This document shows, piece by piece, positions 1 to 64,000 of a stretch of DNA of 64,000 bases (position 1 is the stretch's first letter; each line of letters starts with the position of its first letter). This DNA comes from Castellaniella sp. MT123. Lineage in GTDB: Bacteria > Pseudomonadota > Gammaproteobacteria > Burkholderiales > Burkholderiaceae_B. Where the stretch lies: the NCBI RefSeq assembly GCF_039614765.1, contig NZ_CP154879.1, positions 682,001-746,000 on the forward strand, given 5' to 3'. The notes beneath the pieces are model-generated. The model made no database searches. It was given only the letters and a program-made list of their open reading frames with translations, and had not been told where the DNA came from. Position numbers and translations under genes: made by a program.

Positions 1-1026
1 GACGCCCTGGCCCATATCGGCAAGGTCAGACCGCTTCAGATCTTGCCGGCTCTGCAGGGGCCGACCTGGGGCTATCGCCATCGGGCCCGTCTGTCGGTGC
101 GGCTCGTCCCGAAAAAGGGCGGGGTCCTGGTGGGATTCCGTGAACGGGCCAGCAGCTATGTCGCCGACATCCGGGAATGCCGGGTGTTGCCCCCGCACGT
201 GTCCGCCTTGTTGATGCCGCTGCGCAGCCTGATCGCCGGCCTGTCGCACCCCGACCGCATGCCGCAGATCGAGGTGGCCGTGGGCGACCAGGCAACCGTG
301 CTCTGCTTGCGCCACCTCGAGCCGCTGTCTTCAGCCGATATCGAGCGGCTGCGTGAATTTGGCGAAGCCCACCGCATCGTCTGGTGGCTGCAGCCCAAGG
401 GCCCGGAAACCGCGCATCCGCTTGATCCGGCCCAGGCGGACGCCCTGGCCTATGCGTTGCCGGCCTACGGCCTGCGCATGCACTACCGGCCCGCCGATTT
501 CACCCAGGTCAATCCCTACATCAACCAGACGCTGATTGCACGCGCCCTAAGCCTGCTGGGCGTGCAACCGCAGGACCGGGTGGCCGACCTATTCTGCGGC
601 CTGGGCAATTTCAGCCTGCCGCTGGCGACCCAGGCCCGCGAGGTCGTCGGCATCGAAGGCAGCGCAACCCTGGTCGCCCGGGCGCGTGAAGACGCGGCCC
701 GTCAGGGGCTGGGCGAACGAACGACGTTCACCGAGCTGAACCTGTTCGAAGTCGATGTCGCGTGGCTTCGTGGCCTGGGGCATTTCGACCGCATGCTGAT
801 CGACCCACCGCGCGAAGGCGCGCTGGCCCTGGCCCAGGCGCTGGCCGCCCTGGCACCGGAAGAACGCCCGCGCCGGATCGTGTACGTGTCCTGTAATCCC
901 GCCACCCTGGCGCGCGATGCCGGGATGCTGTGCCATGTGGGCGGATGGACGCTGAAGGCCGTGGGCGCAGTCAATATGTTCCCGCACACGGCGCACGTGG
1001 AATCGATCGCGGTTTTTGAACCCTAA
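1..1026 (+). CDS. rlmD: 23S rRNA (uracil-C5)-methyltransferase RlmD, 5' partial
   Basis: The reading frame is open from base 1 and enters the window already inside the protein, so the N-terminal TRAM domain and Fe-S cysteines lie outside. The visible 341 residues carry the TrmA/RlmD-family landmarks: QVNPYINQ, the SAM-binding motif [22 protein letters not shown], and the catalytic Cys in [14 protein letters not shown], ending in [11 protein letters not shown]. The family methylates C5 of uracil in rRNA or tRNA; RlmD (U1939 of 23S) is the best fit, RlmC or TrmA are less likely. The MscS gene begins 26 bp downstream on the same strand. Confidence 0.85.
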
Positions 1027-1051
1027 AGAAAGTGCCCGGATCGAGCACGCC

Positions 1052-2392
1052 ATGACGCCCACGCTGAACACCGCAAGGACTCCATTGGAAATCTGGCTGG
1101 ATGCCTGGGTCCTGCCCTGGGTACCCCAGGGTGCCTGGGCCCAGGCCCTGGTGGGTGTGCTGGTGCTGGCGGGTGTGGTGTGGCTGGCGGGCCTGCTGGC
1201 TTCGCGCGGACTGGCGCTGGCCCTGGGGCGCGCCTTGCGGGTCCTGGGGCGGGACGACTGGAGCCAGGCGGTGGCGCGCCGCAGCGTCTATCGCCACCTG
1301 GGCCACGCCGTGTCCCTGTTGCTGATCGCCGCCAACATCCGGCTGCTCTCCATCGGCAGCACGCTCGAATCCTCTCTGGGGCGGCTGATCCAGGCGGTCG
1401 CCCTGATCTATGTGTTTCTGGCCTTGACCCGGCTGCTGAGCGCCTGGCAGGACGTCAACATGCTGCGGGTGCAGCAGGGCCGGGGACGCCCCATCAAGGG
1501 GTATCTTGAAATCGCGCAGCTGGCCGTCTGGGCGCTGTGCCTGGTGCTGGTGGTGTCCGTCTTGCTGGATCAGTCGCCCCTGCTGATGATTTCCGGTCTG
1601 GGCGCCTTGTCCGCCGTGCTGCTGCTGGTATTCAAGGATACGCTGCTCTCGCTGGTAGCCAGCACGCAGATGAACACCAACGACATGCTGCGTATCGGCG
1701 ACTGGATCGAGATGCCCCAGGCGGGCGCCGATGGTTTCGTGATCGATATGGCCCTGCACACCGTCAAGGTGCAGAACTGGGACAAGACCGTCACCACGAT
1801 CCCCACCTACAAGCTCTTCTCCGAGAGTTACCGCAACTGGCGTCAGATGTTCGAATCGGGTGGGCGGCGCATCAAGCGCACGTTGCGCATCGATGCGGAA
1901 TCGGTCCGGTTCCTGGACGATACCGAAATCCTGGCGCTGCGCCGCTACCGTTTGCTGGGCGACTATCTGGCGGCCAAGCAATCGGCCCTGGAGGATGCCA
2001 ACCAGGCCCTCCAGGAGGCCGCCGAGATTCCGGCCAACCGGCGCCGCTTGACCAACTTGGGTACTTTCCGGGCCTATGCACTGGCCTATCTGCAGCAGAA
2101 TCCGGACATCCGCCAGGACATGACCATGATCGTGCGCATGCTCGAGCCGGACAGCCAGGGAATCCCCGTGGAGGTCTATTGCTTTTCGCGCCTGACGGCC
2201 TGGGCCGATTACGAACGGGTCCAGGGCGACTTGTTCGACCATCTGCTGGCCATCCTGCCGGAGCTGTCGCTGCGGGTGTATCAGGCGCCTTCGGGGCATG
2301 TATTCGCGCGCCTGGCCGGCGCCGCTGGCGGACCGCGCGGCGCGCCTGCGGCGCCGCCGGAAAACGGCGGCGGGGGAATGCCGGGGGACTAG
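1052..2392 (+). CDS. Small-conductance mechanosensitive channel, MscS/YbdG type
   Basis: 446 residues from the ATG at 1052, preferred over an upstream in-frame start that would overlap rlmD. Several hydrophobic helices occupy the first ~190 residues, followed by a MscS core with [20 protein letters not shown] and a beta-domain containing [10 protein letters not shown]-type residues ([10 protein letters not shown]). The extra insert and long cytoplasmic C-terminus (to ~440) resemble the YbdG/MscM subgroup rather than the short MscS. Expected role is release of solutes on hypo-osmotic shock through the inner membrane. The gene is convergent with argH and their stop codons overlap by 4 bp. Confidence 0.85.
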
Positions 2393-3807
2393 GCCCGCCC
2401 GTCTGCGTCCAGGATCCGCTGTGCCTCGATGCGGACCCGTTCGGGGGCCGTGCCGCCGATATGCTTGCGGGCGGCCACCGAGCCTTCCAGCGTCAGCACC
2501 TGGTACACATCGTCATCGATCGACGCGTGGAAGCCGCGCAGCTCGTCGAGCGACAGATCCGTCAGATCGCAGCCGCGCTGTTCACACGAGCGCACCGCCA
2601 GCGCCACGGTTTCGTGGGCATCGCGAAACGGCACGCCGCGCTTGACCAGATAGTCGGCCAGATCCGTCGCTGTGGCATAACCCTGCAGTGCGGCCGCCCG
2701 CATGGCGTCGGGTTTGACGCGGATCCCGCCGATCATGTCCACGAAAATGGTGAGCGTGTCGCGGATGGTGTCGGCGGTGTCGAACAGGCCTTCCTTGTCT
2801 TCCTGGTTGTCCTTGTTGTAGGCCAGCGGCTGGCCCTTCATCAACGTCAGCAGGGCAACCAGATGGCCGTGCACACGGCCGGTCTTGCCGCGCGCCAGTT
2901 CGGGCACGTCCGGGTTTTTCTTCTGCGGCATGATGGAACTGCCGGTGCAGAAGCGGTCGGCCAGGTCGATGAAACCCACGCGCGGGCTCATCCACAGAAC
3001 CAGTTCTTCGGACAAACGCGAAATGTGCGTCATGATCAGCGCGGCTGCGGCGCAGAATTCGATGGCGAAATCCCGGTCGGAGACAGCGTCCAGGGAATTG
3101 CGGCAGACCTCGTCGAAACCCAGTGTGTGGGCAACGCGTTCACGGTCGATGGGATAGCTGGTTCCCGCCAACGCGGCGGCGCCAAGCGGCAGGCGGTTGG
3201 TACGGCGGCGGCAGTCGGCCAGACGCTCGGCGTCGCGGCCGAACATTTCGGCGTAAGCCAGCAGGTGGTGGCCGAAGGTGACGGGTTGGGCCACCTGCAG
3301 GTGGGTGAACCCCGGCAGGATGGTGTCGGCGTGTGCCAGGGCCAGTGTGGCCAGGCGGCTGCGCAACTGGCCCAGCAGTTCGGTCGCCAGATCGATTTCG
3401 TGACGCAGCCACAGGCGGATGTCGGTGGCCACCTGGTCGTTGCGCGAACGGCCGGTGTGCAGGCGTTTGCCCGCGTCGCCGATCAGTTCCACGAGGCGCT
3501 TTTCGATGTTCAGATGGACGTCTTCCAGGTCCAGCGACCAGGTGAACTGGCCGTCGCGGATTTCCTGGAGGATCTGCGCCATGCCGCGCTGAATGTCGGC
3601 CAGATCGGTGGTGCCGATGACGCCGACGGCCGCCAGCATGTCGGCGTGCGCCAGGGAACCCTGGATGTCGAAGGTGGCCAGGCGCTGGTCGAAGCCGACG
3701 GATGCCGTGTAGCGCTTGACCAGTTCGGAGACCGGTTCAGAGAAGCGGGCCGACCAGGCCTGGGATTTGTTGTCGAACTGATTATGTGTGGACGGAGTAT
3801 CGGACAT
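2389..3807 (-). CDS. argH: Argininosuccinate lyase
   Basis: 472 residues, the usual family length. It carries the fumarase/lyase signature [15 protein letters not shown] around residue 290, HTGRSRNDQ and the N-terminal [18 protein letters not shown]. The enzyme splits argininosuccinate to arginine and fumarate in the last step of arginine synthesis, in the cytosol. It is monocistronic here, convergent with the MscS gene and divergent from glnB (84 bp between starts). Nothing is unusual in the sequence. Confidence 0.97.
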
Positions 3808-3828
3808 GATGTCTGGATTATAGAGTGA

Positions 3829-4230
<402 letters not shown>

Positions 4231-4351
4231 CGTCAGGCCGGCCCGCCGGCGTCCAATTCCATCACGCCCGCGGTGTGGGTTCCGATAGGCGGGCTCATGG
4301 GGGCGATACGATGGCGGGTGGTACGGATGCGGCCATGGGGCTCACGCTACA

Positions 4352-5095
4352 ATGAGCACCATCATGGAACCTGTCCGAATTTCGAAATTGATGGCCCAAC
4401 GCGGCCTGTGCTCCCGTCGCGAGGCCGACGCCTACATCGAGCGAGGCTGGGTCCGGGTCGATGGCCGGGTTGTGAGCGAGCTCGGCACGAAGGCACTGCC
4501 GTCGGCCCGTATCACCCTCGAGCGCCAGGCTGCCCGTCGCCAGACCGACAAGGTCACCATCATCCTGAACAAGCCCGTCGGTTATGTCTCGCATCAGTCC
4601 GATCAGGGATACCGCCTGGCCGCGTCCCTGATCCGCGCCGACACGCTGTTTCATGCGGGGCAGAGCAGGCGCGCCTTTGATCCGTCCCATGTGCGGGGGC
4701 TGGCACCCGCCGGCCGTCTGGACATCGACTCGCAGGGCCTGCTGGTGCTGACCCAAGACGGCCGGATCGCCCGCCAGCTGATCGGCGACGACTCGTCGAT
4801 CGAGAAGGAATATCTGGTGCGGGTGACCGGGCGCCTGTCGGCGGGCGGCCTGGCGCTGTTGAATCACGGCCTGACCCTCGATGGGCAGGCGCTGCGCCCC
4901 GCCCAGGTCAACTGGCAGAACGACGACCAACTGCACTTCATCCTGCGCGAAGGCCGCAAACGGCAGATCCGCCGTATGTGTGAGCAGGTCGGCCTGAAGG
5001 TCGTCGGCCTGAAGCGGGTGCGTATGGGGCAGGTCGTGCTGGGCGATCTGCCGGTTGGGCAATGGCGTTATTTGCGCGAGGGAGAGCGCTTCTGA
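4352..5095 (+). CDS. RluB/RluF-family 23S rRNA pseudouridine synthase
   Basis: 247 residues: an N-terminal S4 RNA-binding domain ([21 protein letters not shown]) and an RsuA/RluB-type synthase domain with the catalytic aspartate in the motif [29 protein letters not shown] is the usual basic segment near the C-terminus. The protein converts uridine to pseudouridine in large-subunit rRNA. RluF (YjbC) fits the insert before the catalytic motif better than RluB, but the exact target site cannot be read from sequence. The 3' end overlaps the convergent rlmJ by 28 bp. Confidence 0.88.
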
Positions 5096-6048
5096 ACGTT
5101 CCGTACCGGACGCTGCCGGGGACCCGGATCAGCCGGCTCGCGGGTGACCACCTGGTGTGGGATGGCCTCGTGCGGGCCTTCGGCAGCCGCGGCTCGCGCC
5201 GCGCTCGTGTCCAGACTGAAGCGCGCATGATCATCTTGCGCCAGCACGGTGCGCAGCCAGGGCAGGGCGGTGCGCAGCTCGGCTTCCAGCGTCCAGGGCG
5301 GATTCACGATGAACATGCCGCTGCCATGCAGGCCCACGCCGTCGGCTGACGGCTTGCACACCGTCAGGGATGCATTCAACCAATCCACGGGCAGCCGTTC
5401 CAGGGCACGAACCATTTCGTGTGCCTGGGTGCGTTGCACCAGCGGATACCAGATGACGAAACAGCCCTGGGCAAAGCGCTGCAGGCCGTCGCGCAGCGCC
5501 TGCAACACGTGGCGGTAGTCCTGTTTGTCTTCGTATGACGGATCGATCAGGATGAGTCCACGCCGCGGAGGCGGCGGCAGCAGGCGCTTCAGGCCTGCAA
5601 AGCCGTCCTCGCGGGCCACAGCGACCTGGCTGCGCGAGGCACGGACTTCGTGCCTGAGGGTGTCTTCCAGAACCTGGCCCTCGGTCGGGTGCAGTTCGAA
5701 CAGCCGCAAGCGGTCCTGGGGGCGCATGGCATGCAGCGCCAGGCAGGGCGAGCCGGGATAACGGTTGGCCACGCCATCGGGGTTGAAATCCTGGATGGCG
5801 CGCAGATATCGTGCCACCAGTTCCGGCGGCTGCGGTGCACCCAGCAGGCGGTCCAGCCCTTCGGTGACCTCGCCGCTCTGGCCCGCCCAGTCGCCGTCCA
5901 GCGCATACAGGCCGGCGCCGGCATGCGTGTCGATGACCCAGTAAGGCGTATCCTTATGGTTGAAATAATCCAGGACCTGCACCAGGATCGCGTGCTTTAG
6001 CACGTCGGCGTGGTTGCCGGCGTGGAATGCGTGTCGGTAGCTAAACAT
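5068..6048 (-). CDS. rlmJ: 23S rRNA (adenine2030-N6)-methyltransferase RlmJ
   Basis: 326 residues beginning [19 protein letters not shown], the diagnostic RlmJ N-terminus. [11 protein letters not shown] is the SAM-binding loop and LIDPSYEDK the catalytic DPxY motif; [10 protein letters not shown] and [11 protein letters not shown] are also typical. The C-terminal ~45 residues are a charged, low-complexity extension beyond the E. coli length (280) and overlap the convergent pseudouridine synthase, so they may be a local drift of the stop codon. Cytosolic rRNA modification enzyme. Confidence 0.95.
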
Positions 6049-6057
6049 CGGGTCAGT

Positions 6058-6825
6058 TTACCGGTCTTGGCCGGTTGTTTGTGGCCGGACCAGGTCCAGC
6101 GCATCGGTGAACACGGCATGGCAGCCCCATGCCAGCAGCTCGCGCGCGCGGTCCGGGTCGTTGACGGTCCAGACCGCCAGGGTCGCGCCCTGATCCAGGA
6201 TGTCGCGCACGACGGCTTCATCGGCGTGCCGGGTATCGATATTCAGCCCGATGCAGCCCAGCCCGATCTGCCGGGCGCGCCAGTCGGCGGGCACCGGCCC
6301 TTCGATGAGCAGTGCGCGGGGCAGATCGGGGACGGCAGTACGGGCGGCCTCCAGCGAGGTCTCCGAAAACGAGGACAGCAGCGGCGGTAGAGCGGCCTGG
6401 GCCCACAGGCTGGCGGCGGCCTGAGCGACGGCCGTGCCGGTCTGGGTTTCGTGGCCGGTTGACGGCTTGATTTCGATATTGCTGTGCATGCCGCGCGCCA
6501 GGGTGTAGCGGGCGATCGACAGCAGGGTTGGAGCGGGTTCGCCGGCAAAATCCGGGCCGTGCCAGCTGCCGAAATCGGATCCGGCCAGTGTCTTCCAGTC
6601 CAGCCGCGCAGCCAGGCCCTGGCCGTCCGACGTGCGGTCGATGCTGTCATCGTGCAGCAGGAAAGGGACCCCGTCCTGGCTGAGCTTGACGTCGTATTCC
6701 GCCATCCGGAAGCCATGGGCCACGCCAGTGCGCATGGCGGCCAGGGTGTTTTCGGGGGCGAGCCGGCCACCGCCGCGGTGGGCGATGTAGGCGGGCCAGG
6801 GCCACGCGGTATGGGAAGTGGGCAT
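6058..6825 (-). CDS. ugpQ: Glycerophosphodiester phosphodiesterase
   Basis: 255 residues from the ATG at 6825; the longer frame to 6846 would start with TTG. The GDPD motifs are clear: HRGGGRLAPENTLAAM (catalytic His and Glu), EYDVKLSQDGVPFLLHDD, EIKPS and WTVNDPD near the end. There is no signal peptide, so it is the cytosolic UgpQ type, which hydrolyses glycerophosphodiesters to glycerol-3-phosphate and an alcohol. It ends 9 bp from rlmJ and could be read with it. Confidence 0.93.
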   Translation of the reverse strand: MPTSHTAWPWPAYIAHRGGGRLAPENTLAAMRTGVAHGFRMAEYDVKLSQDGVPFLLHDDSIDRTSDGQGLAARLDWKTLAGSDFGSWHGPDFAGEPAPTLLSIARYTLARGMHSNIEIKPSTGHETQTGTAVAQAAASLWAQAALPPLLSSFSETSLEAARTAVPDLPRALLIEGPVPADWRARQIGLGCIGLNIDTRHADEAVVRDILDQGATLAVWTVNDPDRARELLAWGCHAVFTDALDLVRPQTTGQDR

Positions 6826-7108
6826 GATGGGGGCGCTGTCAGGCAATGAAAATACAGTTTGGCCATTTTAGCGGGTTGCCCGGACGCCGGACGGGCTGAT
6901 CCGCGTGCGCGGCGGCGGTCGCCTCCGGCGGCGGGATCCCGGCATCGGAGTCCTCTGGACGCTGGGGCACGGCCTTGGCGTCACGGTGTTAAACTGCGAT
7001 GCATTTCCGGCCGTCGGTTCGGTCAGCCAGCCTGGGCGACAATGTTCGCCTTTTTTGTTTCGGATCGCCCCGACTGCCTGTCGGTCATCCTCAGCGGGAC
7101 CTTAGCCC

Positions 7109-9064
7109 ATGTTCGATTTCATTCGTACGCACCAGCGCCTGATGCAGCTGGTCCTTCTGATCCTGGTGGTGCCGTCGTTCGTGTTTCTGGGAATCAGCGG
7201 CTATTCCGTCGTGACGGCCGATCCGGCGGTCGCCAAGGTCGGCAAGTTGACCGTCACCCAACAGGAATTCACGCAGGCGCAGCGCAATCAGCTGCAGCAG
7301 ATGCAGGAAAGCAGCCAGGGGCGCTTCGACCCGGCGCTGCTGGACAACCCCCAGGCCCGCCAGGCCCTGATGGATCAGTTGATCGATCGGAAGGTTCAGG
7401 TCGCGGTTGCGACCCAGGATCATTTCAGCGTATCGGACAATACATTGCGCCACGCAATCGCGGTTATGCCGCAGCTGCAGGTGGATGGGCAGTTTTCCTC
7501 GGACCGCTATCACGAGGTGTTGGCGTCGGTCGGCATGACGCCCCGGGATTTCGAGGCCGGACAGCGGGCCGAACTGGCACTGAATACGGTACTGGGGCCG
7601 GTGCGGGATACTGCGACGCTGCCGCAGCCGGTGCTCGACAGCCTGAAACGCGCCCTCACCGAGGAACGGATCGTGCGCCTGCGGGTGTTCCAGGCTGACG
7701 ACTACCGCAAGGGCGTCACCATCAGTGCGGATGACATCAAGGCCTGGTACGAGGCCCACCAAGACGCGCTGCGCCTGCCCGAGCAGGTGTCCGCCGACTA
7801 TCTGGTGCTCGACGAGGCGGCAGCGGTCGCCAGCGTGCCGGCGATCAGCGAGGCGCAGCTGAAGGACTATTACGAGCAGAACAAGGCCCGATATGTGATT
7901 CCAGCCCGGGTCAACGTCAGCCACATCCTGGTGAAACTGCCTGCCGGGGCGTCGGACGAGGCAGCCAAGGCGGCGCTCGCCACAGCCCAGGACATCGCTC
8001 GTCGGGCGCGAGCCGAGCCCGCTCAGTTTGCCGGACTGGCGCGCAAGGAATCCCAGGATGCCGGGACCGCGCGCGAGGGGGGGGTGTTGGGCTGGATCCA
8101 GCGCGGCACCTTGCCGCTGGATATGGAGCAGGCCGTCTTCGCCTTGAAGCAGGGCGGGATCTCGGACCCGGTCAAGGGGCCGGACGGCTACCATATCTTC
8201 ATGGCCAATGAAGTGCAGCCTGAAAAGGGCGAGACCTTCGACCAGGCGCGCGCCAAGGTCGAGACCGAGGTTCGCCGCCAGGTGGCCGCTGACCGCTTTG
8301 CCGATATGGCCACAAAACTGACCGGCCTGGTCTACGACAATCCGTCCAGTCTGGACCCTGCCGCCAAGGATCTCGGCCTGCAGGTCGGCCAGGCCCAGGG
8401 CATTGCCAGGGATCGTCTGCTCACCACCGACGAAGTCGGTCCCAAGGCGGCGGCCGCCTCGAAGGATGCCGCCATTCTGGGGGATGCGCGGGTGCGCCAG
8501 GCGCTCTTCAGCACCCAGGTGCTGACCGACAAGCAGAACTCGGGCGTGATCGAGATTTCACCGGATACGATGGTCGTGGTGCGGGTCGGCGCGGTGACGC
8601 CTGCGCACGTCCCTGCGCTGGACAAGGTTCAGGCGCATATCCGCGCCCAACTGGAAAACGAACGTGCGCAGGCCGCCGCCGTCACCGAGGGCGAAAAGGT
8701 CCTCGCCGAGCTGCGGAAGAAGTCCTCTTCAGACGGCTTCCAGGCCCCGGTCACGCTAAGCCGGCTGGATCCGGCCGGTCTGAACAAAGTGGTGCTGGAC
8801 GCGGCCTTTGCCGTGCCGCACCAGAGCCTTCCCGCCTATGGCGGTGTGTCCCTGCCGAAGGCCTACGCCATCGTGCAGGTGGATCAGGTGAAGGCAGGCA
8901 CGACCGACAAACCGGCCCTGGACGGACTGGGTACTCAATTGTCCCAGCTCTGGGGCGGCGCCGAGGAAAAGGCCGTCATGGCCGATCTGCGCAAGACCCT
9001 GGGCGTGAAGATCACGGCCGAGGGCCATAAATTGATCGAGCGCGGGGAAGGCGGCTCGAACTGA
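7109..9064 (+). CDS. ppiD: Periplasmic folding chaperone PpiD (parvulin-like)
   Basis: 651 residues. The N-terminus MFDFIRTHQRLMQLVLLILVV is a single membrane anchor facing the periplasm. Residues ~35-170 form a SurA-like chaperone region, and ~265-370 a PpiC rotamase domain (ARVNVSHILVKL, GVLGWIQRGTLPLDMEQAVFAL, GPDGYHIFMANEVQ). PpiD assists newly secreted outer membrane proteins at the Sec translocon. About 280 bp separate it from the divergent ugpQ, enough for its own promoter. A 9-bp inverted repeat (9083-9091 with 9114-9122) follows the stop codon. Confidence 0.92.
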   Translation: MFDFIRTHQRLMQLVLLILVVPSFVFLGISGYSVVTADPAVAKVGKLTVTQQEFTQAQRNQLQQMQESSQGRFDPALLDNPQARQALMDQLIDRKVQVAVATQDHFSVSDNTLRHAIAVMPQLQVDGQFSSDRYHEVLASVGMTPRDFEAGQRAELALNTVLGPVRDTATLPQPVLDSLKRALTEERIVRLRVFQADDYRKGVTISADDIKAWYEAHQDALRLPEQVSADYLVLDEAAAVASVPAISEAQLKDYYEQNKARYVIPARVNVSHILVKLPAGASDEAAKAALATAQDIARRARAEPAQFAGLARKESQDAGTAREGGVLGWIQRGTLPLDMEQAVFALKQGGISDPVKGPDGYHIFMANEVQPEKGETFDQARAKVETEVRRQVAADRFADMATKLTGLVYDNPSSLDPAAKDLGLQVGQAQGIARDRLLTTDEVGPKAAAASKDAAILGDARVRQALFSTQVLTDKQNSGVIEISPDTMVVVRVGAVTPAHVPALDKVQAHIRAQLENERAQAAAVTEGEKVLAELRKKSSSDGFQAPVTLSRLDPAGLNKVVLDAAFAVPHQSLPAYGGVSLPKAYAIVQVDQVKAGTTDKPALDGLGTQLSQLWGGAEEKAVMADLRKTLGVKITAEGHKLIERGEGGSN

Positions 9065-9082
9065 TTCAAATACCGCCATACG

Positions 9083-9122
9083 ATGCCAGCGCCTGTTGAT
9101 TGATTGAAACGGACGCTGGCAT
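9083..9122. repeat. Inverted repeat after ppiD
   Basis: ATGCCAGCG at 9083-9091 pairs perfectly with CGCTGGCAT at 9114-9122, with a 22-base loop. No T-run follows on either strand, so it is not a textbook intrinsic terminator, though it sits where ppiD transcription should end. Confidence 0.5.
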
Positions 9123-9288
9123 GTGAAAACGGTCGGCGTATGATTTGCTGGATGTCGTCGTTAATAGCCCTTGCCTGGAGCTTGACAGTGATGGACAAGA
9201 ATCCCGCATACGGAAACGAAACTCCGCTCGTCAGTCTGGCTGCGCATGCGTGGCCTGCTGCCGTCTAAAAGACATTCACCGCGCCGCC

Positions 9289-9987
9289 ATGCCTCCCATC
9301 CCTCCCATCCCTCCCATCCCCCACGCCCATGCCATAGTCCTGATACTGGATCTCGGCGGTACGTTCGTGTTCGCCGTCAGCGGCGCCATGGTCGCCGTCA
9401 GGCGTCGCCTGGATATCCTGGGGATGCTGGTTCTCGCGTTTGTCACGGGCAATGTGGGCGGCATGACGCGGGATCTGCTGATCGGTGCCGTGCCGCCGGC
9501 GGCGATCGAAAACTGGACATATCTGGTGGTTTCGGTTGTGGCGGGTCTGATCACGTTCCTCTGGTATCCGGTCACGGATCGGCTTCGTTATCACATGCTG
9601 TGGTTCGACGCGATCGGTCTGGCTTTCTTCGCCGTGTCCGGCACCGAGAAGGCGCTGGTCTATGGCATCAATCCTGCCATGGCGGCCATCCTTGGCATGC
9701 TGACGGGGGTGGGTGGCGGAATGTTGCGGGACATTCTCGTCACGGAAATCCCCGTTGTCTTGCGAGCGGATCTTTATGCCCTGGCGGCGCTGGCCGGGGG
9801 CGCCGTCGTGGTGGGCGGGCATTTGCTGCACGTCTCGCCGGTGATTTCGACACTGGCCGGCGGGGTTCTTTGCTTTTTACTGCGCTTCATGGCCATACGC
9901 CGTGGCTGGCATCTTCCGGAGGCAAGGCTGCCGACTCCACCGGGTGGGTCGGGATCCGGCCGTGATCATGATGATGAGGTGCATTGA
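9289..9987 (+). CDS. TRIC-family (UPF0126/YadS) membrane channel protein
   Basis: 232 residues from the ATG at 9289. Seven hydrophobic segments and the duplicated TRIC signature are visible: DLGGTFVFAVSGAMVAVRRR ... GGMTRDLLIG in the first half and DAIGLAFFAVSGTEKAL ... GGGMLRDILVTEIP in the second. Bacterial TRIC proteins are trimeric cation channels of the inner membrane; YadS has also been linked to glycine uptake. The first residues (PPIPPIPPIP) come from a 9-bp tandem repeat at 9292-9320. An upstream frame exists from 9145 but has no membrane-protein character. The gene is convergent with spoT. Confidence 0.88.
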   Translation: MPPIPPIPPIPHAHAIVLILDLGGTFVFAVSGAMVAVRRRLDILGMLVLAFVTGNVGGMTRDLLIGAVPPAAIENWTYLVVSVVAGLITFLWYPVTDRLRYHMLWFDAIGLAFFAVSGTEKALVYGINPAMAAILGMLTGVGGGMLRDILVTEIPVVLRADLYALAALAGGAVVVGGHLLHVSPVISTLAGGVLCFLLRFMAIRRGWHLPEARLPTPPGGSGSGRDHDDEVH

Positions 9988-9997
9988 AAGACCAGAA

Positions 9998-12262
9998 TCA
10001 ACCCTTTACTCGGACGATTTTTTGGACTTGGGGGACGTGCCGGATGGCGCGGATGACCTGAGCGAGGTGCTTGCGGCTATCCACCTGGACGGTCAGGTGC
10101 AACAGGGCGGTGGCGGCGGCCTCGTCGGGCATGGTGAGCTGGATGATGTTCGAGTCGGCTTCGGTGACTTCGGCGGCCAGGCGGCCCAGCACGCCGCGTT
10201 CGTTCAGGACCGTGATGTCCAGGCGGGTAGTCAGGTGGCGTGCCGTTTTGGCATCCCAGACGACGGGAATCCAGCGTTCGGGTTCCTTGGCCTGCTGACG
10301 CAGCGCCACGGGGCAGTCGGCCATGTGGACCACCAGGCCGTGCCCCAGACGGATGCCGCCGATGATGGCATCCCCAGGCAGCGGGCCGCAGCAGTGCGCC
10401 AACTGGACCGCCTGGCCCTCGTTGCCGTGGATGACGATGGGGGCGCTGGTCACCGAATTGAATTCATCCACCGCCATGGCAGTGGTTTCCAGCATGGCAT
10501 TTTCGGGGGCGAAGCGCCGGGCGACGACGGCGGCAAGACGTTTCCCCAAGCCGATGTCGGCCAGGATCTCGGTGCGCGAGGCGCCGCCCGAGCCTTTGGC
10601 CAGGCGATCCCATTGCGGGTCGTCGTCCTTGGGATAGGTGATGCCCAACTGGTCGAAGGCCTGGTTCAGCAGGCGGCGGCCGAAGGCGATCGATTCTTCG
10701 TAGCGCTCGGTGCGCAAGTAGTGGCGGATTTCCGAGCGCGCCCGGCCGGTGCGCACGTAGTTCAGCCACTGGGCGCTGGGGCGCGAAGCCGAAGACGTCA
10801 TGATTTCCACGGCATCCCCGCTGTGCAGTTCGGTGCGCAGGGGTGAAAAGTCGCCATTGATCTTGCAGGCGACCGCATGGTTGCCCACGTCGGTGTGGAT
10901 GGCGTAGGCAAAATCCACCGGGGTGGCACCCCGGGGCAGGGACAGGATTTTGCCCTGCGGCGTGAACACATACACCGCGTCGGGGAACAGGTCGACCTTG
11001 ACGTGTTCCAGGAACTCGCCGGAATCCCCTGTCTGACTCTGGATGTCCAGCAGCGATTGCAGCCACTGGTGGGTCCGTTTCTGCAGGTCGTTGAGCGAAG
11101 TGCCCTGTTCCTTGTAGAGCCAGTGAGAAGCCACGCCCTCTTCGGCGACGTGATCCATGTCGCGGGTGCGGAACTGGAATTCAATCGGCGTGCCGTAAGG
11201 GCCGATCAGGGTCGTGTGCAGGGACTGGTAGCCGTTGACCTTCGGGATGGCGATGTAGTCCTTGAATTTGCCCGGGACCGGACGGTACAGCTGATGCAGC
11301 GTCCCCATGGCCAGATAGCATTCCGGCAGGGTGTGGACGATCACTCTGAAACCGTAGATGTCGAGCACGTCGGAGAACGATTTTTTCTGCTCGACCATCT
11401 TTTTATAGATGCCGTACAGGGATTTCTCGCGGCCGTTGACCTCGGCATCCAGTCCGGCTGCCGGCAGCGCCGCGCGTACGGTCTCGGCGATCTTCGAGAT
11501 GACCTCTCGGCGGTTCCCGCGCGCCGCCATCATGGCCTTGTGCAGGACGTCGTAGCGGTTTGGGTAGATGGCCTTGAAGCAGCGATCCTGCAGTTCGCGA
11601 AACAACGCGTTCAGACCCAGGCGATGGGCAATCGGTGTGTAGATATCGAGAGTTTCGCGGGCGACCCTGCGGCGCTTTTCGGGGGCAACAGCGTCCAGAG
11701 TCCGCATGTTGTGCAGCCGGTCGGCGATCTTGATCAGGATGACGCGAACATCGCGCGCCATCGCCAGCAGCATCTTGCGAAAGGATTCCGCCTGCTGTTC
11801 GGCCTTTGTCGCGTATTCCAGGCGTTCCAGTTTGGTCAGGCCGTCGACGATGTCGGCGACTTCGCCGCCGAATTTTTCGGCCAGTTCCTGCTTGGATATT
11901 CCCTGATCCTCGATCACGTCGTGCAACAAGGCTGCCATCAGCGAGTCGGCATCGAGTTTCCAGCCGGCGCAGATTTCAGTGACGGCGATCGGGTGCGAAA
12001 TATAAGGTTCGCCGCTTTCGCGGAATTGCCCCAGGTGGGCATTGTCAGCAAAGCGGTAGGCCTCGCGGACCCGTTCGATGTCGCGTGGCGACAGATAGCC
12101 CGCGATGATCTGCTGCAGTCCTGCCAGCGATGCGATCGGACTGGGGGCGGAGACGGGCAGCGCGGCGGTGGCGTTGGGCGGTGTGCGCCGGCGCAGTCGG
12201 GGGCCTTTGCGCAGAACCGCCAGCAGTCCGGAGGATGCGCCGCGAAAGCCTGAAAACGCCAT
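9998..12262 (-). CDS. spoT: Bifunctional (p)ppGpp synthetase/hydrolase SpoT
   Basis: 754 residues with the full RSH layout: an HD hydrolase domain (HPIAVTE, HDVIED and ADRLHNM, residues ~70-230), a synthetase domain (NGREKSLYGIYKK, YGFRVIVHT, KVNGYQSLHTT), a TGS domain (VYVFTPQGKILSLPRGATPV) and a C-terminal ACT domain. The intact HD motif marks it as SpoT rather than synthetase-only RelA. It sets the alarmone level for the stringent response. It lies 18 bp downstream of rpoZ in the widespread gmk-rpoZ-spoT cluster. Confidence 0.96.
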   Translation of the reverse strand: MAFSGFRGASSGLLAVLRKGPRLRRRTPPNATAALPVSAPSPIASLAGLQQIIAGYLSPRDIERVREAYRFADNAHLGQFRESGEPYISHPIAVTEICAGWKLDADSLMAALLHDVIEDQGISKQELAEKFGGEVADIVDGLTKLERLEYATKAEQQAESFRKMLLAMARDVRVILIKIADRLHNMRTLDAVAPEKRRRVARETLDIYTPIAHRLGLNALFRELQDRCFKAIYPNRYDVLHKAMMAARGNRREVISKIAETVRAALPAAGLDAEVNGREKSLYGIYKKMVEQKKSFSDVLDIYGFRVIVHTLPECYLAMGTLHQLYRPVPGKFKDYIAIPKVNGYQSLHTTLIGPYGTPIEFQFRTRDMDHVAEEGVASHWLYKEQGTSLNDLQKRTHQWLQSLLDIQSQTGDSGEFLEHVKVDLFPDAVYVFTPQGKILSLPRGATPVDFAYAIHTDVGNHAVACKINGDFSPLRTELHSGDAVEIMTSSASRPSAQWLNYVRTGRARSEIRHYLRTERYEESIAFGRRLLNQAFDQLGITYPKDDDPQWDRLAKGSGGASRTEILADIGLGKRLAAVVARRFAPENAMLETTAMAVDEFNSVTSAPIVIHGNEGQAVQLAHCCGPLPGDAIIGGIRLGHGLVVHMADCPVALRQQAKEPERWIPVVWDAKTARHLTTRLDITVLNERGVLGRLAAEVTEADSNIIQLTMPDEAAATALLHLTVQVDSRKHLAQVIRAIRHVPQVQKIVRVKG

Positions 12263-12280
12263 GAGGCCCCCGGGTGTCGA

Positions 12281-12484
12281 TCAGGTGGGGACCTTGCGCA
12301 GCATCTCGGTGCCGACCTGGCCCTGGGCGATTTCGCGCAGCGCGGTGACCGTGGGCTTGTTGTGGCTCTGGATGTGCGATTCATGACCCTGGGCCAGTTC
12401 GCGGGCGCGATAGGTGGCCACCAGGGTGAGGTCGAAACGGTTGGGGACCTGCTTGAGGCAGTCTTCTACAGTGATGCGGGCCAT
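12281..12484 (-). CDS. rpoZ: DNA-directed RNA polymerase omega subunit
   Basis: 67 residues beginning [19 protein letters not shown], the conserved start of the omega subunit, followed by [12 protein letters not shown]. The small protein helps assemble beta-prime into RNA polymerase and mediates ppGpp effects. It lies between gmk (11 bp upstream) and spoT (18 bp downstream), the standard operon. Confidence 0.97.
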
Positions 12485-12495
12485 GAGATTCCTGA

Positions 12496-13143
12496 TCAGC
12501 TTGCGTTGGTGATGGGTTTGCGGATGCCGAGTTGCATGAACAGGTCGGCATGGCGCACGGATTGCGCGGCATAGCGCAAGCGAGCCGCCGAAACGACGTC
12601 CCGCAATTGCTGTAACGCTACGCTAAATTCTTGATTAATAATAACATATTCGCAGTCAGAGGCATGCGCCATTTCGCCCCCGGCTGCCAGCAAGCGGCGG
12701 GCGATGACCTGCGGTGCATCCTGGCCGCGTTTGTTCAGCCGGGTCTCCAGCGCCTCGATCGAGGGCGGGAGAATGAAAATGCCGATCGCCTGCGGATAGT
12801 GGTGGCGGACCTGCAGGGCGCCTTGCCAGTCGATTTCCAGGATGATGTCGGTGTCGTTGGCGATGGCCTGGGCGACGCGATCACGCGGAGTGCCATAGAA
12901 ATTGCCGTGGACCTCGGCCCATTCCAGCATGTCGCCCCGGTCGCGCATCGCCTGGAAGGTTTCCACCGACACGAACCGGTAGTGTTCCTGGTCGCGTTCA
13001 CCTGGCCGCGGGGCCCGCGTGGTGCAGGAAATCGACAGCGACAGGCTGGGGTCCTGGGCCAGCAGAGCGTTGACCAGGCTGGATTTCCCCGCCCCGCTGG
13101 GGGCGACCACCATGAAAATATTGCCGGCGTGCTGCCTCGTCAT
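12496..13143 (-). CDS. gmk: Guanylate kinase
   Basis: 215 residues. Walker A is [16 protein letters not shown] at ~residues 12-27; [22 protein letters not shown] is the GMP-binding region and [10 protein letters not shown] the usual continuation. Converts GMP plus ATP to GDP and ADP in the cytosol. First gene of gmk-rpoZ-spoT. The 33-bp gap to the next upstream gene suggests that gene may be co-transcribed. Confidence 0.97.
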
Positions 13144-13176
13144 ATCCGGGTTCCGTCAGTGTGTCGGCGCGTCTGG

Positions 13177-13509
13177 TCAGGACGCCACGTTTGCGGCGGG
13201 ATCCTGACCCAGTTCGGCCAGCGTGTCGGCGTAGGCCTGCGGCCCGGTACACAGGAAGACGATGGCGTCGCCAGGGTTCAGGTTGAAGAGCACATCCTGG
13301 ATCTGTTCGGATGCATCGTCGCCATCGTGGATGGCCGCCACGTGTACGTCGCCTTCGCTCTGGAACTGTTCGGCCGGCACCAAATCGGCCACCTGTTCGA
13401 CGTCCGCGTCGCGCTGCGCGACGTAGACGCGGAAAGGCAGGTCTTCCAGGGTAATGTCCAGGATCAGCCCTTGGTCCAGATGGGCAATCAGTCGGCTGTC
13501 AAGCGGCAT
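13177..13509 (-). CDS. Conserved hypothetical protein upstream of gmk
   Basis: 110 residues, acidic, with no membrane segment or signal peptide (starts MPLDSRLIAHLDQGLIL). I recognise no domain. Its placement 33 bp upstream of gmk on the same strand, matching GC and codon use, and an uninterrupted frame support it as a real gene, probably specific to the Alcaligenaceae relatives. The C-terminal half (NLNPGDAIVFLCTGPQAYADTLAELG) could be a small alpha/beta fold. No function is proposed. Confidence 0.65.
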   Translation of the reverse strand: MPLDSRLIAHLDQGLILDITLEDLPFRVYVAQRDADVEQVADLVPAEQFQSEGDVHVAAIHDGDDASEQIQDVLFNLNPGDAIVFLCTGPQAYADTLAELGQDPAANVAS

Positions 13510-13557
13510 GGGATCAGGTGCGACGAAAAGGGCTTTTGATTATAAACGGTCCCGGCG

Positions 13558-14343
13558 TCAGCTCATGTCGAAGCGGGCGACCACGGGGGCGTGGTCCGAC
13601 GGCTTTTCCCACCCGCGAGGTGTCTTGTCCACCACGCATTCGGTGCAGCGTGCGGCCAGATCCGGCGTTGCCAGGATGTGATCGATCCGGACGCCCATGT
13701 TGCGGCGGAACGCCATCTGACGGTAATCCCACCAACTGAAGATCTTGGGAGCCTGATCAAACAGCCGGAAAGTATCCCGCAGTCCCAGGTCGAGCAGGGA
13801 TCGGAATGCCTTGCGTTCCGGTTCCGACACCAGGATGTTGCCGACCCAGGCTTCCGGGTCGTGCACGTCCGCGTCGGTCGGGGCGACGTTGTAGTCCCCC
13901 AGGATGGCCAGATCCGGGTGGCGCTCGATTTCGGCGTTCAGCCAGCGCTGCAGGGCCTGGAACCAGTCCAGCTTGTAGGCGTATTTATCGCTGCCAACCG
14001 CCTGGCCATTGGGGCAATAGGCGCTGATGACGCGCACAGGGGGGCCGGCCGGATCGGTCAGCGTGGCGGCGATGATCCGCTGCTGTGGATCGTCGTAGCC
14101 GGGGATGTTGCGCTGCACGTCCACCAGCGGCGTCCGGCTGAGGATCGCCACCCCGTTATAGGTCTTCTGGCCAGCCCAGCACGCGTGGTAGCCGATCTCC
14201 CGCAGCGCATCGTGCGGAAATTTTTCGTCGGGCAGCTTCAGTTCCTGCAGACACAGGGCATCGACCGGGTTCGCCTGCAGCCAGTCGATGACGTGGCCCA
14301 GGCGGACGTTGAGGGAGTTGACGTTCCAGGTGGCGAGTTTCAT
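13558..14343 (-). CDS. xthA: Exodeoxyribonuclease III (XthA type)
   Basis: 261 residues with the exonuclease/endonuclease/phosphatase motifs: ATWNVNSLNVRLGHV, the metal-binding Glu in LQELKL, GDYNVAPTDADVHDPE and the terminal SDHAPVVARF. Acts in base-excision repair as AP endonuclease and 3'-5' exonuclease. It is the last gene with ordinary chromosomal context; the mobile element begins within the next ~140 bp beyond its start. Confidence 0.96.
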   Translation of the reverse strand: MKLATWNVNSLNVRLGHVIDWLQANPVDALCLQELKLPDEKFPHDALREIGYHACWAGQKTYNGVAILSRTPLVDVQRNIPGYDDPQQRIIAATLTDPAGPPVRVISAYCPNGQAVGSDKYAYKLDWFQALQRWLNAEIERHPDLAILGDYNVAPTDADVHDPEAWVGNILVSEPERKAFRSLLDLGLRDTFRLFDQAPKIFSWWDYRQMAFRRNMGVRIDHILATPDLAARCTECVVDKTPRGWEKPSDHAPVVARFDMS

Positions 14344-14408
14344 GCGATGAGTATTACTTTTGTTAATCAGATAGTTATCACATCAGCACAAGCCGCGTTT
14401 TTGCTCTA

Positions 14409-14451
14409 GCTACCCACCTGGCTACCCAGTTTGAACCCGGTGGGCGTTTTT
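14409..14451 (+). terminator. Orphan terminator-like hairpin at element boundary
   Basis: CCCACC at 14413-14418 pairs with GGTGGG at 14439-14444, followed by CGTTTTT. A smaller CTGG/CCAG hairpin lies inside. The octamer GCTACCCA occurs twice, 12 bp apart (14409 and 14421). It reads as a plus-strand intrinsic terminator, yet no plus-strand gene lies to its left. It marks the most likely zone for the left attachment site, because xthA on one side is chromosomal and alpA on the other is mobile. Confidence 0.45.
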
Positions 14452-14480
14452 CTCTGTGTTGCGTGAATACGACTATGGTA

Positions 14481-14708
14481 TCAGCACGGCGTCTTGTTTC
14501 GCTCGATCATGGCATGGAGGCTGGTGGCGGTGATGCCGCTGGAGCGCTTGCCGATCTTGACCAGCTCCAGCTCGCCGTCATGCACCAGTCGATAGATGGT
14601 GGAGCGTGAGACCCCCAGTTTTGCCTCCGCCACGTTGATGCGGTAAAGCAGCGCCCGTGTTGCTGGGCGGTGGGGAGGGTGAGCGGTGAAGGTGCGTGCT
14701 ACTGTCAT
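14481..14708 (-). CDS. AlpA-family DNA-binding protein (excisionase type)
   Basis: 75 residues from the ATG at 14708, which has AAAGGA about 8 bases upstream; a longer frame to 14768 lacks such a site. The core YRINVAEAKLGVSRSTIYRLVHDGELELVKIGKRSSGIT is an AlpA/MerR-like winged helix: helix-turn-helix, then the KIGxRSxG wing. Such proteins bend DNA at attachment sites or activate the integrase of prophages and ICEs. It is expressed from the promoter at 15208-15236 after a ~490-nt leader. No integrase gene is visible in this window, so it may act on one beyond the right edge, or be a relic. Confidence 0.85.
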   Translation of the reverse strand: MTVARTFTAHPPHRPATRALLYRINVAEAKLGVSRSTIYRLVHDGELELVKIGKRSSGITATSLHAMIERNKTPC

Positions 14709-15207
14709 AAGTCGATCCTTTCGGGATGGCTGGTAAAAATAGGGGTTCGAAAATGTAAGTACGGGCACTTTGGTAGATGCCCGGAGGGACGCCTGCCAAA
14801 GCGGGCTCGCCGGAGCCCTGGGGGCCGACCCGCCAAGATGCCGCGATGGGGGTCGGGTGCTTGGATCACCCCCGGTAGGGCCAGACGCTGGCCCGCCGGT
14901 GGCGGCTCGTCTGGATGCCGGGGACTGCGGTCTTTCCCGCTGTCGTCAAAGGATTACGTCGCCATCCCTGAGTTTGGGCATTCATATGAATGCACCGGGC
15001 GCGTCCCGTTGTGGGAAGTCCTCGCCGCACGCGGCCATCCATGCCCCACGCGAGGGGCTGGCTGTGATTGGCGGATTTCATCGGTTTTGCTTCAACCCCG
15101 ATGCCTTACAGGTTGCTGCGCAGTCGCGTGCCGCGTGATCGGGCAGGGCGCAGTATTCATCGCTTGTTGCTTGTTAAAGAGCTGGTCTGCGTTGAGCAGT
15201 TAAAGCT
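14709..15207 (-). promoter_or_regulatory. Long 5' leader of alpA with boxA and a perfect palindrome
   Basis: About 490 transcribed bases without a coding frame I can support on the minus strand. It starts near the promoter below, contains the rrn-like boxA GCTCTTTAACAA (minus strand, 15171-15182) and the perfect 16-bp palindrome GCATTCATATGAATGC at 14978-14993. GC-rich inverted segments between 14800 and 14960 suggest strong folding. Function inferred only: antitermination and/or a structured regulatory leader. Confidence 0.5.
15171..15182 (-). promoter_or_regulatory. boxA-like antitermination sequence
   Basis: The minus strand reads GCTCTTTAACAA, matching the rrn boxA core TGCTCTTTAACA to which NusB-S10 bind. 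It lies ~25 bases after the -10 box of the promoter at 15208-15236, the usual distance in rRNA leaders. No rRNA gene follows. Confidence 0.7.
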
Positions 15208-15236
15208 ATTGTCAGCATTTTGATTAGTTTTGTCAA
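15208..15236 (-). promoter_or_regulatory. Strong sigma70-type promoter for alpA
   Basis: On the minus strand a perfect -35 TTGACA (15236-15231) is followed after exactly 17 bases by GACAAT (15213-15208). Transcription would start near 15200 and run toward alpA. It is the best sigma70 match I noticed in the window. Confidence 0.75.
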
Positions 15237-15239
15237 TAG

Positions 15240-15575
15240 GTAATCAGCTGATTGATTTTTCAAGCAATTCAAGGTTCTACTGGAGGGTGCTAAAGCTTAG
15301 CGAATACCACTACGAGTGGAGGATACGAGGCCAGGGCAAATTGTTTACGGCTGTTACTATCCCGCGGCAAACGAAAGATCATAAAATCGTCAGTCCCCCA
15401 GGGGGGCAGGAAAAACGCTTGGTTCAGATCGGTGCAGATTGTTTCATGCGATGAATGCCGTTTTCTGACCTGCAGTTACAAATTGACTAGCCGGTGCTGA
15501 ACTTTGGCGCTGCAAAACGGCACAAATAAACAACGCGTCGTCATATCTTAATAACGAATTTATCTAATAAAATCC
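15240..15575. other. AT-richer intergenic region between alpA promoter and YdaS-like gene
   Basis: About 335 bp without a convincing gene. It is divergent promoter space: alpA is read leftward and the YdaS-like gene rightward. TAATAAAAT just before the latter start (15565-15573) could be its -10 region. A G/C run (CCCCCAGGGGGG near 15397) is palindromic. No tRNA or insertion sequence was seen. Confidence 0.5.
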
Positions 15576-15602
15576 ATGTTAAACACATGGTTATGGAAGC
15601 AT

Positions 15603-15839
15603 ATGCGGGATTTTCAGCCTGTTCGTGATGCCTGTGAAGTGATGGGCGGGATGACCCCATTGGCCAAGAAGTTAGGGTTACCTGTACAGGTAGTCAGCAG
15701 CTGGGCGGCAGGTACACGTCCGGTGCCAATCATCCGCTGTGTGGAGATCGAGGAATTGACGGGCGGTGCTGTCACTCGGAAGCAGCTGCGTCCGGATGAC
15801 TGGTGGCAGATCTGGCCGGAGTTGCGGGGGGAGGATTGA
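15603..15839 (+). CDS. YdaS/Cro-like transcriptional regulator
   Basis: 78 residues from the ATG at 15603; an in-frame ATG at 15576 would add nine residues and cannot be excluded. The segment DACEVMGGMTPLAKKLGLPVQVVSSWAAGTRPVPIIRCVEIEELTGG is a YdaS-type helix-turn-helix with the typical P-x-x-x-C-x-x-IE continuation and a VTRKQLRPDDWWQIWPEL tail. This is the usual tail of YdaS antitoxin/Cro repressors in prophages and ICEs. It probably represses the divergent alpA promoter; that is inferred from position only. Confidence 0.78.
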   Translation: MRDFQPVRDACEVMGGMTPLAKKLGLPVQVVSSWAAGTRPVPIIRCVEIEELTGGAVTRKQLRPDDWWQIWPELRGED

Positions 15840-15908
15840 ATCGCATGGGTTGCAGGTGATGCGCAGCGATTGCACAAGGCAAAGCAATAGAGCATCTTCG
15901 CCGGGCAC

Positions 15909-16394
15909 TTACTGCCTCGGTTGCAGCGTGATTTCTTTCTGTGCAGCCAGTGCTTTAGGTGGCCAGGAGCTCTTGATATAGGCCAACACCGCCGCTATAT
16001 CGGGGTCGCTCAATGACTGGCCATAGGCTGGCATATCGCTCACATATCCGGGTGGCGCGGTTTTCCCAGGCACCAGGCCGTTTTTGACAATGTCAATCAA
16101 AAGCGCATCTGGATGATGCCAAGTGTGCCCTGCTTTATCGTGCGGCGGCGCGGGTAATCGTCCGTTTGGCTTGCGCGTGCGCCAGTCATTCTGGCCTTCA
16201 AGCCGTGCTCCATGGCATGCGGCACAATTATTGGTGTAGATTTGTCTACCACGGACCAAGAGTGTTTGATCGGACGGGTCAATATAAGCCAGTTTTGAAC
16301 TCGATGCCGACTGGTACATGAACAGACCGGTACCGAGTGCCAAAAAACCAAGCGCACCAAGGAACACAGCGGCTTTTTTCGTGACTATTGTCAT
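15909..16394 (-). CDS. Membrane-anchored cytochrome c
   Basis: 161 residues. One N-terminal hydrophobic segment (residues ~8-26, AAVFLGALGFLALGTGLFMY) is an uncleaved anchor or signal. The single haem site is C57-A-A-C60-H61, and Met121 in VSDMPAYG is the likely distal ligand. The spacing and the LxDPDIAAVLAYIKSSWP tail fit class I cytochromes c of the cytochrome c oxidase cbb3/mono-haem type. It faces the periplasm as an electron carrier. Its link to the metal island is positional; similar cytochromes accompany copper-resistance clusters. Confidence 0.85.
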   Translation of the reverse strand: MTIVTKKAAVFLGALGFLALGTGLFMYQSASSSKLAYIDPSDQTLLVRGRQIYTNNCAACHGARLEGQNDWRTRKPNGRLPAPPHDKAGHTWHHPDALLIDIVKNGLVPGKTAPPGYVSDMPAYGQSLSDPDIAAVLAYIKSSWPPKALAAQKEITLQPRQ

Positions 16395-16474
16395 TGGAAT
16401 CGTCCTTGCTCACTTTGCTGTACGGTGAATGTAGCTTGATGGACTACGATTGTTCGGGCGCCGGACCTGACGCT

Positions 16475-17056
16475 TCATTTTTGGGTGTGGGCGGCCAGTT
16501 GCCGCTTTTGTCGAACAGGGTCTACCGGCTGATTATTGACACGCAATTCATAGTGCAGATGGGGGCCACTGGACGTTCCGGTAGAACCGACATACCCAAT
16601 GATTTGTCCCTTGTCGACATATTCGCCTTTCTCCAAACTATTTTTGAAACGGCTTTGGTGGGCGTAGACAGTAGAATAGATATTGTTATGCTCTACAAAG
16701 ATCACTTTTCCATATCCGCTCTGAATGCCGATGAAGGATATCCTGCCGCGAGCTGTCGCCCGGATGGGTGTGCCTTTCGGGGCAGGGTAATCAATACCTT
16801 GGTGGCCTGCCCACTTGCCAGACACGGGATGGAATCGATAACCAAATGCCGAGCTGATGCGTGTTCGTTCGCTCAGTGGCGTGTCGAAAAAAATCTTCCG
16901 CAGATTTTCCAGCCGGGAAGTCGCTTTGTGCGAGTGTTGACCGAGTACATGAGCTGGATCATCGACGATAGAGATTTGCCTCACGCCTGATGCGGCGGCA
17001 GTGCTTGTCAAAAAAAAGCCGGCGATAAGAAACAGATTTCTTGATATGGTATACAT
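16475..17056 (-). CDS. M23-family (LytM) murein endopeptidase
   Basis: 193 residues with a signal peptide (MYTISRNLFLIAGFFLTSTAA). The peptidase core has the two metal-binding motifs of active M23 enzymes: H85-x-x-x-D89 (GHQGIDYPAPKGTPI) and H166-x-H168 (SSGPHLHYELRVN), with RISSAFGYRFHPVSGK before them. It should cut peptidoglycan cross-links in the periplasm. As there is no VirB1-like transglycosylase in the visible T4SS, this enzyme is one candidate for local wall opening, but it lies 37 kb away and next to metal genes, so that link is weak. Confidence 0.88.
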   Translation of the reverse strand: MYTISRNLFLIAGFFLTSTAAASGVRQISIVDDPAHVLGQHSHKATSRLENLRKIFFDTPLSERTRISSAFGYRFHPVSGKWAGHQGIDYPAPKGTPIRATARGRISFIGIQSGYGKVIFVEHNNIYSTVYAHQSRFKNSLEKGEYVDKGQIIGYVGSTGTSSGPHLHYELRVNNQPVDPVRQKRQLAAHTQK

Positions 17057-17130
17057 GCCAATTCGAACGGATTAAACCGTATCTGGTGATCAAGGCAGTC
17101 CTGATCTGTTCGGTTGATACAAACGGCACT

Positions 17131-17152
17131 GGCCTGTAGTTTCAAGACAGGC
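17131..17152. repeat. Short inverted repeat downstream of SHOCT gene
   Basis: GGCCTG at 17131-17136 and CAGGCC at 17147-17152 enclose a 10-base loop. It lies after the last gene of the 17212-18446 operon (read leftward) and may end its transcript, although no T-run follows. Confidence 0.35.
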
Positions 17153-17211
17153 CCTGACATCGCATGAAAGCTTTTAACTGTTTGACGAGATATCTTTGTC
17201 CTGTGCCTGGT

Positions 17212-17457
17212 TTATTTTGTGTGCCTGGCATCGCGATCAAGCAAGCCCTTGCGTTCTTCGTACTCGCGGGGCGTGATCTCACCGTTCGCCAGGTGGCGCT
17301 GCAGCATTTCGTGGGGCGACTCGCGCGCGCGTCTGTGCCGCCCGCTCGTACGCCCCCAGCCGTAGAACACGATGATGCCGACCAGCGCCAACCAGAAGAT
17401 CCACCAGAAAAAGTGCATGCCGCCCATGAAGAAGCCGCCGTTGTAAACCATGTGCAC
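17212..17457 (-). CDS. SHOCT-domain small membrane protein
   Basis: 81 residues. An N-terminal transmembrane helix rich in aromatic residues (MHFFWWIFWLALVGIIVFYGW) is followed by a basic linker and a C-terminal SHOCT segment (EMLQRHLANGEITPREYEERKGLLD). SHOCT proteins of this size are common in copper/silver islands; their role is unknown, perhaps oligomerisation at the membrane. Starts 4 bp after the DUF302 gene ends, so it is the third gene of the operon behind metal box 1. Confidence 0.8.
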   Translation of the reverse strand: MHMVYNGGFFMGGMHFFWWIFWLALVGIIVFYGWGRTSGRHRRARESPHEMLQRHLANGEITPREYEERKGLLDRDARHTK

Positions 17458-17461
17458 TCCC

Positions 17462-17935
17462 TCAGCCCTTGGCTGCCGGGGTTGTGCTACTGGCCAGTGC
17501 AGATTTCACCCGCTCAAGCCGATCGCGCACCTCGTGGGCGATGCGCCCGACCTCGGGGTTCGAGGTCATCTGCAACACCGCAACGGGGTCCATGAAGGCA
17601 ACGACCAGGCGACCGTCGGCCTCTTCACGCACGACGACGTTGCAGGGCAGCAGCAGGCCGATGTCGGGTTCAGCCTCCAGGGCGCGGTGGGCCAGCGGCG
17701 GATTGCAGGCGCCGAGGATGCGGTAGGGTCGCCCCTCGATGCCCAGCTTGGCCTTCATCGTGGCCTGCACGTCGATCTCGGTCAGGACGCCAAAGCCTTC
17801 GGCTTTCAGCGCTTCGGTGACGCGGGCGACGGCCGTCACAAAGTCCTTGTCCTGGATGTCACAGCGAAAACCATAGGGGGTGGCAGGTGGCTGTTGCGCG
17901 CTTGCTGCCGTGTGAGGGGAATTTGAAGTACTCAT
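17462..17935 (-). CDS. DUF302-domain protein
   Basis: 157 residues. Residues ~20-150 match DUF302: [44 protein letters not shown], then [34 protein letters not shown]. No signal peptide, so probably cytosolic. The conserved CN and PCNV cysteines could bind metal. DUF302 proteins recur in metal-resistance clusters without a settled function. Ten bases downstream of the Met-rich gene. Confidence 0.85.
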
Positions 17936-17945
17936 GGCTGATTCC

Positions 17946-18446
17946 TCATTTTGTTGCAGGAAGCGCCTGCAGGCGGTCTGTCATCATCTGCATCATGGAC
18001 TGCATCATGTCCATACGCTGCTCCAGCATGTCCTGGCGGGTGGCCATGTCGGCCGACTTGCCCGGCGCTGCGCCTGTGCTCATGCCACTGCCCATGCCGC
18101 GGCCCATCATGCTCATGCCGCCCATGCTACCCATCATATTCATGCCGCCTTGCATGAGTTTCATCTGCTTGGCCATCAGCGCACTGTGCTCCTCGGGCGT
18201 CTTCGCGGCCAGCATTGCATCGTGCATCTGCTGCATGGCCTTCATCTGGCTGGCATAGTCGGGGGCAGTCGTGCCCGCGCGCATACCTGCGCCCGGGCTA
18301 CCCGATTGCGCCTGAGCAGCCTGCGCGACGGTGTCATTTGCCGGATGATGGCTGTCGTTTTGATCGCCATTGGCAGCCCAGGCCGGGGCGGTCAGGGCTG
18401 CACTGGTCAGAACGGCAATAGATGCAAAGGTACGGAGGTAGGTCAT
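17946..18446 (-). CDS. Periplasmic methionine-rich putative Cu/Ag-binding protein
   Basis: 166 residues with a clear signal peptide (cleavage after ALTAPAWA). The mature protein is dominated by methionine: ~27 Met in 143 residues, with clusters such as [18 protein letters not shown] and a C-terminal [11 protein letters not shown]. Met clusters bind Cu(I) and Ag(I) in CopK-, CusF- and CopC-like proteins. No recognised domain apart from this composition. It is the first gene after metal box 1 and should be induced with DUF302 and SHOCT. A sponge or carrier role is inferred. Confidence 0.75.
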
Positions 18447-18494
18447 GTTGAACTCCTGGTCAGCTAGAGACAGTTGCGACTGTCAGGGTGCGGC

Positions 18495-18640
18495 AGCTAA
18501 TAAACAACTGACGCATGTATTGCATTGATATATGAAAGTTTAGCGAAGCGCTTATGTCGATCTGATGACACCAGCATGACAATGTCGTAATGTAATGGCG
18601 GTGCAGGCTTGGTTAGTAGGTCGTGGTCGTCAACGAGTCC
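18495..18640 (-). promoter_or_regulatory. Metal-responsive promoter module 1 (CusR-like box)
   Basis: The palindrome ATGACAATGTCGTAAT lies at 18576-18591. Read toward the minus-strand gene it is followed by N6, GTCATC (18569-18564), N3, the -35 TCGACA (18560-18555), 17 bases, and the -10 TTTCAT (18537-18532). The ~145-bp module is closely similar to the one at 27632-27780 and shares ~105 bp with 19991-20094. It drives the Met-rich/DUF302/SHOCT operon. Matches the E. coli CusR box ATGACAANNTTGTCAT with two changes. Confidence 0.8.
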
Positions 18641-18744
18641 CGCAGGATCTGCTCTGCCTGCCTGGATGTGTTCAAATGGCATCGTGGCCCTCGGGATCCT
18701 CCTCAAAACTCGCAGTGTGATGTGGAACGCGTGCGAGATATTCG

Positions 18745-18831
18745 TCATTGTCCGGTGTCCCAGCGCCGCTTGAAGAAGTTGTAGATCGGCACGTACACCA
18801 TCCCGGCATACGCCCCGTACAGGAAGCTCTC
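18745..18831 (-). pseudogene. Fragment of a small membrane protein gene
   Basis: Directly after the stop codon of the DUF2933 gene the same frame continues for 28 codons as ESFLYGAYAGMVYVPIYNFF and then KRRWDTGQ, ending in TGA. There is no start codon. It reads like the C-terminal end of a small inner-membrane protein, possibly of the DUF5676 type that often accompanies DUF2933 genes. The 5' part seems to have been lost in a deletion that fused its tail to the DUF2933 gene. Confidence 0.55.
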
Positions 18832-19044
18832 CTAATGAGGATGTGGTTCGCGGCTACCGCCCGTGGCGCTCGGCGGGTTCCCTACGGCCTTTGGGTCGGC
18901 GGTCCTGTTCGCGTCGCGATCTTCGCCAGAACCCGAGCCATGGCCTCCACCATGTCCTCCATGGCACCCGTGTCCGAACAAGTGCATGGCAATGAACGCC
19001 ACTCCAAACAGTACCCAGATCCAGTTCTCTGTTAGCCAAGCCAT
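18832..19044 (-). CDS. DUF2933-type small membrane protein
   Basis: 70 residues: one transmembrane helix (WIWVLFGVAFIAMHLFGHG) followed by a His/Gly stretch (GCHGGHGGGHGSG) and a hydrophilic tail. This WVLFGVAFIAMHLFGHG pattern is typical of DUF2933 proteins found beside copper and mercury genes. The histidines may bind metal. The tail after residue ~45 probably comes from fusion with the fragment at 18745-18831. Lies 87 bp downstream of the methyltransferase gene, in the same unit behind box 2. Confidence 0.75.
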   Translation of the reverse strand: MAWLTENWIWVLFGVAFIAMHLFGHGCHGGHGGGHGSGSGEDRDANRTADPKAVGNPPSATGGSREPHPH

Positions 19045-19131
19045 TTCCAGCTCCTTTCGTTGAGATCGTTCAGACGTCGACCTTTCGTTCTGGACAGCCG
19101 CGCAAGGCGGCGAGCGATTGGTCTTGGCATG

Positions 19132-19806
19132 TCAATGCCGCGGCAGTTCCTGCTCGCTGCCGCCCCTGGAGCGCTCGACCAGTCGCCGCCACTGGCCGAT
19201 TCGCGGAATGAACATCGGAACGCGTCGCCGATAGGCGCGATACTCATCGCCGAATTCCGCCAGCACGCGTTTCTCCTCATTTCGTGCAAGCAGCCAATAG
19301 ATCAGCACAATCACGGGAAATAGCGTCACCGAGAAGATCGTCGGCCAATGCACGACGCCCTCGCCAAAGAGGCCAATGAACAGGCCGGTGTACTGAGGGT
19401 GCCTGACCAGCGCATACAAGCCACCGGTGGCGAGACGCTTCTCCTTTTGCGCACGGTAGAGCTCGCGCCAGCCCTGGGCGAACAAACCAATGCCGACAAA
19501 CAGCAAGAGATAGCCGAGCAGCATCGAGATCATCATGCCCAGCTCACCCACGCCCAGCAGCGTGGACCAGAGACTGGCGCTCAGATTTGCACTGTCTAGC
19601 CCGAAGAACCGGACCATCAGATAGATGGTGAGCGGGAAGCCGTACATCTCGGCGTACAGTGCGATGATGAATGCCTGCACGAGTCCCGCGCTGGCCCATT
19701 CACGCCAGGTCTTCGGAGCCAGGTAGCGGTAGAAGAACCAGGACGCAATCACGATCATGATCGCTGCAATGCCCCAGACGCTTGAATGAGAGATCGATTC
19801 ATCCAT
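19132..19806 (-). CDS. Isoprenylcysteine methyltransferase-like membrane protein
   Basis: 224 residues with about six hydrophobic segments. The C-terminal half has the phospholipid methyltransferase/ICMT signature: GGLYALVRHPQYTGLFIGLFGEGV, then NEEKRVLAEFGDEYRAYRRRVPMFIP. Bacterial members methylate lipids or small molecules with SAM at the inner membrane; the substrate here is unknown. Such genes occur frequently in heavy-metal islands. It is the first gene behind metal box 2 (20072-20087). Confidence 0.82.
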   Translation of the reverse strand: MDESISHSSVWGIAAIMIVIASWFFYRYLAPKTWREWASAGLVQAFIIALYAEMYGFPLTIYLMVRFFGLDSANLSASLWSTLLGVGELGMMISMLLGYLLLFVGIGLFAQGWRELYRAQKEKRLATGGLYALVRHPQYTGLFIGLFGEGVVHWPTIFSVTLFPVIVLIYWLLARNEEKRVLAEFGDEYRAYRRRVPMFIPRIGQWRRLVERSRGGSEQELPRH

Positions 19807-19990
19807 GATGGATGTCCTTTTGAAGCGCTGTGAGGGATCGCCCTGTGTACGGTGCCAGACTCCGTTTGAAGCCGGATGTCCGAGTCTTGAGCGCGTACGA
19901 CGCCGAGGAGGGTAAAGCGATGGAAAGTGGTGGCTGGTGTTTCACGTGTGTGCATCCTGTGATCGGAACGAGCAAGATATCGAGGTCGGC

Positions 19991-20094
19991 CGCTTATACG
20001 CGACCCACGCAACTATTGCATTGATGTATAAGAGTTTAGTGAAGCGCTCATGTCGATCGGATGACGCTGCGATGACAACTTTGCAATGTTCACC
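19991..20094 (-). promoter_or_regulatory. Metal-responsive promoter module 2 (CusR-like box)
   Basis: The palindrome ATGACAACTTTGCAAT is at 20072-20087. Read leftward it is followed by N6, GTCATC (20065-20060), N3, the -35 TCGACA (20056-20051), 17 bases, and the -10 TCTTAT (20033-20028). It drives the methyltransferase-DUF2933 unit. The rest of the 305-bp gap between that gene and lgt holds no gene. Confidence 0.8.
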
Positions 20095-20111
20095 ACCTCA
20101 GACTGAGACAG

Positions 20112-20909
20112 TCACGGCGTCAGTGCCTGGGCCGATCGTCTTGCGGCCCACCAGTAAATAAAAATTCCGAAGAGAATCATGGGTAATGAAAGTAACTGGC
20201 CCATCGACAGGCCACCCGCGAATAAGCCGAGATAGTTATCCGGCTCGCGGGTGAACTCCACCATAAATCTAAAGACCCCGTAGCCCATCAAGAACACCGC
20301 ACTTGTTTGCCCGATCGGACGTGGCTTGCGTGCAAACCACCAGATAAGTGCAAACAGCGCAAAGCCTTCGAGTCCCATTTCATAGAGTTGCGATGGGTGG
20401 CGTGCGATGCCGTCCCCCGTTTGTGGAAACACCATGCCCCAAGGCACTGTGGTGGCGCGGCCCCATAGCTCGCCATTGATAAAGTTGCCCAGGCGCCCAG
20501 CAGCCAGGCCCAAAGGGATGAGTGGCGCGACAAAGTCGCCAATCTCCAGCAGTGTGCGACCGCGCTTGCGGGCAAAGATCAGCATGGCCACGATTACGCC
20601 CAGCAGACCACCGTGAAACGACATGCCGCCTTCCCATAGGTAGAGCGCCGAGAGCGGGTGGCTCAGGTACTCGCCCGGTTTGTAAAACAGTACATACCCC
20701 AGGCGCCCGCCAATCACCACGCCTAGCACGCTGTAAAAGATGATGTCCTCGAGATCGCGTAGGGTCAGGCCGCAGGGGTGATGCCGGATGCGCCAGCGGC
20801 CCAGCAGCCATGCCAGGGCAAAGCCGGTGAGATACATCAGGCCATACCAGTGGATGGCAAGTGGTCCGATTTGCAAGGCGATGGGGTCGATCTGGGGGTA
20901 TTGCAGCAT
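20112..20909 (-). CDS. lgt: Prolipoprotein diacylglyceryl transferase (accessory copy)
   Basis: 265 residues with seven membrane segments. Lgt landmarks are all present: [23 protein letters not shown], the catalytic-region [23 protein letters not shown] (the Lgt signature) and [11 protein letters not shown]. It transfers diacylglycerol from phosphatidylglycerol to the lipobox Cys of prolipoproteins. A core Lgt must exist elsewhere in the chromosome, so this is probably a second copy. It sits 60 bp after pta on the same strand, so it could be the last gene of the copA-DUF3141-ackA-pta unit. Accessory lgt genes are known from copper islands. Confidence 0.93.
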
Positions 20910-20969
20910 GGATGTGGCCCGATTAAAAGATTACCGTGGATTAGTCATGTTCCAACGTCTGGGCGTCCA

Positions 20970-22004
20970 TCAGCACACCTCCTTGGGGCAACAAGCCGAC
21001 TCGGGTTGCGGGGCACAGGGGAAGGCGGATTCCGTCTCCGGCACGATTGGGATCGGCAGCCGGATTCCCGCCCGGTACATCAGCGCCGCGACGCCCAGTC
21101 CCGCCAGGCGTGCCGCCGGCGGGTCGGCCCGAGAACTCAGCACTACCGGCACCGTCAGTCCCATGACCACCCCCGCTGCGGTGGCGCCACCGTGGTACTC
21201 CAGGTTTTTCGCCAGAATGTTGCCCGAGACCAGGTCCGGCATCAGCAGGATATCCGCTTGGCCTGCCACCGATGACTCGATCCCTTTTTCCCGGGCTGCA
21301 CGTTCGGAGATGGCGTTATCAAAGGCCAGTGGCCCGTCGACCTCGGCGCCAATGATTTGCCCGCGGCGGGCCATCAGCGTCAGGCAGGCCGCGTCCAGAG
21401 TGGAGGGGATGGCCGGGTTGACGGTCTCTACCGCCGAGATTACGGCCGCCCGGGGCACCTCGACGCCGATCATGTGCATCAGTGCGATGGCGTTCTGCAG
21501 AATCTGTGCCTTGGCGTTGAGGTCTGGCGTGATATTCACCGCTGCATCGCTGATGGCGAGCAACCGTGGGTAATTGGGTATATCTACCAGAAAGACGTGG
21601 CTGACGCGGCTGCCGGGCTGGCGCAGGCCGTGCTCGCTGTCGAGCAGGGCGCGCATGAAGGCATCGGTGTGGATGTGTCCCTTCATCAGCGCGTCGGCGC
21701 GACCGGCGCGCACGAGTTCCACCCCGCGGCGGGCGGCATCCGCCTCCGAGTCCGCTTCGATCACGGAGGCCAGGTCGAGCTCCCAGCCGAGCGTGGCTGC
21801 GACCTTGGCGATCTCGACGCAGCGACCGATCAGCACCGGTTCAGCGATTCCGAGTCGTACCGCATCGCGAAGTGTTTCCAGCACTGCAGCCTGTGCCGCG
21901 TTGACCACGGCGACCCGAATCGGGTCCCCGTGCCGTGCCTGCTGCACCAGGTCATCAAGCGTGGCCAATCGTTGGACGGCGTTATTGATCATGTTTCCTT
22001 TCAT
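20970..22004 (-). CDS. Phosphate acetyl/butyryltransferase (Pta/Ptb family)
   Basis: 344 residues: GRADALMKGHIHTDAFMRALLD, SHVFLVDIP, ITPDLNAKAQILQNAI and VSGNILAKNLEYHGGATAAGVVMGL..PVVLSSRAD mark the short, single-domain phosphotransacetylase family. It interconverts acyl-CoA plus phosphate with acyl-phosphate and CoA. Its ATG overlaps the ackA stop (ATGA), so the pair is translationally coupled. Cysteine-rich tail (CAPQPESACCPKEVC) is unusual for the family and could bind metal; a second start at 21992 is possible. Probably makes or consumes acetyl-phosphate together with AckA. Confidence 0.9.
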   Translation of the reverse strand: MKGNMINNAVQRLATLDDLVQQARHGDPIRVAVVNAAQAAVLETLRDAVRLGIAEPVLIGRCVEIAKVAATLGWELDLASVIEADSEADAARRGVELVRAGRADALMKGHIHTDAFMRALLDSEHGLRQPGSRVSHVFLVDIPNYPRLLAISDAAVNITPDLNAKAQILQNAIALMHMIGVEVPRAAVISAVETVNPAIPSTLDAACLTLMARRGQIIGAEVDGPLAFDNAISERAAREKGIESSVAGQADILLMPDLVSGNILAKNLEYHGGATAAGVVMGLTVPVVLSSRADPPAARLAGLGVAALMYRAGIRLPIPIVPETESAFPCAPQPESACCPKEVC

Positions 22005-23191
22005 TGGTTGGCATACAGGCGCTGCACGTGCCGCGCGATCATCCGTTCTTCATCGGTGGTCACGGCTTCCACCTGGACCAGGCCCTCGGCGGCGGAGATC
22101 AGCGGCTCGGGCTTGCGATTGCGCCCTGGGTCCAGTGTCACGCCCAGATACGCCAGGCCATCGCAGATCTGCGCGCGGATGTCCGGCGCGTTCGCGCCGA
22201 TGCCGCCGGTGAAGATCAGCCGGTCCAGCCCGCCGAGGGCGGCGCTCAGGGCGCCGATGAAGTGGCGCGCGCGATGACAAAAGAAGTCGATCGCCTGCGC
22301 GGCCTCTGGGGTGTCCTGACGGCGCGCCAGGAGCTCGCCCATATCGGCGCTCACGCCAGAGAGGCCCAGTAAGCCGCAGCGTTGGTAGAGCAATGACTGG
22401 AGAGCTTTAGGATCGAGTCCTTGCTGCCCGGCCAGATACAGCAGGATGCCGGGATCCAGATCGCCGCTGCGGGTACCCATAGGCATGCCGCCCAGAGCGC
22501 TGAAACCCATCGTCGTCTCGACGCTGCGCCCACCGCGGATCGCCGCCAAGGAGGCGCCGTTGCCCAGGTGCGCGACGATCAGGCGTTCGTCAAGTGCCGC
22601 TGGACCGTGGCGGCGCACCACATCCTCGACGATGAATTCGTAGGAGAGCCCGTGAAAGCCATAGCGACGCACGCCCTGGGCCTCGTACTCCCGAGGCAGT
22701 CCGGTATGCCGGGCGACCTCAGGCAGGCCGTGATGAAACGCCGTGTCGAAGCAGGCGAGCTGGGGTACGTTGGGAAAATGCGCGCGCATGGCGGCGATGC
22801 CGGCCAGGTTGTGCGGCAGATGCAGCGGAGCCAATGGAATCAGCGTGTCCAGACGACGCAGCAGTGTGTCGTCGATACGCTGCGAACAGTCACAGTCCGC
22901 CCCCCCGTGGACCACTCGGTGCCCGATGCCAACCAGATTCAGCCCTTCACCTTGCTGACGCAAGATCTCGTCGAGACGCGCAATGGCTGCCGCATGATCC
23001 GCGAATCGCACGTCGTTGTTCGCGAGGACTTGTTCCCGAGCGTCCACCACGCGGAACCGTCCCTGTTCAGTGCCGATGCCGCTGGCCTCCCCCCACAACT
23101 GACGATTGAGGCCATCGGCCAGGCCGAACACGGCGAATTTCAGGCTGGATGAGCCGCAGTTGACCACCAGGATGGATGGGCGCGTCGACAT
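22001..23191 (-). CDS. ackA: Acetate kinase
   Basis: 396 residues from the ATG at 23191; upstream in-frame codons overlap the DUF3141 gene and have no family similarity. Motifs: VNCGSSSLKFAVF at the N-terminus, HRVVHGG, ACFDTAFHHGLP, GVRRYGFHGLSYEF, AHLGNGASLAA, TMGFSALGGMPMGTRSGDLDPG and FTGGIGANAP. Converts acetyl-phosphate plus ADP to acetate plus ATP. Four bases follow the DUF3141 gene and four overlap pta, giving a tight DUF3141-ackA-pta block. Confidence 0.95.
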   Translation of the reverse strand: MSTRPSILVVNCGSSSLKFAVFGLADGLNRQLWGEASGIGTEQGRFRVVDAREQVLANNDVRFADHAAAIARLDEILRQQGEGLNLVGIGHRVVHGGADCDCSQRIDDTLLRRLDTLIPLAPLHLPHNLAGIAAMRAHFPNVPQLACFDTAFHHGLPEVARHTGLPREYEAQGVRRYGFHGLSYEFIVEDVVRRHGPAALDERLIVAHLGNGASLAAIRGGRSVETTMGFSALGGMPMGTRSGDLDPGILLYLAGQQGLDPKALQSLLYQRCGLLGLSGVSADMGELLARRQDTPEAAQAIDFFCHRARHFIGALSAALGGLDRLIFTGGIGANAPDIRAQICDGLAYLGVTLDPGRNRKPEPLISAAEGLVQVEAVTTDEERMIARHVQRLYANQ

Positions 23192-23195
23192 TTCC

Positions 23196-25022
23196 TTACA
23201 CTTCCTTATTGTGGGAATGGGGTGTCTCTGTCTCGCTCTTGTCGAGCCATGACCCGCCATAGAGCCCCTCGAACACCTTCTCGAAGACGCTGTCGCGAGT
23301 CGTGCCAACCTGCGTCAGTGTCGAGGCGATCGAGTCGCTCACCAATGTCTCCCATTGCCGGTAGGGGCTGCTGCTATCGACCGGCGTTGGTGTGGTCTCC
23401 ACCCTCTCGGCCAGCCACTTCACCCCGCCCATCCAGGGCGCGAAGCGTTCCGAGAACATCAGCCGGCTGGTCCGTGCCGGATGCAGCTGACGCAGCATTT
23501 TGGCCGACCAGGGGGTGGTGGCCAGCCGCACCCAGGGTCCGACGAAGGTCTCGTAGAGGGCCACGTTGTGCGCGGAGAGGGCTTTTACCTGCTTGAACGC
23601 CACCGTCTGGTCAGCGTAATCCAGGTCTTCCACTCGACGCTCCTCGAAACGCACCTGGAACTCGGGCTTGTGGCAGTCCGGGTCGCCAGTGGGATTGTCG
23701 ATCTTCATCTCGTAGAGCCCCGGGGCAAGCTCATTGAGGTCGCCGACACTCTCGAGGATCGCCCGGTGCTCCAATCGTGCGACCTTGGCGGACACGAAGA
23801 TTCCCAGATGGCCCACGTGTGGGTTGAGCAGATAGACGATGCGCTGATCGGCGGCCTTGAGCGCCTCGGTGCTCGGATACACCGCCGGGATCCAGTTGAG
23901 CGCCTGGTGCGGCGGGGTGATGTTGTCGCCGCTGGAGGCGAAGATCACCAGCGGGTTGCGGATGCGCTTGAGGTCGACGGTACAACCGGGGCAGATTTCA
24001 AACTCACCACGCTCGATCTGGTTACCGATGAAGAGATTCTCGACAATGGCAACGATCTCTTCCTTGCTCAGGCTATAGAAGCCGGTCCACCAGCGCTCAA
24101 AATCCAGAAAGCGCTCGCGCTGGCCATCGATGTCGGCAAATAACTGGTAATCCTTCTGCCACAAGGTATTTGCGGGCTTGAGGGATTCGAAGTTGGCCGC
24201 CAGATGGGCGCCGTCAAAACGCCCGTCCCCCAGGTCCGCCAGCAGGTGCGTCATCCAGGCGCCACCCAGCAGTCCGCCGGCCAGGCGCATGGGATTGACC
24301 CCGGATTCGCCAGACCAGTAAGACAGCGGTGAGCCGTTGAGTACCGCCGGTCCGACCAGACCTACGCAATCAGCCGAGAGCAGCGCAATGGCCCAGCCCG
24401 CCTGACAGTTGCCGTAGAGCACCGGTGGCTTGCCTGGATGCCGCTCGGCCAGCGTCTCGACGAAGCGTCGCAGGACATGCAGTACGTCTTCCAGCGTCTG
24501 CCCGGGCATGGGCTCCGGAAAGAAGATCACGAAGTAGACCGGGTGCCCCTCGTGCAGCGCCATGCCCACTTCGGAGTCTTGTTTGAAACCGCCGATGCCC
24601 GGGCCATGACCGGCGCGCGGGTCGACGATCATCACCGGCGGCTTGGTCTCGTCAAGGCAGTCTTCCAGACAGTCTTCGCCGACCCGGGTGATACGCAGCA
24701 AGGCATAGTTGGCGGGGCGCTCCAGTCGGCGGCCGTCCAGGATCATCTCGTAGTCGAAGTCGAGCAGTGGCGGCATGCCGGCCTGCTCATGCTCGAGCAT
24801 GTTGTCGGCACGCTGGCGCAGGGTGTCCATGTAGCGCACGCCGCGCCGCCAGAGGTCGGTCTGGTAGGCGAGTAGTTCCGCTGCGGGATTGCTTGGAATG
24901 GTGGTGTGTTCGAACGCACGGGCAGGCTTCTGGTCGGCCGCCGTCTGGGAGGAAGCGGGTTGACGCTCGCGAGGAGCTTTACGCACCGCAGGGGTTTTGA
25001 CTGTCGATAGTTTGGCATTCAT
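23196..25022 (-). CDS. DUF3141-family alpha/beta-hydrolase-like protein
   Basis: 608 residues, cytosolic. The first ~70 residues are variable and charged. The central part is an alpha/beta-hydrolase fold related to PHA synthases: VMIVDPRAGHGPGIGGF, PVYFVIFFPEPMPGQTLEDV, and the nucleophile-elbow-like GNCQAGWAIALLSAD, where Cys or Gln replaces Ser. Later NPLVIFASSGDNITPPHQALNWI and HVGHLGIFVS supply the Asp and His regions. DUF3141 genes recur beside ackA-pta. Function is unknown; a role in acyl-CoA or hydroxyalkanoate turnover is inferred from fold and neighbours. 50 bp behind copA. Confidence 0.85.
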   Translation of the reverse strand: MNAKLSTVKTPAVRKAPRERQPASSQTAADQKPARAFEHTTIPSNPAAELLAYQTDLWRRGVRYMDTLRQRADNMLEHEQAGMPPLLDFDYEMILDGRRLERPANYALLRITRVGEDCLEDCLDETKPPVMIVDPRAGHGPGIGGFKQDSEVGMALHEGHPVYFVIFFPEPMPGQTLEDVLHVLRRFVETLAERHPGKPPVLYGNCQAGWAIALLSADCVGLVGPAVLNGSPLSYWSGESGVNPMRLAGGLLGGAWMTHLLADLGDGRFDGAHLAANFESLKPANTLWQKDYQLFADIDGQRERFLDFERWWTGFYSLSKEEIVAIVENLFIGNQIERGEFEICPGCTVDLKRIRNPLVIFASSGDNITPPHQALNWIPAVYPSTEALKAADQRIVYLLNPHVGHLGIFVSAKVARLEHRAILESVGDLNELAPGLYEMKIDNPTGDPDCHKPEFQVRFEERRVEDLDYADQTVAFKQVKALSAHNVALYETFVGPWVRLATTPWSAKMLRQLHPARTSRLMFSERFAPWMGGVKWLAERVETTPTPVDSSSPYRQWETLVSDSIASTLTQVGTTRDSVFEKVFEGLYGGSWLDKSETETPHSHNKEV

Positions 25023-25072
25023 TGTGGCTTACCTCGCGGTGTGCAAATCTGATTTAATTAAGGTGGCCTGGA

Positions 25073-27505
25073 TCAAATCTTCTCGCGGCGCAGGCGCAGC
25101 GCATTCAAGACCACCGACAGCGAGGAGGCGGTCATCGCAAAGGCGGCAAACATGGGTCCGATCAGGATGCCGAAGAACGGGTAGAGGATCCCGGCGGCGA
25201 TCGGCACACCCGCGCCGTTATAGATCAGTGCAAAGAACAGGTTCTGCCTGATGTTGCGCATGGTGGCCAGCGCCAGCTTGCGGGCGCGCACGATGCCATC
25301 GAGATTGCCCTTGACCAGGGTGAAACCCGCGCTTTCGATCGCCACATCGGCGCCGGTGCCCATGGCGATGCCGACATCGGCCTGCGCCAGCGCGGGGGCA
25401 TCGTTGACCCCGTCGCCCGCCATCGCCACCCTGCGGCCTTTGGCCTGCAGCTCGCGGATGATGCGCGCCTTGTCCTCGGGCAGCACGTCGGCGCGGATTT
25501 CATCGATCCCCAGGCGCGCGGCTACCGCCTTCGCGGTGCGCTCGTTGTCGCCCGTGGCCATGATGATGTGAAAGCCCAGTTTGTGCAGTGCCTTGAGGGC
25601 ATCGGGCGTGGTGGCTTTCACCGGGTCGGCGACGCTGACCAGCCCTGCGATGGCGCCGTCGAGCACCACGAACATGACCGTCTCGCCCTCGTCGCGGCGA
25701 GCGTTGGCGACGGCGGCCAGTGGGCCGCCATCGAGGCCCAGCTCGGCCATCAGCCTGGCATTGCCGAGCGCCACCTGGTGGCCATCGACCACACCTTTGA
25801 CGCCCATGCCGGTCACCGCCTCGAAATCATCGGCCTTGCCCAATTCGACTCCGCGCTCCTCGGCGCCGGCGACGATGGCGTCGGCCAGCGGGTGCTCGGA
25901 TCCTATTTCCAGCGTCGCCGCCAGCCGCAGCACCTCGGTCTCGTCGTGCCCGGCTTCGGGCAGCACGGCGACGAGCTTGGGCTTGCCTTCGGTCAGGGTG
26001 CCGGTCTTGTCGACGATCAGCGTGTCGACCTTGGCGAAGCGCTCCAGCGCCTCGGCGTTCTTGATCAGCACCCCCAACTGCGCACCGCGCCCGGTGGCCG
26101 TCATGATCGACATCGGCGTGGCGAGCCCCAGCGCGCAGGGGCAGGCGATGATCAGCACCGCCACCGCCGAGACCAGCGCGTAGGCCAAGGCCGGCACCGG
26201 CCCCCAGATCGCCCAGGCGATGAAGGACAAGACCGCAACGCCAATGACCGCGGGGACGAACCAGCCCGCCACCTGGTCGGCGAATTTCTGGATGGGCGCG
26301 CGCGAGCGCTGGGCATTGGCCACCATCTCGACGATCTGGCTGAGCGTGGTATCGGCACCGACCCGGGTGGCTTCCATGATGAGGCTGCCGGTACCGTTGA
26401 TCGTGGCACCGGTGACCTTGTCGTCCTTGGTTTTTTCCACCGGAATTGGCTCACCGGAGATCATTGACTCGTCGATGGCAGAGCGGCCCTCGAGCACCAT
26501 GCCGTCCACCGGCACCTTGTCGCCGGGGCGCACCCGCAGGTGATCGCCCACCCGCACGGCTTCCAGGGGGATTTCTTCCTCGGTGCCGTCAGCGCGGATT
26601 ACCCGGGCGGTCTTGGCGGCCATGTCCAGCAGCGCGCGGATCGCCTTGCCGGTGCCTTCACGGGCACGCAGCTCCATGACTTGGCCAAGCAGCACCAGGG
26701 CAACGATGACTGCCGCGGCCTCGAAATAGATTCCGACCTGGCCGCTTACGGGGTCGCGAAAGCCTTCCGGGAAGATGCCCGGCACCAGCACCGCGACGAT
26801 CGAGAAGAGATAGGCCGCGGCGACCCCCATGCCGATCAGGCTGAACATGTTGAGGTTCATGGTGCGAAACGAATTCCAGCCGCGCACGAAAAATGGCCAG
26901 CCCGACCACAGGATCACCGGGGTGCTGAACACGAGCTCGATCCACATCGAGGTTCGTTCACCGAAGAAGTCGCGAATCGCCGTGAGGCCCAGATAAGGAG
27001 CCATCGCCAGCACTAGCACCGGGATCGTGAGGACGGCCGCGACCCAGAAGCGGCGGGTGAAATCCACCAGTTCGGGATTGGGCCCCTCGTCGCCGGCCGC
27101 GGCGGATTCCAGCTCCAGGCCCATGCCACACAGGGGACAGGCGCCGTGCGTGGTCTGCCGCACCTCGGGGTGCATCGGGCAGGTGTAGACCGCACCGACA
27201 TAGCCGGCGGGCACCTGGTCGTACTGGCCGCCGCGAACCGGCGCAGCGGTTTCATGGCCGGCTTGATGGGCGTGCCCGTGCCCGTGACCATGGCCATGAC
27301 CCTTGTCATGGCGGGACTGCGCCTGTGGCTCGCCGCTTTGCACGGGCACCAGGTGCATGCCGCACTTCGGACAGTCACCGGGCTGATCGGAGATCACCTC
27401 GGGGTGCATCGGGCAGGTGTATTGGGTAGAGGTGGTGTATTGGGCAGCCCCTTGTTTACCGTGCTGCGCGTGTTCGGGTCGTTTTATGGGCTGCTGCTGA
27501 GTCAT
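25073..27505 (-). CDS. copA: Copper/silver-translocating P1B-type ATPase
   Basis: 810 residues from the ATG at 27505 (GGAG seven bases upstream); the longer frame adds only non-coding leader. Instead of CxxC domains the N-terminus has two YTCPMHPEV heavy-metal-binding domains (Cys31 and Cys109) separated by a His-rich linker ([14 protein letters not shown]). The pump core is complete: TGE loop region ([10 protein letters not shown]), CPC in [25 protein letters not shown] and [19 protein letters not shown] marks a Cu+/Ag+ exporter. First gene behind metal box 3. Confidence 0.95.
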
Positions 27506-27631
27506 GGAGTCGTCTCCGTTACTGTGGGTAAGGCGGTGGCACGTACGGTCCTGTTTCGCGTAACCAATATTGCGTTGCCGTCTACACAAAAATCGTTGAT
27601 GCATAAGATCACGCTGGCGCCTGGCATTGGG

Positions 27632-27780
27632 CGCTAATAAGCAACCCACGCAGCTATTGCATTGATATATAAGAGTCTAGCGAGGTGTTCATGTCAATCA
27701 GATGACACCATCATGACAATTCTGTAATGTCATGGTGGCGCAAGCTTGGTTGGTGCATCGTGACCGGTGACCGTCAGTGA
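27632..27780 (-). promoter_or_regulatory. Metal-responsive promoter module 3 (CusR-like box)
   Basis: The palindrome ATGACAATTCTGTAAT is at 27713-27728. Read leftward come N6, GTCATC (27706-27701), N3, the -35 TTGACA (27697-27692), 17 bases and the -10 TCTTAT (27674-27669). The promoter lies ~165 bp before copA and should drive copA-DUF3141-ackA-pta and perhaps lgt. It fills most of the 343-bp gap between copA and the TPM gene; the rest shows nothing. Confidence 0.82.
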
Positions 27781-27848
27781 GCCGAGACCCCATGATTTGA
27801 TGACTCGTCTGGGCTGCCTTTGCGATTGATGCTCTTGCCCTGGCCGTG

Positions 27849-28349
27849 TCATCGCAGTACCGCTGGTTCATCGGGCAACTCGTTTGCGTATTGGCCACTG
27901 GCCGGGAAGTGTGTTACCAAGTGTTGTGTCACCATCCGGATACCATCCACCACACCACTTTCGAACTCGAATTGTTTGAAGGCGGATTCCATCTGACGGC
28001 ACACCGCATTCCATTCGCCCTGGCTGACCTTCTCGTGAATGCCCCGGTCCGCCACGATCTCTACCGCGTGATCGGCGAGCAGCAGGTAGATCAACAAGCC
28101 GTTATTGTGTTGGGTGTCCCACACCCGAAGCTGCGAGAACAGCTCGATTGCCCGTTCACGGGCCGACTGTGCGTGCAACAGCGCGCGAAACTCCAGCGAA
28201 CCCTCGATCGCGATGCGGATCTCGCCGTCGTGCCTGGCCTCGCTATCCTTGATCGCCCGCTCGATCGCCACCATTGCACTGCGGGGGAAGCACCGCTGGA
28301 CATACCAGTCGGTTGTCAGCAGGTGACACACGATGCGCGGGCTCTTCAT
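27849..28349 (-). CDS. TPM-domain protein, second copy (soluble)
   Basis: 166 residues from the ATG at 28349, two bases after the stop of the preceding TPM gene. It contains a TPM domain (ARHDGEIRIAIEGSLEF, RERAIELFSQLRVWDTQHNNGLLIYLLLADHAVEIVADRGIHEKV) and lacks signal peptide and membrane helix. TPM proteins have a phosphatase-like Rossmann fold and work with LemA and membrane TPM partners. Fourth gene of yncE-lemA-TPM-TPM. Confidence 0.85.
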   Translation of the reverse strand: MKSPRIVCHLLTTDWYVQRCFPRSAMVAIERAIKDSEARHDGEIRIAIEGSLEFRALLHAQSARERAIELFSQLRVWDTQHNNGLLIYLLLADHAVEIVADRGIHEKVSQGEWNAVCRQMESAFKQFEFESGVVDGIRMVTQHLVTHFPASGQYANELPDEPAVLR

Positions 28350-28351
28350 GG

Positions 28352-29209
28352 TCACCACCTGCCCGAGGCGCCACCGCCACCGAAGCCACCACCACCGCCG
28401 CGAAAGCCGCCGCCACGATGACCACGGCCGCCGCGGTATAGACCCCCCAACCCGTGCAAGGCCCGGCCGCCACCCATCAAGGTGAACAGCAGCGCCGCGA
28501 TGGCCGAAAAAAGCGCGATCGATAGCGCACCGACCATGAGCCATGCCACCGCGCCCACCACACCGCCCGTGACGACAGCACCCGGTACCCTACCTATCGT
28601 CGAGCGCAGCAGACCGCCCAGGGCGAGGGCCACGATGAAGAGAACAGGGCCGTAGCGCTGGATGTCACCCTGGGGGGCAGGGCCCCTGTCTTCTGGCGCT
28701 GGCAAGGCCTCGCCGTCGACAGTGCGGATAATCTGCCCAACCCCGGCGGCGATGCCGCCGTAGAAGTCCTGCTGCCTGAATCGGGGCAGGATGAGCTCGC
28801 TGATAATGCGCCCGGAGGTGAGATCAGTGAGTGCGCCTTCCAGACCATAGCCGACCTCGATGCGCACTGTGCGGTCGTCTTTGGCCACCACAAGAATCGC
28901 GCCGTCGTCGACTTTTGCGCGTCCCGGTTTCCATTGCTCGGCAACACGCAACGAGAACTGCTCGATCTGCTCGGGTGCAGTCGATGCGACGATCAGCACC
29001 GCGATTTGTGTGCCTTTCCTGGCCTCGAAGTCGGTCAGCGCCTGCTCCAGCGTGGCCTTCTGCTCAGTGTCCAGGGTCTTGGTCTGGTCGATGACGTGCC
29101 CCGTCAATGGGGGCACGGGCACTTGCGCTATGGCAAGCGCGCTCCAGACGAGCGAACTGGCCAGCAGCAGGGCGCCGACAATCCGGCCTACCGTCTCGCC
29201 AATGGTCAC
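28352..29209 (-). CDS. TPM-domain membrane protein (YgcG type)
   Basis: 285 residues: signal peptide, a TPM domain at ~residues 35-160 (VIDQTKTLDTEQKATLEQALTDFEARKGTQIAVLIV, DDGAILVVAKDDRTVRIEVGYGLEGALTD), two membrane helices (~185-245), and a Gly/Arg-rich C-terminus ending GGGGFGGGGASGRW. This is the YgcG layout. Its ATG overlaps the lemA stop. Proposed role is stabilising envelope proteins under stress, as LemA/TPM pairs are thought to do; the glycine tail is typical. Confidence 0.88.
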   Translation of the reverse strand: MTIGETVGRIVGALLLASSLVWSALAIAQVPVPPLTGHVIDQTKTLDTEQKATLEQALTDFEARKGTQIAVLIVASTAPEQIEQFSLRVAEQWKPGRAKVDDGAILVVAKDDRTVRIEVGYGLEGALTDLTSGRIISELILPRFRQQDFYGGIAAGVGQIIRTVDGEALPAPEDRGPAPQGDIQRYGPVLFIVALALGGLLRSTIGRVPGAVVTGGVVGAVAWLMVGALSIALFSAIAALLFTLMGGGRALHGLGGLYRGGRGHRGGGFRGGGGGFGGGGASGRW

Positions 29210-29838
29210 CGCACCGCCCCGGACGTTGCCGGTATCGCACCGCCGACCGGTTTCTCAAAGCTGACGTTGGGTGGCTTTGCTATTTCCTTCTCGTTTTCGA
29301 CAGTGAAGTTGGGCTTTTCCTTGTAGCCAAACAACATTGCAGTCAGATTGGAAGGAAAGGTTCGTACCGTCACGTTGTAGTCTTGCACGGACTTGATATA
29401 ACGGTTGCGCGCTACGGTGATGCGGTTCTCGGTGCCTTCCAACTGTGCCGACAGGTCGCGGAATCCCTGGTTGCTCCGCAGGGCCGGGTAGTTCTCGGAG
29501 ACAGCCATGAGCCGCGACAAGGCGCCCGTCAGCTGGCCTTGCGCCTGCTGGAATTTCTGGAACGCTTCGGGGTTGTTGAGCAGCTCGGCAGTCGCCTGAA
29601 TCGAGGTGGCCCTTGAGCGTGCCTCGATCACTTGCGTCAATGTGCTCTGTTCGAAATTTGCCTCGCCCTTGACCGTGTTCACCAGGTTGGGGATCAGGTC
29701 CGCGCGGCGCTGATACTGATTGACCACTTCTGACCAACTCGCCTTGACTTGCTCGTCTGAACTCTGGAATGTGTTGTAGCCGCAGCCGGCCAGGCTCAGA
29801 GCCAGTATCGCCGCAAAAATGGCCTTCAGTATCCGCAT
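29206..29838 (-). CDS. LemA family protein
   Basis: 210 residues: lipoprotein-type N-terminus with the lipobox LSLAGCGYN, then the LemA helical domain (VKASWSEVVNQYQRRADLIPNLVNTVKG, AEFEQSTL-like FEQSTLTQVIEARSRATS, YPALRSNQGFRDLSAQLEGTENRITVARNRYI, YNVTVRTFPSNLTAMLFGYK). Widespread, function uncertain; usually encoded with TPM proteins. Being a lipoprotein it is a possible substrate of the accessory Lgt. 36 bp after the yncE-like gene. Confidence 0.9.
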   Translation of the reverse strand: MRILKAIFAAILALSLAGCGYNTFQSSDEQVKASWSEVVNQYQRRADLIPNLVNTVKGEANFEQSTLTQVIEARSRATSIQATAELLNNPEAFQKFQQAQGQLTGALSRLMAVSENYPALRSNQGFRDLSAQLEGTENRITVARNRYIKSVQDYNVTVRTFPSNLTAMLFGYKEKPNFTVENEKEIAKPPNVSFEKPVGGAIPATSGAVR

Positions 29839-29874
29839 GTTCGGGTCTCCATGTGAGAGAGCTGGGAATGGGGC

Positions 29875-30942
29875 TTACGGGATGGACCGATAGGTAATGC
29901 CGTTGGGATTGGGCCCCACCCGGTATGTGGCGACAACCTCCTGTGTGCTGGTGTCTATCGCGCTGACCGTGTCGTCCTGATTGTTTGTGACAAAGACAAA
30001 GCCCCCCTCACTGCTGGCGACAACCCCATGGGCGCCCATGCCCGTGGTCACCGTGGCTTGAACGCTTTGGCTTTTCACATCAATGACAGAGACCGTGTTG
30101 TCGGGCTCGCTCTCGCTGCCCTGATTGGCGACGTAAACCTTGCTGCCATCCGCGGTTGTGTATAGCTGGATGGGATTGCGGCCAACCTTTATGCGATTGA
30201 GCACCTGTCTGGTGACGGTGTCGATGATCGCCACACTATTTTCATCCCGCAGCGATACATAGACCTGTGCTCCATCAGGCGTAAAGGCAACTTGAACCGG
30301 GGCCTTGCCAACAGGGATGCGTGCGGATTCTTTGAGATTTTGGGTATTTATGACGGATACGTTGTTATCGGTGACGTTGGCGACATACAGTTCTTGCCCA
30401 TTGGGGCTCAGACGCAAGCCGTGAGGAAACGCTCCGGTGGGAATCTCGGCGATGATTTTCTTGTGCTGAATGTCAACGACCGAGACCTGATTGGCCTCGG
30501 AGTTGGTGATATAGGCACGATCACCCTTTTCGCTTGTCACAACATGGGCAGGGTGACCGCCTGAAGGCAGCGTCGCCAATGTCTTGTCGATCTGGCCGGC
30601 ATCGATCAATAGTAATTTGGCGTCGTTACCATCTTCAGAACTGGCGTGCGTATCGGTCTTCTCACCAGCTTGGTCATTGCCCATACCGTGCCCGGCCATA
30701 CCGGTCATCGCCGGCATGCCAACGGCAAGAACCGTCTTTCCATCAGGGGAGATCTGGACATTATGCGGGATGACGGATACCTTCGCCGTGTGTACGGCGC
30801 CGGTACGCAAGGTGATCTCGCTCACGGAGCCGTCGCCTTCATTGGCGCTGTACACAACGCCGTTCGGTAGCGTTGCCGCCTGGACCGCCCCGGCAGCCAG
30901 CGTGAGGGCAATCGAAGCAAGAAGAGGGTGTATTTGAAGCAT
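29875..30942 (-). CDS. YncE-like periplasmic beta-propeller protein
   Basis: 355 residues with signal peptide (cleavage after LAAGAVQA). At least six 40-residue YVTN-type repeats are visible, e.g. VSVVDIQHKKIIAEIPTGAFPHGLRLSPNGQELYVAN and VSVINTQNLKESARIPVGKAPVQVAFTPDGAQVYVS. A His/Met-containing insert (MTGMAGHGMGNDQAGEKTDTH) in an early blade could bind copper. Such propellers bind partner proteins or metals in the periplasm. First gene after metal box 4. Confidence 0.85.
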   Translation of the reverse strand: MLQIHPLLASIALTLAAGAVQAATLPNGVVYSANEGDGSVSEITLRTGAVHTAKVSVIPHNVQISPDGKTVLAVGMPAMTGMAGHGMGNDQAGEKTDTHASSEDGNDAKLLLIDAGQIDKTLATLPSGGHPAHVVTSEKGDRAYITNSEANQVSVVDIQHKKIIAEIPTGAFPHGLRLSPNGQELYVANVTDNNVSVINTQNLKESARIPVGKAPVQVAFTPDGAQVYVSLRDENSVAIIDTVTRQVLNRIKVGRNPIQLYTTADGSKVYVANQGSESEPDNTVSVIDVKSQSVQATVTTGMGAHGVVASSEGGFVFVTNNQDDTVSAIDTSTQEVVATYRVGPNPNGITYRSIP

Positions 30943-31045
30943 TGTCGGATCTCCGGTTCGAAACGGTTGTAACCATTGAAAGTCATGTCATTGAAAGCAG
31001 CAGTGCTGCCCATCGATCACTGTATCGATCCATCCCTGACGGATT

Positions 31046-31073
31046 GATGACGCGCTAATTACAATCTTGTAAT
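31046..31073 (-). promoter_or_regulatory. Metal-responsive box 4 upstream of the yncE-like gene
   Basis: A perfect palindrome ATTACAATCTTGTAAT at 31058-31073 (only the centre deviates), followed leftward by N6 and GTCATC (31051-31046). The -35 at the same offset is CCGTCA (31042-31037); the -10 at 17 bases (TGATCG) is weak. It should serve yncE-lemA-TPM-TPM. Confidence 0.78.
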
Positions 31074-31180
31074 GTGGCGCGATTCACGTGTTTTATCGAC
31101 ATGCGAGGCGTCCCGGCGCCGGGCAGACTGCCCGATGCGCAAGGGTTACGGCACAATGCGACGGTTCTGGAAGAACCCAA

Positions 31181-33136
31181 TCAAAGCGGGATGGCCGAGT
31201 CCAGCGACTTCAGGAATTGTTTTGGCGATTGGAAGCCGATGACTTGAAAGTCGATTTCTTTGCCTTTCCTGTCAAAGAAAAGGATCCCGGGAGGCCCAAA
31301 AAGTGCAAAACGCTTGAGTAGCGCTTGATCATCCGCATTGTTTGCCGTCACGTCAGCTTGCAGCAGGATGACGTCCTTCAAGCGCCCCCGGACTCGCGGG
31401 TCGGTAAAGGTGAAACGATCCATTTCCTTACACGATATACACCATTCCGCCCAAAAATCGAGCATCACGTAACGGCCGTCTGCCGCCTGCAATTGTGACT
31501 CCAGGTCAGCCAGATTCTTGATGGGCCTGAATGTAATCTCGGTTGCAGCGCTGCCTGCTGGCGTGGTGGTGTTTACGCTCCTGAGGGCAGCCAAGGGCTG
31601 CAGCACATCTCGGCTGCCCGAAAGGCCGCCGATGAGTAGCGCGAGGCCGAGTGTCAAGGCAATGATCCCAATACCTTTTCCGAAACGCATATATCCTGCC
31701 GAGCTCGCAGGCAAGGGGTCCAAGGCCCTGAGATACATCGCCGATATGATGAGCAGAATGGCCCATAAGAACAGATGCACCACGGCGGGGATGACTGGGG
31801 AGACGAGGTAAATGGCCACGGCCAGCAGGGTCACGCCAAAGAAATGCTGGACGGATTTCATCCAGGGGCCGGCTTTTGGCAGCAAGGCGCCGGCGCTTGT
31901 GCCAAAGATCAGGAGTGGCACGCCCATGCCGATGGCGAGCGAGAAAAGCGCCATGCCGCCGACCACGGCGTCACCCGTTTGCCCAATGTACAGTAGCGCA
32001 CCTGCCAGGGGCGCAGCCACGCACGGCCCCACGATCACGGCAGACAGCACGCCCATCAGAAAGACGCCAAACAGCCTGCCGCCTGGTGTGCGGTTGGCTG
32101 CGCGCGTCAGGCGGCTTTGAATCGCAGCGGGCATCTGCAACTGGTAAAAACCGAACATGGATAACGCAAGCAATACAAAGACTGTCGCGAAGCCGCCCAG
32201 GACCCACGGGTTTTGCAGATAGGCCGATAGCATCGTACCGGCAAGTCCAGCCGCAATGCCCGCCAGCGTATAGGTCATTGCCATGGCGAGCACATAGACC
32301 AATGAGAGGCCAAAGGCCTGGCGTCGCGTGGCGTGGTGGCCCTGTCCGACGATAATCCCCGACAGAATCGGGATCATGGGAAGCATGCACGGGGTGAACG
32401 CCAGGATCAGGCCAAAACCAAAGAATGCGGTAACCAGTGCCCACGCATTGCCTTGTGCGAACAAATTACCGATTACGCTGGTCTCTGATAGGCTGGTGTT
32501 GGATCGCGGTTCACGGATATCGGTCGCAGCGGCTGGCGCCGTGGGAGCCGTGCGAGTAGAAGCAACGGAGGCATTGGCCTGGGCCAGTGGCACCGTGAGC
32601 GTCTTCTCGATGGGCGGATAACAAACACCTGAGGGATCATTGCAACCCTGATAGGATGCGAACAAGGTCAGGGATTGCCGGGCCGCACTGTCAGCCGGCC
32701 GGTCCAGGGCAATGACGGCTTCTACGGGCTCGTAATAGACCTCTTCTTCCCCGAAGGTTGGGTCGTCTTTGAGCTTGCCGGAGGGTAACGATGTGCTGGC
32801 AATCGTGATGTCCGGAGAATCCGGCAGGCTGAACGCAATCCGGCTACGGTACAAATAATAGCCCTTGGCGGGGGTCAGTGTGGCGACAAGCGTGTTGAAA
32901 TCCCGCGCCACGACCGAAATCTGAAATGCCTTCTCGGGTGGCAACAGCCCTGGCTCGGAGGACGACCCATCAAAAAGACCGGTTATCGATTTGAAAAGAC
33001 CTTTTGAAGGGGTGAAGACCTGTGTTTGCGTACTACTAGAGCCAGGCGAAGCGTCACGGGGTGGTTCGTGGCTGGCGCCGTATGCCCACGATGAGACCAG
33101 CAAGAGTAGGGTGGCAATCAATCGTGTCACGTTCAC
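31181..33136 (-). CDS. dsbD: Thiol:disulfide interchange protein DsbD
   Basis: 651 residues with signal peptide. N-terminal alpha domain with the Cys pair in YQGCNDPSGVCYPPIEK; a membrane core of eight helices with the paired cysteines in FTPCMLPMIPIL and VGPCVAAPLAGALLY; and a C-terminal thioredoxin domain with WAEWCISCKEMDRFT. It carries electrons from cytosolic thioredoxin to periplasmic substrates, useful where copper miscatalyses disulfides. Starts 33 bp after the BNR gene and is probably co-transcribed from box 5. Likely a second DsbD besides a core copy. Confidence 0.93.
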   Translation of the reverse strand: MNVTRLIATLLLLVSSWAYGASHEPPRDASPGSSSTQTQVFTPSKGLFKSITGLFDGSSSEPGLLPPEKAFQISVVARDFNTLVATLTPAKGYYLYRSRIAFSLPDSPDITIASTSLPSGKLKDDPTFGEEEVYYEPVEAVIALDRPADSAARQSLTLFASYQGCNDPSGVCYPPIEKTLTVPLAQANASVASTRTAPTAPAAATDIREPRSNTSLSETSVIGNLFAQGNAWALVTAFFGFGLILAFTPCMLPMIPILSGIIVGQGHHATRRQAFGLSLVYVLAMAMTYTLAGIAAGLAGTMLSAYLQNPWVLGGFATVFVLLALSMFGFYQLQMPAAIQSRLTRAANRTPGGRLFGVFLMGVLSAVIVGPCVAAPLAGALLYIGQTGDAVVGGMALFSLAIGMGVPLLIFGTSAGALLPKAGPWMKSVQHFFGVTLLAVAIYLVSPVIPAVVHLFLWAILLIISAMYLRALDPLPASSAGYMRFGKGIGIIALTLGLALLIGGLSGSRDVLQPLAALRSVNTTTPAGSAATEITFRPIKNLADLESQLQAADGRYVMLDFWAEWCISCKEMDRFTFTDPRVRGRLKDVILLQADVTANNADDQALLKRFALFGPPGILFFDRKGKEIDFQVIGFQSPKQFLKSLDSAIPL

Positions 33137-33169
33137 AGCAAGCGTCCATCATTCAAAGCATTCTGCGTC

Positions 33170-34144
33170 TTACTTATCAAGCGTCGTGCCATATTTCGCA
33201 ATCTGCGTCCAGGTCGCACCACGATCTTGAGTGACATAGGCATTACGTTTGAAGGTGGCGATCGCGAGATCGTCGTGGCGGGCAGGGTTCTGGGCAATGA
33301 ACGCCACGGCGTCTTCGTCCAGTGCGGGAAGCTTGATCTTTTCATTGGCCTCACCGTCCTTCAGGCTCATGCGAGTCAGCATGGGGGAATTCGCATAACT
33401 GCTGACCCAAAGGTGCTCTCCATCCAGATCGAACCACTGCGCGAGCACCTGAGTGTTCCCGACCCGCGGTTCAAAATGGTTGCCTGCATCGCGCGACAGG
33501 TACAAGCCGTCGGCAGCGCCCACGGCCACGATATTGGCATCATTGGGGTGCACCGCCAGGCTGTTGATTTTAGTTTTCAGGCCATCGGCGGCTGCCTGCG
33601 TCCAGATCAGACCGTCTGTCCGGGTCATATACAGGCCAGGCTGGCGCATCCGGGTGTTGGGACGATAATTCAGAACATAAACCGCATTGGTTTCGTAGCT
33701 GGTGGCCAAGGTGTGGAAATCGGACTCGCCTTCCAGGCTCAGTTGCTGCCAGGTTTTACCCGCATCGGTGCTTTTGATGAGACCGAACGGGTTCACCAGA
33801 TTCGAGCCAGCCGCGGGATGGCCGCTGCTGTAAAGCGCGTCACGGGTGGCCGCGAACCCCATGTAATCATGCTCGGGCCCGGGCATTTTTGCCCATCGTC
33901 CTTCCGCATACGCCGCAATGCCGTAATGGCTCGGGATGAACAGCTGTTGACCGTCCGCACTATAGGCAAGCCCGTGCACGTGCGCGAGTTCAACCGGCGC
34001 TGTCTGGGCCGAAACCTTTGTACTTTGCGCATCGGCCGTGGCTGGCTGCGTGCCGGCGACTGCGACGCCAGATCCGCCCAATGTCAATAGTGTGGCGAAG
34101 CTTGTTGCCGCCAGAGCGGTAAAAATTGTTTTAGAACGCATCAC
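33170..34144 (-). CDS. Secreted BNR-repeat (F510_1955-type) propeller protein
   Basis: 324 residues with signal peptide (ending SGVAVAG). Sialidase/BNR-like repeats with Asp boxes are visible: STDAGKTWQQL, SRDAGNHFEP and TQDRGATWTQI. This resembles Ycf48/photosystem-stability-like propellers labelled F510_1955 glycosylhydrolases, which lack sialidase catalytic residues. N-terminal LAHVHGLAYSADGQQLFIPSHYGIAAY is typical. A periplasmic binding or assembly role is inferred. First gene after metal box 5. Confidence 0.8.
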   Translation of the reverse strand: MMRSKTIFTALAATSFATLLTLGGSGVAVAGTQPATADAQSTKVSAQTAPVELAHVHGLAYSADGQQLFIPSHYGIAAYAEGRWAKMPGPEHDYMGFAATRDALYSSGHPAAGSNLVNPFGLIKSTDAGKTWQQLSLEGESDFHTLATSYETNAVYVLNYRPNTRMRQPGLYMTRTDGLIWTQAAADGLKTKINSLAVHPNDANIVAVGAADGLYLSRDAGNHFEPRVGNTQVLAQWFDLDGEHLWVSSYANSPMLTRMSLKDGEANEKIKLPALDEDAVAFIAQNPARHDDLAIATFKRNAYVTQDRGATWTQIAKYGTTLDK

Positions 34145-34259
34145 GTGATATCCGTTAGTCCGAAATATTCTTCCATGAGTTTGTCATGGGTCCAGATTGC
34201 CGAGGTCACCATGAATGGGCGACAAGCAGGACATTTTATCGTTCCCTTGCTTGCAATCG

Positions 34260-34287
34260 GATGACGCCTTCATTACAACTTTGTCAT
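34260..34287 (-). promoter_or_regulatory. Metal-responsive box 5 upstream of the BNR gene
   Basis: ATTACAACTTTGTCAT at 34272-34287, followed leftward by N6 and GTCATC (34265-34260); the -35 at the common offset is TTGCAA (34256-34251). No good -10 is found at 17 bases; TAAAAT (34237-34232) lies closer. It serves the BNR-dsbD unit. Confidence 0.78.
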
Positions 34288-34374
34288 GTGAGGGCATACA
34301 CATACGCATACGGTACGTAGGGGCATACGGCGTGCGCGTGCCCTGCCTTGAACTCCCGGTTTGGGGGCAATGCT

Positions 34375-34782
34375 TTACGAATACCACCGCAGGAAGGCGG
34401 CCGCAGTCAGTGCGACGATAGCCAGCACGGCCAGGGTTTGCCAGACCATCGTGGCGCGTCGGCCCGTGTACAGGTCACGCGCGCGCAGCGATACGGCAAT
34501 AAGCACAAACGCGGTGATGGCGCACACGATCTTGACGGTCAGCGCCACGATGGCAATGCCGTGAATGTCGGGCAGCTGGCGGTAGAAGTAGAGACTCACC
34601 AGCCCAAACAAGGTGCCGCTGGCGATTTGTACTGCCCACCCCGACAAGGTCAGCCACAGTACGCCGCGCTCACGTGCAGGCTGGCCGGTGATCAGGCGAT
34701 AGAGCGGCGCAGCCACCACGACCACTGCGCCAAAGTTGTGGCCAACCTGGGTCAGCGCGTAGACAAGGTTTTGCCAGTTCAA
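34375..34782 (-). CDS. Small integral membrane protein of the cupin operon
   Basis: 135 residues if read from the TTG at 34782, five bases after the upstream stop; a TTG at 34812 would instead overlap that gene. No in-frame ATG gives a full first helix. Four hydrophobic segments (FGAVVVVAAPLYRLI, WLTLSGWAVQIASGTLFGLVSLYFY, AIVALTVKIVCAITAFVLIAV, TLAVLAIVALTAAAFL). It resembles the CopD/DUF2269-type four-helix membrane folds only loosely, so no function is given. Third gene of a cupin-secreted protein-membrane protein unit. Confidence 0.65.
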   Translation of the reverse strand: MNWQNLVYALTQVGHNFGAVVVVAAPLYRLITGQPARERGVLWLTLSGWAVQIASGTLFGLVSLYFYRQLPDIHGIAIVALTVKIVCAITAFVLIAVSLRARDLYTGRRATMVWQTLAVLAIVALTAAAFLRWYS

Positions 34783-34787
34783 AGCAC

Positions 34788-35147
34788 TTATCCGACCTGA
34801 ATGCTGACGCAATCCTCGGCGCCGGTAGCGACGTGAGCCCGGTTGGCCACCTGGATGCAGATGGCGTGCTTTCCTGGTGACAGGTCCATACCGTCGAGCG
34901 TGAAACTGCCCTTGAGCTGGCGTGTTTGTCCCACCAGTTCACCGTCCACGTAGACGTGCAGATGGTCCACTTGGGGGCCAGGCGCAGCGCTAAAGACGAG
35001 TTCGTCCGGATTTTTAACCTTGAGTGTCACACCATCCTTCAGCGAAGCGGCCGAGACAGCCCCTTCAGCGCCCAGGCTGGGGGCCGCCAGCAGTGCCGAT
35101 CCCGAGACCAGAGCGGCAAACAATGCTATTACGCGAAAAGATATCAT
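34788..35147 (-). CDS. Secreted small beta-sandwich protein (DUF6130/DUF4399-like)
   Basis: 119 residues with a signal peptide (MISFRVIALFAALVSGSALLA). The mature part VTLKVKNPDELVFSAAPGPQVDHLHVYVDGELVGQTRQLKGSFTLDGMDLSPGKHAICIQVANRAHV reads as an immunoglobulin-like beta-sandwich with a DHLHVY metal-ligand-like motif. Similar small periplasmic proteins are labelled DUF4399 or DUF6130; I cannot decide between them. It starts 17 bp after the cupin gene. Confidence 0.6.
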   Translation of the reverse strand: MISFRVIALFAALVSGSALLAAPSLGAEGAVSAASLKDGVTLKVKNPDELVFSAAPGPQVDHLHVYVDGELVGQTRQLKGSFTLDGMDLSPGKHAICIQVANRAHVATGAEDCVSIQVG

Positions 35148-35164
35148 GCGGATTCCAACATTCC

Positions 35165-35602
35165 TTATTGACCCTTGGGCGTATCCCAGATGACGAAGTC
35201 ATGGTCATTGCTGTCGGCAACGAAGATGGCCAACAGCTTTGCAGGTTCGGTGTCGCTCGCGTTTTCACTGACAACGTGGTGATCACCCGGCTTTTCGGTC
35301 CAGCTCTCGCCCGCGTGAAAGACCATCTCCTGGCCGTCGTTGACCTTGCTGCGAATGGCACCGGACAGGACGTAGGCGAGAATGAATGCAGCGCCGTGGC
35401 GGTGTGGTGGAGATTTTACCCCCGGTGCGTAGTCCACTATGACTCCGGTCAGTGATTTGCCCGGAGCGTTTGCGATGGGCTGCTGGAACGCTTGTGTGAT
35501 GGCCTGGCCCTGCTGAGCAGGCTCGGCCGCCAGGACTGCAGGGCTTGCACTGGCTAGAAAAGCGGCTGCTGAGATTGCCAAGCTTAAAATTCGTATCCTC
35601 AT
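35165..35602 (-). CDS. Secreted cupin-domain protein
   Basis: 145 residues with signal peptide (to VLAAEP). One cupin barrel: GVIVDYAPGVKSPPHRHGAAFILAYVLSGAIRSKVNDGQEMVFHAGESWTEKPGDHHVVSENASDTEPAKLLAIF, with the metal-binding HRH..E and H of the two cupin motifs. Substrate unknown. It is divergent from the response regulator gene, and box 6 lies between them; its palindrome could act in both directions, although the accessory half-site points to the regulator. Confidence 0.85.
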   Translation of the reverse strand: MRIRILSLAISAAAFLASASPAVLAAEPAQQGQAITQAFQQPIANAPGKSLTGVIVDYAPGVKSPPHRHGAAFILAYVLSGAIRSKVNDGQEMVFHAGESWTEKPGDHHVVSENASDTEPAKLLAIFVADSNDHDFVIWDTPKGQ

Positions 35603-35673
35603 TTTCCTTACCTCTTGCTCCTGGCTTCACGTGCTCCGAGCTTGAGGATAGGCGTTTTTTATTGAAAAGGCAC

Positions 35674-35733
35674 ATTACAATTTTGTAATCCGTCTGTCAT
35701 CCTGCTGTCAGTCGCAGGTCAGTAGAGTGTTAT
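35674..35733 (+). promoter_or_regulatory. Metal-responsive box 6 and promoter of the two-component system
   Basis: The perfect palindrome ATTACAATTTTGTAAT (35674-35689; ends are exact reverse complements) is followed rightward by N6, GTCATC (35696-35701), N3, the -35 CTGTCA (35705-35710), 17 bases and the -10 TGTTAT (35728-35733). It is the only one of the six boxes pointing right, toward the regulator's own gene, and implies autoregulation. Confidence 0.82.
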
Positions 35734-35815
35734 ATGGGCCCGGACGATGTCGGGTCAGGGTGTTGGCCGCAAGTCGGGTGTGGCACAGAAGCGCGTTGCA
35801 GGAGCGATCACCGAT

Positions 35816-36502
35816 ATGAAACTGCTCATTGTTGAAGATGAGATAAAAACCGGCGACTACGTGCGTCAAGGCCTGGTGGAATCCGGTTTTGTGGTCGATC
35901 TGGCCCGCACGGGTCTGGATGGGCGCCATCTCGCCCTGACGGAACTCTATGACTTGATCATTCTTGACGTCATGCTCCCGGACGTTGATGGTTGGCACAT
36001 CTTGCAAGCCTTGCGCGAGGCGAAGTTGTGTACCCCGGTGCTTTTTTTGACTGCACGCGATAGCGTAGAGGATCGTGTCAAAGGACTGGAACTTGGGGCC
36101 GACGACTATCTGATCAAACCCTTTGCATTTTCGGAACTGCTCGCCCGGGTGCGTACCTTGCTGCGTCGGGGGGCCGCGCCGGTGTTCAATGACCAGTTGC
36201 AGGTCGCGGACCTCGTGCTGGACATCCCGCGCAGGCAAGCCCGGCGCAAGGACGTGCGCATCACTCTGACAAACAAGGAGTTCGCGCTTCTGGAGCTTCT
36301 GGTGCGGCGCCAGGGCGAGGTCTTGCCGCGCTCCCTCATTGCCTCGCAGGTCTGGGATATGAATTTTGACAGCGACACCAATGTGATCGATGTGGCCATT
36401 CGCCGTTTGCGTGCCAAGATCGATGAGGCATTTGAGCCCAAGCTCATTCATACCGTGCGGGGCATGGGCTATATGCTCGACATCGGTGGCAAGGTCGGCT
36501 GA
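35816..36502 (+). CDS. CusR/CopR-like OmpR-family response regulator
   Basis: 228 residues from the ATG at 35816 (GGAG 11 bases upstream), since MKLLIVEDE is the canonical receiver start; a longer frame from 35747 is leader. Receiver phospho-acceptor Asp51 ([14 protein letters not shown]), T in LTARD and K in YLIKPFAF. A winged-helix output domain ([53 protein letters not shown]) closely follows CusR/CopR/IrlR. It probably binds the six boxes, because they match the CusR operator and the gene lies among them. The kinase gene starts 4 bp later. Confidence 0.93.
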
Positions 36503-36505
36503 ACC

Positions 36506-37903
36506 GTGACGCACCGCCCCGCCTCTCTGGCACTGCGCCTGACTTTGTCCATTGGGGCCGTCATTACGGTGGTCCTGCTGACGTTCGGATGGGTGGTTGA
36601 GCGCTCCATCAGCGATCATTTTGCCCAACAGGATGTCGACGAGCTCAACGCGGTCGTTCAGGCCCTGCAGCAATCGTTGTCGGCCTCTCCCATAGACGAA
36701 GCGCCAGCAGCGCTTCGGCGCCGGCTGGCCGCTGCCGTGTCGGGACATCATGATGCCGAGTACAGAATATCGGATGCGAGCGGTGCCGTGATCTACGCAA
36801 CGCCTGGTTCGGCCCTTGACAGGTTTTCCCGCTTGCCACCGTCGGGAAACAAGGTGGATATCGGGTCGGTAAGAATCTGGCAAGATGATGGTCGGACGTA
36901 TCGAGGGGCGGTCGTACGGCTTGTGCCGCACGCGGCTTCAGCCAATACACCCTGGACCGTTACCGTTGCGACAGGCATCGATTTTCACCTACGCTATTTC
37001 CGGAGCTTTCGCGATTATCTGAGGTTGATAACGCTTGCTGCCGCTTTGATTGCCATTTTGGCCATCTGGTTCGCGGTGTATCAGGGCCACGCGCCCATAC
37101 GACGAATCAGTCGGGAAATGCGGCGCATCAAATCCGATCAATTGTATATTCGGCTCGCACCGGAGGCTGTGCCGGCGGAACTGACGGAGCTTGCGATATC
37201 GTTCAATGACATGCTTGACCGCATCGAAAGCGTCTTTCGCAGGCTTTCCAACTTTTCGGCAGATATTGCCCATGAAATGCGCACCCCCATCACCAACTTG
37301 ATGACTCAAACAGAAGTTGCGCTATCCCAGGTGCGTAGCGTCGAGCAGTATCGTGAAGTCCTGTACTCCAATCTGGAAGAATATGAGCGCATGGCCAAAA
37401 TGGTGAGCGACATGCTGTTTCTGGCGCAGGCCGATAATAAATTGCTCAAACCGGAAATGGTTGCCGTTGACCTCGCTGACGAAGTGCGCGGCTTGTTTGA
37501 CTACTTCGAGGCCTGGGCCGAGGAGCGCGCTGTGGCGCTCATCCTGGCCGGCCCGGATGTGTGCGTGCAAGGCGACCGCCTGATGATCCGCCGCGCCTTG
37601 AGCAATCTGCTGTCCAACGCGATTCGCCACACGCCGAAGGGCGCCGCCGTCAGGGTCTCGATAAGCGCGACCGATGACACCGGGGTGCTGCGCGTGCAGA
37701 ACCCGGCATCCGCAATATCGCCCGAACACCTGCCTCATCTTTTTGACCGATTCTATCGGCCCGATAGCTCCAGGCAGCGCGGTGAGGACGGCGCCGGTCT
37801 TGGCCTGGCCATCGTCAAGTCCATCGTTGAGGCGCATGGCGGTTCAGTGAGTGCCTCATCGTCGGAGAATCTGATCACATTCGAGATGATATTGCCCACT
37901 TGA
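36506..37903 (+). CDS. CusS-like heavy-metal sensor histidine kinase
   Basis: 465 residues from a GTG at 36506, three bases after the regulator stop. Membrane helices at ~13-30 and ~175-195 bracket a periplasmic sensor of ~145 residues; a HAMP domain and H-box FSADIAHEMRTPITNLMTQTEVALSQ follow, then N-box LSNLLSNAIRHTP, and G-boxes GEDGAGLGLAIVKSIVEAHGG. The order and motifs are those of CusS/IrlS/CzcS kinases. Cu/Ag is the most likely signal because of the neighbours; the sensor loop itself shows no obvious Met/His cluster. Confidence 0.93.
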   Translation: MTHRPASLALRLTLSIGAVITVVLLTFGWVVERSISDHFAQQDVDELNAVVQALQQSLSASPIDEAPAALRRRLAAAVSGHHDAEYRISDASGAVIYATPGSALDRFSRLPPSGNKVDIGSVRIWQDDGRTYRGAVVRLVPHAASANTPWTVTVATGIDFHLRYFRSFRDYLRLITLAAALIAILAIWFAVYQGHAPIRRISREMRRIKSDQLYIRLAPEAVPAELTELAISFNDMLDRIESVFRRLSNFSADIAHEMRTPITNLMTQTEVALSQVRSVEQYREVLYSNLEEYERMAKMVSDMLFLAQADNKLLKPEMVAVDLADEVRGLFDYFEAWAEERAVALILAGPDVCVQGDRLMIRRALSNLLSNAIRHTPKGAAVRVSISATDDTGVLRVQNPASAISPEHLPHLFDRFYRPDSSRQRGEDGAGLGLAIVKSIVEAHGGSVSASSSENLITFEMILPT

Positions 37904-37957
37904 GGCCGTCTCGAAGACTGAGATCGATCGTAATTAATTCTTGTTGCAGGAGTCGCA

Positions 37958-38182
37958 ATGAAAACAACTTCTCTGGAGCGGAGTCTGCTGAAGGTGTATC
38001 GGCAGGCTGTCCGTCAAGATAACTGGATCGTCGCCGAGCATCTGCTGGCCGCCATTGAAGCGTGTGCACCGCCTGAATATGCGATGACCGACGCCGTGGC
38101 CGAAGCTTACTTCGCGTTGCTGACCGTCGAGGCGACTCCACCCCAACAAACACCGGCGACAAGATCAATGCCTGGTACTTGA
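37958..38182 (+). CDS. Small hypothetical protein, probably 3'-truncated
   Basis: 74 residues starting MKTTSLERSLLKVYRQAVRQDNWIVAEHLLAAIEACAPPEYAMTDAVAEAYFALL; a helical, soluble region of ~60 residues with RBS GCAGGAG at good spacing. The last ~12 residues (PATRSMPGT end) run into the broken junction before the PAP2 remnant, so the original C-terminus may be lost. Proteins of this look often follow copRS-like systems. No function is assigned. Confidence 0.55.
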   Translation: MKTTSLERSLLKVYRQAVRQDNWIVAEHLLAAIEACAPPEYAMTDAVAEAYFALLTVEATPPQQTPATRSMPGT

Positions 38183-38234
38183 CCTTCACTGTCATTTTCA
38201 GAAGGCGGCCGCTGCGCTTGTCCTCCTGGTCGGC

Positions 38235-39122
38235 TTGAGCCGCATCATGCTCGGCGTGCACTATCTGAGTGACGTCTGGGCAGGTTACCTGGTTGGTGCA
38301 CTTTGGCTTATTGTGGGCATCAGCCTGACGGAATGGCTGAGTGCAGGCGGGCAAATTGCTTGGAATACACCAACCGAACGCCGCCGAAAAACGGCGGCGT
38401 TCGGCCTAGTCGCCATCGCGGCCGCCGGGTTCGTTACCTATGTCCACACTCGCACGCTGCCAGCCCCGCCTCCCGCGGCGAAAACAGTCATCCAGGTCAA
38501 TCGTCCATTGGACGAAATGCTGCGTGCTCAAAAACTTGCGAGCACATCGTCTCTGCTCGGCGCGTCTGAACAACCGCTATCGTTTGCCGTCGTCACACCA
38601 AGCGCGGAGGCATTGTCCGCTCTTCTGAGCCGAGCAGGCTGGTTCCCTGCCGACAGTCCGGATCCGAAAAACCTGCTGCGCCTTGCCCGACAGGGTCTGG
38701 ACTACACCACGGCACCGCTCGCGCCGGCGTTCTGGAACAACCGTGTCAACGATCTGGCTTTCGAACGGCCGATTCAGAATTCGCAGGATAAGGCGGTCGC
38801 CACCGTCCGACTATGGCAAACCCCTTTTCGTGTCGGTCCGAACCAGATCTTTGTGGGGGTGGCGCGGACATATGATGGTATCCGCTGGGGCATTCTGCAC
38901 ACGGTCTCGCCCGATGTGGATGCGGCAGCCGAGCGATTCGTCGAATCGCTCAAACAGTCCGGACGACCGCTCACGATCTGCCAACGCGCGTTGACCGCCC
39001 CGATGACGGGCTCGTACCTGATGGGCGACCGTTTCTTCACACGGGGACAGCTATGGCTGCTCGATCCGGGTGGCCACACCGATGCCGCAGATATCTGCGG
39101 CGCTCACGGGTCGAGGCAATGA
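38235..39122 (+). pseudogene. 5'-truncated PAP2-LssY_C fusion gene
   Basis: The first codons, read from a TTG, are SRIMLGVHYLSDVWAGYLVGALWL, the last catalytic motif (SRxxxGxHYxxDV) and final helix of a PAP2 phosphatase. The upstream part of that domain with the KxxxxxxRP and PSGH motifs is absent; the frame continues upstream into unrelated sequence. After one more helix comes an intact LssY C-terminal domain (~residues 95-275, WFPADSPDPKNLLRLARQG, PAFWNNRVNDLAFERP, QTPFRVGPNQIFVGVARTYDGIRWG). A DedA-PAP2-LssY protein seems to have lost its N-terminal two thirds. Confidence 0.75.
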
Positions 39123-39351
39123 AAAACCAGTCGTTCCCGAAAAAAGTCCGCAATGCGCTCTCCGGCATCGGTTTCGCGTGGGCTGAAGAACAAAATTTTC
39201 GCGCGCAGGTGGTTCTCGTCGCGGTCGTCTTTGGCGTGTTTTCCATTGTTCGGCCAGCCGCGTTTTGGTGGGCACTTATCGTGCTATGCGTCGCGTTGGT
39301 ACTCGCTGCGGAGTTGGCGAACTCGGCCATCTAGGCACTGACCGACACCGC
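39119..39351 (+). pseudogene. dgkA: Diacylglycerol kinase, stop-interrupted and 3'-truncated
   Basis: ATG at 39119 overlaps the preceding stop. MKNQSFPKKVRNALSGIGFAWAEEQNFRAQ and the first helices match DgkA. In the conserved ELxNSAIEA motif the Glu codon is a TAG (39332-39334), after which the frame continues A-L-T-D-T and then diverges near 39351. So a nonsense change at the catalytic-site Glu and a junction with the plasmid backbone both destroy it. The usual enzyme is ~120 residues; only 71 remain before the stop. Together with the PAP2 remnant this marks the end of the metal island. Confidence 0.75.
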
Positions 39352-39471
39352 CATGAGACCCAGATTTATTGATAACTCGAGGTGCTCTAAAGTCAGACCG
39401 TCCTCCGTCCAGTAGCGGCGCTCGCCGCGCGGCCGGTATCCGCTGTCCATCTTCACGGCGCGGGCAGCCAT
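39331..39471 (-). CDS. Possible small ORF at the island-backbone junction
   Basis: 46 residues from an ATG at 39471: basic and hydrophilic (ARAVKMDSGYRPRGERRYWTEDGLTLEHLEL). It is antisense to the end of the dgkA remnant and upstream of the first structured leader. The ribosome-binding site is poor. It may be the 3' end of a lost backbone gene rather than a functional one. Confidence 0.25.
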   Translation of the reverse strand: MAARAVKMDSGYRPRGERRYWTEDGLTLEHLELSINLGLMAVSVSA

Positions 39472-39485
39472 TGCCCTGATCTCGC

Positions 39486-39767
39486 CGCCTAAAACGCCGA
39501 CTGTATCACTGTGCTCCTTCCTGCAAGGGGTGTGCTTCGCCGGGTACTCACCCGGTCCCTTCGTCTCTCTTCGTTCTCCTTCGGGCTGCGGCTTGCGTGC
39601 CCGCCCCTTTCCGGTCGTCCCTGCGTGATCCAGCGCGGCAAGGCGACGAACTCACGGCAACGGTGGCACTCCGGGCCAGACGTAGGTCTGCGGACACCGC
39701 AAAACCTACGAAAGGCTCGGAATCTTCGGCCCCGGTAGCCGGTTAACCCAGAAAGGAGAAAGCACCC
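39486..39767 (+). ncRNA. Structured leader A upstream of radC (radC-RNA-like)
   Basis: A ~280-bp segment whose first ~170 bp recur at 40671-40959 before the DUF3560 gene. Pairings seen by eye: AAGGGG near 39523 with CCCCTT near 39604 (closing stem), CCGGGT-ACTC-ACCCGG (hairpin inside it), and CGGGC-GCCCG around TGCGGCTTGCGT. The two copies keep the closing stem, and in copy B one G-C pair of the third stem becomes G-U. Position before an antirestriction-type radC gene fits the known radC RNA class of 5' leaders; that assignment is an inference. Confidence 0.6.
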
Positions 39768-40298
39768 ATGAAGACGAACAGCATTGCCGCGCTGAGCTAT
39801 GACAACATGAATGACGCACACCCCCTGTATGTGCGCAGCCCCAACGGCCGCTACAAGCCCGCCACGGATGATCAGATCCTGGCCGCTGGCCGGATCGCGG
39901 CCGAAAGCTTGATTCCCGCGACCGACATGATGGGAAATCCGGACCGGGTGGCGCAGTTCTTTCAATCGAAGCTGGCTGGGTTGGGCCATGAATGCGCCGC
40001 GTTCCTGTATCTGGACACACAGCTGAAGCCCATCCGATACATTGAACAGGGCAATGGGACGCTGAACCACGCCAGCATCTACCCGCGCGAGATCGTGAAG
40101 ACGGCGCTTCGGCTCAATTCGGCCGCGCTCATGATGGCCCATAACCACCCCTCGGGTCTGGCTGAACCCAGCCCGGCGGATCTGGCCCTGACGCGGCAGC
40201 TGAAGCAGGCGCTGGCCTTGATCGATGTGCGGTTTCTGGATCACATCATCGTGAGCGCCACTGAGACCACGTCGCTGGCCTCGCGCGGGCAGATGTAA
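39768..40298 (+). CDS. radC: RadC-like JAB-domain protein
   Basis: 176 residues with an excellent ribosome-binding site (AAAGGAG). The JAB/MPN metal motif is complete: Glu in the first strand region, HNHPSG at ~residue 126 and the downstream Asp (AEPSPADLALT). Missing is the N-terminal helix-hairpin-helix part of chromosomal RadC, as usual for plasmid-borne versions. Such proteins accompany antirestriction and SSB genes at the leading region of conjugative elements. Their activity is unclear; an early role after transfer is inferred. Confidence 0.88.
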   Translation: MKTNSIAALSYDNMNDAHPLYVRSPNGRYKPATDDQILAAGRIAAESLIPATDMMGNPDRVAQFFQSKLAGLGHECAAFLYLDTQLKPIRYIEQGNGTLNHASIYPREIVKTALRLNSAALMMAHNHPSGLAEPSPADLALTRQLKQALALIDVRFLDHIIVSATETTSLASRGQM

Positions 40299-40670
40299 GG
40301 CATGGGGCAGGGCGGGGATCCGTCCTGTCCTGGTCGCCTGGCTGATTGAGCCTGATCATCGGCCAAGGCGGCAGATGGCATGATCGGTTGATCATGAGGA
40401 TGGGGGCATTCAGCCGGCCCCTGCCGTGCGTCTGGGGTCGCCCGCCAGGGGCCAGGAAGTAGTGCAGTGCCACAACGACAACACCGACCGGGTCAGGGTG
40501 CCCCGGTCGGTGTTGTCATCTGGTGCCGATGGCAAGGGTCTCTGCGGGAATGCGGGCCATGGCCCAGTCAGAGCCCCGAGGGTGCGGGGCTGGGGGCGCT
40601 TGCCGCGCGGCTGCCGTGTGGGGTCATCGCTTGGGGATCGGGCCGTGATCCCGTCTTCCGTGACTCCCGC
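40299..40670. other. Intergenic region after radC with a strong hairpin
   Basis: About 370 bp with no supportable gene. It contains a nearly perfect 15-bp inverted repeat: ACAACACCGACCGGG (40478-40492) with CCCCGGTCGGTGTTGT (40501-40516), loop of eight bases. No T-run follows, so an intrinsic terminator is doubtful; a protein-binding or processing site is possible. The rest is GC-rich without recognised signals. Confidence 0.55.
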
Positions 40671-40959
40671 CGCCTGAAACGCCGACGTGTACCACTTCCG
40701 CTTCTCTCTGCAAGGGGTGCGCTTTGCCAGGTACTCACCCGGTCCCTGCGCCGGTGGCTTCGGGCTGCGGCTTGCGTGCCTGCCCCTTTCCGCTCTGCGC
40801 TGCGTGGTCCAGATCGGCACGGCGACGGAACTCACGGAAGACGGCGGCAAGACCGGAAAACCAGCGTAGACCCCACACGGCAGATTGTCGTTCCGGCTCA
40901 AGAATCTTCGGATCCGGTCAGCTGAAAAGCAGTTCAACCCTTGTTTTGGAGATCAGACC
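40671..40959 (+). ncRNA. Structured leader B upstream of the DUF3560 gene
   Basis: Second copy of the leader at 39486. It keeps GCAAGGGGTG, GGTACTCACCCGGTCCCT, CTTCGGGCTGCGGCTTGCGTGCC and CCCCTTTCCG in the same order. The closing stem is unchanged and the third stem has one compensatory-type G-C to G-U change; one A-C mismatch appears in the second hairpin. The 3' half (after ~40840) differs from copy A. It ends at the start codon of the DUF3560 gene. Confidence 0.6.
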
Positions 40960-41766
40960 ATGAACACTTTTGAGGCCAAGCAGGCAGCCCGTACGGCCCG
41001 CTATGAAACCTGCGCAGGGCAGGCACATGCGCAATCCGATGCGGTCGCGTCCCAGGCCAGCCGCATGGCCGATGCCATCCCCATGGGCCAGCCCATCCTG
41101 GTGGGGCACCATTCGGAACGATCCGACCGCCGGTACCGGGAACGGATCAGTCGAGGCTTTGAAAAGTCTTTCGATCTGCGGAAAAAGGCCGAACACTACG
41201 CCGACAAGGCCGCTGCAGTGGGCAAAGGCGGGATTTCCAGCGACGACCCGGCCGCTATCGAGAAACTGCAGGCCAAGCTGGCCAGCCTGCAGGCGATTCA
41301 GGAAACGATGAAGGCGATCAATGCCATTTTGCGCCGCCATGCGAAGGCCGGCGCCGATGCGCAGGTGGCCGCCCTGGTGGATTCTGGCCTGACCTACGAA
41401 GAACGCGCCCGCGAGCTGGTGACGCCCGACTATGCCGGTCGGACCGGCTTTGCGCCATATCAGCTGCAGAACAACAATGCCAATATCCACCGCCTCATGG
41501 CCCGCATCAAGGAGTTGGAATACGCGGCCGAGCGCACCGAGACTGAGCAGGCAGGCAACGGCTATACCTACCGCGAGGATCCGCAGGAAAACCGCGCCAT
41601 GTTCCTGTTTGACGGCAAACCCGCCAAGGACACCCGCGACGTGTTGAAGCGCCACGGCTTTCGCTGGAGCCCGACACGCAGCGCCTGGGTGCGCCAACTG
41701 ACGGGTAACGCCCAATGGGCCGCCAAGGATGTGATCCGCCACCTGGACGAATTGAACCAGGCTTGA
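40960..41766 (+). CDS. DUF3560-domain protein
   Basis: 268 residues from the ATG at 40960 (TTGGAG upstream). Residues 1-125 match DUF3560: [21 protein letters not shown]..., [38 protein letters not shown]. The C-terminus [45 protein letters not shown] is the typical tail. Common in conjugative plasmids and ICEs next to ssb and radC. Function unknown; likely early after transfer. Overlapping leader suggests co-regulation with radC. Confidence 0.85.
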
Positions 41767-41837
41767 CCACCTTATCCGCCCTGGGCCGGATCCCGGCCTG
41801 GGGCATCCCCCCAGACTTTCAATATTGGAGAATCACC

Positions 41838-42311
41838 ATGGCATCATTGAACCGCGCGACCCTCATCGGCAACCTGGGCAAGGACCCGGAGATCCGCTAC
41901 ACGCCTGACGGTGCCGCCGTCTGCAACGTGTCGATTGCCACCACCAGCACCTGGCGCGACAAGGCCAGCGGCGAGCGCCGCGAAGAAACCGAATGGCACC
42001 GCGTCGTGTTCTACGGCCGACAGGCCGAGATCGCAGGCGAATACCTGAAGAAGGGCCGTACCGTGTTTGTGGAAGGGCGCTTGAAGACCCGCAAATGGCA
42101 GGACAAGGACAGCGGCACCGACCGCTACAGCACCGAGATCATCGCCGACCAGATGCAGATGCTGGGCGGACGGGATGACGGCCCGGCGGGTGAGGCGAAG
42201 GCGGCGGCCGCAGCAGGCAGGGCGAAGGGACGTAGTGGGCAGGTTCCGACACGCGCGCCAGCCCCGGCGGCTGGATCCGCCGCGCTGGAAGAGTCGGATA
42301 TTCCGTTCTGA
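41838..42311 (+). CDS. ssb: Single-stranded DNA-binding protein (element-encoded)
   Basis: 157 residues from the ATG at 41838 (TTGGAG upstream). OB fold: [71 protein letters not shown]. Ends in the acidic tip EESDIPF that binds partner proteins. It coats the transferred strand in the recipient. Read with the DUF3560 gene, 71 bp downstream. Confidence 0.95.
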
Positions 42312-42955
42312 GAGACTGCATGAGCCCGGCCGGGTGATCCTGGCCCTGTCCCGCATGGCACCCTGGCCCGGCTTTGTCCGGGCCTTGTTGTGTTCTGGCC
42401 TGGTGGCTTTTGTGGGCTGCTGCTGGTGGGCCTGGTGGTGGCCATTCTGGATCCGCTCTGTGCATCTTGTGGCCTGCCTGATGCTGATGTCTGGCCCCGT
42501 TCCCAGGCTTCGCCTGGGGCCCTGTGCTGTGACGCTGCCTGTCCGGTTTCCGGTCAGGCTGGGCCGTTCAGTCCCCAAATTCGCTGCGCTTCTTTGTGGC
42601 CTTAAACGTCCCACACATGACGCACCCCTAGCGGGGTGAGAAAAATCTTTGTGGATCAATGGCTTGGCGGAAACAGGCCGGTTTTGGTGATGTAGGACAG
42701 ATAGGGCACTGGAATGGCGCAAGCCATTGATCCAGCGGGGAGGACGGCGGCTACGACTGTGGCCGAATAGCGCGTAGACATTTTGGCCGAGACAAGAAGT
42801 TTCATGTCGGAGCCATGCGGGATACGCCACGGATACAAACCAGATGCGCGATGGAGCCAGAGCGGCTACAGCTTCGGGACGAGAGAGGGATACTTCGGAG
42901 GCAATTAAGGGCCATTCTGGGGGCATCCGGCAGGCTGTTTGAGAGCAGAAAGGCG
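42312..42955. other. Gene-free region between ssb and the relaxase 3' end
   Basis: About 640 bp between two convergent units. Short frames on both strands lack ribosome-binding sites and known domains. A hairpin CACCCC-TAGC-GGGGTG at 42623-42638 may help end transcription from either side. No insertion sequence or tRNA is seen. Confidence 0.5.
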
Positions 42956-45865
42956 TCAACTGATCTCCATTGAAGGTTCTGCCTCCTGTTGCTGGGCTGC
43001 ATCGGGCCCCTGCAGGTGCAGAGTGGGGCTCTCGACTTGTGCCGGGGCCAGGTCATGCGCCAGCCCCTTGACCCCCAGCCGGTCCACCCGTTCGGGCAGC
43101 TTGTCGGCATCATCCGTGAACACCACAACCTCGTGCCGCTCGCGCGAGATGCTGACGTAGTACGTATCCTGGGCCGTGGTGCGGCTGAAGCTTTCCGCGT
43201 TGTACAACACCCGGTCGCAGGTCAGGCCCTGGGCGCTGTGCGCCGTGGTGGTGTAGGCATAGTCCAGGTGCAGCGGTCGGTCGGTGGGCAGGGTGATGTG
43301 GCGACCGCCAGCCTCGATGGTGACGTTGCTGGCCTCAATGGAGACGACCCGCGCCAGCTGGCCGTTGACCAGGTCACGCTGGGCATCGTTGCGGGTGATG
43401 CGCACCTGGTCGCCCACGGACAGTTCGGATTCGTTCAGGTGATAGACCGAGAGCTTGCCCATGGTGCGGGGAATGAGCTCGATGGGCTCAGGCTTTGATG
43501 CGCCAGGGTTCACCGCCTCTACTGTGATGCGGTCATGACGTGAGATACCGGTCACCCGGTACAGCTCGCCACGCTTCAGGCCGCACTGGTAATCACGTTC
43601 GGGCACGACAATATCACCCACGGTGTAATACCGGGCGACACTGCGCTCGGCGCGCGTGGTGTCGTGGCGGGCGAGCAGCTGGCAGCGCTGGCCCTTGCCC
43701 TCCAGGCCACGCAGGGCGTGGATGCGGGCATTGATTGCCTGGCGCGAGGCGTTGGTGCCGGTCACGACAAGGGTGCTGGCCTGCTGATCGGCGGGCAGCC
43801 CCACATAAGCCTGGGCGATGGCTTCATACCGGGCCGAGCTGTCGCGGGTCTTCTGACCGTGTTCATCGACACTGAACTGATCCTGGATGGTCAGCACGCG
43901 GTCCAGCAGGGGCAGGGACCGGCTGGCCTCACCACGGGCGGCCAGCTGCACCGCCTGGCGCAGCCGTTCGGATCGCTGGCGCTGGATGTCGCCCATGAGC
44001 ACCGTCTTCATGCCGTGTTCCTGCAGCATGGCAAAGGCGCGGCCCGCCTCGATGGCCTTGGTCTGGGCCGTGTCGCCCAGCAGCACCACCTTCGCGCCGG
44101 TGAGCTGGATGAGTGCCAGCAGCCTGTCCATCTGGCGCACGGGCACAACCCCGGCCTCGTCGATCACCACCACGGTCTGCGGGCCCAGTTGGCTGGTAAA
44201 GGGCCGCTTGTCGCGGGCAGCCAGGACCGATGCCACCGTATTGGCCGGTACGCCATCCTTGCGCAGATTGCGAACCATGCCGCCATAGGGGGCGAGCGCC
44301 ACCAGGCTGTGGCCCTGCTGCTGCAGGATGGCCTGGGCGTTTTGCAGGGCAAAGGATTTGCCCGTACCGGCCAGGCCCTGGATGCCGCTGATCTGATCGG
44401 TGTCACTGGCAATCAGCATTACGGCTTCGCGCTGGCCTGGGGTGAGCCGTTCATCCAGTCCGGCCTCGGCCACAGTGCTGGCGATGGGGGCCGGCCAGGC
44501 ACGGCGGCCGTTTGCTTCAGCTGCCAGAATGCGGGATTCCGCCTCATAGGCCTTGCGTGTGGCGTAGCGGGGGCTTTCCATCAAGAGCCGTCCTTGGGTG
44601 ATGGCCTGATCGACGATCTGCAAGGCGGATTCATGCGAGGCCCCGCGCAGGCGCACGACTTCGGCCGCCCAGCCATCGCGGGTCATGGGCGCTGCCTTCA
44701 TGTCCTGCGTGCTGCGATAGTGCGGGGCCTCCTGGATCAGTGTCCCTGCCTGTACCCGCGCCCGAATGGCCGACTGAATGGCGGTGATGTCCGTATGACC
44801 GCCCGCGTGGCGCACGGCGCTTTGCAGTAGATCGGCCAGCGGCATGACGGATTCGCGCTCGGCCAGGTGCTGGATCGCCCAGTCCAGCGATGCCTGGGCG
44901 ACCAGGTCGGAGGTCTTGCTGGTTTCCCTGGTGTCCTGCCGTGGCTGGATGGTCGCCTGCAGACCTGCCTGGTCAAACCGCATACCGATGGCTTGGGCTG
45001 CTGCCTGCCATTGCTGCTGCAGCTCGGCCCGGCTGTAGGCCTGAGTCTTCTGCTGCCGGTGGGCGAGGGTGATGCCCTGGCGCAGGGCGTGTGGGGCCTG
45101 ATCACGGCTGGTGCCGCGTGCGGTGAGCTCCGCTGTGATGCCCGTGCTGCGCTTGCTGAAGAATTCGATCTGCTCCCGGCTGATGTGGGCAAGCTCGATA
45201 TGGTTCTTCTCGTGGCGCACGGCATAGCCTAGTGCCCGGACATTGTGCTCCAGCGTCGCCTGGTAGATGGAGTCGGTCACCCGCAGCAGTTGGAAGATCT
45301 GTTCGTTGGATAGCGCCACCCACTGGCCGTCGGCCCGTTGCGTCAGGTTCATCAGCAGCGCGTGGACGTGCAGATGCGGGTCCGGCGCGGCTTCTTCCGT
45401 GGGGCGTGCCGTTTCGTGGCGAAACTTGGCAATGATGAGGTTGCCCGTGTGCTCCACCCGCGACTTGCCGTTTTCCTTCTTGCGGCCCATGGCCAGGTGC
45501 TGTTCGACGTAGGTCAGGGCCGTGGCCACGGCGTCATCGTTCGCCTGGATCAGACGCTCGTCGCCACCGATCAGCGCCTGCAGCGTGATGCTTTTGGGGG
45601 CACCGAAGGTCAGATCCAGTGCCGCGCGGGCCTTGGCGTCCTTGCGCACGGATTGACTGGCCGTGATGCCATGGCCAAAATCACCCTGCAGCATGGCTTT
45701 GAACCGGGCAGGGTCGATGGCGCCGACTGCGCCCAGGCGTCGGGCACCTTCGCCTTGCCAGGTTGCGGCGCTGCCGTCTCGGCTGTAGTAGTCGTCAGCC
45801 TGGTCGGCGTAGTAGTGGGTGGCGAGGGCCGCACGGGCCCGATAGATCTGGCTGTGCGAGATCAT
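42956..45865 (-). CDS. MobF (TrwC/TraI-type) conjugative relaxase-helicase
   Basis: 969 residues from the ATG at 45865, where MISHSQIYRARAALATHYYADQADDYYSRDG begins; a longer frame is untranslated leader. The TrwC relaxase domain has paired N-terminal tyrosines and the HUH-type histidine triad PDPHLHVHALLMN (~residue 165). Then a helicase: Walker A IQGLAGTGKSFAL, Walker B VVVIDEAGV, GDTAQTKAIEAGRAF and TTAHSAQGLTCDRVLYN. It nicks oriT, stays bound to the 5' end and unwinds DNA during transfer. The coupling protein gene lies upstream, separated by a 2.9-kb cargo patch. Confidence 0.93.
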   Translation of the reverse strand: MISHSQIYRARAALATHYYADQADDYYSRDGSAATWQGEGARRLGAVGAIDPARFKAMLQGDFGHGITASQSVRKDAKARAALDLTFGAPKSITLQALIGGDERLIQANDDAVATALTYVEQHLAMGRKKENGKSRVEHTGNLIIAKFRHETARPTEEAAPDPHLHVHALLMNLTQRADGQWVALSNEQIFQLLRVTDSIYQATLEHNVRALGYAVRHEKNHIELAHISREQIEFFSKRSTGITAELTARGTSRDQAPHALRQGITLAHRQQKTQAYSRAELQQQWQAAAQAIGMRFDQAGLQATIQPRQDTRETSKTSDLVAQASLDWAIQHLAERESVMPLADLLQSAVRHAGGHTDITAIQSAIRARVQAGTLIQEAPHYRSTQDMKAAPMTRDGWAAEVVRLRGASHESALQIVDQAITQGRLLMESPRYATRKAYEAESRILAAEANGRRAWPAPIASTVAEAGLDERLTPGQREAVMLIASDTDQISGIQGLAGTGKSFALQNAQAILQQQGHSLVALAPYGGMVRNLRKDGVPANTVASVLAARDKRPFTSQLGPQTVVVIDEAGVVPVRQMDRLLALIQLTGAKVVLLGDTAQTKAIEAGRAFAMLQEHGMKTVLMGDIQRQRSERLRQAVQLAARGEASRSLPLLDRVLTIQDQFSVDEHGQKTRDSSARYEAIAQAYVGLPADQQASTLVVTGTNASRQAINARIHALRGLEGKGQRCQLLARHDTTRAERSVARYYTVGDIVVPERDYQCGLKRGELYRVTGISRHDRITVEAVNPGASKPEPIELIPRTMGKLSVYHLNESELSVGDQVRITRNDAQRDLVNGQLARVVSIEASNVTIEAGGRHITLPTDRPLHLDYAYTTTAHSAQGLTCDRVLYNAESFSRTTAQDTYYVSISRERHEVVVFTDDADKLPERVDRLGVKGLAHDLAPAQVESPTLHLQGPDAAQQQEAEPSMEIS

Positions 45866-45995
45866 GGGGTGCTCCGGGAAATGGGGGGAGTGGTAAAAGA
45901 TCAGCCAGCAGGCGCGAAAGGCGCGCCAGTGCTGGCTGTTGGGGGGAAGGGCGGGGGGATTACACAGGGTTTTCCACAGGAAATGTGGATTAACA

Positions 45996-46090
45996 CGGTC
46001 AGCTTTCGGCCAAGAACGGTCAGTCATTACATCCGTAGATTTTTAGGTTTGACTAAAAAACGGCAGAGGGTATTGCGCCAGTGAGCCGGA
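45996..46090 (-). other. Candidate origin of transfer (oriT)
   Basis: Immediately upstream of the relaxase gene. A perfect 7-bp inverted repeat TTTTTAG/CTAAAAA (46040-46046 and 46053-46059) is followed nine bases later by GGGTATTGCGCC (46068-46079). MobF relaxases of the TrwC group nick next to a short hairpin within sequences such as GTGCGTATTGTCT, so the hairpin plus GTATTG fits loosely. The call rests on position and these two elements only. Confidence 0.4.
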
Positions 46091-46174
46091 CTGAAGTCGA
46101 TCTGTTTAGGCGATCAATCGTGTTCGTTGAGCTGACGTCTATTTCTATTTAGCCCTTTGAATTGAGAGAGAGTT

Positions 46175-47008
46175 ATGTTTTCACAGCAAGAATTGCTTCA
46201 GGCATTTGGTGATCCCTACACAAATAAACTGGTGGAGAGATTGCATAATTTCGCTTTTATTCCGGATGAGCTAATAAGTCGTATTGCAACGGAGGCACTT
46301 TCCCAGAACTGGGGAAATAATAATTTTGTATTAAAGAAATACTTGGCTGTTCATGTGGCATGGAGTATCGAACAGGGGCGTTTTACATTGGGCCAAAATC
46401 AATTCTATGTTACTGCCGGACACTTGCAAACGAGGTATGGAACTCCTTTGTATCTAGCATTTGCCCCAAATAGAAATCAGGGCAGGGAGCCGTATTACTT
46501 AGTAACTGTCGGCTCAAATATATCTGCACCACAGTTGCCCATTGCGCCTGAAATGCCGCATGCTCCAGAATTGCCGCCCGGATCAGAAATTGTAATGATG
46601 CACGATCACATTTTGGGAGATAATGCAGATCGTTTTCCTTGGCTTTCTCAAACTCCAAGGGTGGCACAAATGTGTGCAATTTCAGGTGCAATTCAGTGGT
46701 CAATAAATCGCGGTCTACATCTTCCCTACTGGTATTTTGGAAGAATGAGCTATGTTGTACCACTATATTTGCAATCACGTGAGGACATCACTGCTGCACC
46801 AGATCTAATTGCACCAGTTCAAGTAAATCCCGATAGTCTTCTTGTGCGAACCGTCTTGTCACCCTATATGCCATATGCAAATGCTAGGGTCGCAGTTCGG
46901 AGGCACGACCAACTTCCGCACTGGCTAATTGCGGCATGGGATGCTCATGCAGCTCTAGCAACGGAGGCAGAAATAGAGAACCCGGAAGGTGACAATGAGC
47001 AGGGCTAA
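46175..47008 (+). CDS. DUF3825-like protein, cargo gene
   Basis: 277 residues, markedly AT-richer than the backbone and read against it. ERLHNFAFIPDELISRIATEALSQNWGNNNFVLKKYLAVHVAWSIEQGRF, LYLAFAPNR, the acidic-proline linker (PIAPEMPHAPELPPGSEIVMM) and the C-terminal VRTVLSPYMPYANARVAVRRHDQLPHWL fit DUF3825, a family of unknown function seen in islands. No signal peptide. The TAA stop lies inside a GGCTAAC attC-like site, as is usual for integron cassettes. RBS AGAGAG before the ATG. Possibly defence-related by context only. Confidence 0.7.
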   Translation: MFSQQELLQAFGDPYTNKLVERLHNFAFIPDELISRIATEALSQNWGNNNFVLKKYLAVHVAWSIEQGRFTLGQNQFYVTAGHLQTRYGTPLYLAFAPNRNQGREPYYLVTVGSNISAPQLPIAPEMPHAPELPPGSEIVMMHDHILGDNADRFPWLSQTPRVAQMCAISGAIQWSINRGLHLPYWYFGRMSYVVPLYLQSREDITAAPDLIAPVQVNPDSLLVRTVLSPYMPYANARVAVRRHDQLPHWLIAAWDAHAALATEAEIENPEGDNEQG

Positions 47009-47089
47009 CAAGGCGCTCAAGGTAGCTCCAGTCAGCGCATTTGCTTCGCAAATTGTATGCGCTGCCTTCCGCTACCACTTTTATTAGGA
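47003..47089 (+). repeat. attC-like site 3 after the DUF3825 gene
   Basis: Begins GGCTAAC-AAGGCGC-TCAAGG, the standard left side of attC (RYYYAAC, seven bases, TCAAG). A long imperfect hairpin follows: GGTAGC (47021) with GCTACC (47071), CAGCGCAT (47033) with ATGCGCTG (47057). The right core is degenerate: ATTAGGA instead of GTTRRRY. Probably a decayed attC. Confidence 0.5.
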
Positions 47090-47108
47090 AATCTTTCGCT
47101 GTCCGCTC

Positions 47109-47150
47109 TGGGTCGAAAACGGCCACTTATCAATGACCGGCTTCGACCCA
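47109..47150. repeat. Inverted repeat between the two cargo genes
   Basis: TGGGTCGAA (47109-47117) and TTCGACCCA (47142-47150) are perfect reverse complements. The hairpin lies where the convergent DUF3825 and ApeA transcripts meet and may serve as a bidirectional terminator. Confidence 0.5.
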
Positions 47151-47161
47151 TAGCAGACAAC

Positions 47162-47203
47162 CACTAACGCCTCAAACATCAGCGCAGCTTTGATTTGTTA
47201 GAT
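47162..47203 (-). repeat. attC-like site 2 after apeA
   Basis: Minus strand: ATCTAAC-AAA-TCAAA ... TTTGA-GGC-GTTAGTG, an arrangement with R and L box pairing on both sides of a 12-base loop. The apeA stop codon lies inside the first core. At 42 bp it is shorter than usual attC sites (57 bp upward), which lowers confidence. Confidence 0.5.
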
Positions 47204-48586
47204 TTCTTCTAACTTTCGTTTCAGTGGATAGCAGTTTTTAACCACTTTGTTAATTTCTTCATCCGTAAAGCCAATAACCTTCAAAAAATGTAAGTTGAAA
47301 ATCACTTCCATCTTCATACAAAGAACCCAAAGATCTCTACCCTTTGCTGACTCAGCATGTAAATTTTCACTGTAGTGAGTTAGATAGTTTCTTGTGTCCA
47401 CTATCTTTCTTAGGAGCTTGCTTCTTTCTTTACTTGTTCCAAGATGATCTTTGAATGGCTCAATTATCTTCTTTATTCTTTTTCCGAGATTAATTTCGTT
47501 GCCATTCATTAATCTTCCCTTGAGCCAATCAAGATGTTCCTTTGGGCATCCTTTAAGGATTTCTGAAACTAAGGCTTCATAGGACTCTTTACCCATTAAC
47601 GTTTCACTGCTGGTTCTTCTGTGATATGTTTCAAGCCCTTGCGCTAAAGCTAAAAATTTACCGTCAAGATATTTTTGAGCTCCGGCTTTAGTGGAAAAAT
47701 ATAACCCCAGTGCAGGGGATAAATATTCGTAAGAATTTAGCCAGTTATTAAAAACTTGTTGAGCATTGGTTTTAATCGCACCAAAATTGAACAGCATGTC
47801 GTGCCAGCTTTTTTTGGGTGTCTTCTCAGAAAATGGAATGCTTTGATAGTAGATTGAAATTGGAACAGGGTATTTTTTATCATCGCCACCATCACGTAGT
47901 ATATCGGGTGTCGTTGCTGAAACACTTTTAAGGCTGACAATTTCATCCATCGCAAAACACATAAGATTCGTTATTTTGAAGGCAATGGATGTGAAATCGC
48001 CCAAATCACGTAATTCTTCTGACTCAAGCCGAAAATAAGCACGTTGAGTAATCTTGGCCTCTGTCAAGTTTGGGAATCCCGGAAGGGTATATGCAAAGCA
48101 AATCTCAAGCTTCATTCCGTTGCTTAGTTCTATGCTTATTTTTTCCGGTGGTTCATAGCTGATCGTTGCTTTTCTTGTGTTCCAGTCGCTATCTACGTTA
48201 ATACCGCTTATTCCAACCCACTCATCCAAGCAATCGACTGAAAATGAAAAAGTATTGAAAGATACTTTTTCATCTTGATCCCAAGCTGCGCCACCCAACA
48301 CCTTATTTACTAAAATTTTTGACTTGGAAATTCCGCCAAAAGCAAAATTCTTTTTGGTATAGAAGCAGTCATCAAGTGTTACTAAACCATCTTTTTCAAC
48401 ATGGCCAATAATTCGGCTTAAATCATGATCGTCGCTCAGAGATTTCATACCCTCATCGAAGTGCCCGACTATTTCCAGCTCTATCCTCCCTCCATCGTCG
48501 ATTGACAATATCCCCGGAATTTTACTTTCCTCCTTCTTGGGCAACCAGAAGTACCCAGTTTTTTTGTATTCTTCTTCAATTCTCAT
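47198..48586 (-). CDS. ApeA-type HEPN anti-phage defence protein
   Basis: 462 residues from the ATG at 48586; a TTG four codons earlier is possible. N-terminus KKTGYFWLPKKEESKIPGILSIDDGGRIELEIVGHF matches the ApeA N-terminal domain. The C-terminal third is an all-helical HEPN domain with the R-x4-H RNase motif RNYLTH (Arg399-His404). ApeA acts alone in abortive defence, sensing phage and cutting RNA. The gene is AT-rich, unlike its surroundings, and bracketed by attC-like sites at both ends, so it was acquired as cargo. Read with the transfer genes on the minus strand. Confidence 0.85.
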   Translation of the reverse strand: MRIEEEYKKTGYFWLPKKEESKIPGILSIDDGGRIELEIVGHFDEGMKSLSDDHDLSRIIGHVEKDGLVTLDDCFYTKKNFAFGGISKSKILVNKVLGGAAWDQDEKVSFNTFSFSVDCLDEWVGISGINVDSDWNTRKATISYEPPEKISIELSNGMKLEICFAYTLPGFPNLTEAKITQRAYFRLESEELRDLGDFTSIAFKITNLMCFAMDEIVSLKSVSATTPDILRDGGDDKKYPVPISIYYQSIPFSEKTPKKSWHDMLFNFGAIKTNAQQVFNNWLNSYEYLSPALGLYFSTKAGAQKYLDGKFLALAQGLETYHRRTSSETLMGKESYEALVSEILKGCPKEHLDWLKGRLMNGNEINLGKRIKKIIEPFKDHLGTSKERSKLLRKIVDTRNYLTHYSENLHAESAKGRDLWVLCMKMEVIFNLHFLKVIGFTDEEINKVVKNCYPLKRKLEEI

Positions 48587-48602
48587 GACAAGGCCCAATC
48601 AA

Positions 48603-48662
48603 ATCTAACGACCAAACTAAGCCCACCGCAATATGCGGGTCGGCTTGAGCGCCGGGTTAGAC
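48603..48662 (-). repeat. attC site 1 upstream of apeA
   Basis: 60 bp on the minus strand: GTCTAAC-CCGGCGC-TCAAGCC, a hairpin of ACCCGC and GCGGTGG around ATATT, GGCTTAGTTTGGTC, and GTTAGAT. Both core sites match RYYYAAC and GTTRRRY, and the AAGCC/GGCTT arms pair. Size and layout are those of a classical integron attC. The crossover at G/TTAGAT places apeA as the next cassette. Confidence 0.72.
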
Positions 48663-48746
48663 CCAGCGCAAGAAAAAAAAAGTGACCGTACAAGCCACTG
48701 ACTGCAAAAAGCCAAGGATCAAATGACTGCTCATGGCCGATAGCGG

Positions 48747-50345
48747 TCACTTCCCACCCTGGAATGGCGCAACGTGCCCATTGAGCCGCTGGAACGGCAT
48801 CGCCACCCGGGCCACTGGCAATTCCCCTGCCAACGCCACATACCCCTCCAGCACAGGCAACGCCTGAATCTGCGCCGCCGTCACCACATCCTCCACTGTC
48901 CGATCCATATTGTCCGACGTATTCCGGTGATCGACACTGCGGCTGACGCTGTATTTTGGCCGTTCGACCTCATGTTTGCCAAGGCTTTCACTCATGTCGC
49001 GGGCGGTCTGCGGGTCGGTACGGGATCCGCCCAGCACGACCAGGTTACGGAAACTTGCCCGGATGGTGGTGGCCATAGTGCGCCCGTACAGATGTTCCAG
49101 CTGGGACGTGCTCTGCAGGCCTGCGACGATGCGTAGCCCATTCTTGCGACCTTTGGTCAGCCCTGCTTCCAGTGACGGCAAGGCTTCCAGGCTGGCCAGT
49201 TCGTCAATGAACAGCCACCAGCGTCTACCGGTGCCTTCGGGCATGGACAGAATCGAGGTGATGAAAACATCGGCCCAGGACGACACCAGGGGCCGCATGG
49301 AGCTCATCATGTCTTCACGCCAGTTGATGTACAGGTTGCCACCGTCGGGTTGGTCCAACCAATCGCGGATGGAGAAGGGGCCTGGTTTCATGCTGGTGTG
49401 TTCCGATAGCTTGTTGGACAGCACGAACCGGGCTGACGACAGCGCCTTGCTGGCCTCGCTGGAGCCGACGAACAGGGATTCAGCCAGGGTGCCGTCCAGG
49501 AATTGCTTCAGCACCTTCGGATCCTCGATGGTGCACAGGCGAAACAGATCCATGATGCTGGCCTCGGTGCCTTGCAGTTGGTGCAGCTTCTTTGCGGTTT
49601 CGCGCAGCAGCAGCCGCCCGAAATCGTTCCATTCCTCAGCGTTCTTGTCCTGGCTCAAGGGCACCAGAGAGTGCGCCAGGCGTTTCCAGTCGTAGTCGGC
49701 ACGGACTTCGTTGAAAAAGGACCAACCCTCGCTTCTGGCGTCGTAGGGGTTGAGGATCACGTCGCCGGGTTGCCAGAATTTGCTCAGCAGATCGCCATTG
49801 GGGTCGATGATAATCATGCGGTCGTTGCGCATGGGCGGTTGGCCTGGCAGATGCTGTCGATGGCTGCGGGACCGTGCCAGCACGGACGCCGCCATATTGC
49901 GCAGCAGTACCGATTTGCCGGACCCCGTGGCACCGCTCACCAGCAGGTGCAGATTTTCATTGGCAGTAGGCATGGGGATGCCTGCTACGTCGATCTGCTG
50001 TTTGCCAGGTTCTGTGCAGAGCTTTACCAGGTGTTTGGCCGTGGTCATTCGGGTGCCGCGCACGAAGCGCTTGTAGGCGGCCCCCTCGAAACCTTCGGTT
50101 TTCGCGGTGCGGCCGATAAAGAGGATCAAGGCCAGGGCCAGAATAAGGCCGACACCCAGCGCCCCGTAGAGTAGGGGGTAACCAGGGGTAAGCTTCACGA
50201 AATGCCAGGCCACCTGGCGATTCCAGTCGCGCCAGGTGATGCCGCTGCCGTAGGTGGCGGCGGTTATCCAGGCCCCGATGGGAAAGAGCGCCAGGGAAAA
50301 GGCGGCAATGCGCCGCCGGGTGATGGGGGAGATCAAGGTAGACAT
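48747..50345 (-). CDS. Type IV coupling protein (TrwB/TraD family)
   Basis: 532 residues. Two N-terminal membrane helices (~12-30, ~55-78), then the FtsK-like ATPase with Walker A LVSGATGSGKSVLLRN and Walker B WWLFIDELASLEALPSL, and the conserved GLQSTSQLEHLYG. It links the relaxosome to the VirB channel and pumps DNA. Walks in order with StbC/StbB-like genes upstream, as in R388-type plasmids, but the relaxase gene is now separated by the cassettes. Confidence 0.92.
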   Translation of the reverse strand: MSTLISPITRRRIAAFSLALFPIGAWITAATYGSGITWRDWNRQVAWHFVKLTPGYPLLYGALGVGLILALALILFIGRTAKTEGFEGAAYKRFVRGTRMTTAKHLVKLCTEPGKQQIDVAGIPMPTANENLHLLVSGATGSGKSVLLRNMAASVLARSRSHRQHLPGQPPMRNDRMIIIDPNGDLLSKFWQPGDVILNPYDARSEGWSFFNEVRADYDWKRLAHSLVPLSQDKNAEEWNDFGRLLLRETAKKLHQLQGTEASIMDLFRLCTIEDPKVLKQFLDGTLAESLFVGSSEASKALSSARFVLSNKLSEHTSMKPGPFSIRDWLDQPDGGNLYINWREDMMSSMRPLVSSWADVFITSILSMPEGTGRRWWLFIDELASLEALPSLEAGLTKGRKNGLRIVAGLQSTSQLEHLYGRTMATTIRASFRNLVVLGGSRTDPQTARDMSESLGKHEVERPKYSVSRSVDHRNTSDNMDRTVEDVVTAAQIQALPVLEGYVALAGELPVARVAMPFQRLNGHVAPFQGGK

Positions 50346-50361
50346 GGGTGCCTTCGTGGAA

Positions 50362-50808
50362 TCATGCGATCAGCCACTGGCCCAGCGCCAGACCTGCCAG
50401 TAACCCGCCCAGCACACCGGCGGCACCACCAATGACCGTAGCGATGAGCGCCATGCGACGGCCAGCGTGGTGCGTGATGCGGGCACACTGGGCCGTCTCC
50501 TGGGTCAGGTGATCCAGCCGGCTTTCGGTCGCATCCAGCATGGCCCGGATGGCCTGCTGGTGCTGCTGGTGGATGGGCTTGGCGGTGGCTTCCAGCGAGG
50601 TTACGAGATGCCGGGCCAGTTGCTGGGGCAAAACCTGCTGGGTATCGGCCACGGCCTGGATCTGCTGTTGGGTAGCATCCAGGCTGGTGCTGACCGTTTC
50701 GAGCCGGTCCACGAGGCTGGCGACTTCGCCCAGCACGTCGTGGTACAGCAGATCGAGCTTCGTGCGGGCGTGGCCCGGAGCCGGGCCTGGGGTCTGGGGT
50801 GCGTGCAT
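50362..50808 (-). CDS. StbC-like small membrane protein
   Basis: 148 residues from the ATG at 50808; an ATG at 50844 would overlap stbB. A long coiled-coil-like region (LYHDVLGEVASLVDRLETVSTSLDATQQQIQAVAD...) is followed by a C-terminal glycine-rich helix (IATVIGGAAGVLGGLLAGLALGQWLIA). Position between the stbB-like and coupling protein genes suggests the third gene of an stb operon. No direct functional evidence. Confidence 0.6.
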   Translation of the reverse strand: MHAPQTPGPAPGHARTKLDLLYHDVLGEVASLVDRLETVSTSLDATQQQIQAVADTQQVLPQQLARHLVTSLEATAKPIHQQHQQAIRAMLDATESRLDHLTQETAQCARITHHAGRRMALIATVIGGAAGVLGGLLAGLALGQWLIA

Positions 50809-50815
50809 GGCGGGA

Positions 50816-51523
50816 TCAGGCAAAGAGCGCGGCAAAGGCTGCATTCATCTGCCGATCCACAGGCTGGGCCAGGGCGCGCAGGGCGTGCCGGTTACTCAGC
50901 TGGGAGATCCGCGCATGGTCGCTGCGGTCGGCGGCCTTCAAGAGCGCCCGGTAATCCGTCTGGTCGGCCAGCACGTCAGCCAGCGTGGTGCGCAGATCGG
51001 CCAGCAGCTCGAAGACTTCGTTCTCAAAAACGGCCGCCTTGGGGTTGGCCTGCACTTCGCCCGTTTTGGCCGCATAGGCGAGGATCGAGGGGAATTCATC
51101 CTCTACGCTGGATTCCACTCGGTTGAACAGGATGCGCACACGCTCGGGATCCACACCCAGCTCGGCCAGGGCGGCCACGGTCTTGATGGTTTCGCGCTGG
51201 GCCTTGCCGGTGTTGATGACCGGCAGCACGAAGCAGCTCATTTCCTCGTGTGCCCCTTCGTAGCGCATCATGTGGTTCAGAAAATCCTCGATGTTGCTCG
51301 CCCCCACGTCCACGATGGCATCGTCACGGGTGAGCAGTTCTCGAAAGAGCCTGCCGAAGTGTTCGCCGCGTAGTTGATCGACTTCCAGGCCCAGGTCTGC
51401 GCCGGTTTCGTTGGTGGACTCCACGGCAAAGATCTGGGCGCCATTCATGCGGGGGGCCAGCAGGTGAGAGGCGACGACGGTCTTGCCGACCGATCCGGTG
51501 TAGTTCAGGACTGCGACTTTCAT
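50816..51523 (-). CDS. stbB: StbB-like partition ATPase
   Basis: 235 residues from the ATG at 51523, starting MKVAVLNYTGSVGKTVVASHLLAPRM with a deviant P-loop, like R388 StbB (a ParA/MinD-related ATPase). FAVESTNETGADLG and VDVGASNIEDF follow. StbB acts with StbA to position plasmids for conjugation and inheritance. Starts 4 bp after the upstream gene. 7 bp before the next one. Confidence 0.8.
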   Translation of the reverse strand: MKVAVLNYTGSVGKTVVASHLLAPRMNGAQIFAVESTNETGADLGLEVDQLRGEHFGRLFRELLTRDDAIVDVGASNIEDFLNHMMRYEGAHEEMSCFVLPVINTGKAQRETIKTVAALAELGVDPERVRILFNRVESSVEDEFPSILAYAAKTGEVQANPKAAVFENEVFELLADLRTTLADVLADQTDYRALLKAADRSDHARISQLSNRHALRALAQPVDRQMNAAFAALFA

Positions 51524-51527
51524 GGCT

Positions 51528-52010
51528 TCATTCCTTGTCGTGTTGGGTTTCGGTGTCTTGCGATGCCTTGGTGCGGTTCGCCAGGCCTTCGCGGCGCAGG
51601 GCATCGAGGTCGATGCGCATGTCGCGGATCTTGCGTAGATCCCCCGGGGTCTGGATGCGGCTGGGCCGCCCCTGGATGGCGTCCAGCGGTGGTGCGGTGG
51701 GTTTGGCAGCGTGTGCCGTATCGGGCTCGGCTGCCGGTGTGGTGGCCGCCTGATTTGCCTCTTCGGCGGCCAGCCGCCTGGCCCTGCGCCAGCGGCGCAG
51801 CGTGGTGATGTAGGTGTTGTGCCGCACTGGCAGGCCTGCGGCGGCCAGATCCTCCATGATGGCCGCGTGTGGCACGCCTGCAGCCACCTGGGGCTCGATG
51901 AGCGGGTAGAGCGCCCGCAACTTGGCGGCCTGGCGCAGACGCGGATCCAGGCTTTCCAGCACAGCACGGTAACGGGCGATGGGATCGGGTTTGAGCGGGT
52001 TGTCAGTCAT
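51528..52010 (-). CDS. Probable StbA-like DNA-binding protein
   Basis: 160 residues from the ATG at 52010. Helical and basic: IEPQVAAGVPHAAIMEDLAAAGLPVRHNTYITTLRRWRRARRLAAEEAN reads as a helix-turn-helix with a Lys/Arg-rich following helix; the C-terminal half is Ala/Pro-rich and acidic-basic. Immediate neighbour of stbB (4 bp), as StbA is in R388. It likely binds repeats upstream. The assignment is by position and fold guess. Confidence 0.55.
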   Translation of the reverse strand: MTDNPLKPDPIARYRAVLESLDPRLRQAAKLRALYPLIEPQVAAGVPHAAIMEDLAAAGLPVRHNTYITTLRRWRRARRLAAEEANQAATTPAAEPDTAHAAKPTAPPLDAIQGRPSRIQTPGDLRKIRDMRIDLDALRREGLANRTKASQDTETQHDKE

Positions 52011-52029
52011 GAAAGGCCTTGGGGTGAGG

Positions 52030-52500
52030 TCAGTGATGTAGAGCTGGCAGCACGGCGGCTTGCTTGCCGTCCAGCCAGGCCAGGCCTGCAGCGTGGGCTT
52101 CGTCGTAGGCGCATTGGTCGTCGGCAAAGCGCACGGACTGGCCACGGGCGGGGAAATGCCCGCAGCCGACTTCCTGGTTGTGATCGAGCAGGCGCAGCAG
52201 ATAGCCCTCGCCGTCGCCTTCACGCGGCACGATTTCGAACGAGAAGCGCAGCCGGGCCTGGGCCAGCTCCATCTGGAACTGCCGGGCAACCGTCGGGATG
52301 CGGGCAGCCCAGTCGCCGCCGATGCGATCCAGCGCGTCGGCGATACTGTAGCCACGTTCCTGCAGCCAGTCGCCGCGATTCAGCACCAGGGCGGCGGTCA
52401 GCGCTTCGCCCAGGCTGAGCGCTCCGATGCCTTCACGGGCAGCTCGATGGGCGATGGCGAGCAGCCGGGTGTCGAGATTTGCGTGTGGGTTCTGGGGCAT
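52030..52500 (-). CDS. Plasmid-backbone hypothetical protein
   Basis: 156 residues from the ATG at 52500 with AAGGAG in good spacing. Soluble, with no recognised domain: RLLAIAHRAAREGIGALSLGEALTAALVLNRGDWLQERGYSIADALDRIGGDW, then FSFEIVPREGDGEGYLLRLLDH. First gene read leftward from the origin region. A replication- or partition-linked role is possible by position only. Confidence 0.6.
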   Translation of the reverse strand: MPQNPHANLDTRLLAIAHRAAREGIGALSLGEALTAALVLNRGDWLQERGYSIADALDRIGGDWAARIPTVARQFQMELAQARLRFSFEIVPREGDGEGYLLRLLDHNQEVGCGHFPARGQSVRFADDQCAYDEAHAAGLAWLDGKQAAVLPALHH

Positions 52501-52932
52501 GAGAACTCCTTGGCCCTGCGGGTTCAGGGCGGTGATGGGGGAATGGGTGAGGTGTGGCCCGAGTGGGCTGGTGTCGATCACTTGCTGACCGATGCAGCCG
52601 CCAAAGCGGCTGCGCTGCGTGGCAGGCTGAGATGGCGTGGGGATGAGGTGATCAGGCTGGACGGCAGACGAACTTATCCACAGACCGCTTCTGGTAGAGA
52701 TAAGGTAGAAGAAAGGTAGAGCATGATTTGGATGGCTGAAAATCCGCATGAATGCTGCGTTTCAGCACTTGATCCCGCCTTCTTATTACGACGAAAACGC
52801 CTTCTTATTACGATAAAGCGCCTTATTATTACGATGCGCCCGCCTTCTTATTACGATGGCCGTGGTCGCTTATCCACAGGCTGATTTCAACCGTTTTCTG
52901 GTCCTGGTTTCAGGCCTTCGAGCGCCTTGTTA
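52501..52932. other. Iteron-type replication origin (oriV)
   Basis: Between the TrfA-type gene and the 52030 gene. Four iterons with consensus CGCCTTVTTATTACGA begin at 52776, 52798, 52819 and 52841 (period 21-22 bp), and a fifth lies at 52923-52938 overlapping the initiator stop codon. Two perfect DnaA boxes TTATCCACA are at 52674-52682 and 52870-52878. An A-rich stretch (52690-52760) separates DnaA box and iterons. This is the layout of initiator-dependent plasmid origins. Confidence 0.88.
52776..52856 (+). repeat. Four direct iterons
   Basis: 16-bp direct repeats at 52776-52791, 52798-52813, 52819-52834 and 52841-52856; the third differs by one base (CGCCTTATTATTACGA). Spacing equals two helical turns, as for iterons bound by Rep proteins on one DNA face. 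Confidence 0.9.
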
Positions 52933-53853
52933 TTACGATGCTGACCGGCCGTTATTTCGGACCCAGCTGGCGACTTCCCGGCCTTTTTCCAGTCCGATCT
53001 GGGGGCTGGCGATCAGGTTCAAATCAGCCAGTTCTTCCAGGGCTTTGAGCAAGGCGGCACGGAAGTTTCTCAGGTGCCCGGTGTGATGCGCCCGATCCTT
53101 CAGCCACTGCAGGCTGTAGCGCTGCTGCGTATCGGCGGAGGTGGCGATCAGTCGCTGCAGGCTGCGGGCGAGATTGCCGCGCAGTTTCTGGCGTGTCTCC
53201 CAGTCGATCAGGGCATATTCCCGGTTGCCGAAGATCTGTGCCCAGCGTGGGTCGATGACCAGGGTGTAGACGCCGTCTGCGTAGTCGAAGCCGCCCATCA
53301 TGGGCAGTACCCGGCAGGCCGGATGCATGCCAAAGCTGTATTTGGCCGATCCATCTGGCCGCCTAGCTTCGATGCACAGGGTAAAACGGGCCAGATCCTT
53401 CATGCCTTCGTGCAACCACTGGTAGCTGGCCCCACTGGTATTGCGTCCAATCCCGCGCAGGAAATCTGCGCGGTTCACGATGGGCTGTTGGCCTGCGGGG
53501 CAGGTGGCTTGCAGGTACATGGCGTGCATCCAGATGTCGGCATGGTCTTCGGATAACTGCTCGCCGCTGCCCGTGATCTGGATATTGCGGGCCGACAGAA
53601 AGACGGTTTCCTTGTGCATGATGCTGGCCCCGCGCCGGATGGGCGCGAAGATGCCAGAGCGGGCGATATGGTTAGGGATGGCACGGGATGCCTCGGAAAC
53701 GCCGGGCACGACGAAGGGCCGGATATCGAGCCCTGCGGCAGGTGAATGGGTTTTGGCTTCTGCTGCCTTACGGTGGGCAAAGCGCATGGCGTCTTCAAGG
53801 CGCTTGGCTGCGGCAGCTGGGGATCGGGTCAGGTGGCTGGTGTGGGTCAGCAT
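52933..53853 (-). CDS. trfA: TrfA-family plasmid replication initiator
   Basis: 306 residues from the ATG at 53853 (GGAG upstream). Similar to TrfA: AKRLEDAMRFAHRKAAEA, SGIFAPIRRG, a winged-helix core (DIWMHAMYLQATCPAGQQPIVNRADFLRGIGRNTSGASYQWLHEGMKDL, VYTLVIDPRWAQIFGNREYALIDWETRQKLRGNLARSLQRLI) and the final FRAALLKALEELADLNLI. It binds iterons and loads the helicase. It sits directly beside five iterons, which supports the call strongly. Confidence 0.85.
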   Translation of the reverse strand: MLTHTSHLTRSPAAAAKRLEDAMRFAHRKAAEAKTHSPAAGLDIRPFVVPGVSEASRAIPNHIARSGIFAPIRRGASIMHKETVFLSARNIQITGSGEQLSEDHADIWMHAMYLQATCPAGQQPIVNRADFLRGIGRNTSGASYQWLHEGMKDLARFTLCIEARRPDGSAKYSFGMHPACRVLPMMGGFDYADGVYTLVIDPRWAQIFGNREYALIDWETRQKLRGNLARSLQRLIATSADTQQRYSLQWLKDRAHHTGHLRNFRAALLKALEELADLNLIASPQIGLEKGREVASWVRNNGRSAS

Positions 53854-53979
53854 GAAGAAAGCTCCAGACAGGCCCGGATAAGGCCTGCCTGGTCGTGTGC
53901 AGCGCCTCACACGGGTACAGGGGAATAGGGCCAGCAGACGGGGCTGCGTGGCCGTGAATGATGAAAAGGACGGGGTGCC

Positions 53980-54999
53980 TTACCCAGGCCCAGGCCGTCG
54001 CGGCTCGAACCACAGTTCCTTCAGCCGGAACCGTTCGAAATACAGCACGATGTCCACGGTCTGGCGCAGGAATGCCTGGATGGTGGCCAGGTCCAGATTG
54101 CCGCCCGTGGGCGACTGTTTGATGAGCACGGCCAGCCGTTCGAACGTGTCGGCTGCGCCGTTCGCGTGCGTAGTGGTCACTGACCCCGGATGCCCGGTGT
54201 TCAGCGCCGCCAGATAATCCCAGGTCTCGGGCCCGCGCAGCTCAGCCAGAAAAATCCGATCTGGCGATAAGCGCATGCAGGCCGCCAGGCTGTCGGTGGC
54301 CGAGACCCGCCCGCGTGTGCCGCCGTACATCAAGTGGATGCAGTTGCGGTGGCGCGGCAGGATGAGCTCGTGCACGTCCTCGATGGTGATGAGCCGTTCA
54401 TCGACGGGCACCCGGTCGATGAGCGAGCGGGCAAAGGTGGTTTTGCCCGACCCCGTGGCCCCGGCCACGACCAGGTTCTTGCGCGCCTGAATGGCCGCGT
54501 GCAGGAAGGCGGGGATGTCGCCAGCGGATTTGAGCGCCATGAGCTGCTGGTCCGTCGCAGACAGGCCACCTGCTTCGCGTTGCGCAGCGATGTCCTCGAC
54601 CGTATCGAATGCCCCCTGCGCCTGCAGTTCATCCAGTGTGAAGGCCGCCTGGGTGTGCTTGCGGATGTTGATGGCCATCGTCCCGTCCAGGCAGGCTGGG
54701 GGCTGCACGATCTGGCCGCGTTCGCCGCCCGGCAGCAGCACCGACAGAATTGGTGCTTTGGCCATGTGGTTGTAGGCCGCCAGGGCCGTGGCCAGGGCTT
54801 CCAGATGCGGATAGGTCAGCATCTCGCAGTCATGCAGCTGCCAGGCACCACGGACACGGGTGTAGATTTCGCCCGCCCGCACGATGGCGATTTCCGTGAC
54901 GGCGGGATCGGCCAGGTGGGGGGCGAGCGGCCGCAAAAAGGTGTTGACCGCAATCGCCCGGTCAAAGGGCAGCGGCTCAGGGGATGGGTTCAAGGTCAT
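53980..54999 (-). CDS. virB11: VirB11-type traffic ATPase
   Basis: 339 residues from the ATG at 54999, within the last codons of virB10. Walker A VVAGATGSGKTTFARSL; ITIEDVHEL (Asp/Glu box); His-box region ELRGPETWDYLAALNTGHPGSVTTTHANGA. Hexameric ATPase at the inner face of the channel, powering pilus and substrate switching. The longer frame upstream is merely virB10 out of phase. Last gene of the cluster. Confidence 0.95.
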   Translation of the reverse strand: MTLNPSPEPLPFDRAIAVNTFLRPLAPHLADPAVTEIAIVRAGEIYTRVRGAWQLHDCEMLTYPHLEALATALAAYNHMAKAPILSVLLPGGERGQIVQPPACLDGTMAINIRKHTQAAFTLDELQAQGAFDTVEDIAAQREAGGLSATDQQLMALKSAGDIPAFLHAAIQARKNLVVAGATGSGKTTFARSLIDRVPVDERLITIEDVHELILPRHRNCIHLMYGGTRGRVSATDSLAACMRLSPDRIFLAELRGPETWDYLAALNTGHPGSVTTTHANGAADTFERLAVLIKQSPTGGNLDLATIQAFLRQTVDIVLYFERFRLKELWFEPRRPGPG

Positions 55000-56095
55000 A
55001 GACTTGGCTGAAGTCCAGGTCACGCGCGACCATGATGCCGATGCGCGTGCCCTGGTTCTTGTAGAGGGTTGGGGGGATGTCGAGTGACTTTTCCAGGATC
55101 TTGGCGACGACCTCCTGGCCGCCTTCGCGGGTGTTGTCAAAGCGGATGTTGTTGCTGCCAGACTGCCCTTGGTTGGCCGCCCAGCTGCCGAAGTCTCCGA
55201 CCAGCGACAGCAGGATGGCGTTGCCAAAGCGCTGCCAGAAATGATTGTCGATATGGCCATCCAGACCAGCTTCGCCCAAGGGGCCGGTGCCGAGTGACCC
55301 AAGATTGACGATCACGCCTGCCGGAGTTTCCAGCCGGTTCCAGGTGACGAAGGCGCGGGCCTGGCCCTGCACGATCCCGCCGGACTGGTAGCCCGTGAAC
55401 TTGGTGCCTGCGTCGATCAGTTTCACCTTGCCGTTGGTGCTCATCACGTCGTGGGTGGCTAGACACGTCAACAGCCCCGCCTGGGTGCTCACCAGCTTGG
55501 TTTGCAGCGTGCAGTCGATCATGGTGCCCTGGGTGAGCAGGAAATTGCGGTTGCCCAGTTGGCCTGCGACAGAAGGGGCGAGCTCCAGCGGCCGCAGCTT
55601 GTCGGCTAGGGGACCGGCATCGGCAAGCGGCCCGCCGGGACCAGTGGGGTGGCTGGCTGCAGCGCCGCCATCGGTGGAACCGGCATTCAGGGGGCTCGCG
55701 AGCCTGCGCTGGGCGACTTCATCGACGGGCGGCGGTGCGGCAGGCATGGGCGGCGGCACATAGTAGGTGTGGCTTGGTTCTGCGGCTGGAGGCGGTGCTT
55801 CTGGCTTGATTGTTGGGGCCGGGCGTTCGACCTTGGGAGCTGTCAGGCGGTTGGTGATGCCGCTTTGATCGGCCTCCAGGCCGGTGGTGTTGGCCTGCTC
55901 GGTATCGCGGCTCCAGGCCTTGAGCAGCACGCCTGCTGCCACGGCGACGGCCACGAGGATGGTGAGCCACAGAAAGGCCCGCGCACCGCGTGGGGCGCTG
56001 TGGCCGGTAGCGCCCAGGTCCAGGGGCTCGCGGTGCAGGGGTTCACGCTCCAACGGCTCGCGCTCCAGCTTCGGGTGGGGTTGTTCATCGTTCAT
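54977..56095 (-). CDS. virB10: VirB10-type T4SS scaffold
   Basis: 372 residues: cytosolic charged N-terminus, one membrane helix (FLWLTILVAVAVAAGVLL), a proline-rich periplasmic linker (PAPTIKPEAPPPAAEP), and the C-terminal VirB10 domain (LTQGTMIDCTLQTKLVSTQAGLLTCLATHDVMS, GIVQGQARAFVTWNRLETP, GEAGLDGHIDNHFWQRFGNAILLS). It spans both membranes in the core complex. Overlaps virB9 by 4 bp. Confidence 0.95.
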   Translation of the reverse strand: MNDEQPHPKLEREPLEREPLHREPLDLGATGHSAPRGARAFLWLTILVAVAVAAGVLLKAWSRDTEQANTTGLEADQSGITNRLTAPKVERPAPTIKPEAPPPAAEPSHTYYVPPPMPAAPPPVDEVAQRRLASPLNAGSTDGGAAASHPTGPGGPLADAGPLADKLRPLELAPSVAGQLGNRNFLLTQGTMIDCTLQTKLVSTQAGLLTCLATHDVMSTNGKVKLIDAGTKFTGYQSGGIVQGQARAFVTWNRLETPAGVIVNLGSLGTGPLGEAGLDGHIDNHFWQRFGNAILLSLVGDFGSWAANQGQSGSNNIRFDNTREGGQEVVAKILEKSLDIPPTLYKNQGTRIGIMVARDLDFSQVYDLEPIP

Positions 56096-57009
56096 GGGGT
56101 ATTCCTTGCTGGGCTCACTTCTCGAACCCGGAAAGAGGGCACGGGCATGCTCGAGGATTGGCTGCTTACTGCCTGTGATTCGACCGACTGGGACCGTGAA
56201 GATTGACCCTTGATCCGCCGCTTGACCGTTGGCGATGTCGTCCCGGTATGCGCCGGTGGCGGCGTTGCGCCATAGGTCTCGTTATGGATGGCGAGCACCA
56301 GATCGCCCAAGCGCAGATGCCACAGGGTCGAGGTGCGGTGCAGTACCAGGGTGCGGTCGTCGGCCATGTGGAAGTTGGTGATGACTTCCTGGCCGTCGGG
56401 TGTGACTCGATAGACCGCTGGAATATCTGCACCGGGGGCAAATTGCAGCCAGGTCTGGCGGCCATCGTCCCAGGCGTGGACTGGGGCAATCGCCGCGTCG
56501 CCGCTTCGGGTGTAGGCCAGCCAGTTAACGCGGGTGGGGGTCGCCTGTAGGGATCGCTTGATGGCAGCTTGCTGGGCAGCCTGGTCGCGCTTGCGGGCTT
56601 CGACGTCTGGATACCGGATGACGAGCTTATAGAGGGCCGGAGCGCTGCGGCTGTCGCTGTAGGACAGCCGGAAACTGTAATCGCGCTGGTCAGTCACCAC
56701 GATCAGATTGGTGTTGGCGTCCTCGGCCGTGGGCTTGAAGAACAGGTGATTGTCCTTGTAGGTGAAGGCATAGGCGCTGCTGTCGCCAAAGACGTGATAG
56801 ACGTAGTGTTCGTCTGGGGCCAGCACGATGTGGGTGGCCACACCGATTACGGCGTCCAGCTGGATCACGTCGGCCGGGTTGTAGTTCACAGTGCGCACAC
56901 GATGGTCCAGACGCGAGGATCTGGGGGTTTCCAGGGCCAGGGCGGGCCCTGCAAGCGCCAGGCTCAGCATCAGGGCCAGTGCCTGGCGGCTGGGGAAGTG
57001 GTCAAACAT
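56092..57009 (-). CDS. virB9: VirB9-type outer-membrane core component
   Basis: 305 residues with signal peptide (to GPALALE). Motifs: DHRVRTVNYNPADVIQLDAVIGVATHIVLAPDEHYVYHVFGD, FFKPTAEDANTNLIVVTDQRDYSFRL, the C-terminal domain near ADDRTLVLHRTSTLWHLRLGDLVLAIHNETYG. It forms the outer ring with VirB7 and VirB10. The last ~50 residues are a Ser-rich extension without similarity. Confidence 0.93.
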   Translation of the reverse strand: MFDHFPSRQALALMLSLALAGPALALETPRSSRLDHRVRTVNYNPADVIQLDAVIGVATHIVLAPDEHYVYHVFGDSSAYAFTYKDNHLFFKPTAEDANTNLIVVTDQRDYSFRLSYSDSRSAPALYKLVIRYPDVEARKRDQAAQQAAIKRSLQATPTRVNWLAYTRSGDAAIAPVHAWDDGRQTWLQFAPGADIPAVYRVTPDGQEVITNFHMADDRTLVLHRTSTLWHLRLGDLVLAIHNETYGATPPPAHTGTTSPTVKRRIKGQSSRSQSVESQAVSSQSSSMPVPSFRVREVSPARNTP

Positions 57010-57036
57010 GGGATTTCCTTCTGATGCGGTCTGACG

Positions 57037-57723
57037 TCAACGCGAGAGATCAGCGGCCAGGTCGTAGCGCGTTACCTGAAAGCCCAGCGGATTGCGCCGG
57101 GCCACGGCTTCGGTGAGCGGCACATCGGCGTACTGGTAGGCCATGGTGGCGATCAGGTGGCGTACCTTGTTGGTCTCGCCCGTGGTCACGTCGCGCTCGG
57201 TCTTGGAAAAGCGCACGATGGCGGCCTGGTTGGCCCCGAGCGTAATGGAATGCACCTGCACATCCACCGTGCCCTGGGTGCCCAGGCGGGTGGTGACGGC
57301 CTCGGGGCCTTCAAAGCGTTTGCCGTAGGCCGTCTGGATGGGCGGCGAAGACAGCAGGGCGCAGGTATCGAATTGCTCCTGAATGGTCTGCCAGCTGTAG
57401 CCTTCGCAGTTCAGCACATAGCTGTTCAGGAAATACTTGGCGATGCGCTGGCCGTAGTCCTCCAGCGGCTGGCCCAGACGGCTGACGTGCTCGATGCCGC
57501 CGGTGGCGTCGTCCACGCGCACCACATACATTTCGGGCGGCTGCTTCAGGGGCGTGAGGCCCAGCACCGCGCCCACGGCTACCAGTGCCAGGGTGCCAGC
57601 GGCGAGCGCCACCTGCCAGGCCCGTTTGCGACTGGCAATGAGCTCGCCCAGATGATCGCGTTCCAGGCCTCGGGATCGCTCCAGGTAGGCAGCGATGTCT
57701 TCAGATTTGAGGGTGTCGGCCAT
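57037..57723 (-). CDS. virB8: VirB8-type T4SS assembly factor
   Basis: 228 residues: short cytosolic N-terminus, one membrane helix (AWQVALAAGTLALVAVGAVLGL), and a periplasmic domain (PPEMYVVRVDDATGGIEHVSRL, IAKYFLNSYVLNCEGYSWQTIQEQFDTCALLS, VRHLIATMAYQYADVPLTEAVARRNPLGFQVTRYDLAADL). It nucleates the translocation channel. Three bases separate it from virB7. Confidence 0.94.
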   Translation of the reverse strand: MADTLKSEDIAAYLERSRGLERDHLGELIASRKRAWQVALAAGTLALVAVGAVLGLTPLKQPPEMYVVRVDDATGGIEHVSRLGQPLEDYGQRIAKYFLNSYVLNCEGYSWQTIQEQFDTCALLSSPPIQTAYGKRFEGPEAVTTRLGTQGTVDVQVHSITLGANQAAIVRFSKTERDVTTGETNKVRHLIATMAYQYADVPLTEAVARRNPLGFQVTRYDLAADLSR

Positions 57724-57726
57724 GGT

Positions 57727-57864
57727 TCAGGCTCCGTCAAACGAGGGTGGTGTGGCGTTCACTGGCACGCGGGGAGAATCGGCGGGCTGCGGCGGCTGGG
57801 GCGCGTGAAAGGCGCAGCCAGCCAGCAGCCCTGTGAATACCAGGACGGCGATGAAGGATTTCAT
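57727..57864 (-). CDS. virB7: VirB7-type lipoprotein
   Basis: 45 residues, MKSFIAVLVFTGLLAGCAFH and then a proline-rich tail. The lipobox LLAGC and location between virB8 and virB6 identify it as VirB7. It anchors the outer ring to the outer membrane. The lipidation ties it to Lgt activity. Confidence 0.85.
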   Translation of the reverse strand: MKSFIAVLVFTGLLAGCAFHAPQPPQPADSPRVPVNATPPSFDGA

Positions 57865-57945
57865 GGGTACAGGGCTCCTAGCCTGCCGGGGTGCGGCAGG
57901 CGGATCAGAGGTGGGAGGGCCGAACCAGCGGCTGGCCGGAAGGGA

Positions 57946-58896
57946 TTACTTGGCGCGGGGGCGCAACATGCTGCGCAGGCGCAGCACCGAGAAGGCTCCG
58001 TGGGCAGCTGCACCGATACCCAGACGAGCGCCGAAGCCGTTGGACAGGCCAGCGGCCAAGCCGGGGAGCATGATCATGACGACCAGGCTGGCGATGCCGA
58101 CCAATACCTGAGCACCAAAGAGCGACAACACATCAGTAATGCCTTTTTCGGTTTCGGTGGCGATCATCTGGATGAGTTGGATATTTATCTGCAGCAGCAG
58201 CCCGAAGATGAGGCCTGCCAACAGTGCCAGAAACACGAAGTTCAAGGCCTGAGAAACCCAGCTGTTGAACAATGGCTTGGTGGGCTCAAACAGGGTGGCC
58301 GCAATGAAAATGGGCCCGGTGGCCACGACCAAAGCCATACCGACCTTGCAGACGACGATGATGACCATGATGATGCTGCCTACCATGGCCGAACTGAAGC
58401 TCACCAGCGTGGCCAGAATGCTGACCAGCACTTCACGGGTCGATGGCATGAAGTTGTACCAGGGCTGTTTGCTGGCGCCCATCATGGCGTTGGATGCTTC
58501 GCCTGTTTCCTGCTGCAGCTTGTCCACTTCTTCGGCCACGCTGCCAGTGCCCAGGGCAAGCTGGGTCACGTCGTCTGGCAGAGCGACCATGGCTTTGGCA
58601 ATGTCGTTCTGGTACAGCCCACCGGCACCAAAGAACAAGGAAATGATGACCACCAGGATGGCCTTGCGAAAGAACTCGGTGACGGTCATGCCGCCCTGTC
58701 CGCGCATCAGGGCAAAGGCGTAGATCACGAACTGCAGGGTAAGCCCCACGACGATGACCGGCATCAGGGCCTCGAACAGGGCCTGCATAGGGCCGTTGAC
58801 GGCATCACTCAGGACGTTTTCTGTCTGGCTCATCACCCACTGTGCAATGTTGTCGGCATCTGAAGGCGGTGTGACGGAAGTTTCAAATCCGGCCAT
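57946..58896 (-). CDS. virB6: VirB6-type polytopic channel protein
   Basis: 316 residues with six or more hydrophobic helices (e.g. VIVVGLTLQFVIYAFALM, AILVVIISLFFGAGGLY, GSIIMVIIVVCKVGMALVVATGPIFIAATLFEPTKPLFNSWVSQALNF). The long central loop (VAEEVDKLQQETGEASNAMM) is periplasmic. Typical VirB6/TrbL core with TRP-type GPIFIA motif. Forms the inner-membrane pore. 9 bp after virB5's end. Confidence 0.93.
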   Translation of the reverse strand: MAGFETSVTPPSDADNIAQWVMSQTENVLSDAVNGPMQALFEALMPVIVVGLTLQFVIYAFALMRGQGGMTVTEFFRKAILVVIISLFFGAGGLYQNDIAKAMVALPDDVTQLALGTGSVAEEVDKLQQETGEASNAMMGASKQPWYNFMPSTREVLVSILATLVSFSSAMVGSIIMVIIVVCKVGMALVVATGPIFIAATLFEPTKPLFNSWVSQALNFVFLALLAGLIFGLLLQINIQLIQMIATETEKGITDVLSLFGAQVLVGIASLVVMIMLPGLAAGLSNGFGARLGIGAAAHGAFSVLRLRSMLRPRAK

Positions 58897-58905
58897 GGTC
58901 TTGCC

Positions 58906-59616
58906 TTATGGTTGTGGGTTTACGGCGTCGCCTTCGCTCTTGCCCGATTTGTTGCCGAACCATCCGCCATAGACGCGTTCTGCACGGGCCTGCAGCAGAT
59001 GACGTTCAGCTTCCAGCTGCTGGGAGGCCAACTGGATCCGCACCTGTTCGGCCTGGATATTGGCCTGTTCGATCTGGATGCGGGCCTGCAGTTCTGCAAT
59101 TTCCTTCGGGTTGGTGGTCTGATTGATTTTGTCCTGCAGGGCATCCACATTGGCCAGGCGTCGGGTCATCGAATCGTAGGCGCGTTCGCTCATGGCCTTG
59201 GACGTGGCCTCGATGTTCAGGGCCCGTTTGGACAGGGCCTGGCGATCCTCCTGAAAATTGACGGGGGCCATCACTTGATCGGTGATCCGGTCCACATCCC
59301 CGTCCAGGCTGGATCCACCGGAGCGGTCGAGCAGATCCTGGGCGCTATTGGGCAGGGCCGCACGCAGCTGGTTGCGGATATCCGGGTTGCCAACCACGTT
59401 GCCGTAGCCACTGGACTGTGTGAAGGCAGCCAGCTGGCTTTTGGCGGTCGCCAGTTGTTCGGTCAGGTTTTTCAGCTGGTCTCGGGCGGTGAGCAACTGT
59501 TCCTGTAGCTGGGCGATGGTGGCGGCGTCGATGGTGGGGATGCCACTGGCGTGGGCTGGGCTCATGAAAGCAGCGGACAGGGCAATGCCCGCCGCAAGCA
59601 GCTTGCAGCGTGTCAT
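58906..59616 (-). CDS. virB5: VirB5-type minor pilin
   Basis: 236 residues from the ATG at 59616; a longer frame is unlikely. Signal peptide (SAAFMSPAHA), then a coiled-coil domain rich in Gln/Ala: TIAQLQEQLLTARDQLKNLTEQLATAKSQLAAFTQSSG, GNPDIRNQLRAALPNSAQDLLDRSG, KEIAELQARIQIEQANIQAEQVRIQLASQQLEAERHLLQARAE. Fits VirB5/TraC at the pilus tip. Confidence 0.93.
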   Translation of the reverse strand: MTRCKLLAAGIALSAAFMSPAHASGIPTIDAATIAQLQEQLLTARDQLKNLTEQLATAKSQLAAFTQSSGYGNVVGNPDIRNQLRAALPNSAQDLLDRSGGSSLDGDVDRITDQVMAPVNFQEDRQALSKRALNIEATSKAMSERAYDSMTRRLANVDALQDKINQTTNPKEIAELQARIQIEQANIQAEQVRIQLASQQLEAERHLLQARAERVYGGWFGNKSGKSEGDAVNPQP

Positions 59617-59701
59617 GGGAACTCCAAGGAAAGATGGGCAGCAGACGCTACCCAGGAATGGGCCTGTCCTTTCAGGTAGGCCCATCAGGTTGGCTGGTAG
59701 A

Positions 59702-60085
59702 TCAGCTGCGCTTTTTCGTCAGCTCGGCTTCGTACTCGGCCTGGGTAATGCGTTTGGCCGTTGTGCCATCCGTGGTGATCTGATCGGAGGCTTCGTCATA
59801 GGCAATGTGTTTGGTGCCTGCCACGACCAGAATATTGTCAGCATCACCAGGCGTCGCTGGAGCGGTGTGAACCCGGTAGCCAACCTTGCCGATGTTGTTC
59901 CAGCCGTTCACGGTGAACAGCAGGCTGTCGCCATTGCGCTTGATGTGGATGAGGGTGGGCGGATAACGCCCCAGGTCGGTCAACCAATACCCCACGAACT
60001 TCTCCCCATCCGGTTCCGTCTTGCATCCGCCCAGGAAGGTCAGCAGGGTGGCGCCGGCGGTGGCAATGAAATGTCGTCGATTCAT
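59702..60085 (-). CDS. Entry-exclusion-like lipoprotein
   Basis: 127 residues from the ATG at 60085; signal peptide MNRRHFIATAGATLLTFLGGC with lipobox LGGC. The N-terminus has an RR pair before the hydrophobic stretch. Mature part CKTEPDGEKFVGYWLTDLGRYPPTLIHIKRNGDSLLFTVNGWNN reads as a small beta-barrel lipoprotein. Lipoproteins at this position next to virB5 in IncN/IncW-type plasmids are Eex proteins that block redundant entry. Function inferred. Confidence 0.7.
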   Translation of the reverse strand: MNRRHFIATAGATLLTFLGGCKTEPDGEKFVGYWLTDLGRYPPTLIHIKRNGDSLLFTVNGWNNIGKVGYRVHTAPATPGDADNILVVAGTKHIAYDEASDQITTDGTTAKRITQAEYEAELTKKRS

Positions 60086-60279
60086 GGGGTGTCCTGTGGT
60101 GATGGGTTGGTAGGGTTCGCCTGGTGCCGCTTGAAGGTGGCCCAGGCATCGGCCACGCTGCAGGCGGGCCCAGCTTTTGTAAGCCAGGTCGCGCGCTCTG
60201 TCGGTTTCAGGATGTTCCACCAGGCCATGCCCATCGCTTCGTCAGCGGTGGGTGGCCGGTCAAGGTTTGCAGGGGTCAT
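60082..60279 (-). CDS. Small plasmid protein coupled to the exclusion gene
   Basis: 65 residues from the ATG at 60279, which overlaps the upstream stop in ATGA; its own stop overlaps the Eex start the same way. Sequence MTPANLDRPPTADEAMGMAWWNILKPTERATWLTKAGPACSVADAWATFKRH. Soluble, no domain known. The double coupling makes it a genuine member of the virB operon. Similar small W-rich proteins are seen in related backbones. Confidence 0.7.
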   Translation of the reverse strand: MTPANLDRPPTADEAMGMAWWNILKPTERATWLTKAGPACSVADAWATFKRHQANPTNPSPQDTP

Positions 60280-60851
60280 AGACATAGGTCGGGGCCCTCC
60301 TGTTCATGCGTCGGTGCCTGTAGTTGCAGAGGGTGATCGAAGCGCACGCCGATGAGATCGGCAATCCGCTGGATGTCCGACGGTTCTGGCCGATGGCCAT
60401 TCACTTCGTGGATGTGCAGGCTGTAATACTTGTGTACACCTTGCCCGAAATACTCCTGATCTTCGCGCGGGGTGCTGGATGAAAACCAGAGATACGGCGT
60501 GTGGCGGGGATCGGAGGCAGAAGCCAGGTCCAGGCCGTAGTCCTGGCCGATGCGCTGCAGCGTGTCGGTATCGACCGTTTCGCGCTCGATTTCAGCGGTG
60601 CCTTCGCTGAATTGGCCTGCCTCTCGGTCTTCAGGTGTCCAGCGTTCGCCATAGATCGAAATCAGGAAGCGTTCTCCGGGGTGACCTGATTTTGGTTCGG
60701 AGTCAGGTAGGCCGATACGGTCATAAAAGGCGGGGTCGTGCTGGTGGTGATCCTGCGCTGATTGAAGATCGTTTTGTTTCGACTGTTCCAGATCCCGGCG
60801 GTGCGACTCGTTCGCGCGCAGCCGATCCTGAGCATGGGATTCATGCTTCAT
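60276..60851 (-). CDS. Hypothetical T4SS-operon protein
   Basis: 191 residues, hydrophilic, with a His/Gln/Asp-rich N-terminus (ESHAQDRLRANESHRRDLEQSKQNDLQSAQDHHQHDP) and a compact region RFLISIYGERWTPEDREAGQFSEGTAEIERETVDTDTLQRIGQDYG. No signal or membrane helix, so cytosolic. It lies between virB4 (105 bp) and the small gene. No family recognised. Confidence 0.6.
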   Translation of the reverse strand: MKHESHAQDRLRANESHRRDLEQSKQNDLQSAQDHHQHDPAFYDRIGLPDSEPKSGHPGERFLISIYGERWTPEDREAGQFSEGTAEIERETVDTDTLQRIGQDYGLDLASASDPRHTPYLWFSSSTPREDQEYFGQGVHKYYSLHIHEVNGHRPEPSDIQRIADLIGVRFDHPLQLQAPTHEQEGPDLCL

Positions 60852-60955
60852 GGTGTGGTTTCCTTGTGTGGGACGCGTGCGGCGATCATCTTCGTGGCGT
60901 CACGAAAATGGTCTGGGTGGTTTTTTGATGGCGGCCTGACTTGGGCCTGGATTGC

Positions 60956-63385
60956 CTAACGGTGAGTCTGTCGAACGGCCGCAAGATAGACCGGCAGCCA
61001 GGCAGCGGGGTCCGAACCCGCCTGGGCCACGGCCTGTTCTGCAATTTCGGCCATATCAGGGCTGCCGGAGAACACCAGCAACTCGTCTTCGCAGCCGGAC
61101 AGGTCCAGCTGCGCCACGGTGACACTCGCCCCCTGCTTGACCAGGAATTTGCGGCTGGCTTCGCCCAGGCTTTGCAGCAGGGCGAATTCCGCAGGTGTGA
61201 GCCCGAAGCCTTCGATGTAATCGCGGGCGCGGGCCTTGGGGTTGGGCAAGAGGATGAGCGTCGCGGTCTGCTGCACCAGGGACGGCCCCACCGGGTTTTC
61301 GGTGATGGCCCCCGGTTCCTGGGTAGCAAAGGCAAGCACGCCGTTCTTTTTGCGGATCGTGCGGCTCGCGTCCTGCATGGACTCCTGAAAGTGCGCGTCC
61401 TTTAGGGGGTGCTGGCACTCGTCGTACAGATTGATGATGCGCCGCCCGTCGTGCAGGGCGTCGATCCGATGCTTCAGATACAGGGTGGCGGCCCCGCGCA
61501 CGTCATCATCATCCAGCAGTTCGGTCAGATCAAAGCCAAAGATTGCAGGCTTGCCGCTCGCGGCCTCCAGATCCAGGTGATCGCCGGGATTGTCGAACAC
61601 CCAGCCGTATTCCCCGCCCTGACACCAGGGGGCGAGTCGCGCATGGATGGTGCTGTGCGACTCGTCTTCGCTGTAGGGGTTCGGAAGCAGGGTGTTCAGG
61701 GTTGAAAACGTGCGTGCTGGCCGGTCGATAAGCGTCACCAGCTGCTGCACGGCCTGGGTGATATCGGCCCGCTGGCGAGTGCTGACCGCTTCGCCCCGGC
61801 GTTCGGCCAGGTAGACGACCAGGCGCACCATGAAGGCGACATTGCCCTTGGTGGGCTCCATCTGAAACGGGTTCCAGCCGGTCGCTTCGCCCAGGCGGAT
61901 GTTGAAGTAGCGCCCACCCAGGGCCATGATGAGCACCTGCATGCCCTGGTCCTTGTCCCAGACCACGCAGGCAGCCCCGAATTTCTGCGCCTGGGTCAGC
62001 AACATGCCTTGCAGCACGGTTTTGCCGGTGCCTGTCATGCCGATGATCAGGGTGTTGCCCGGGCGGCGTTTGCCGGTTTCGTCCAGGTCTTCCGTGGAGG
62101 CATGGAAGTTGAAGAAAAAGGGCGATCCCGTCTGTGTTTTCAGCATGGTGACGGCTGGCCCCCAGGGATTTCCGGCAGGCTTGCCCGTCAGTTGGTTGTG
62201 CAGGCTGGAAAAGCACAGGAAATTCAGGGAGGTCACAGGCACGGGCCGAGGCCGCCAATGCCAGTTGCCCGGCAGTTGCGCCCAGAACCCGGCTTCCAAG
62301 GCCCGGTCCAGGGGCCGGAAGCCTACGGCGTCTTCGGCCAGGGCGGTGGCCGTCTGCGCCAGTGCCTGACGCACACTGTCTGCCGAGATGCCATACACCA
62401 GGAGGGTGGCATGGTGATCCCCCAGGCCCAGACGGGCCGATGTCAGATCGTCCATCACTTCGGCCAGTTGCGTGACCTGACTGACCGAATCGTCACCTGA
62501 GTCCACAAGCAGCTTGTGGTGTTTCTTGACGAGTTTCTTGGCGGCGGCTCCTGTGTGACTGCCCCAGGATTGCGTCAGCACAAACTCATGGGGCAGGCCC
62601 AGCAGCCGGTCCAGGTGGCCCGGTTTGGTGGCTTCCGGGTAGTCGCGCAATTCCATCATGCCAAAGAGGCGTGACCCGGCGACAGTGCGCAGTTCGCCCA
62701 ACTCGCCGTGGCGGCCAAAGATGGGACGGGCCTGCGGCAGGGTTTCGCGCAGCCGTTCCCGGCTGATCGGCACGGGCCGATGGGTGCCCGACAGCAGGAA
62801 TCCCAGAAATTCAGCCGTTTCGCTGAACGCCAGCCCCTGGCGATCCACGATGCCGAGGATCTGCGGATCGTAGCGGTACAGGCCTGCGGTCAGTGCCCGC
62901 ACGGCGCTGTCCAGGCGCTCGATGGATTCATCCTGCCAGTGAGCCAGGCGTTTTGCATCCGCCTTTTCCAGGCTGGCGAAGGTGCCCAGCACAGGGTCTG
63001 CGACGGGGTGAATCAGCACACTCAGGTACAGGTCATTGACCATTAGCCCCGCGGTGTCGAATGTCGCCCGGTAGGCCGCATCAAATCGGGTGGCGAAAGG
63101 TTGTGCAAACGTGCTGTCGGGATATTCCGTCACACGCCTGCGGATGATGTGAGAATACAGGCCGAGCGAGCCCATGGGTAGGCCGCGCAGCACATTGTGC
63201 AGGGCCTCGATCCAGTCTGTCAGTTCAGCCTGGCCGTAGGCGTCCGGTGCCCGACCAGCGACCTTGATGACCGCCAGGTATTCGTGGTTGTCGCAGGCAA
63301 TGATGCGGTCGGTGACATGGTGGGAATAGGGCAGATAGCGGGAAACCAGCCGTTCATCAACGGCCAGTGCGGTGGCTGCGGTCAT
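60956..63385 (-). CDS. virB4: VirB4-type T4SS ATPase
   Basis: 809 residues, starting MTAATALAVDERLVSRYLPYSHHVTDRIIACDNHEYLAVIKV. CagE/TrbE/VirB family domain in the first ~420 residues; Walker A LIIGMTGTGKTVLQGMLLTQAQ; ERRGEAVSTRQRADI; Walker B region RRIINLYDECQHPLKD and final GVLAFATQEPGAI. Powers pilus assembly and substrate transport. Overlaps virB3 by 4 bp. Confidence 0.95.
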   Translation of the reverse strand: MTAATALAVDERLVSRYLPYSHHVTDRIIACDNHEYLAVIKVAGRAPDAYGQAELTDWIEALHNVLRGLPMGSLGLYSHIIRRRVTEYPDSTFAQPFATRFDAAYRATFDTAGLMVNDLYLSVLIHPVADPVLGTFASLEKADAKRLAHWQDESIERLDSAVRALTAGLYRYDPQILGIVDRQGLAFSETAEFLGFLLSGTHRPVPISRERLRETLPQARPIFGRHGELGELRTVAGSRLFGMMELRDYPEATKPGHLDRLLGLPHEFVLTQSWGSHTGAAAKKLVKKHHKLLVDSGDDSVSQVTQLAEVMDDLTSARLGLGDHHATLLVYGISADSVRQALAQTATALAEDAVGFRPLDRALEAGFWAQLPGNWHWRPRPVPVTSLNFLCFSSLHNQLTGKPAGNPWGPAVTMLKTQTGSPFFFNFHASTEDLDETGKRRPGNTLIIGMTGTGKTVLQGMLLTQAQKFGAACVVWDKDQGMQVLIMALGGRYFNIRLGEATGWNPFQMEPTKGNVAFMVRLVVYLAERRGEAVSTRQRADITQAVQQLVTLIDRPARTFSTLNTLLPNPYSEDESHSTIHARLAPWCQGGEYGWVFDNPGDHLDLEAASGKPAIFGFDLTELLDDDDVRGAATLYLKHRIDALHDGRRIINLYDECQHPLKDAHFQESMQDASRTIRKKNGVLAFATQEPGAITENPVGPSLVQQTATLILLPNPKARARDYIEGFGLTPAEFALLQSLGEASRKFLVKQGASVTVAQLDLSGCEDELLVFSGSPDMAEIAEQAVAQAGSDPAAWLPVYLAAVRQTHR

Positions 63386-63783
63386 GGCAGAGTCCTTCGG
63401 GAAAGCAAACGGCGCCAGGGCCGGTTGCGGTGGTAGCCCTGCGGGGCATAGCTGGAACCGCGCCAGAATTGCTGCTGGCGATTCGTGCGACGGGTCTTGA
63501 GTTCCAGCCAGAGGATGTCGATGGCTTTGTCGTCATCGCGGGTGAGCATGGCCAGCGTGGGCATCACGACCAGCAGTAGTCCCCACCAGGCCAGCCCGGC
63601 TGTCATGGCAATGATGGCCACGCATGCGAACGCGCCGAGCATCAAGGTGGTGGGGATGCCCATGAAGGTCGCCTTGCGGCCCAGGCCCTTGAACACGGGA
63701 TAGGTGTTCGGGGGCTGATGGTCGGGAGACTGGTCTGTGTGGCCGGTGCGGGCGGCGCGTGTGCTGCTGGTGCGGATCGCCAT
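63382..63783 (-). CDS. virB3: VirB3-type inner-membrane protein
   Basis: 133 residues: a charged N-terminus (~40), then YPVFKGLGRKATFMGIPTTLMLGAFACVAIIAMTAGLAWWGLLLVVMPTLAMLTRDDDKAIDILWLELKTR, the standard VirB3/TrbD two-helix pattern with the conserved YPxFKGL start. Works with VirB4 at the membrane. Three bases lie between it and virB2. Confidence 0.93.
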   Translation of the reverse strand: MAIRTSSTRAARTGHTDQSPDHQPPNTYPVFKGLGRKATFMGIPTTLMLGAFACVAIIAMTAGLAWWGLLLVVMPTLAMLTRDDDKAIDILWLELKTRRTNRQQQFWRGSSYAPQGYHRNRPWRRLLSRRTLP

Positions 63784-63786
63784 GGC

Positions 63787-64000
63787 TTACTTCCAGAGCA
63801 GCACAACGAGTTCGGCTGCGGACCCGGCCAACAGCACGCCAATGCCCCAGCGGATGGCGTCATCCTTTCGCATGACTTCCGCCGAATACAGCACGAAGAT
63901 GATGACGCCGATGATGACGGCGGCAATCGGCAGAATGATGTCCAAATTGTCTTTCAGGGTTTGCAGGGTGGTTCGGGCGCGAGACAGGCCGCCCAAAGAC
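63787..64000 (-). CDS. virB2: VirB2-type major pilin, 5' cut by window edge
   Basis: The frame is open to the right edge (last visible codons S-L-G-G-L); the N-terminal part, including any signal peptide, lies outside. The visible 71 residues hold two hydrophobic helices (NLDIILPIAAVIIGVIIFVLYSAEVM, AIRWGIGVLLAGSAAELVVLLW) around a short basic loop with MRKDD, as in VirB2/TrwL pilins. First gene of the virB operon. Confidence 0.8.
   Translation of the reverse strand, partial: SLGGLSRARTTLQTLKDNLDIILPIAAVIIGVIIFVLYSAEVMRKDDAIRWGIGVLLAGSAAELVVLLWK

Follow-up and report, generated by a model that had tools for sequence, protein, structure and literature searches.

The question raised by this locus is what kind of promoter its six CusR-like boxes belong to, and how many half-sites the cognate regulator would occupy there. 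The window, i.e. the whole stretch of Castellaniella sp. MT123 DNA analysed, is 64,000 nucleotides in length (NZ_CP154879.1, positions 682,001–746,000). An initial annotation of its sequence placed the boxes in one CusR-type metal regulon with ordinary -35/-10 promoters. Most probably, the six elements are class II promoters that depend on an activator and serve a two-component system of the CusRS type for copper/silver, with four half-sites in register.

Boxes of 16 bp are situated at 18576, 20072, 27713, 31058, 34272 and 35674, as first annotated. At ≤2 mismatches, six are found in the window versus 0.20 expected, and none of 100 shuffles reaches six. The fit to ATKACAANNTTGTMAT, initially claimed for all six, is exact in three and holds in the other three with one mismatch (tallied against the longer, 7-2-7 form of the box); all three single mismatches fall in the promoter-distal inverted arm. 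The inverted repeat of the CusR/AgrR box, ATKACAnnnnTGTMAT, is present in the window boxes, which are candidate binding sites. Read toward the gene, GTCATC is located 6 bp past the box at 6/6 sites, in agreement with the layout first described. The promoters at 18576, 20072 and 27713 are mutual copies, 70–75% identical outside the motif, and therefore about four independent cases exist among the six; the remaining site pairs are 19–42% identical. The description of six identically built sites is correct for the layout, but three of them are duplicates.

The full element is ATKACAA-NN-TTGTMAT-N6-GTCAT-N6-GWCAG-N11-TANNNT, 55 letters in length. One inverted half-site (ATKACAA) and three tandem half-sites (TTGTMAT, nnGTCAT, nTGWCAG) follow one another in 11-bp steps, and the array ends 11 bp upstream of the -10. 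The additional half-site at an 11-bp period proposed in the initial annotation is retained, and the AgrR-type direct repeat, GTCAT at +6, occurs at 6/6 window sites. In 6/6, exactly 33 bp separate the box from the first letter of TANNNT. These parts, their spacing, the missing -35 and their conservation across genomes are all properties of the sequence itself.

Site 1 (minus strand) consists of the box, i.e. inverted arm and first tandem half-site, at 18576..18591 (one mismatch, distal arm), half-site 3 GTCAT at 18565..18569, half-site 4 GACAT at 18554..18558 and -10 TAAACT at 18537..18542. Its first gene, a target by position, encodes a 166-aa protein without Pfam or NCBIfam match (17946..18446, minus), and the second a 157-aa protein without NCBIfam match (17462..17935, minus). 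Site 2 (minus) has its box at 20072..20087 (one mismatch, distal arm), GTCAT at 20061..20065, GACAT at 20050..20054 and TAAACT at 20033..20038; the first gene encodes an ICMT/PEMT-like methyltransferase (19132..19806, minus). Site 3 (minus) has its box at 27713..27728 (one mismatch, distal arm), GTCAT at 27702..27706, GACAT at 27691..27695 and TAGACT at 27674..27679; it precedes a copper P-type ATPase gene (25073..27649, minus), followed on the same strand, down to 20112, by DUF3141, acetate kinase, phosphotransacetylase and LGT genes. Site 4 (minus) has an exact box at 31058..31073, GTCAT at 31047..31051, GTCAG at 31036..31040 and TACAGT at 31019..31024, and faces a beta-propeller protein gene (29875..30942, minus), then LemA and two TPM-domain frames. 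Site 5 (minus) has an exact box at 34272..34287, GTCAT at 34261..34265, a weak half-site 4, GCAAG, with two mismatches at 34250..34254 and TAAAAT at 34233..34238; an F510_1955-type BNR protein (33170..34144, minus) is followed by a DsbD-like protein (31181–33136). Site 6 (plus) has an exact box at 35674..35689, GTCAT at 35696..35700, GTCAG at 35707..35711 and TAGAGT at 35723..35728, and faces the regulator gene.

The ordinary promoter first proposed, with a -35 hexamer and, in four cases, a good -10 situated 17 bp further, is not upheld. The supposed -35 holds the fourth half-site, and the hexamers 17 bp beyond it (TTTCAT, TCTTAT, TCTTAT, TGATCG, TGTCCT and TGTTAT at sites 1–6) do not bear out a -10 there. 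Of 132 box sides in other genomes, 77 have TANNNT at offset 33 and 4 have it at offset 38, the position first proposed. At normal -35 spacing the match to TTGACA is 1.44–1.75 of 6, which is chance level. GWCAG as a working -35 was rejected, the spacer to the conserved -10 being only 12 bp; an extended -10 was rejected as well, TG being present in 4 of 48 sides. Half-site 4 is weaker than the others: of the 48 dereplicated sides, 34 have GWCAG with ≤1 mismatch, and site 5 has GCAAG. The sequence has the class II layout of the OmpR family, in which the operator covers the -35 region and a good -10 stands without a -35.

It is improbable that only the 16-bp palindrome is bound, by a symmetric dimer, with polymerase reading GTCAT and GWCAG as promoter or spacer sequence and GWCAG lying inside a TTGACA-like -35. 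Among offsets 5–19, the strongest resemblance to a -35 is shown by CTGACA/TTGACA at offset 15–20 (mean 3.56 of 6), but that arrangement would leave the 12-bp spacer and the rarity of TANNNT at the 17-bp position (4/132) to be explained. GTCAT, moreover, lies mostly upstream of any -35 place and does not resemble a -35, and in Cupriavidus metallidurans mutation of the promoter-proximal direct repeat is described as largely impairing activation by AgrR (PMC7380067).

The regulator belonging to the preferred four-half-site promoter would be the response regulator encoded at 35816..36502 (plus strand, 228 aa, 69% identical to E. coli CusR). It scores 340.2 with TIGR01387 (CusR/SilR/CopR heavy-metal response regulators; curated cut-off 279.2), but 359.8 with PRK09836, below the cut-off of 420 for the CusR equivalog, and is classified as CusR-like rather than as the equivalog of E. 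coli CusR. The adjoining CusS-like sensor kinase (36506..37903, plus, 465 aa) scores 493.7 with the Cu(+)/Ag(+) sensor kinase model PRK09835 (cut-off 423) and contains the CusS sensor domain PF21085 (E 9.5e-54). Around a second CusR-like gene, at 309800, no element is present at ≤8 mismatches in the surrounding 16 kb.

In the whole genome, the 16-6-5 motif at ≤3 mismatches gives 8 boxes (reversed control 1), six of them in the window and two approximately 127–130 kb past the last window box, adjoining copper genes. Tandem part plus -10 (≤1 mismatch) gives 8 promoter directions at 7 of the 8 boxes and no other match in the genome (control 0); the 34272 site escapes this pattern through its weak half-site 4. 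One side of the box at 844868 faces a PEP-mutase gene and has the half-sites, but no -10. A ninth box at 1484285 (one mismatch) was rejected, having neither half-site nor -10. The genome scan suggested initially has been run, no crowd of matches stands before unrelated genes, and the predicted CusR-type regulon is corroborated. Its claimed reach over almost the whole 17–38 kb island requires correction in both directions: the predicted regulon extends beyond the island, and the genes at 34.3–35.6 kb have no element facing them in the window.

In other genomes, the element occurs in 74 of 80 loci around CusR-like regulators (reversed-pattern control 0); 6 of 80 have none at ≤6 mismatches. Repeated elements were dropped from these counts, 2 of 137 elements have no downstream frame, and the regulator stands beside 51 of 135 elements by construction, the loci having been picked by regulator. 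Exclusion of boxes situated 60–76 bp or less from the locus end and of repeated 96-bp surroundings leaves 66 distinct boxes, derived from 44 of the 80 loci, and 36 loci without a counted box. GTCAT (≤1 mismatch) is present on at least one side of 57 of the 66, TANNNT at 33 in 58, and both on one same side in 52. In the phylum sample, the combination of half-site and -10 is found in 4 of 5 exact boxes with a nearby regulator (≥60% identity, ≤1.5 kb each side) and in 0 of 24 without; the 24 include L155 and L152, with regulators of 45% and 33% identity, and have GTCAT within one mismatch in 3, TANNNT in 1 (L155) and both in 0.

A blind search of 369 genomes, with a pattern requiring neither left arm nor regulator, gives matches in 30 genomes, own included (control 0). 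Outside the own genome there are 47 sites in 29 genomes; for 40 of the 47, the left arm is perfect in 33 and within two mismatches in 39. A regulator (≥55% identity over ≥100 aa) lies within 1.5 kb in 24 of 29 loci. A search of 200 genomes at ≤3 mismatches yields 20 weaker matches outside the own genome, and reversed-pattern controls are 0 in both the 200 and the 369 genomes. The bare box barely exceeds its own reversed control.

Very little probability is given to half-sites 3 and 4 being a PhoB-type box by which phosphate co-regulates copper genes through a second regulator. The E. coli PHO box core CTGTCAT, with its 11-nt repeats, is close to the tandem part (PMC4415409), but the tandem part accompanies the CusR left arm and a CusR-like regulator at the blind-search frequencies above (39/40 sites, 24/29 loci), and flanks 40 of 97 boxes on both sides. 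Conservation by descent alone, i.e. one promoter copied with copper islands and uninformative on binding, has in its favour the three copied window promoters and the mobility of such islands, but is highly unlikely, as 43 of 48 promoter sides dereplicated to <60% identity in non-motif columns retain GTCAT and 34 retain GWCAG (≤1 mismatch) and the other window pairs are so dissimilar outside the motif.

On the four-half-site reading, the activated regulator would occupy every one of the half-sites, two dimers being the likeliest form. The upstream palindrome would anchor the assembly; the promoter-proximal pair, on either side of the position that sigma70 region 4 would normally contact, would recruit polymerase in the manner of PhoB or PhoP. 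Where both sides of a box have the element, it would fire in both directions. In the own genome, the predicted targets are the two-component system itself, two operons with copper ATPases, a cupredoxin/cytochrome operon, several envelope operons and a DUF411 gene.

A wider proposition, to which we give slightly less than even chances, is that the textbook CusR box is half of an operator, and that throughout Beta- and Gammaproteobacteria CusR-type regulators must assemble as four protomers on one inverted plus three tandem half-sites, held at a constant distance from the -10. If true, two DNA-binding modes of OmpR-family proteins, head-to-head and head-to-tail, would be joined in a single complex, and reported copper promoters without recognisable -35 would be accounted for. 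Direct repeats are the binding targets of many OmpR-family regulators, whereas accounts of the CusR/CopR box present it as palindromic. An operator of four half-sites would bring both views together, and its fixed form implies a specific, testable stoichiometry. The element also serves as a search rule by which CusR-type loci are found from promoter sequence alone.

Among named promoters, E. coli cusC has the element with two mismatches (GTCAC at +6, ATCAG at +17, TAAAGT at +33), and it is absent from the cusR side of that box. Plasmid silE also matches with two mismatches. E. coli hiuH, adjoining a spacer bound by HprR according to PMC8249747, is a poor match (6 mismatches). The AgrR target copA2-copR2 of pMOL30 has no match at ≤8 mismatches. 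The E. coli CusR/HprR box, ATGACAANNTTGTCAT, is the same box, but is described in the cited accounts as an inverted repeat only.

AgrR of C. metallidurans shares the consensus ATKACANNNNTGTMAT, a poor -35 and class II activation, and its additional direct repeat is already on record (PMC7380067); the initial view that the extra half-site lies outside the known CusR box is outdated by that report, by the multiple TGACA half-sites in P. putida CopR footprints (PMC12428095) and by GTCAC in cusC. As described there, AgrR's extra repeat is imperfect and occurs at some operators, upstream and/or downstream, whereas here the repeat is fixed at +6 and is followed by a fourth half-site (+17) and the -10 (+33). 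The published centre of AgrR's own box is -43.5, versus about -53 predicted here (PMC7380067). AgrR is active when unphosphorylated, and the phosphorylation step may therefore differ.

P. putida CopR1/CopR2 resemble the present system in the inverted TGACA-N4-TGTCA and in extended footprints with several TGACA-like half-sites, but the cited description gives no fixed register or -10 distance (PMC12428095). By arithmetic on its published coordinates, footprint and reported start of copA1 fit the geometry, the copR2 footprint overlaps it partly, and copR1 and copA2 do not fit. The element may bear on the "no typical -10/-35 boxes" reported there for cop promoters, of which only copA1 fits well.

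In PhoP architecture I promoters, which are class II and have their boxes some 12 nt ahead of the -10 (PMC3335776), and in PhoB pho box promoters, with 11-nt repeats (PMC4415409), half-sites in direct repeat likewise take the place of a -35 close upstream of the -10; an obligatory upstream inverted half-site is not part of these descriptions. ArcA uses more than two half-sites, mostly in 11-bp steps, but its arrays are direct repeats of variable number (PMC3798270). An inverted repeat mixed with an extra half-site is cited for another response regulator, ComA (PMC3798270). The present regulator is, by its sequence, of a known kind, with a refined operator anatomy; apparently new, relative to the open-licence literature searched, are the fourth half-site, the fixed -10 distance and the breadth.

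Six CusR-like boxes of the window, at 18576, 20072, 27713, 31058, 34272 and 35674, share one promoter element. Read toward the gene, it consists of the 16-bp box (inverted left arm and half-site 2), 6 bp, GTCAT (half-site 3), 6 bp, GWCAG (half-site 4), 11 bp and a TANNNT -10. Three boxes are exact and three have one mismatch; 0.20 are expected at ≤2 mismatches. GTCATC follows 6 bp downstream in 6/6, as claimed in the initial annotation, which had further assigned a -35 hexamer and -10 elements 17 bp beyond it. Those -10 elements are poor; TANNNT starts exactly 33 bp past the box in all six promoters. The supposed -35 hexamer holds a further half-site, G(A/T)CA(G/T), 11 bp past GTCAT. Half-sites 2 and 3 are perfect at every site. 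Half-site 4 is GACAT, one mismatch, at 18576, 20072 and 27713, and is weak (GCAAG) at 34272. The full element has 0, 0, 2, 2, 2 and 2 mismatches of 27 at the six sites; none with <9 mismatches was present in five block-shuffled windows. Promoters 18576, 20072 and 27713 are mutual duplicates, their palindrome mismatches confined to the distal inverted arm, so that the six sites amount to about four independent cases. The neighbours of the boxes in 34348-35602, a cupin gene at 35165-35602 and some small frames, look to lie outside the regulon, since the box sides facing them are without half-sites and without -10.

In the own genome (single contig, 3.37 Mb, of which the window is 64 kb), the box, 6 bp, GTCAT motif at ≤3 mismatches gave 10 strand hits at 8 boxes, and the reversed control 1. 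Similar numbers of matches before unrelated genes had been named as evidence against a regulon; the scan favours the regulon. A ninth box, genome position 1484285, has one mismatch and no half-site. The tandem part (half-sites 2–4 without the inverted arm) plus -10 recovered eight promoter directions at 7 of the 8 boxes and no others (control 0); site 34272 was missed because its half-site 4 is weak. The boxes outside the window, genome positions 844868 and 847832, have as neighbours genes for a DUF411 protein, a further copper ATPase (the second of the genome), a cupredoxin and a cytochrome c. Each side of box 847832 carries the element, one with 0 mismatches and the other with 1, toward divergent cupredoxin and ATPase genes. 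Box 844868 carries it on the side toward DUF411; the PEP-mutase side has ATCAT and an exact GTCAG in register, no -10 and 4 mismatches, and is perhaps a decayed second promoter. The regulon thus extends past the island, to the copper genes beside boxes 844868 and 847832. The genes that the system would control are assigned from position. The copper ATPase gene in 20112-27649 shares its strand with the genes that come after it, those for DUF3141, acetate kinase, phosphotransacetylase and prolipoprotein diacylglyceryl transferase; for a copper operon this combination is unusual. A TrwC-type relaxase/helicase gene (42956-46027) suggests a mobile element adjoining the copper region.

Among 80 loci fetched around CusR-like regulators of other genomes, 44 held 66 distinct boxes (≤1 mismatch), that is 132 sides. 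GTCAT lies at offset 6 on 49 sides exactly and on 85 within one mismatch. At any other offset from 0 to 34 the exact form never exceeds 2 sides; within one mismatch, offset 17, where half-site 4 lies, ranks next with 19 sides, and the count after that is 6. TANNNT is at offset 33 on 77 of 132 sides; elsewhere between 20 and 51, each offset has it on 0 to 7. Within one mismatch, sides with a -10 at 32–34 (n = 82) have GTCAT in 73 and GWCAG in 63; sides without it (n = 50), in 12 and 4. Dereplicated to 48 sides, the counts are 43 and 34. At ≤6 mismatches of 27, 148 distinct elements were found in 74/80 loci (reversed-pattern control 0), and at ≤5 mismatches the element is two-sided at 40 of 97 boxes. 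In the 80 loci each of the 111 tandem plus -10 matches (≤3 mismatches) is accompanied by the left arm, at ≤3 mismatches throughout and at ≤1 in 99. Genes downstream (n = 135) include 51 response regulators, a count largely due to the choice of loci around regulators, 39 multicopper oxidases, 7 outer-membrane efflux proteins, 6 DUF2933 and 3 heavy-metal ATPases.

In 299 genomes of the phylum, searched regardless of neighbours, 29 exact boxes were found outside the own genome, in 28 genomes, against 22 in 19 genomes for the reversed pattern, so that the box by itself hardly exceeds chance. These 29 were inspected with 1.5 kb on each side. Beside a CusR-like regulator (≥60% identity; n = 5), GTCAT and -10 stand on the same side in 4; at the remaining 24 they occur together in none, GTCAT alone in 3 and TANNNT alone in 1 (locus L155, with a 45% identical regulator nearby). 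A blind query of the tandem part plus -10, with neither left arm nor regulator, was run on 369 genomes of the class and matched in 30, the own genome among them (control 0). Forty of the 47 matches outside the own genome were examined: the left arm is perfect in 33, within 2 mismatches in 39 and has 4 in one. A regulator lies within 1.5 kb at 24/29 loci. On these results the four half-sites and -10 travel together as one unit. The examined match with 4 arm mismatches (of 7) is L191:1501 (- strand), which has no regulator within 1.5 kb; it is possibly a tandem-only variant or chance.

Element, register, lack of a -35 at normal spacing (TTGACA match 1.44–1.75 of 6), bidirectional boxes and link to the regulator are seen directly in the sequence. 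Published work on a relative supplies two further points, that activation needs the direct repeat and that the location is class II. The CusS-like kinase (36506-37903, +) would sense copper and activate the regulator (35816-36502, +); two regulator dimers would then fill the four half-sites, the proximal pair contacting sigma70. Among the named fetched loci, the closest regulators are those of Pollutimonas and Eoetvoesiella (89–91% identical). A second CusR-like regulator of the own genome (309800-310381; L133:7786-8670, - strand) is 86% identical over residues 30–223; its alignment begins only at residue 30, and the 5' end of the gene directly borders a PPK2 gene. A CusS-like kinase is next downstream, an RND pump gene further on. 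No copper element was found in the 16 kb fetched around it.

Escherichia coli K-12 cusC has ATGACAATTTTGTCAT, 6 bp, GTCAC, 6 bp, ATCAG, 11 bp and TAAAGT; the cusR side of that box is without the element. Plasmid silE has it with 2 mismatches. E. coli hiuH retains box and -10 position with poor half-sites (6 mismatches), and pMOL30 copA2-copR2 gave no match. In the relevant part of the AgrR account (PMC7380067), a box consensus is accompanied at some operators, either upstream or downstream, by an imperfect in-phase direct repeat needed for activation, with a poor -35 and a class II location. For Pseudomonas putida CopR, the corresponding part describes several TGACA-like half-sites inside extended footprints (PMC12428095). 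With such half-sites published, the extra half-site, which the initial annotation set outside the simple CusR box, is not new in kind. Related arrangements are described for ArcA, most of whose sites hold 3 to 5 direct repeats, for ComA, with an inverted repeat plus half-site (PMC3798270), and for the class II PhoP architecture I boxes, about 12 nt from the -10 (PMC3335776). The P. putida copR1 and copA2 footprints lie at least ~100 bp upstream of the starts reported for them and do not fit the predicted -61 to -24; that of copR2 (-73 to -35) overlaps it partially, and that of copA1, recalculated from the reported start (-69 to -23), matches it (PMC12428095, in the part concerned). Those parts of the AgrR and CopR accounts describe no fixed +6/+17 register, constant -10 distance or cross-genus breadth (PMC7380067, PMC12428095). 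As judged from sequence, the promoter design is real, widely conserved and that of a known regulator family; it is partly published, and the extension here is its rigid four-half-site form.
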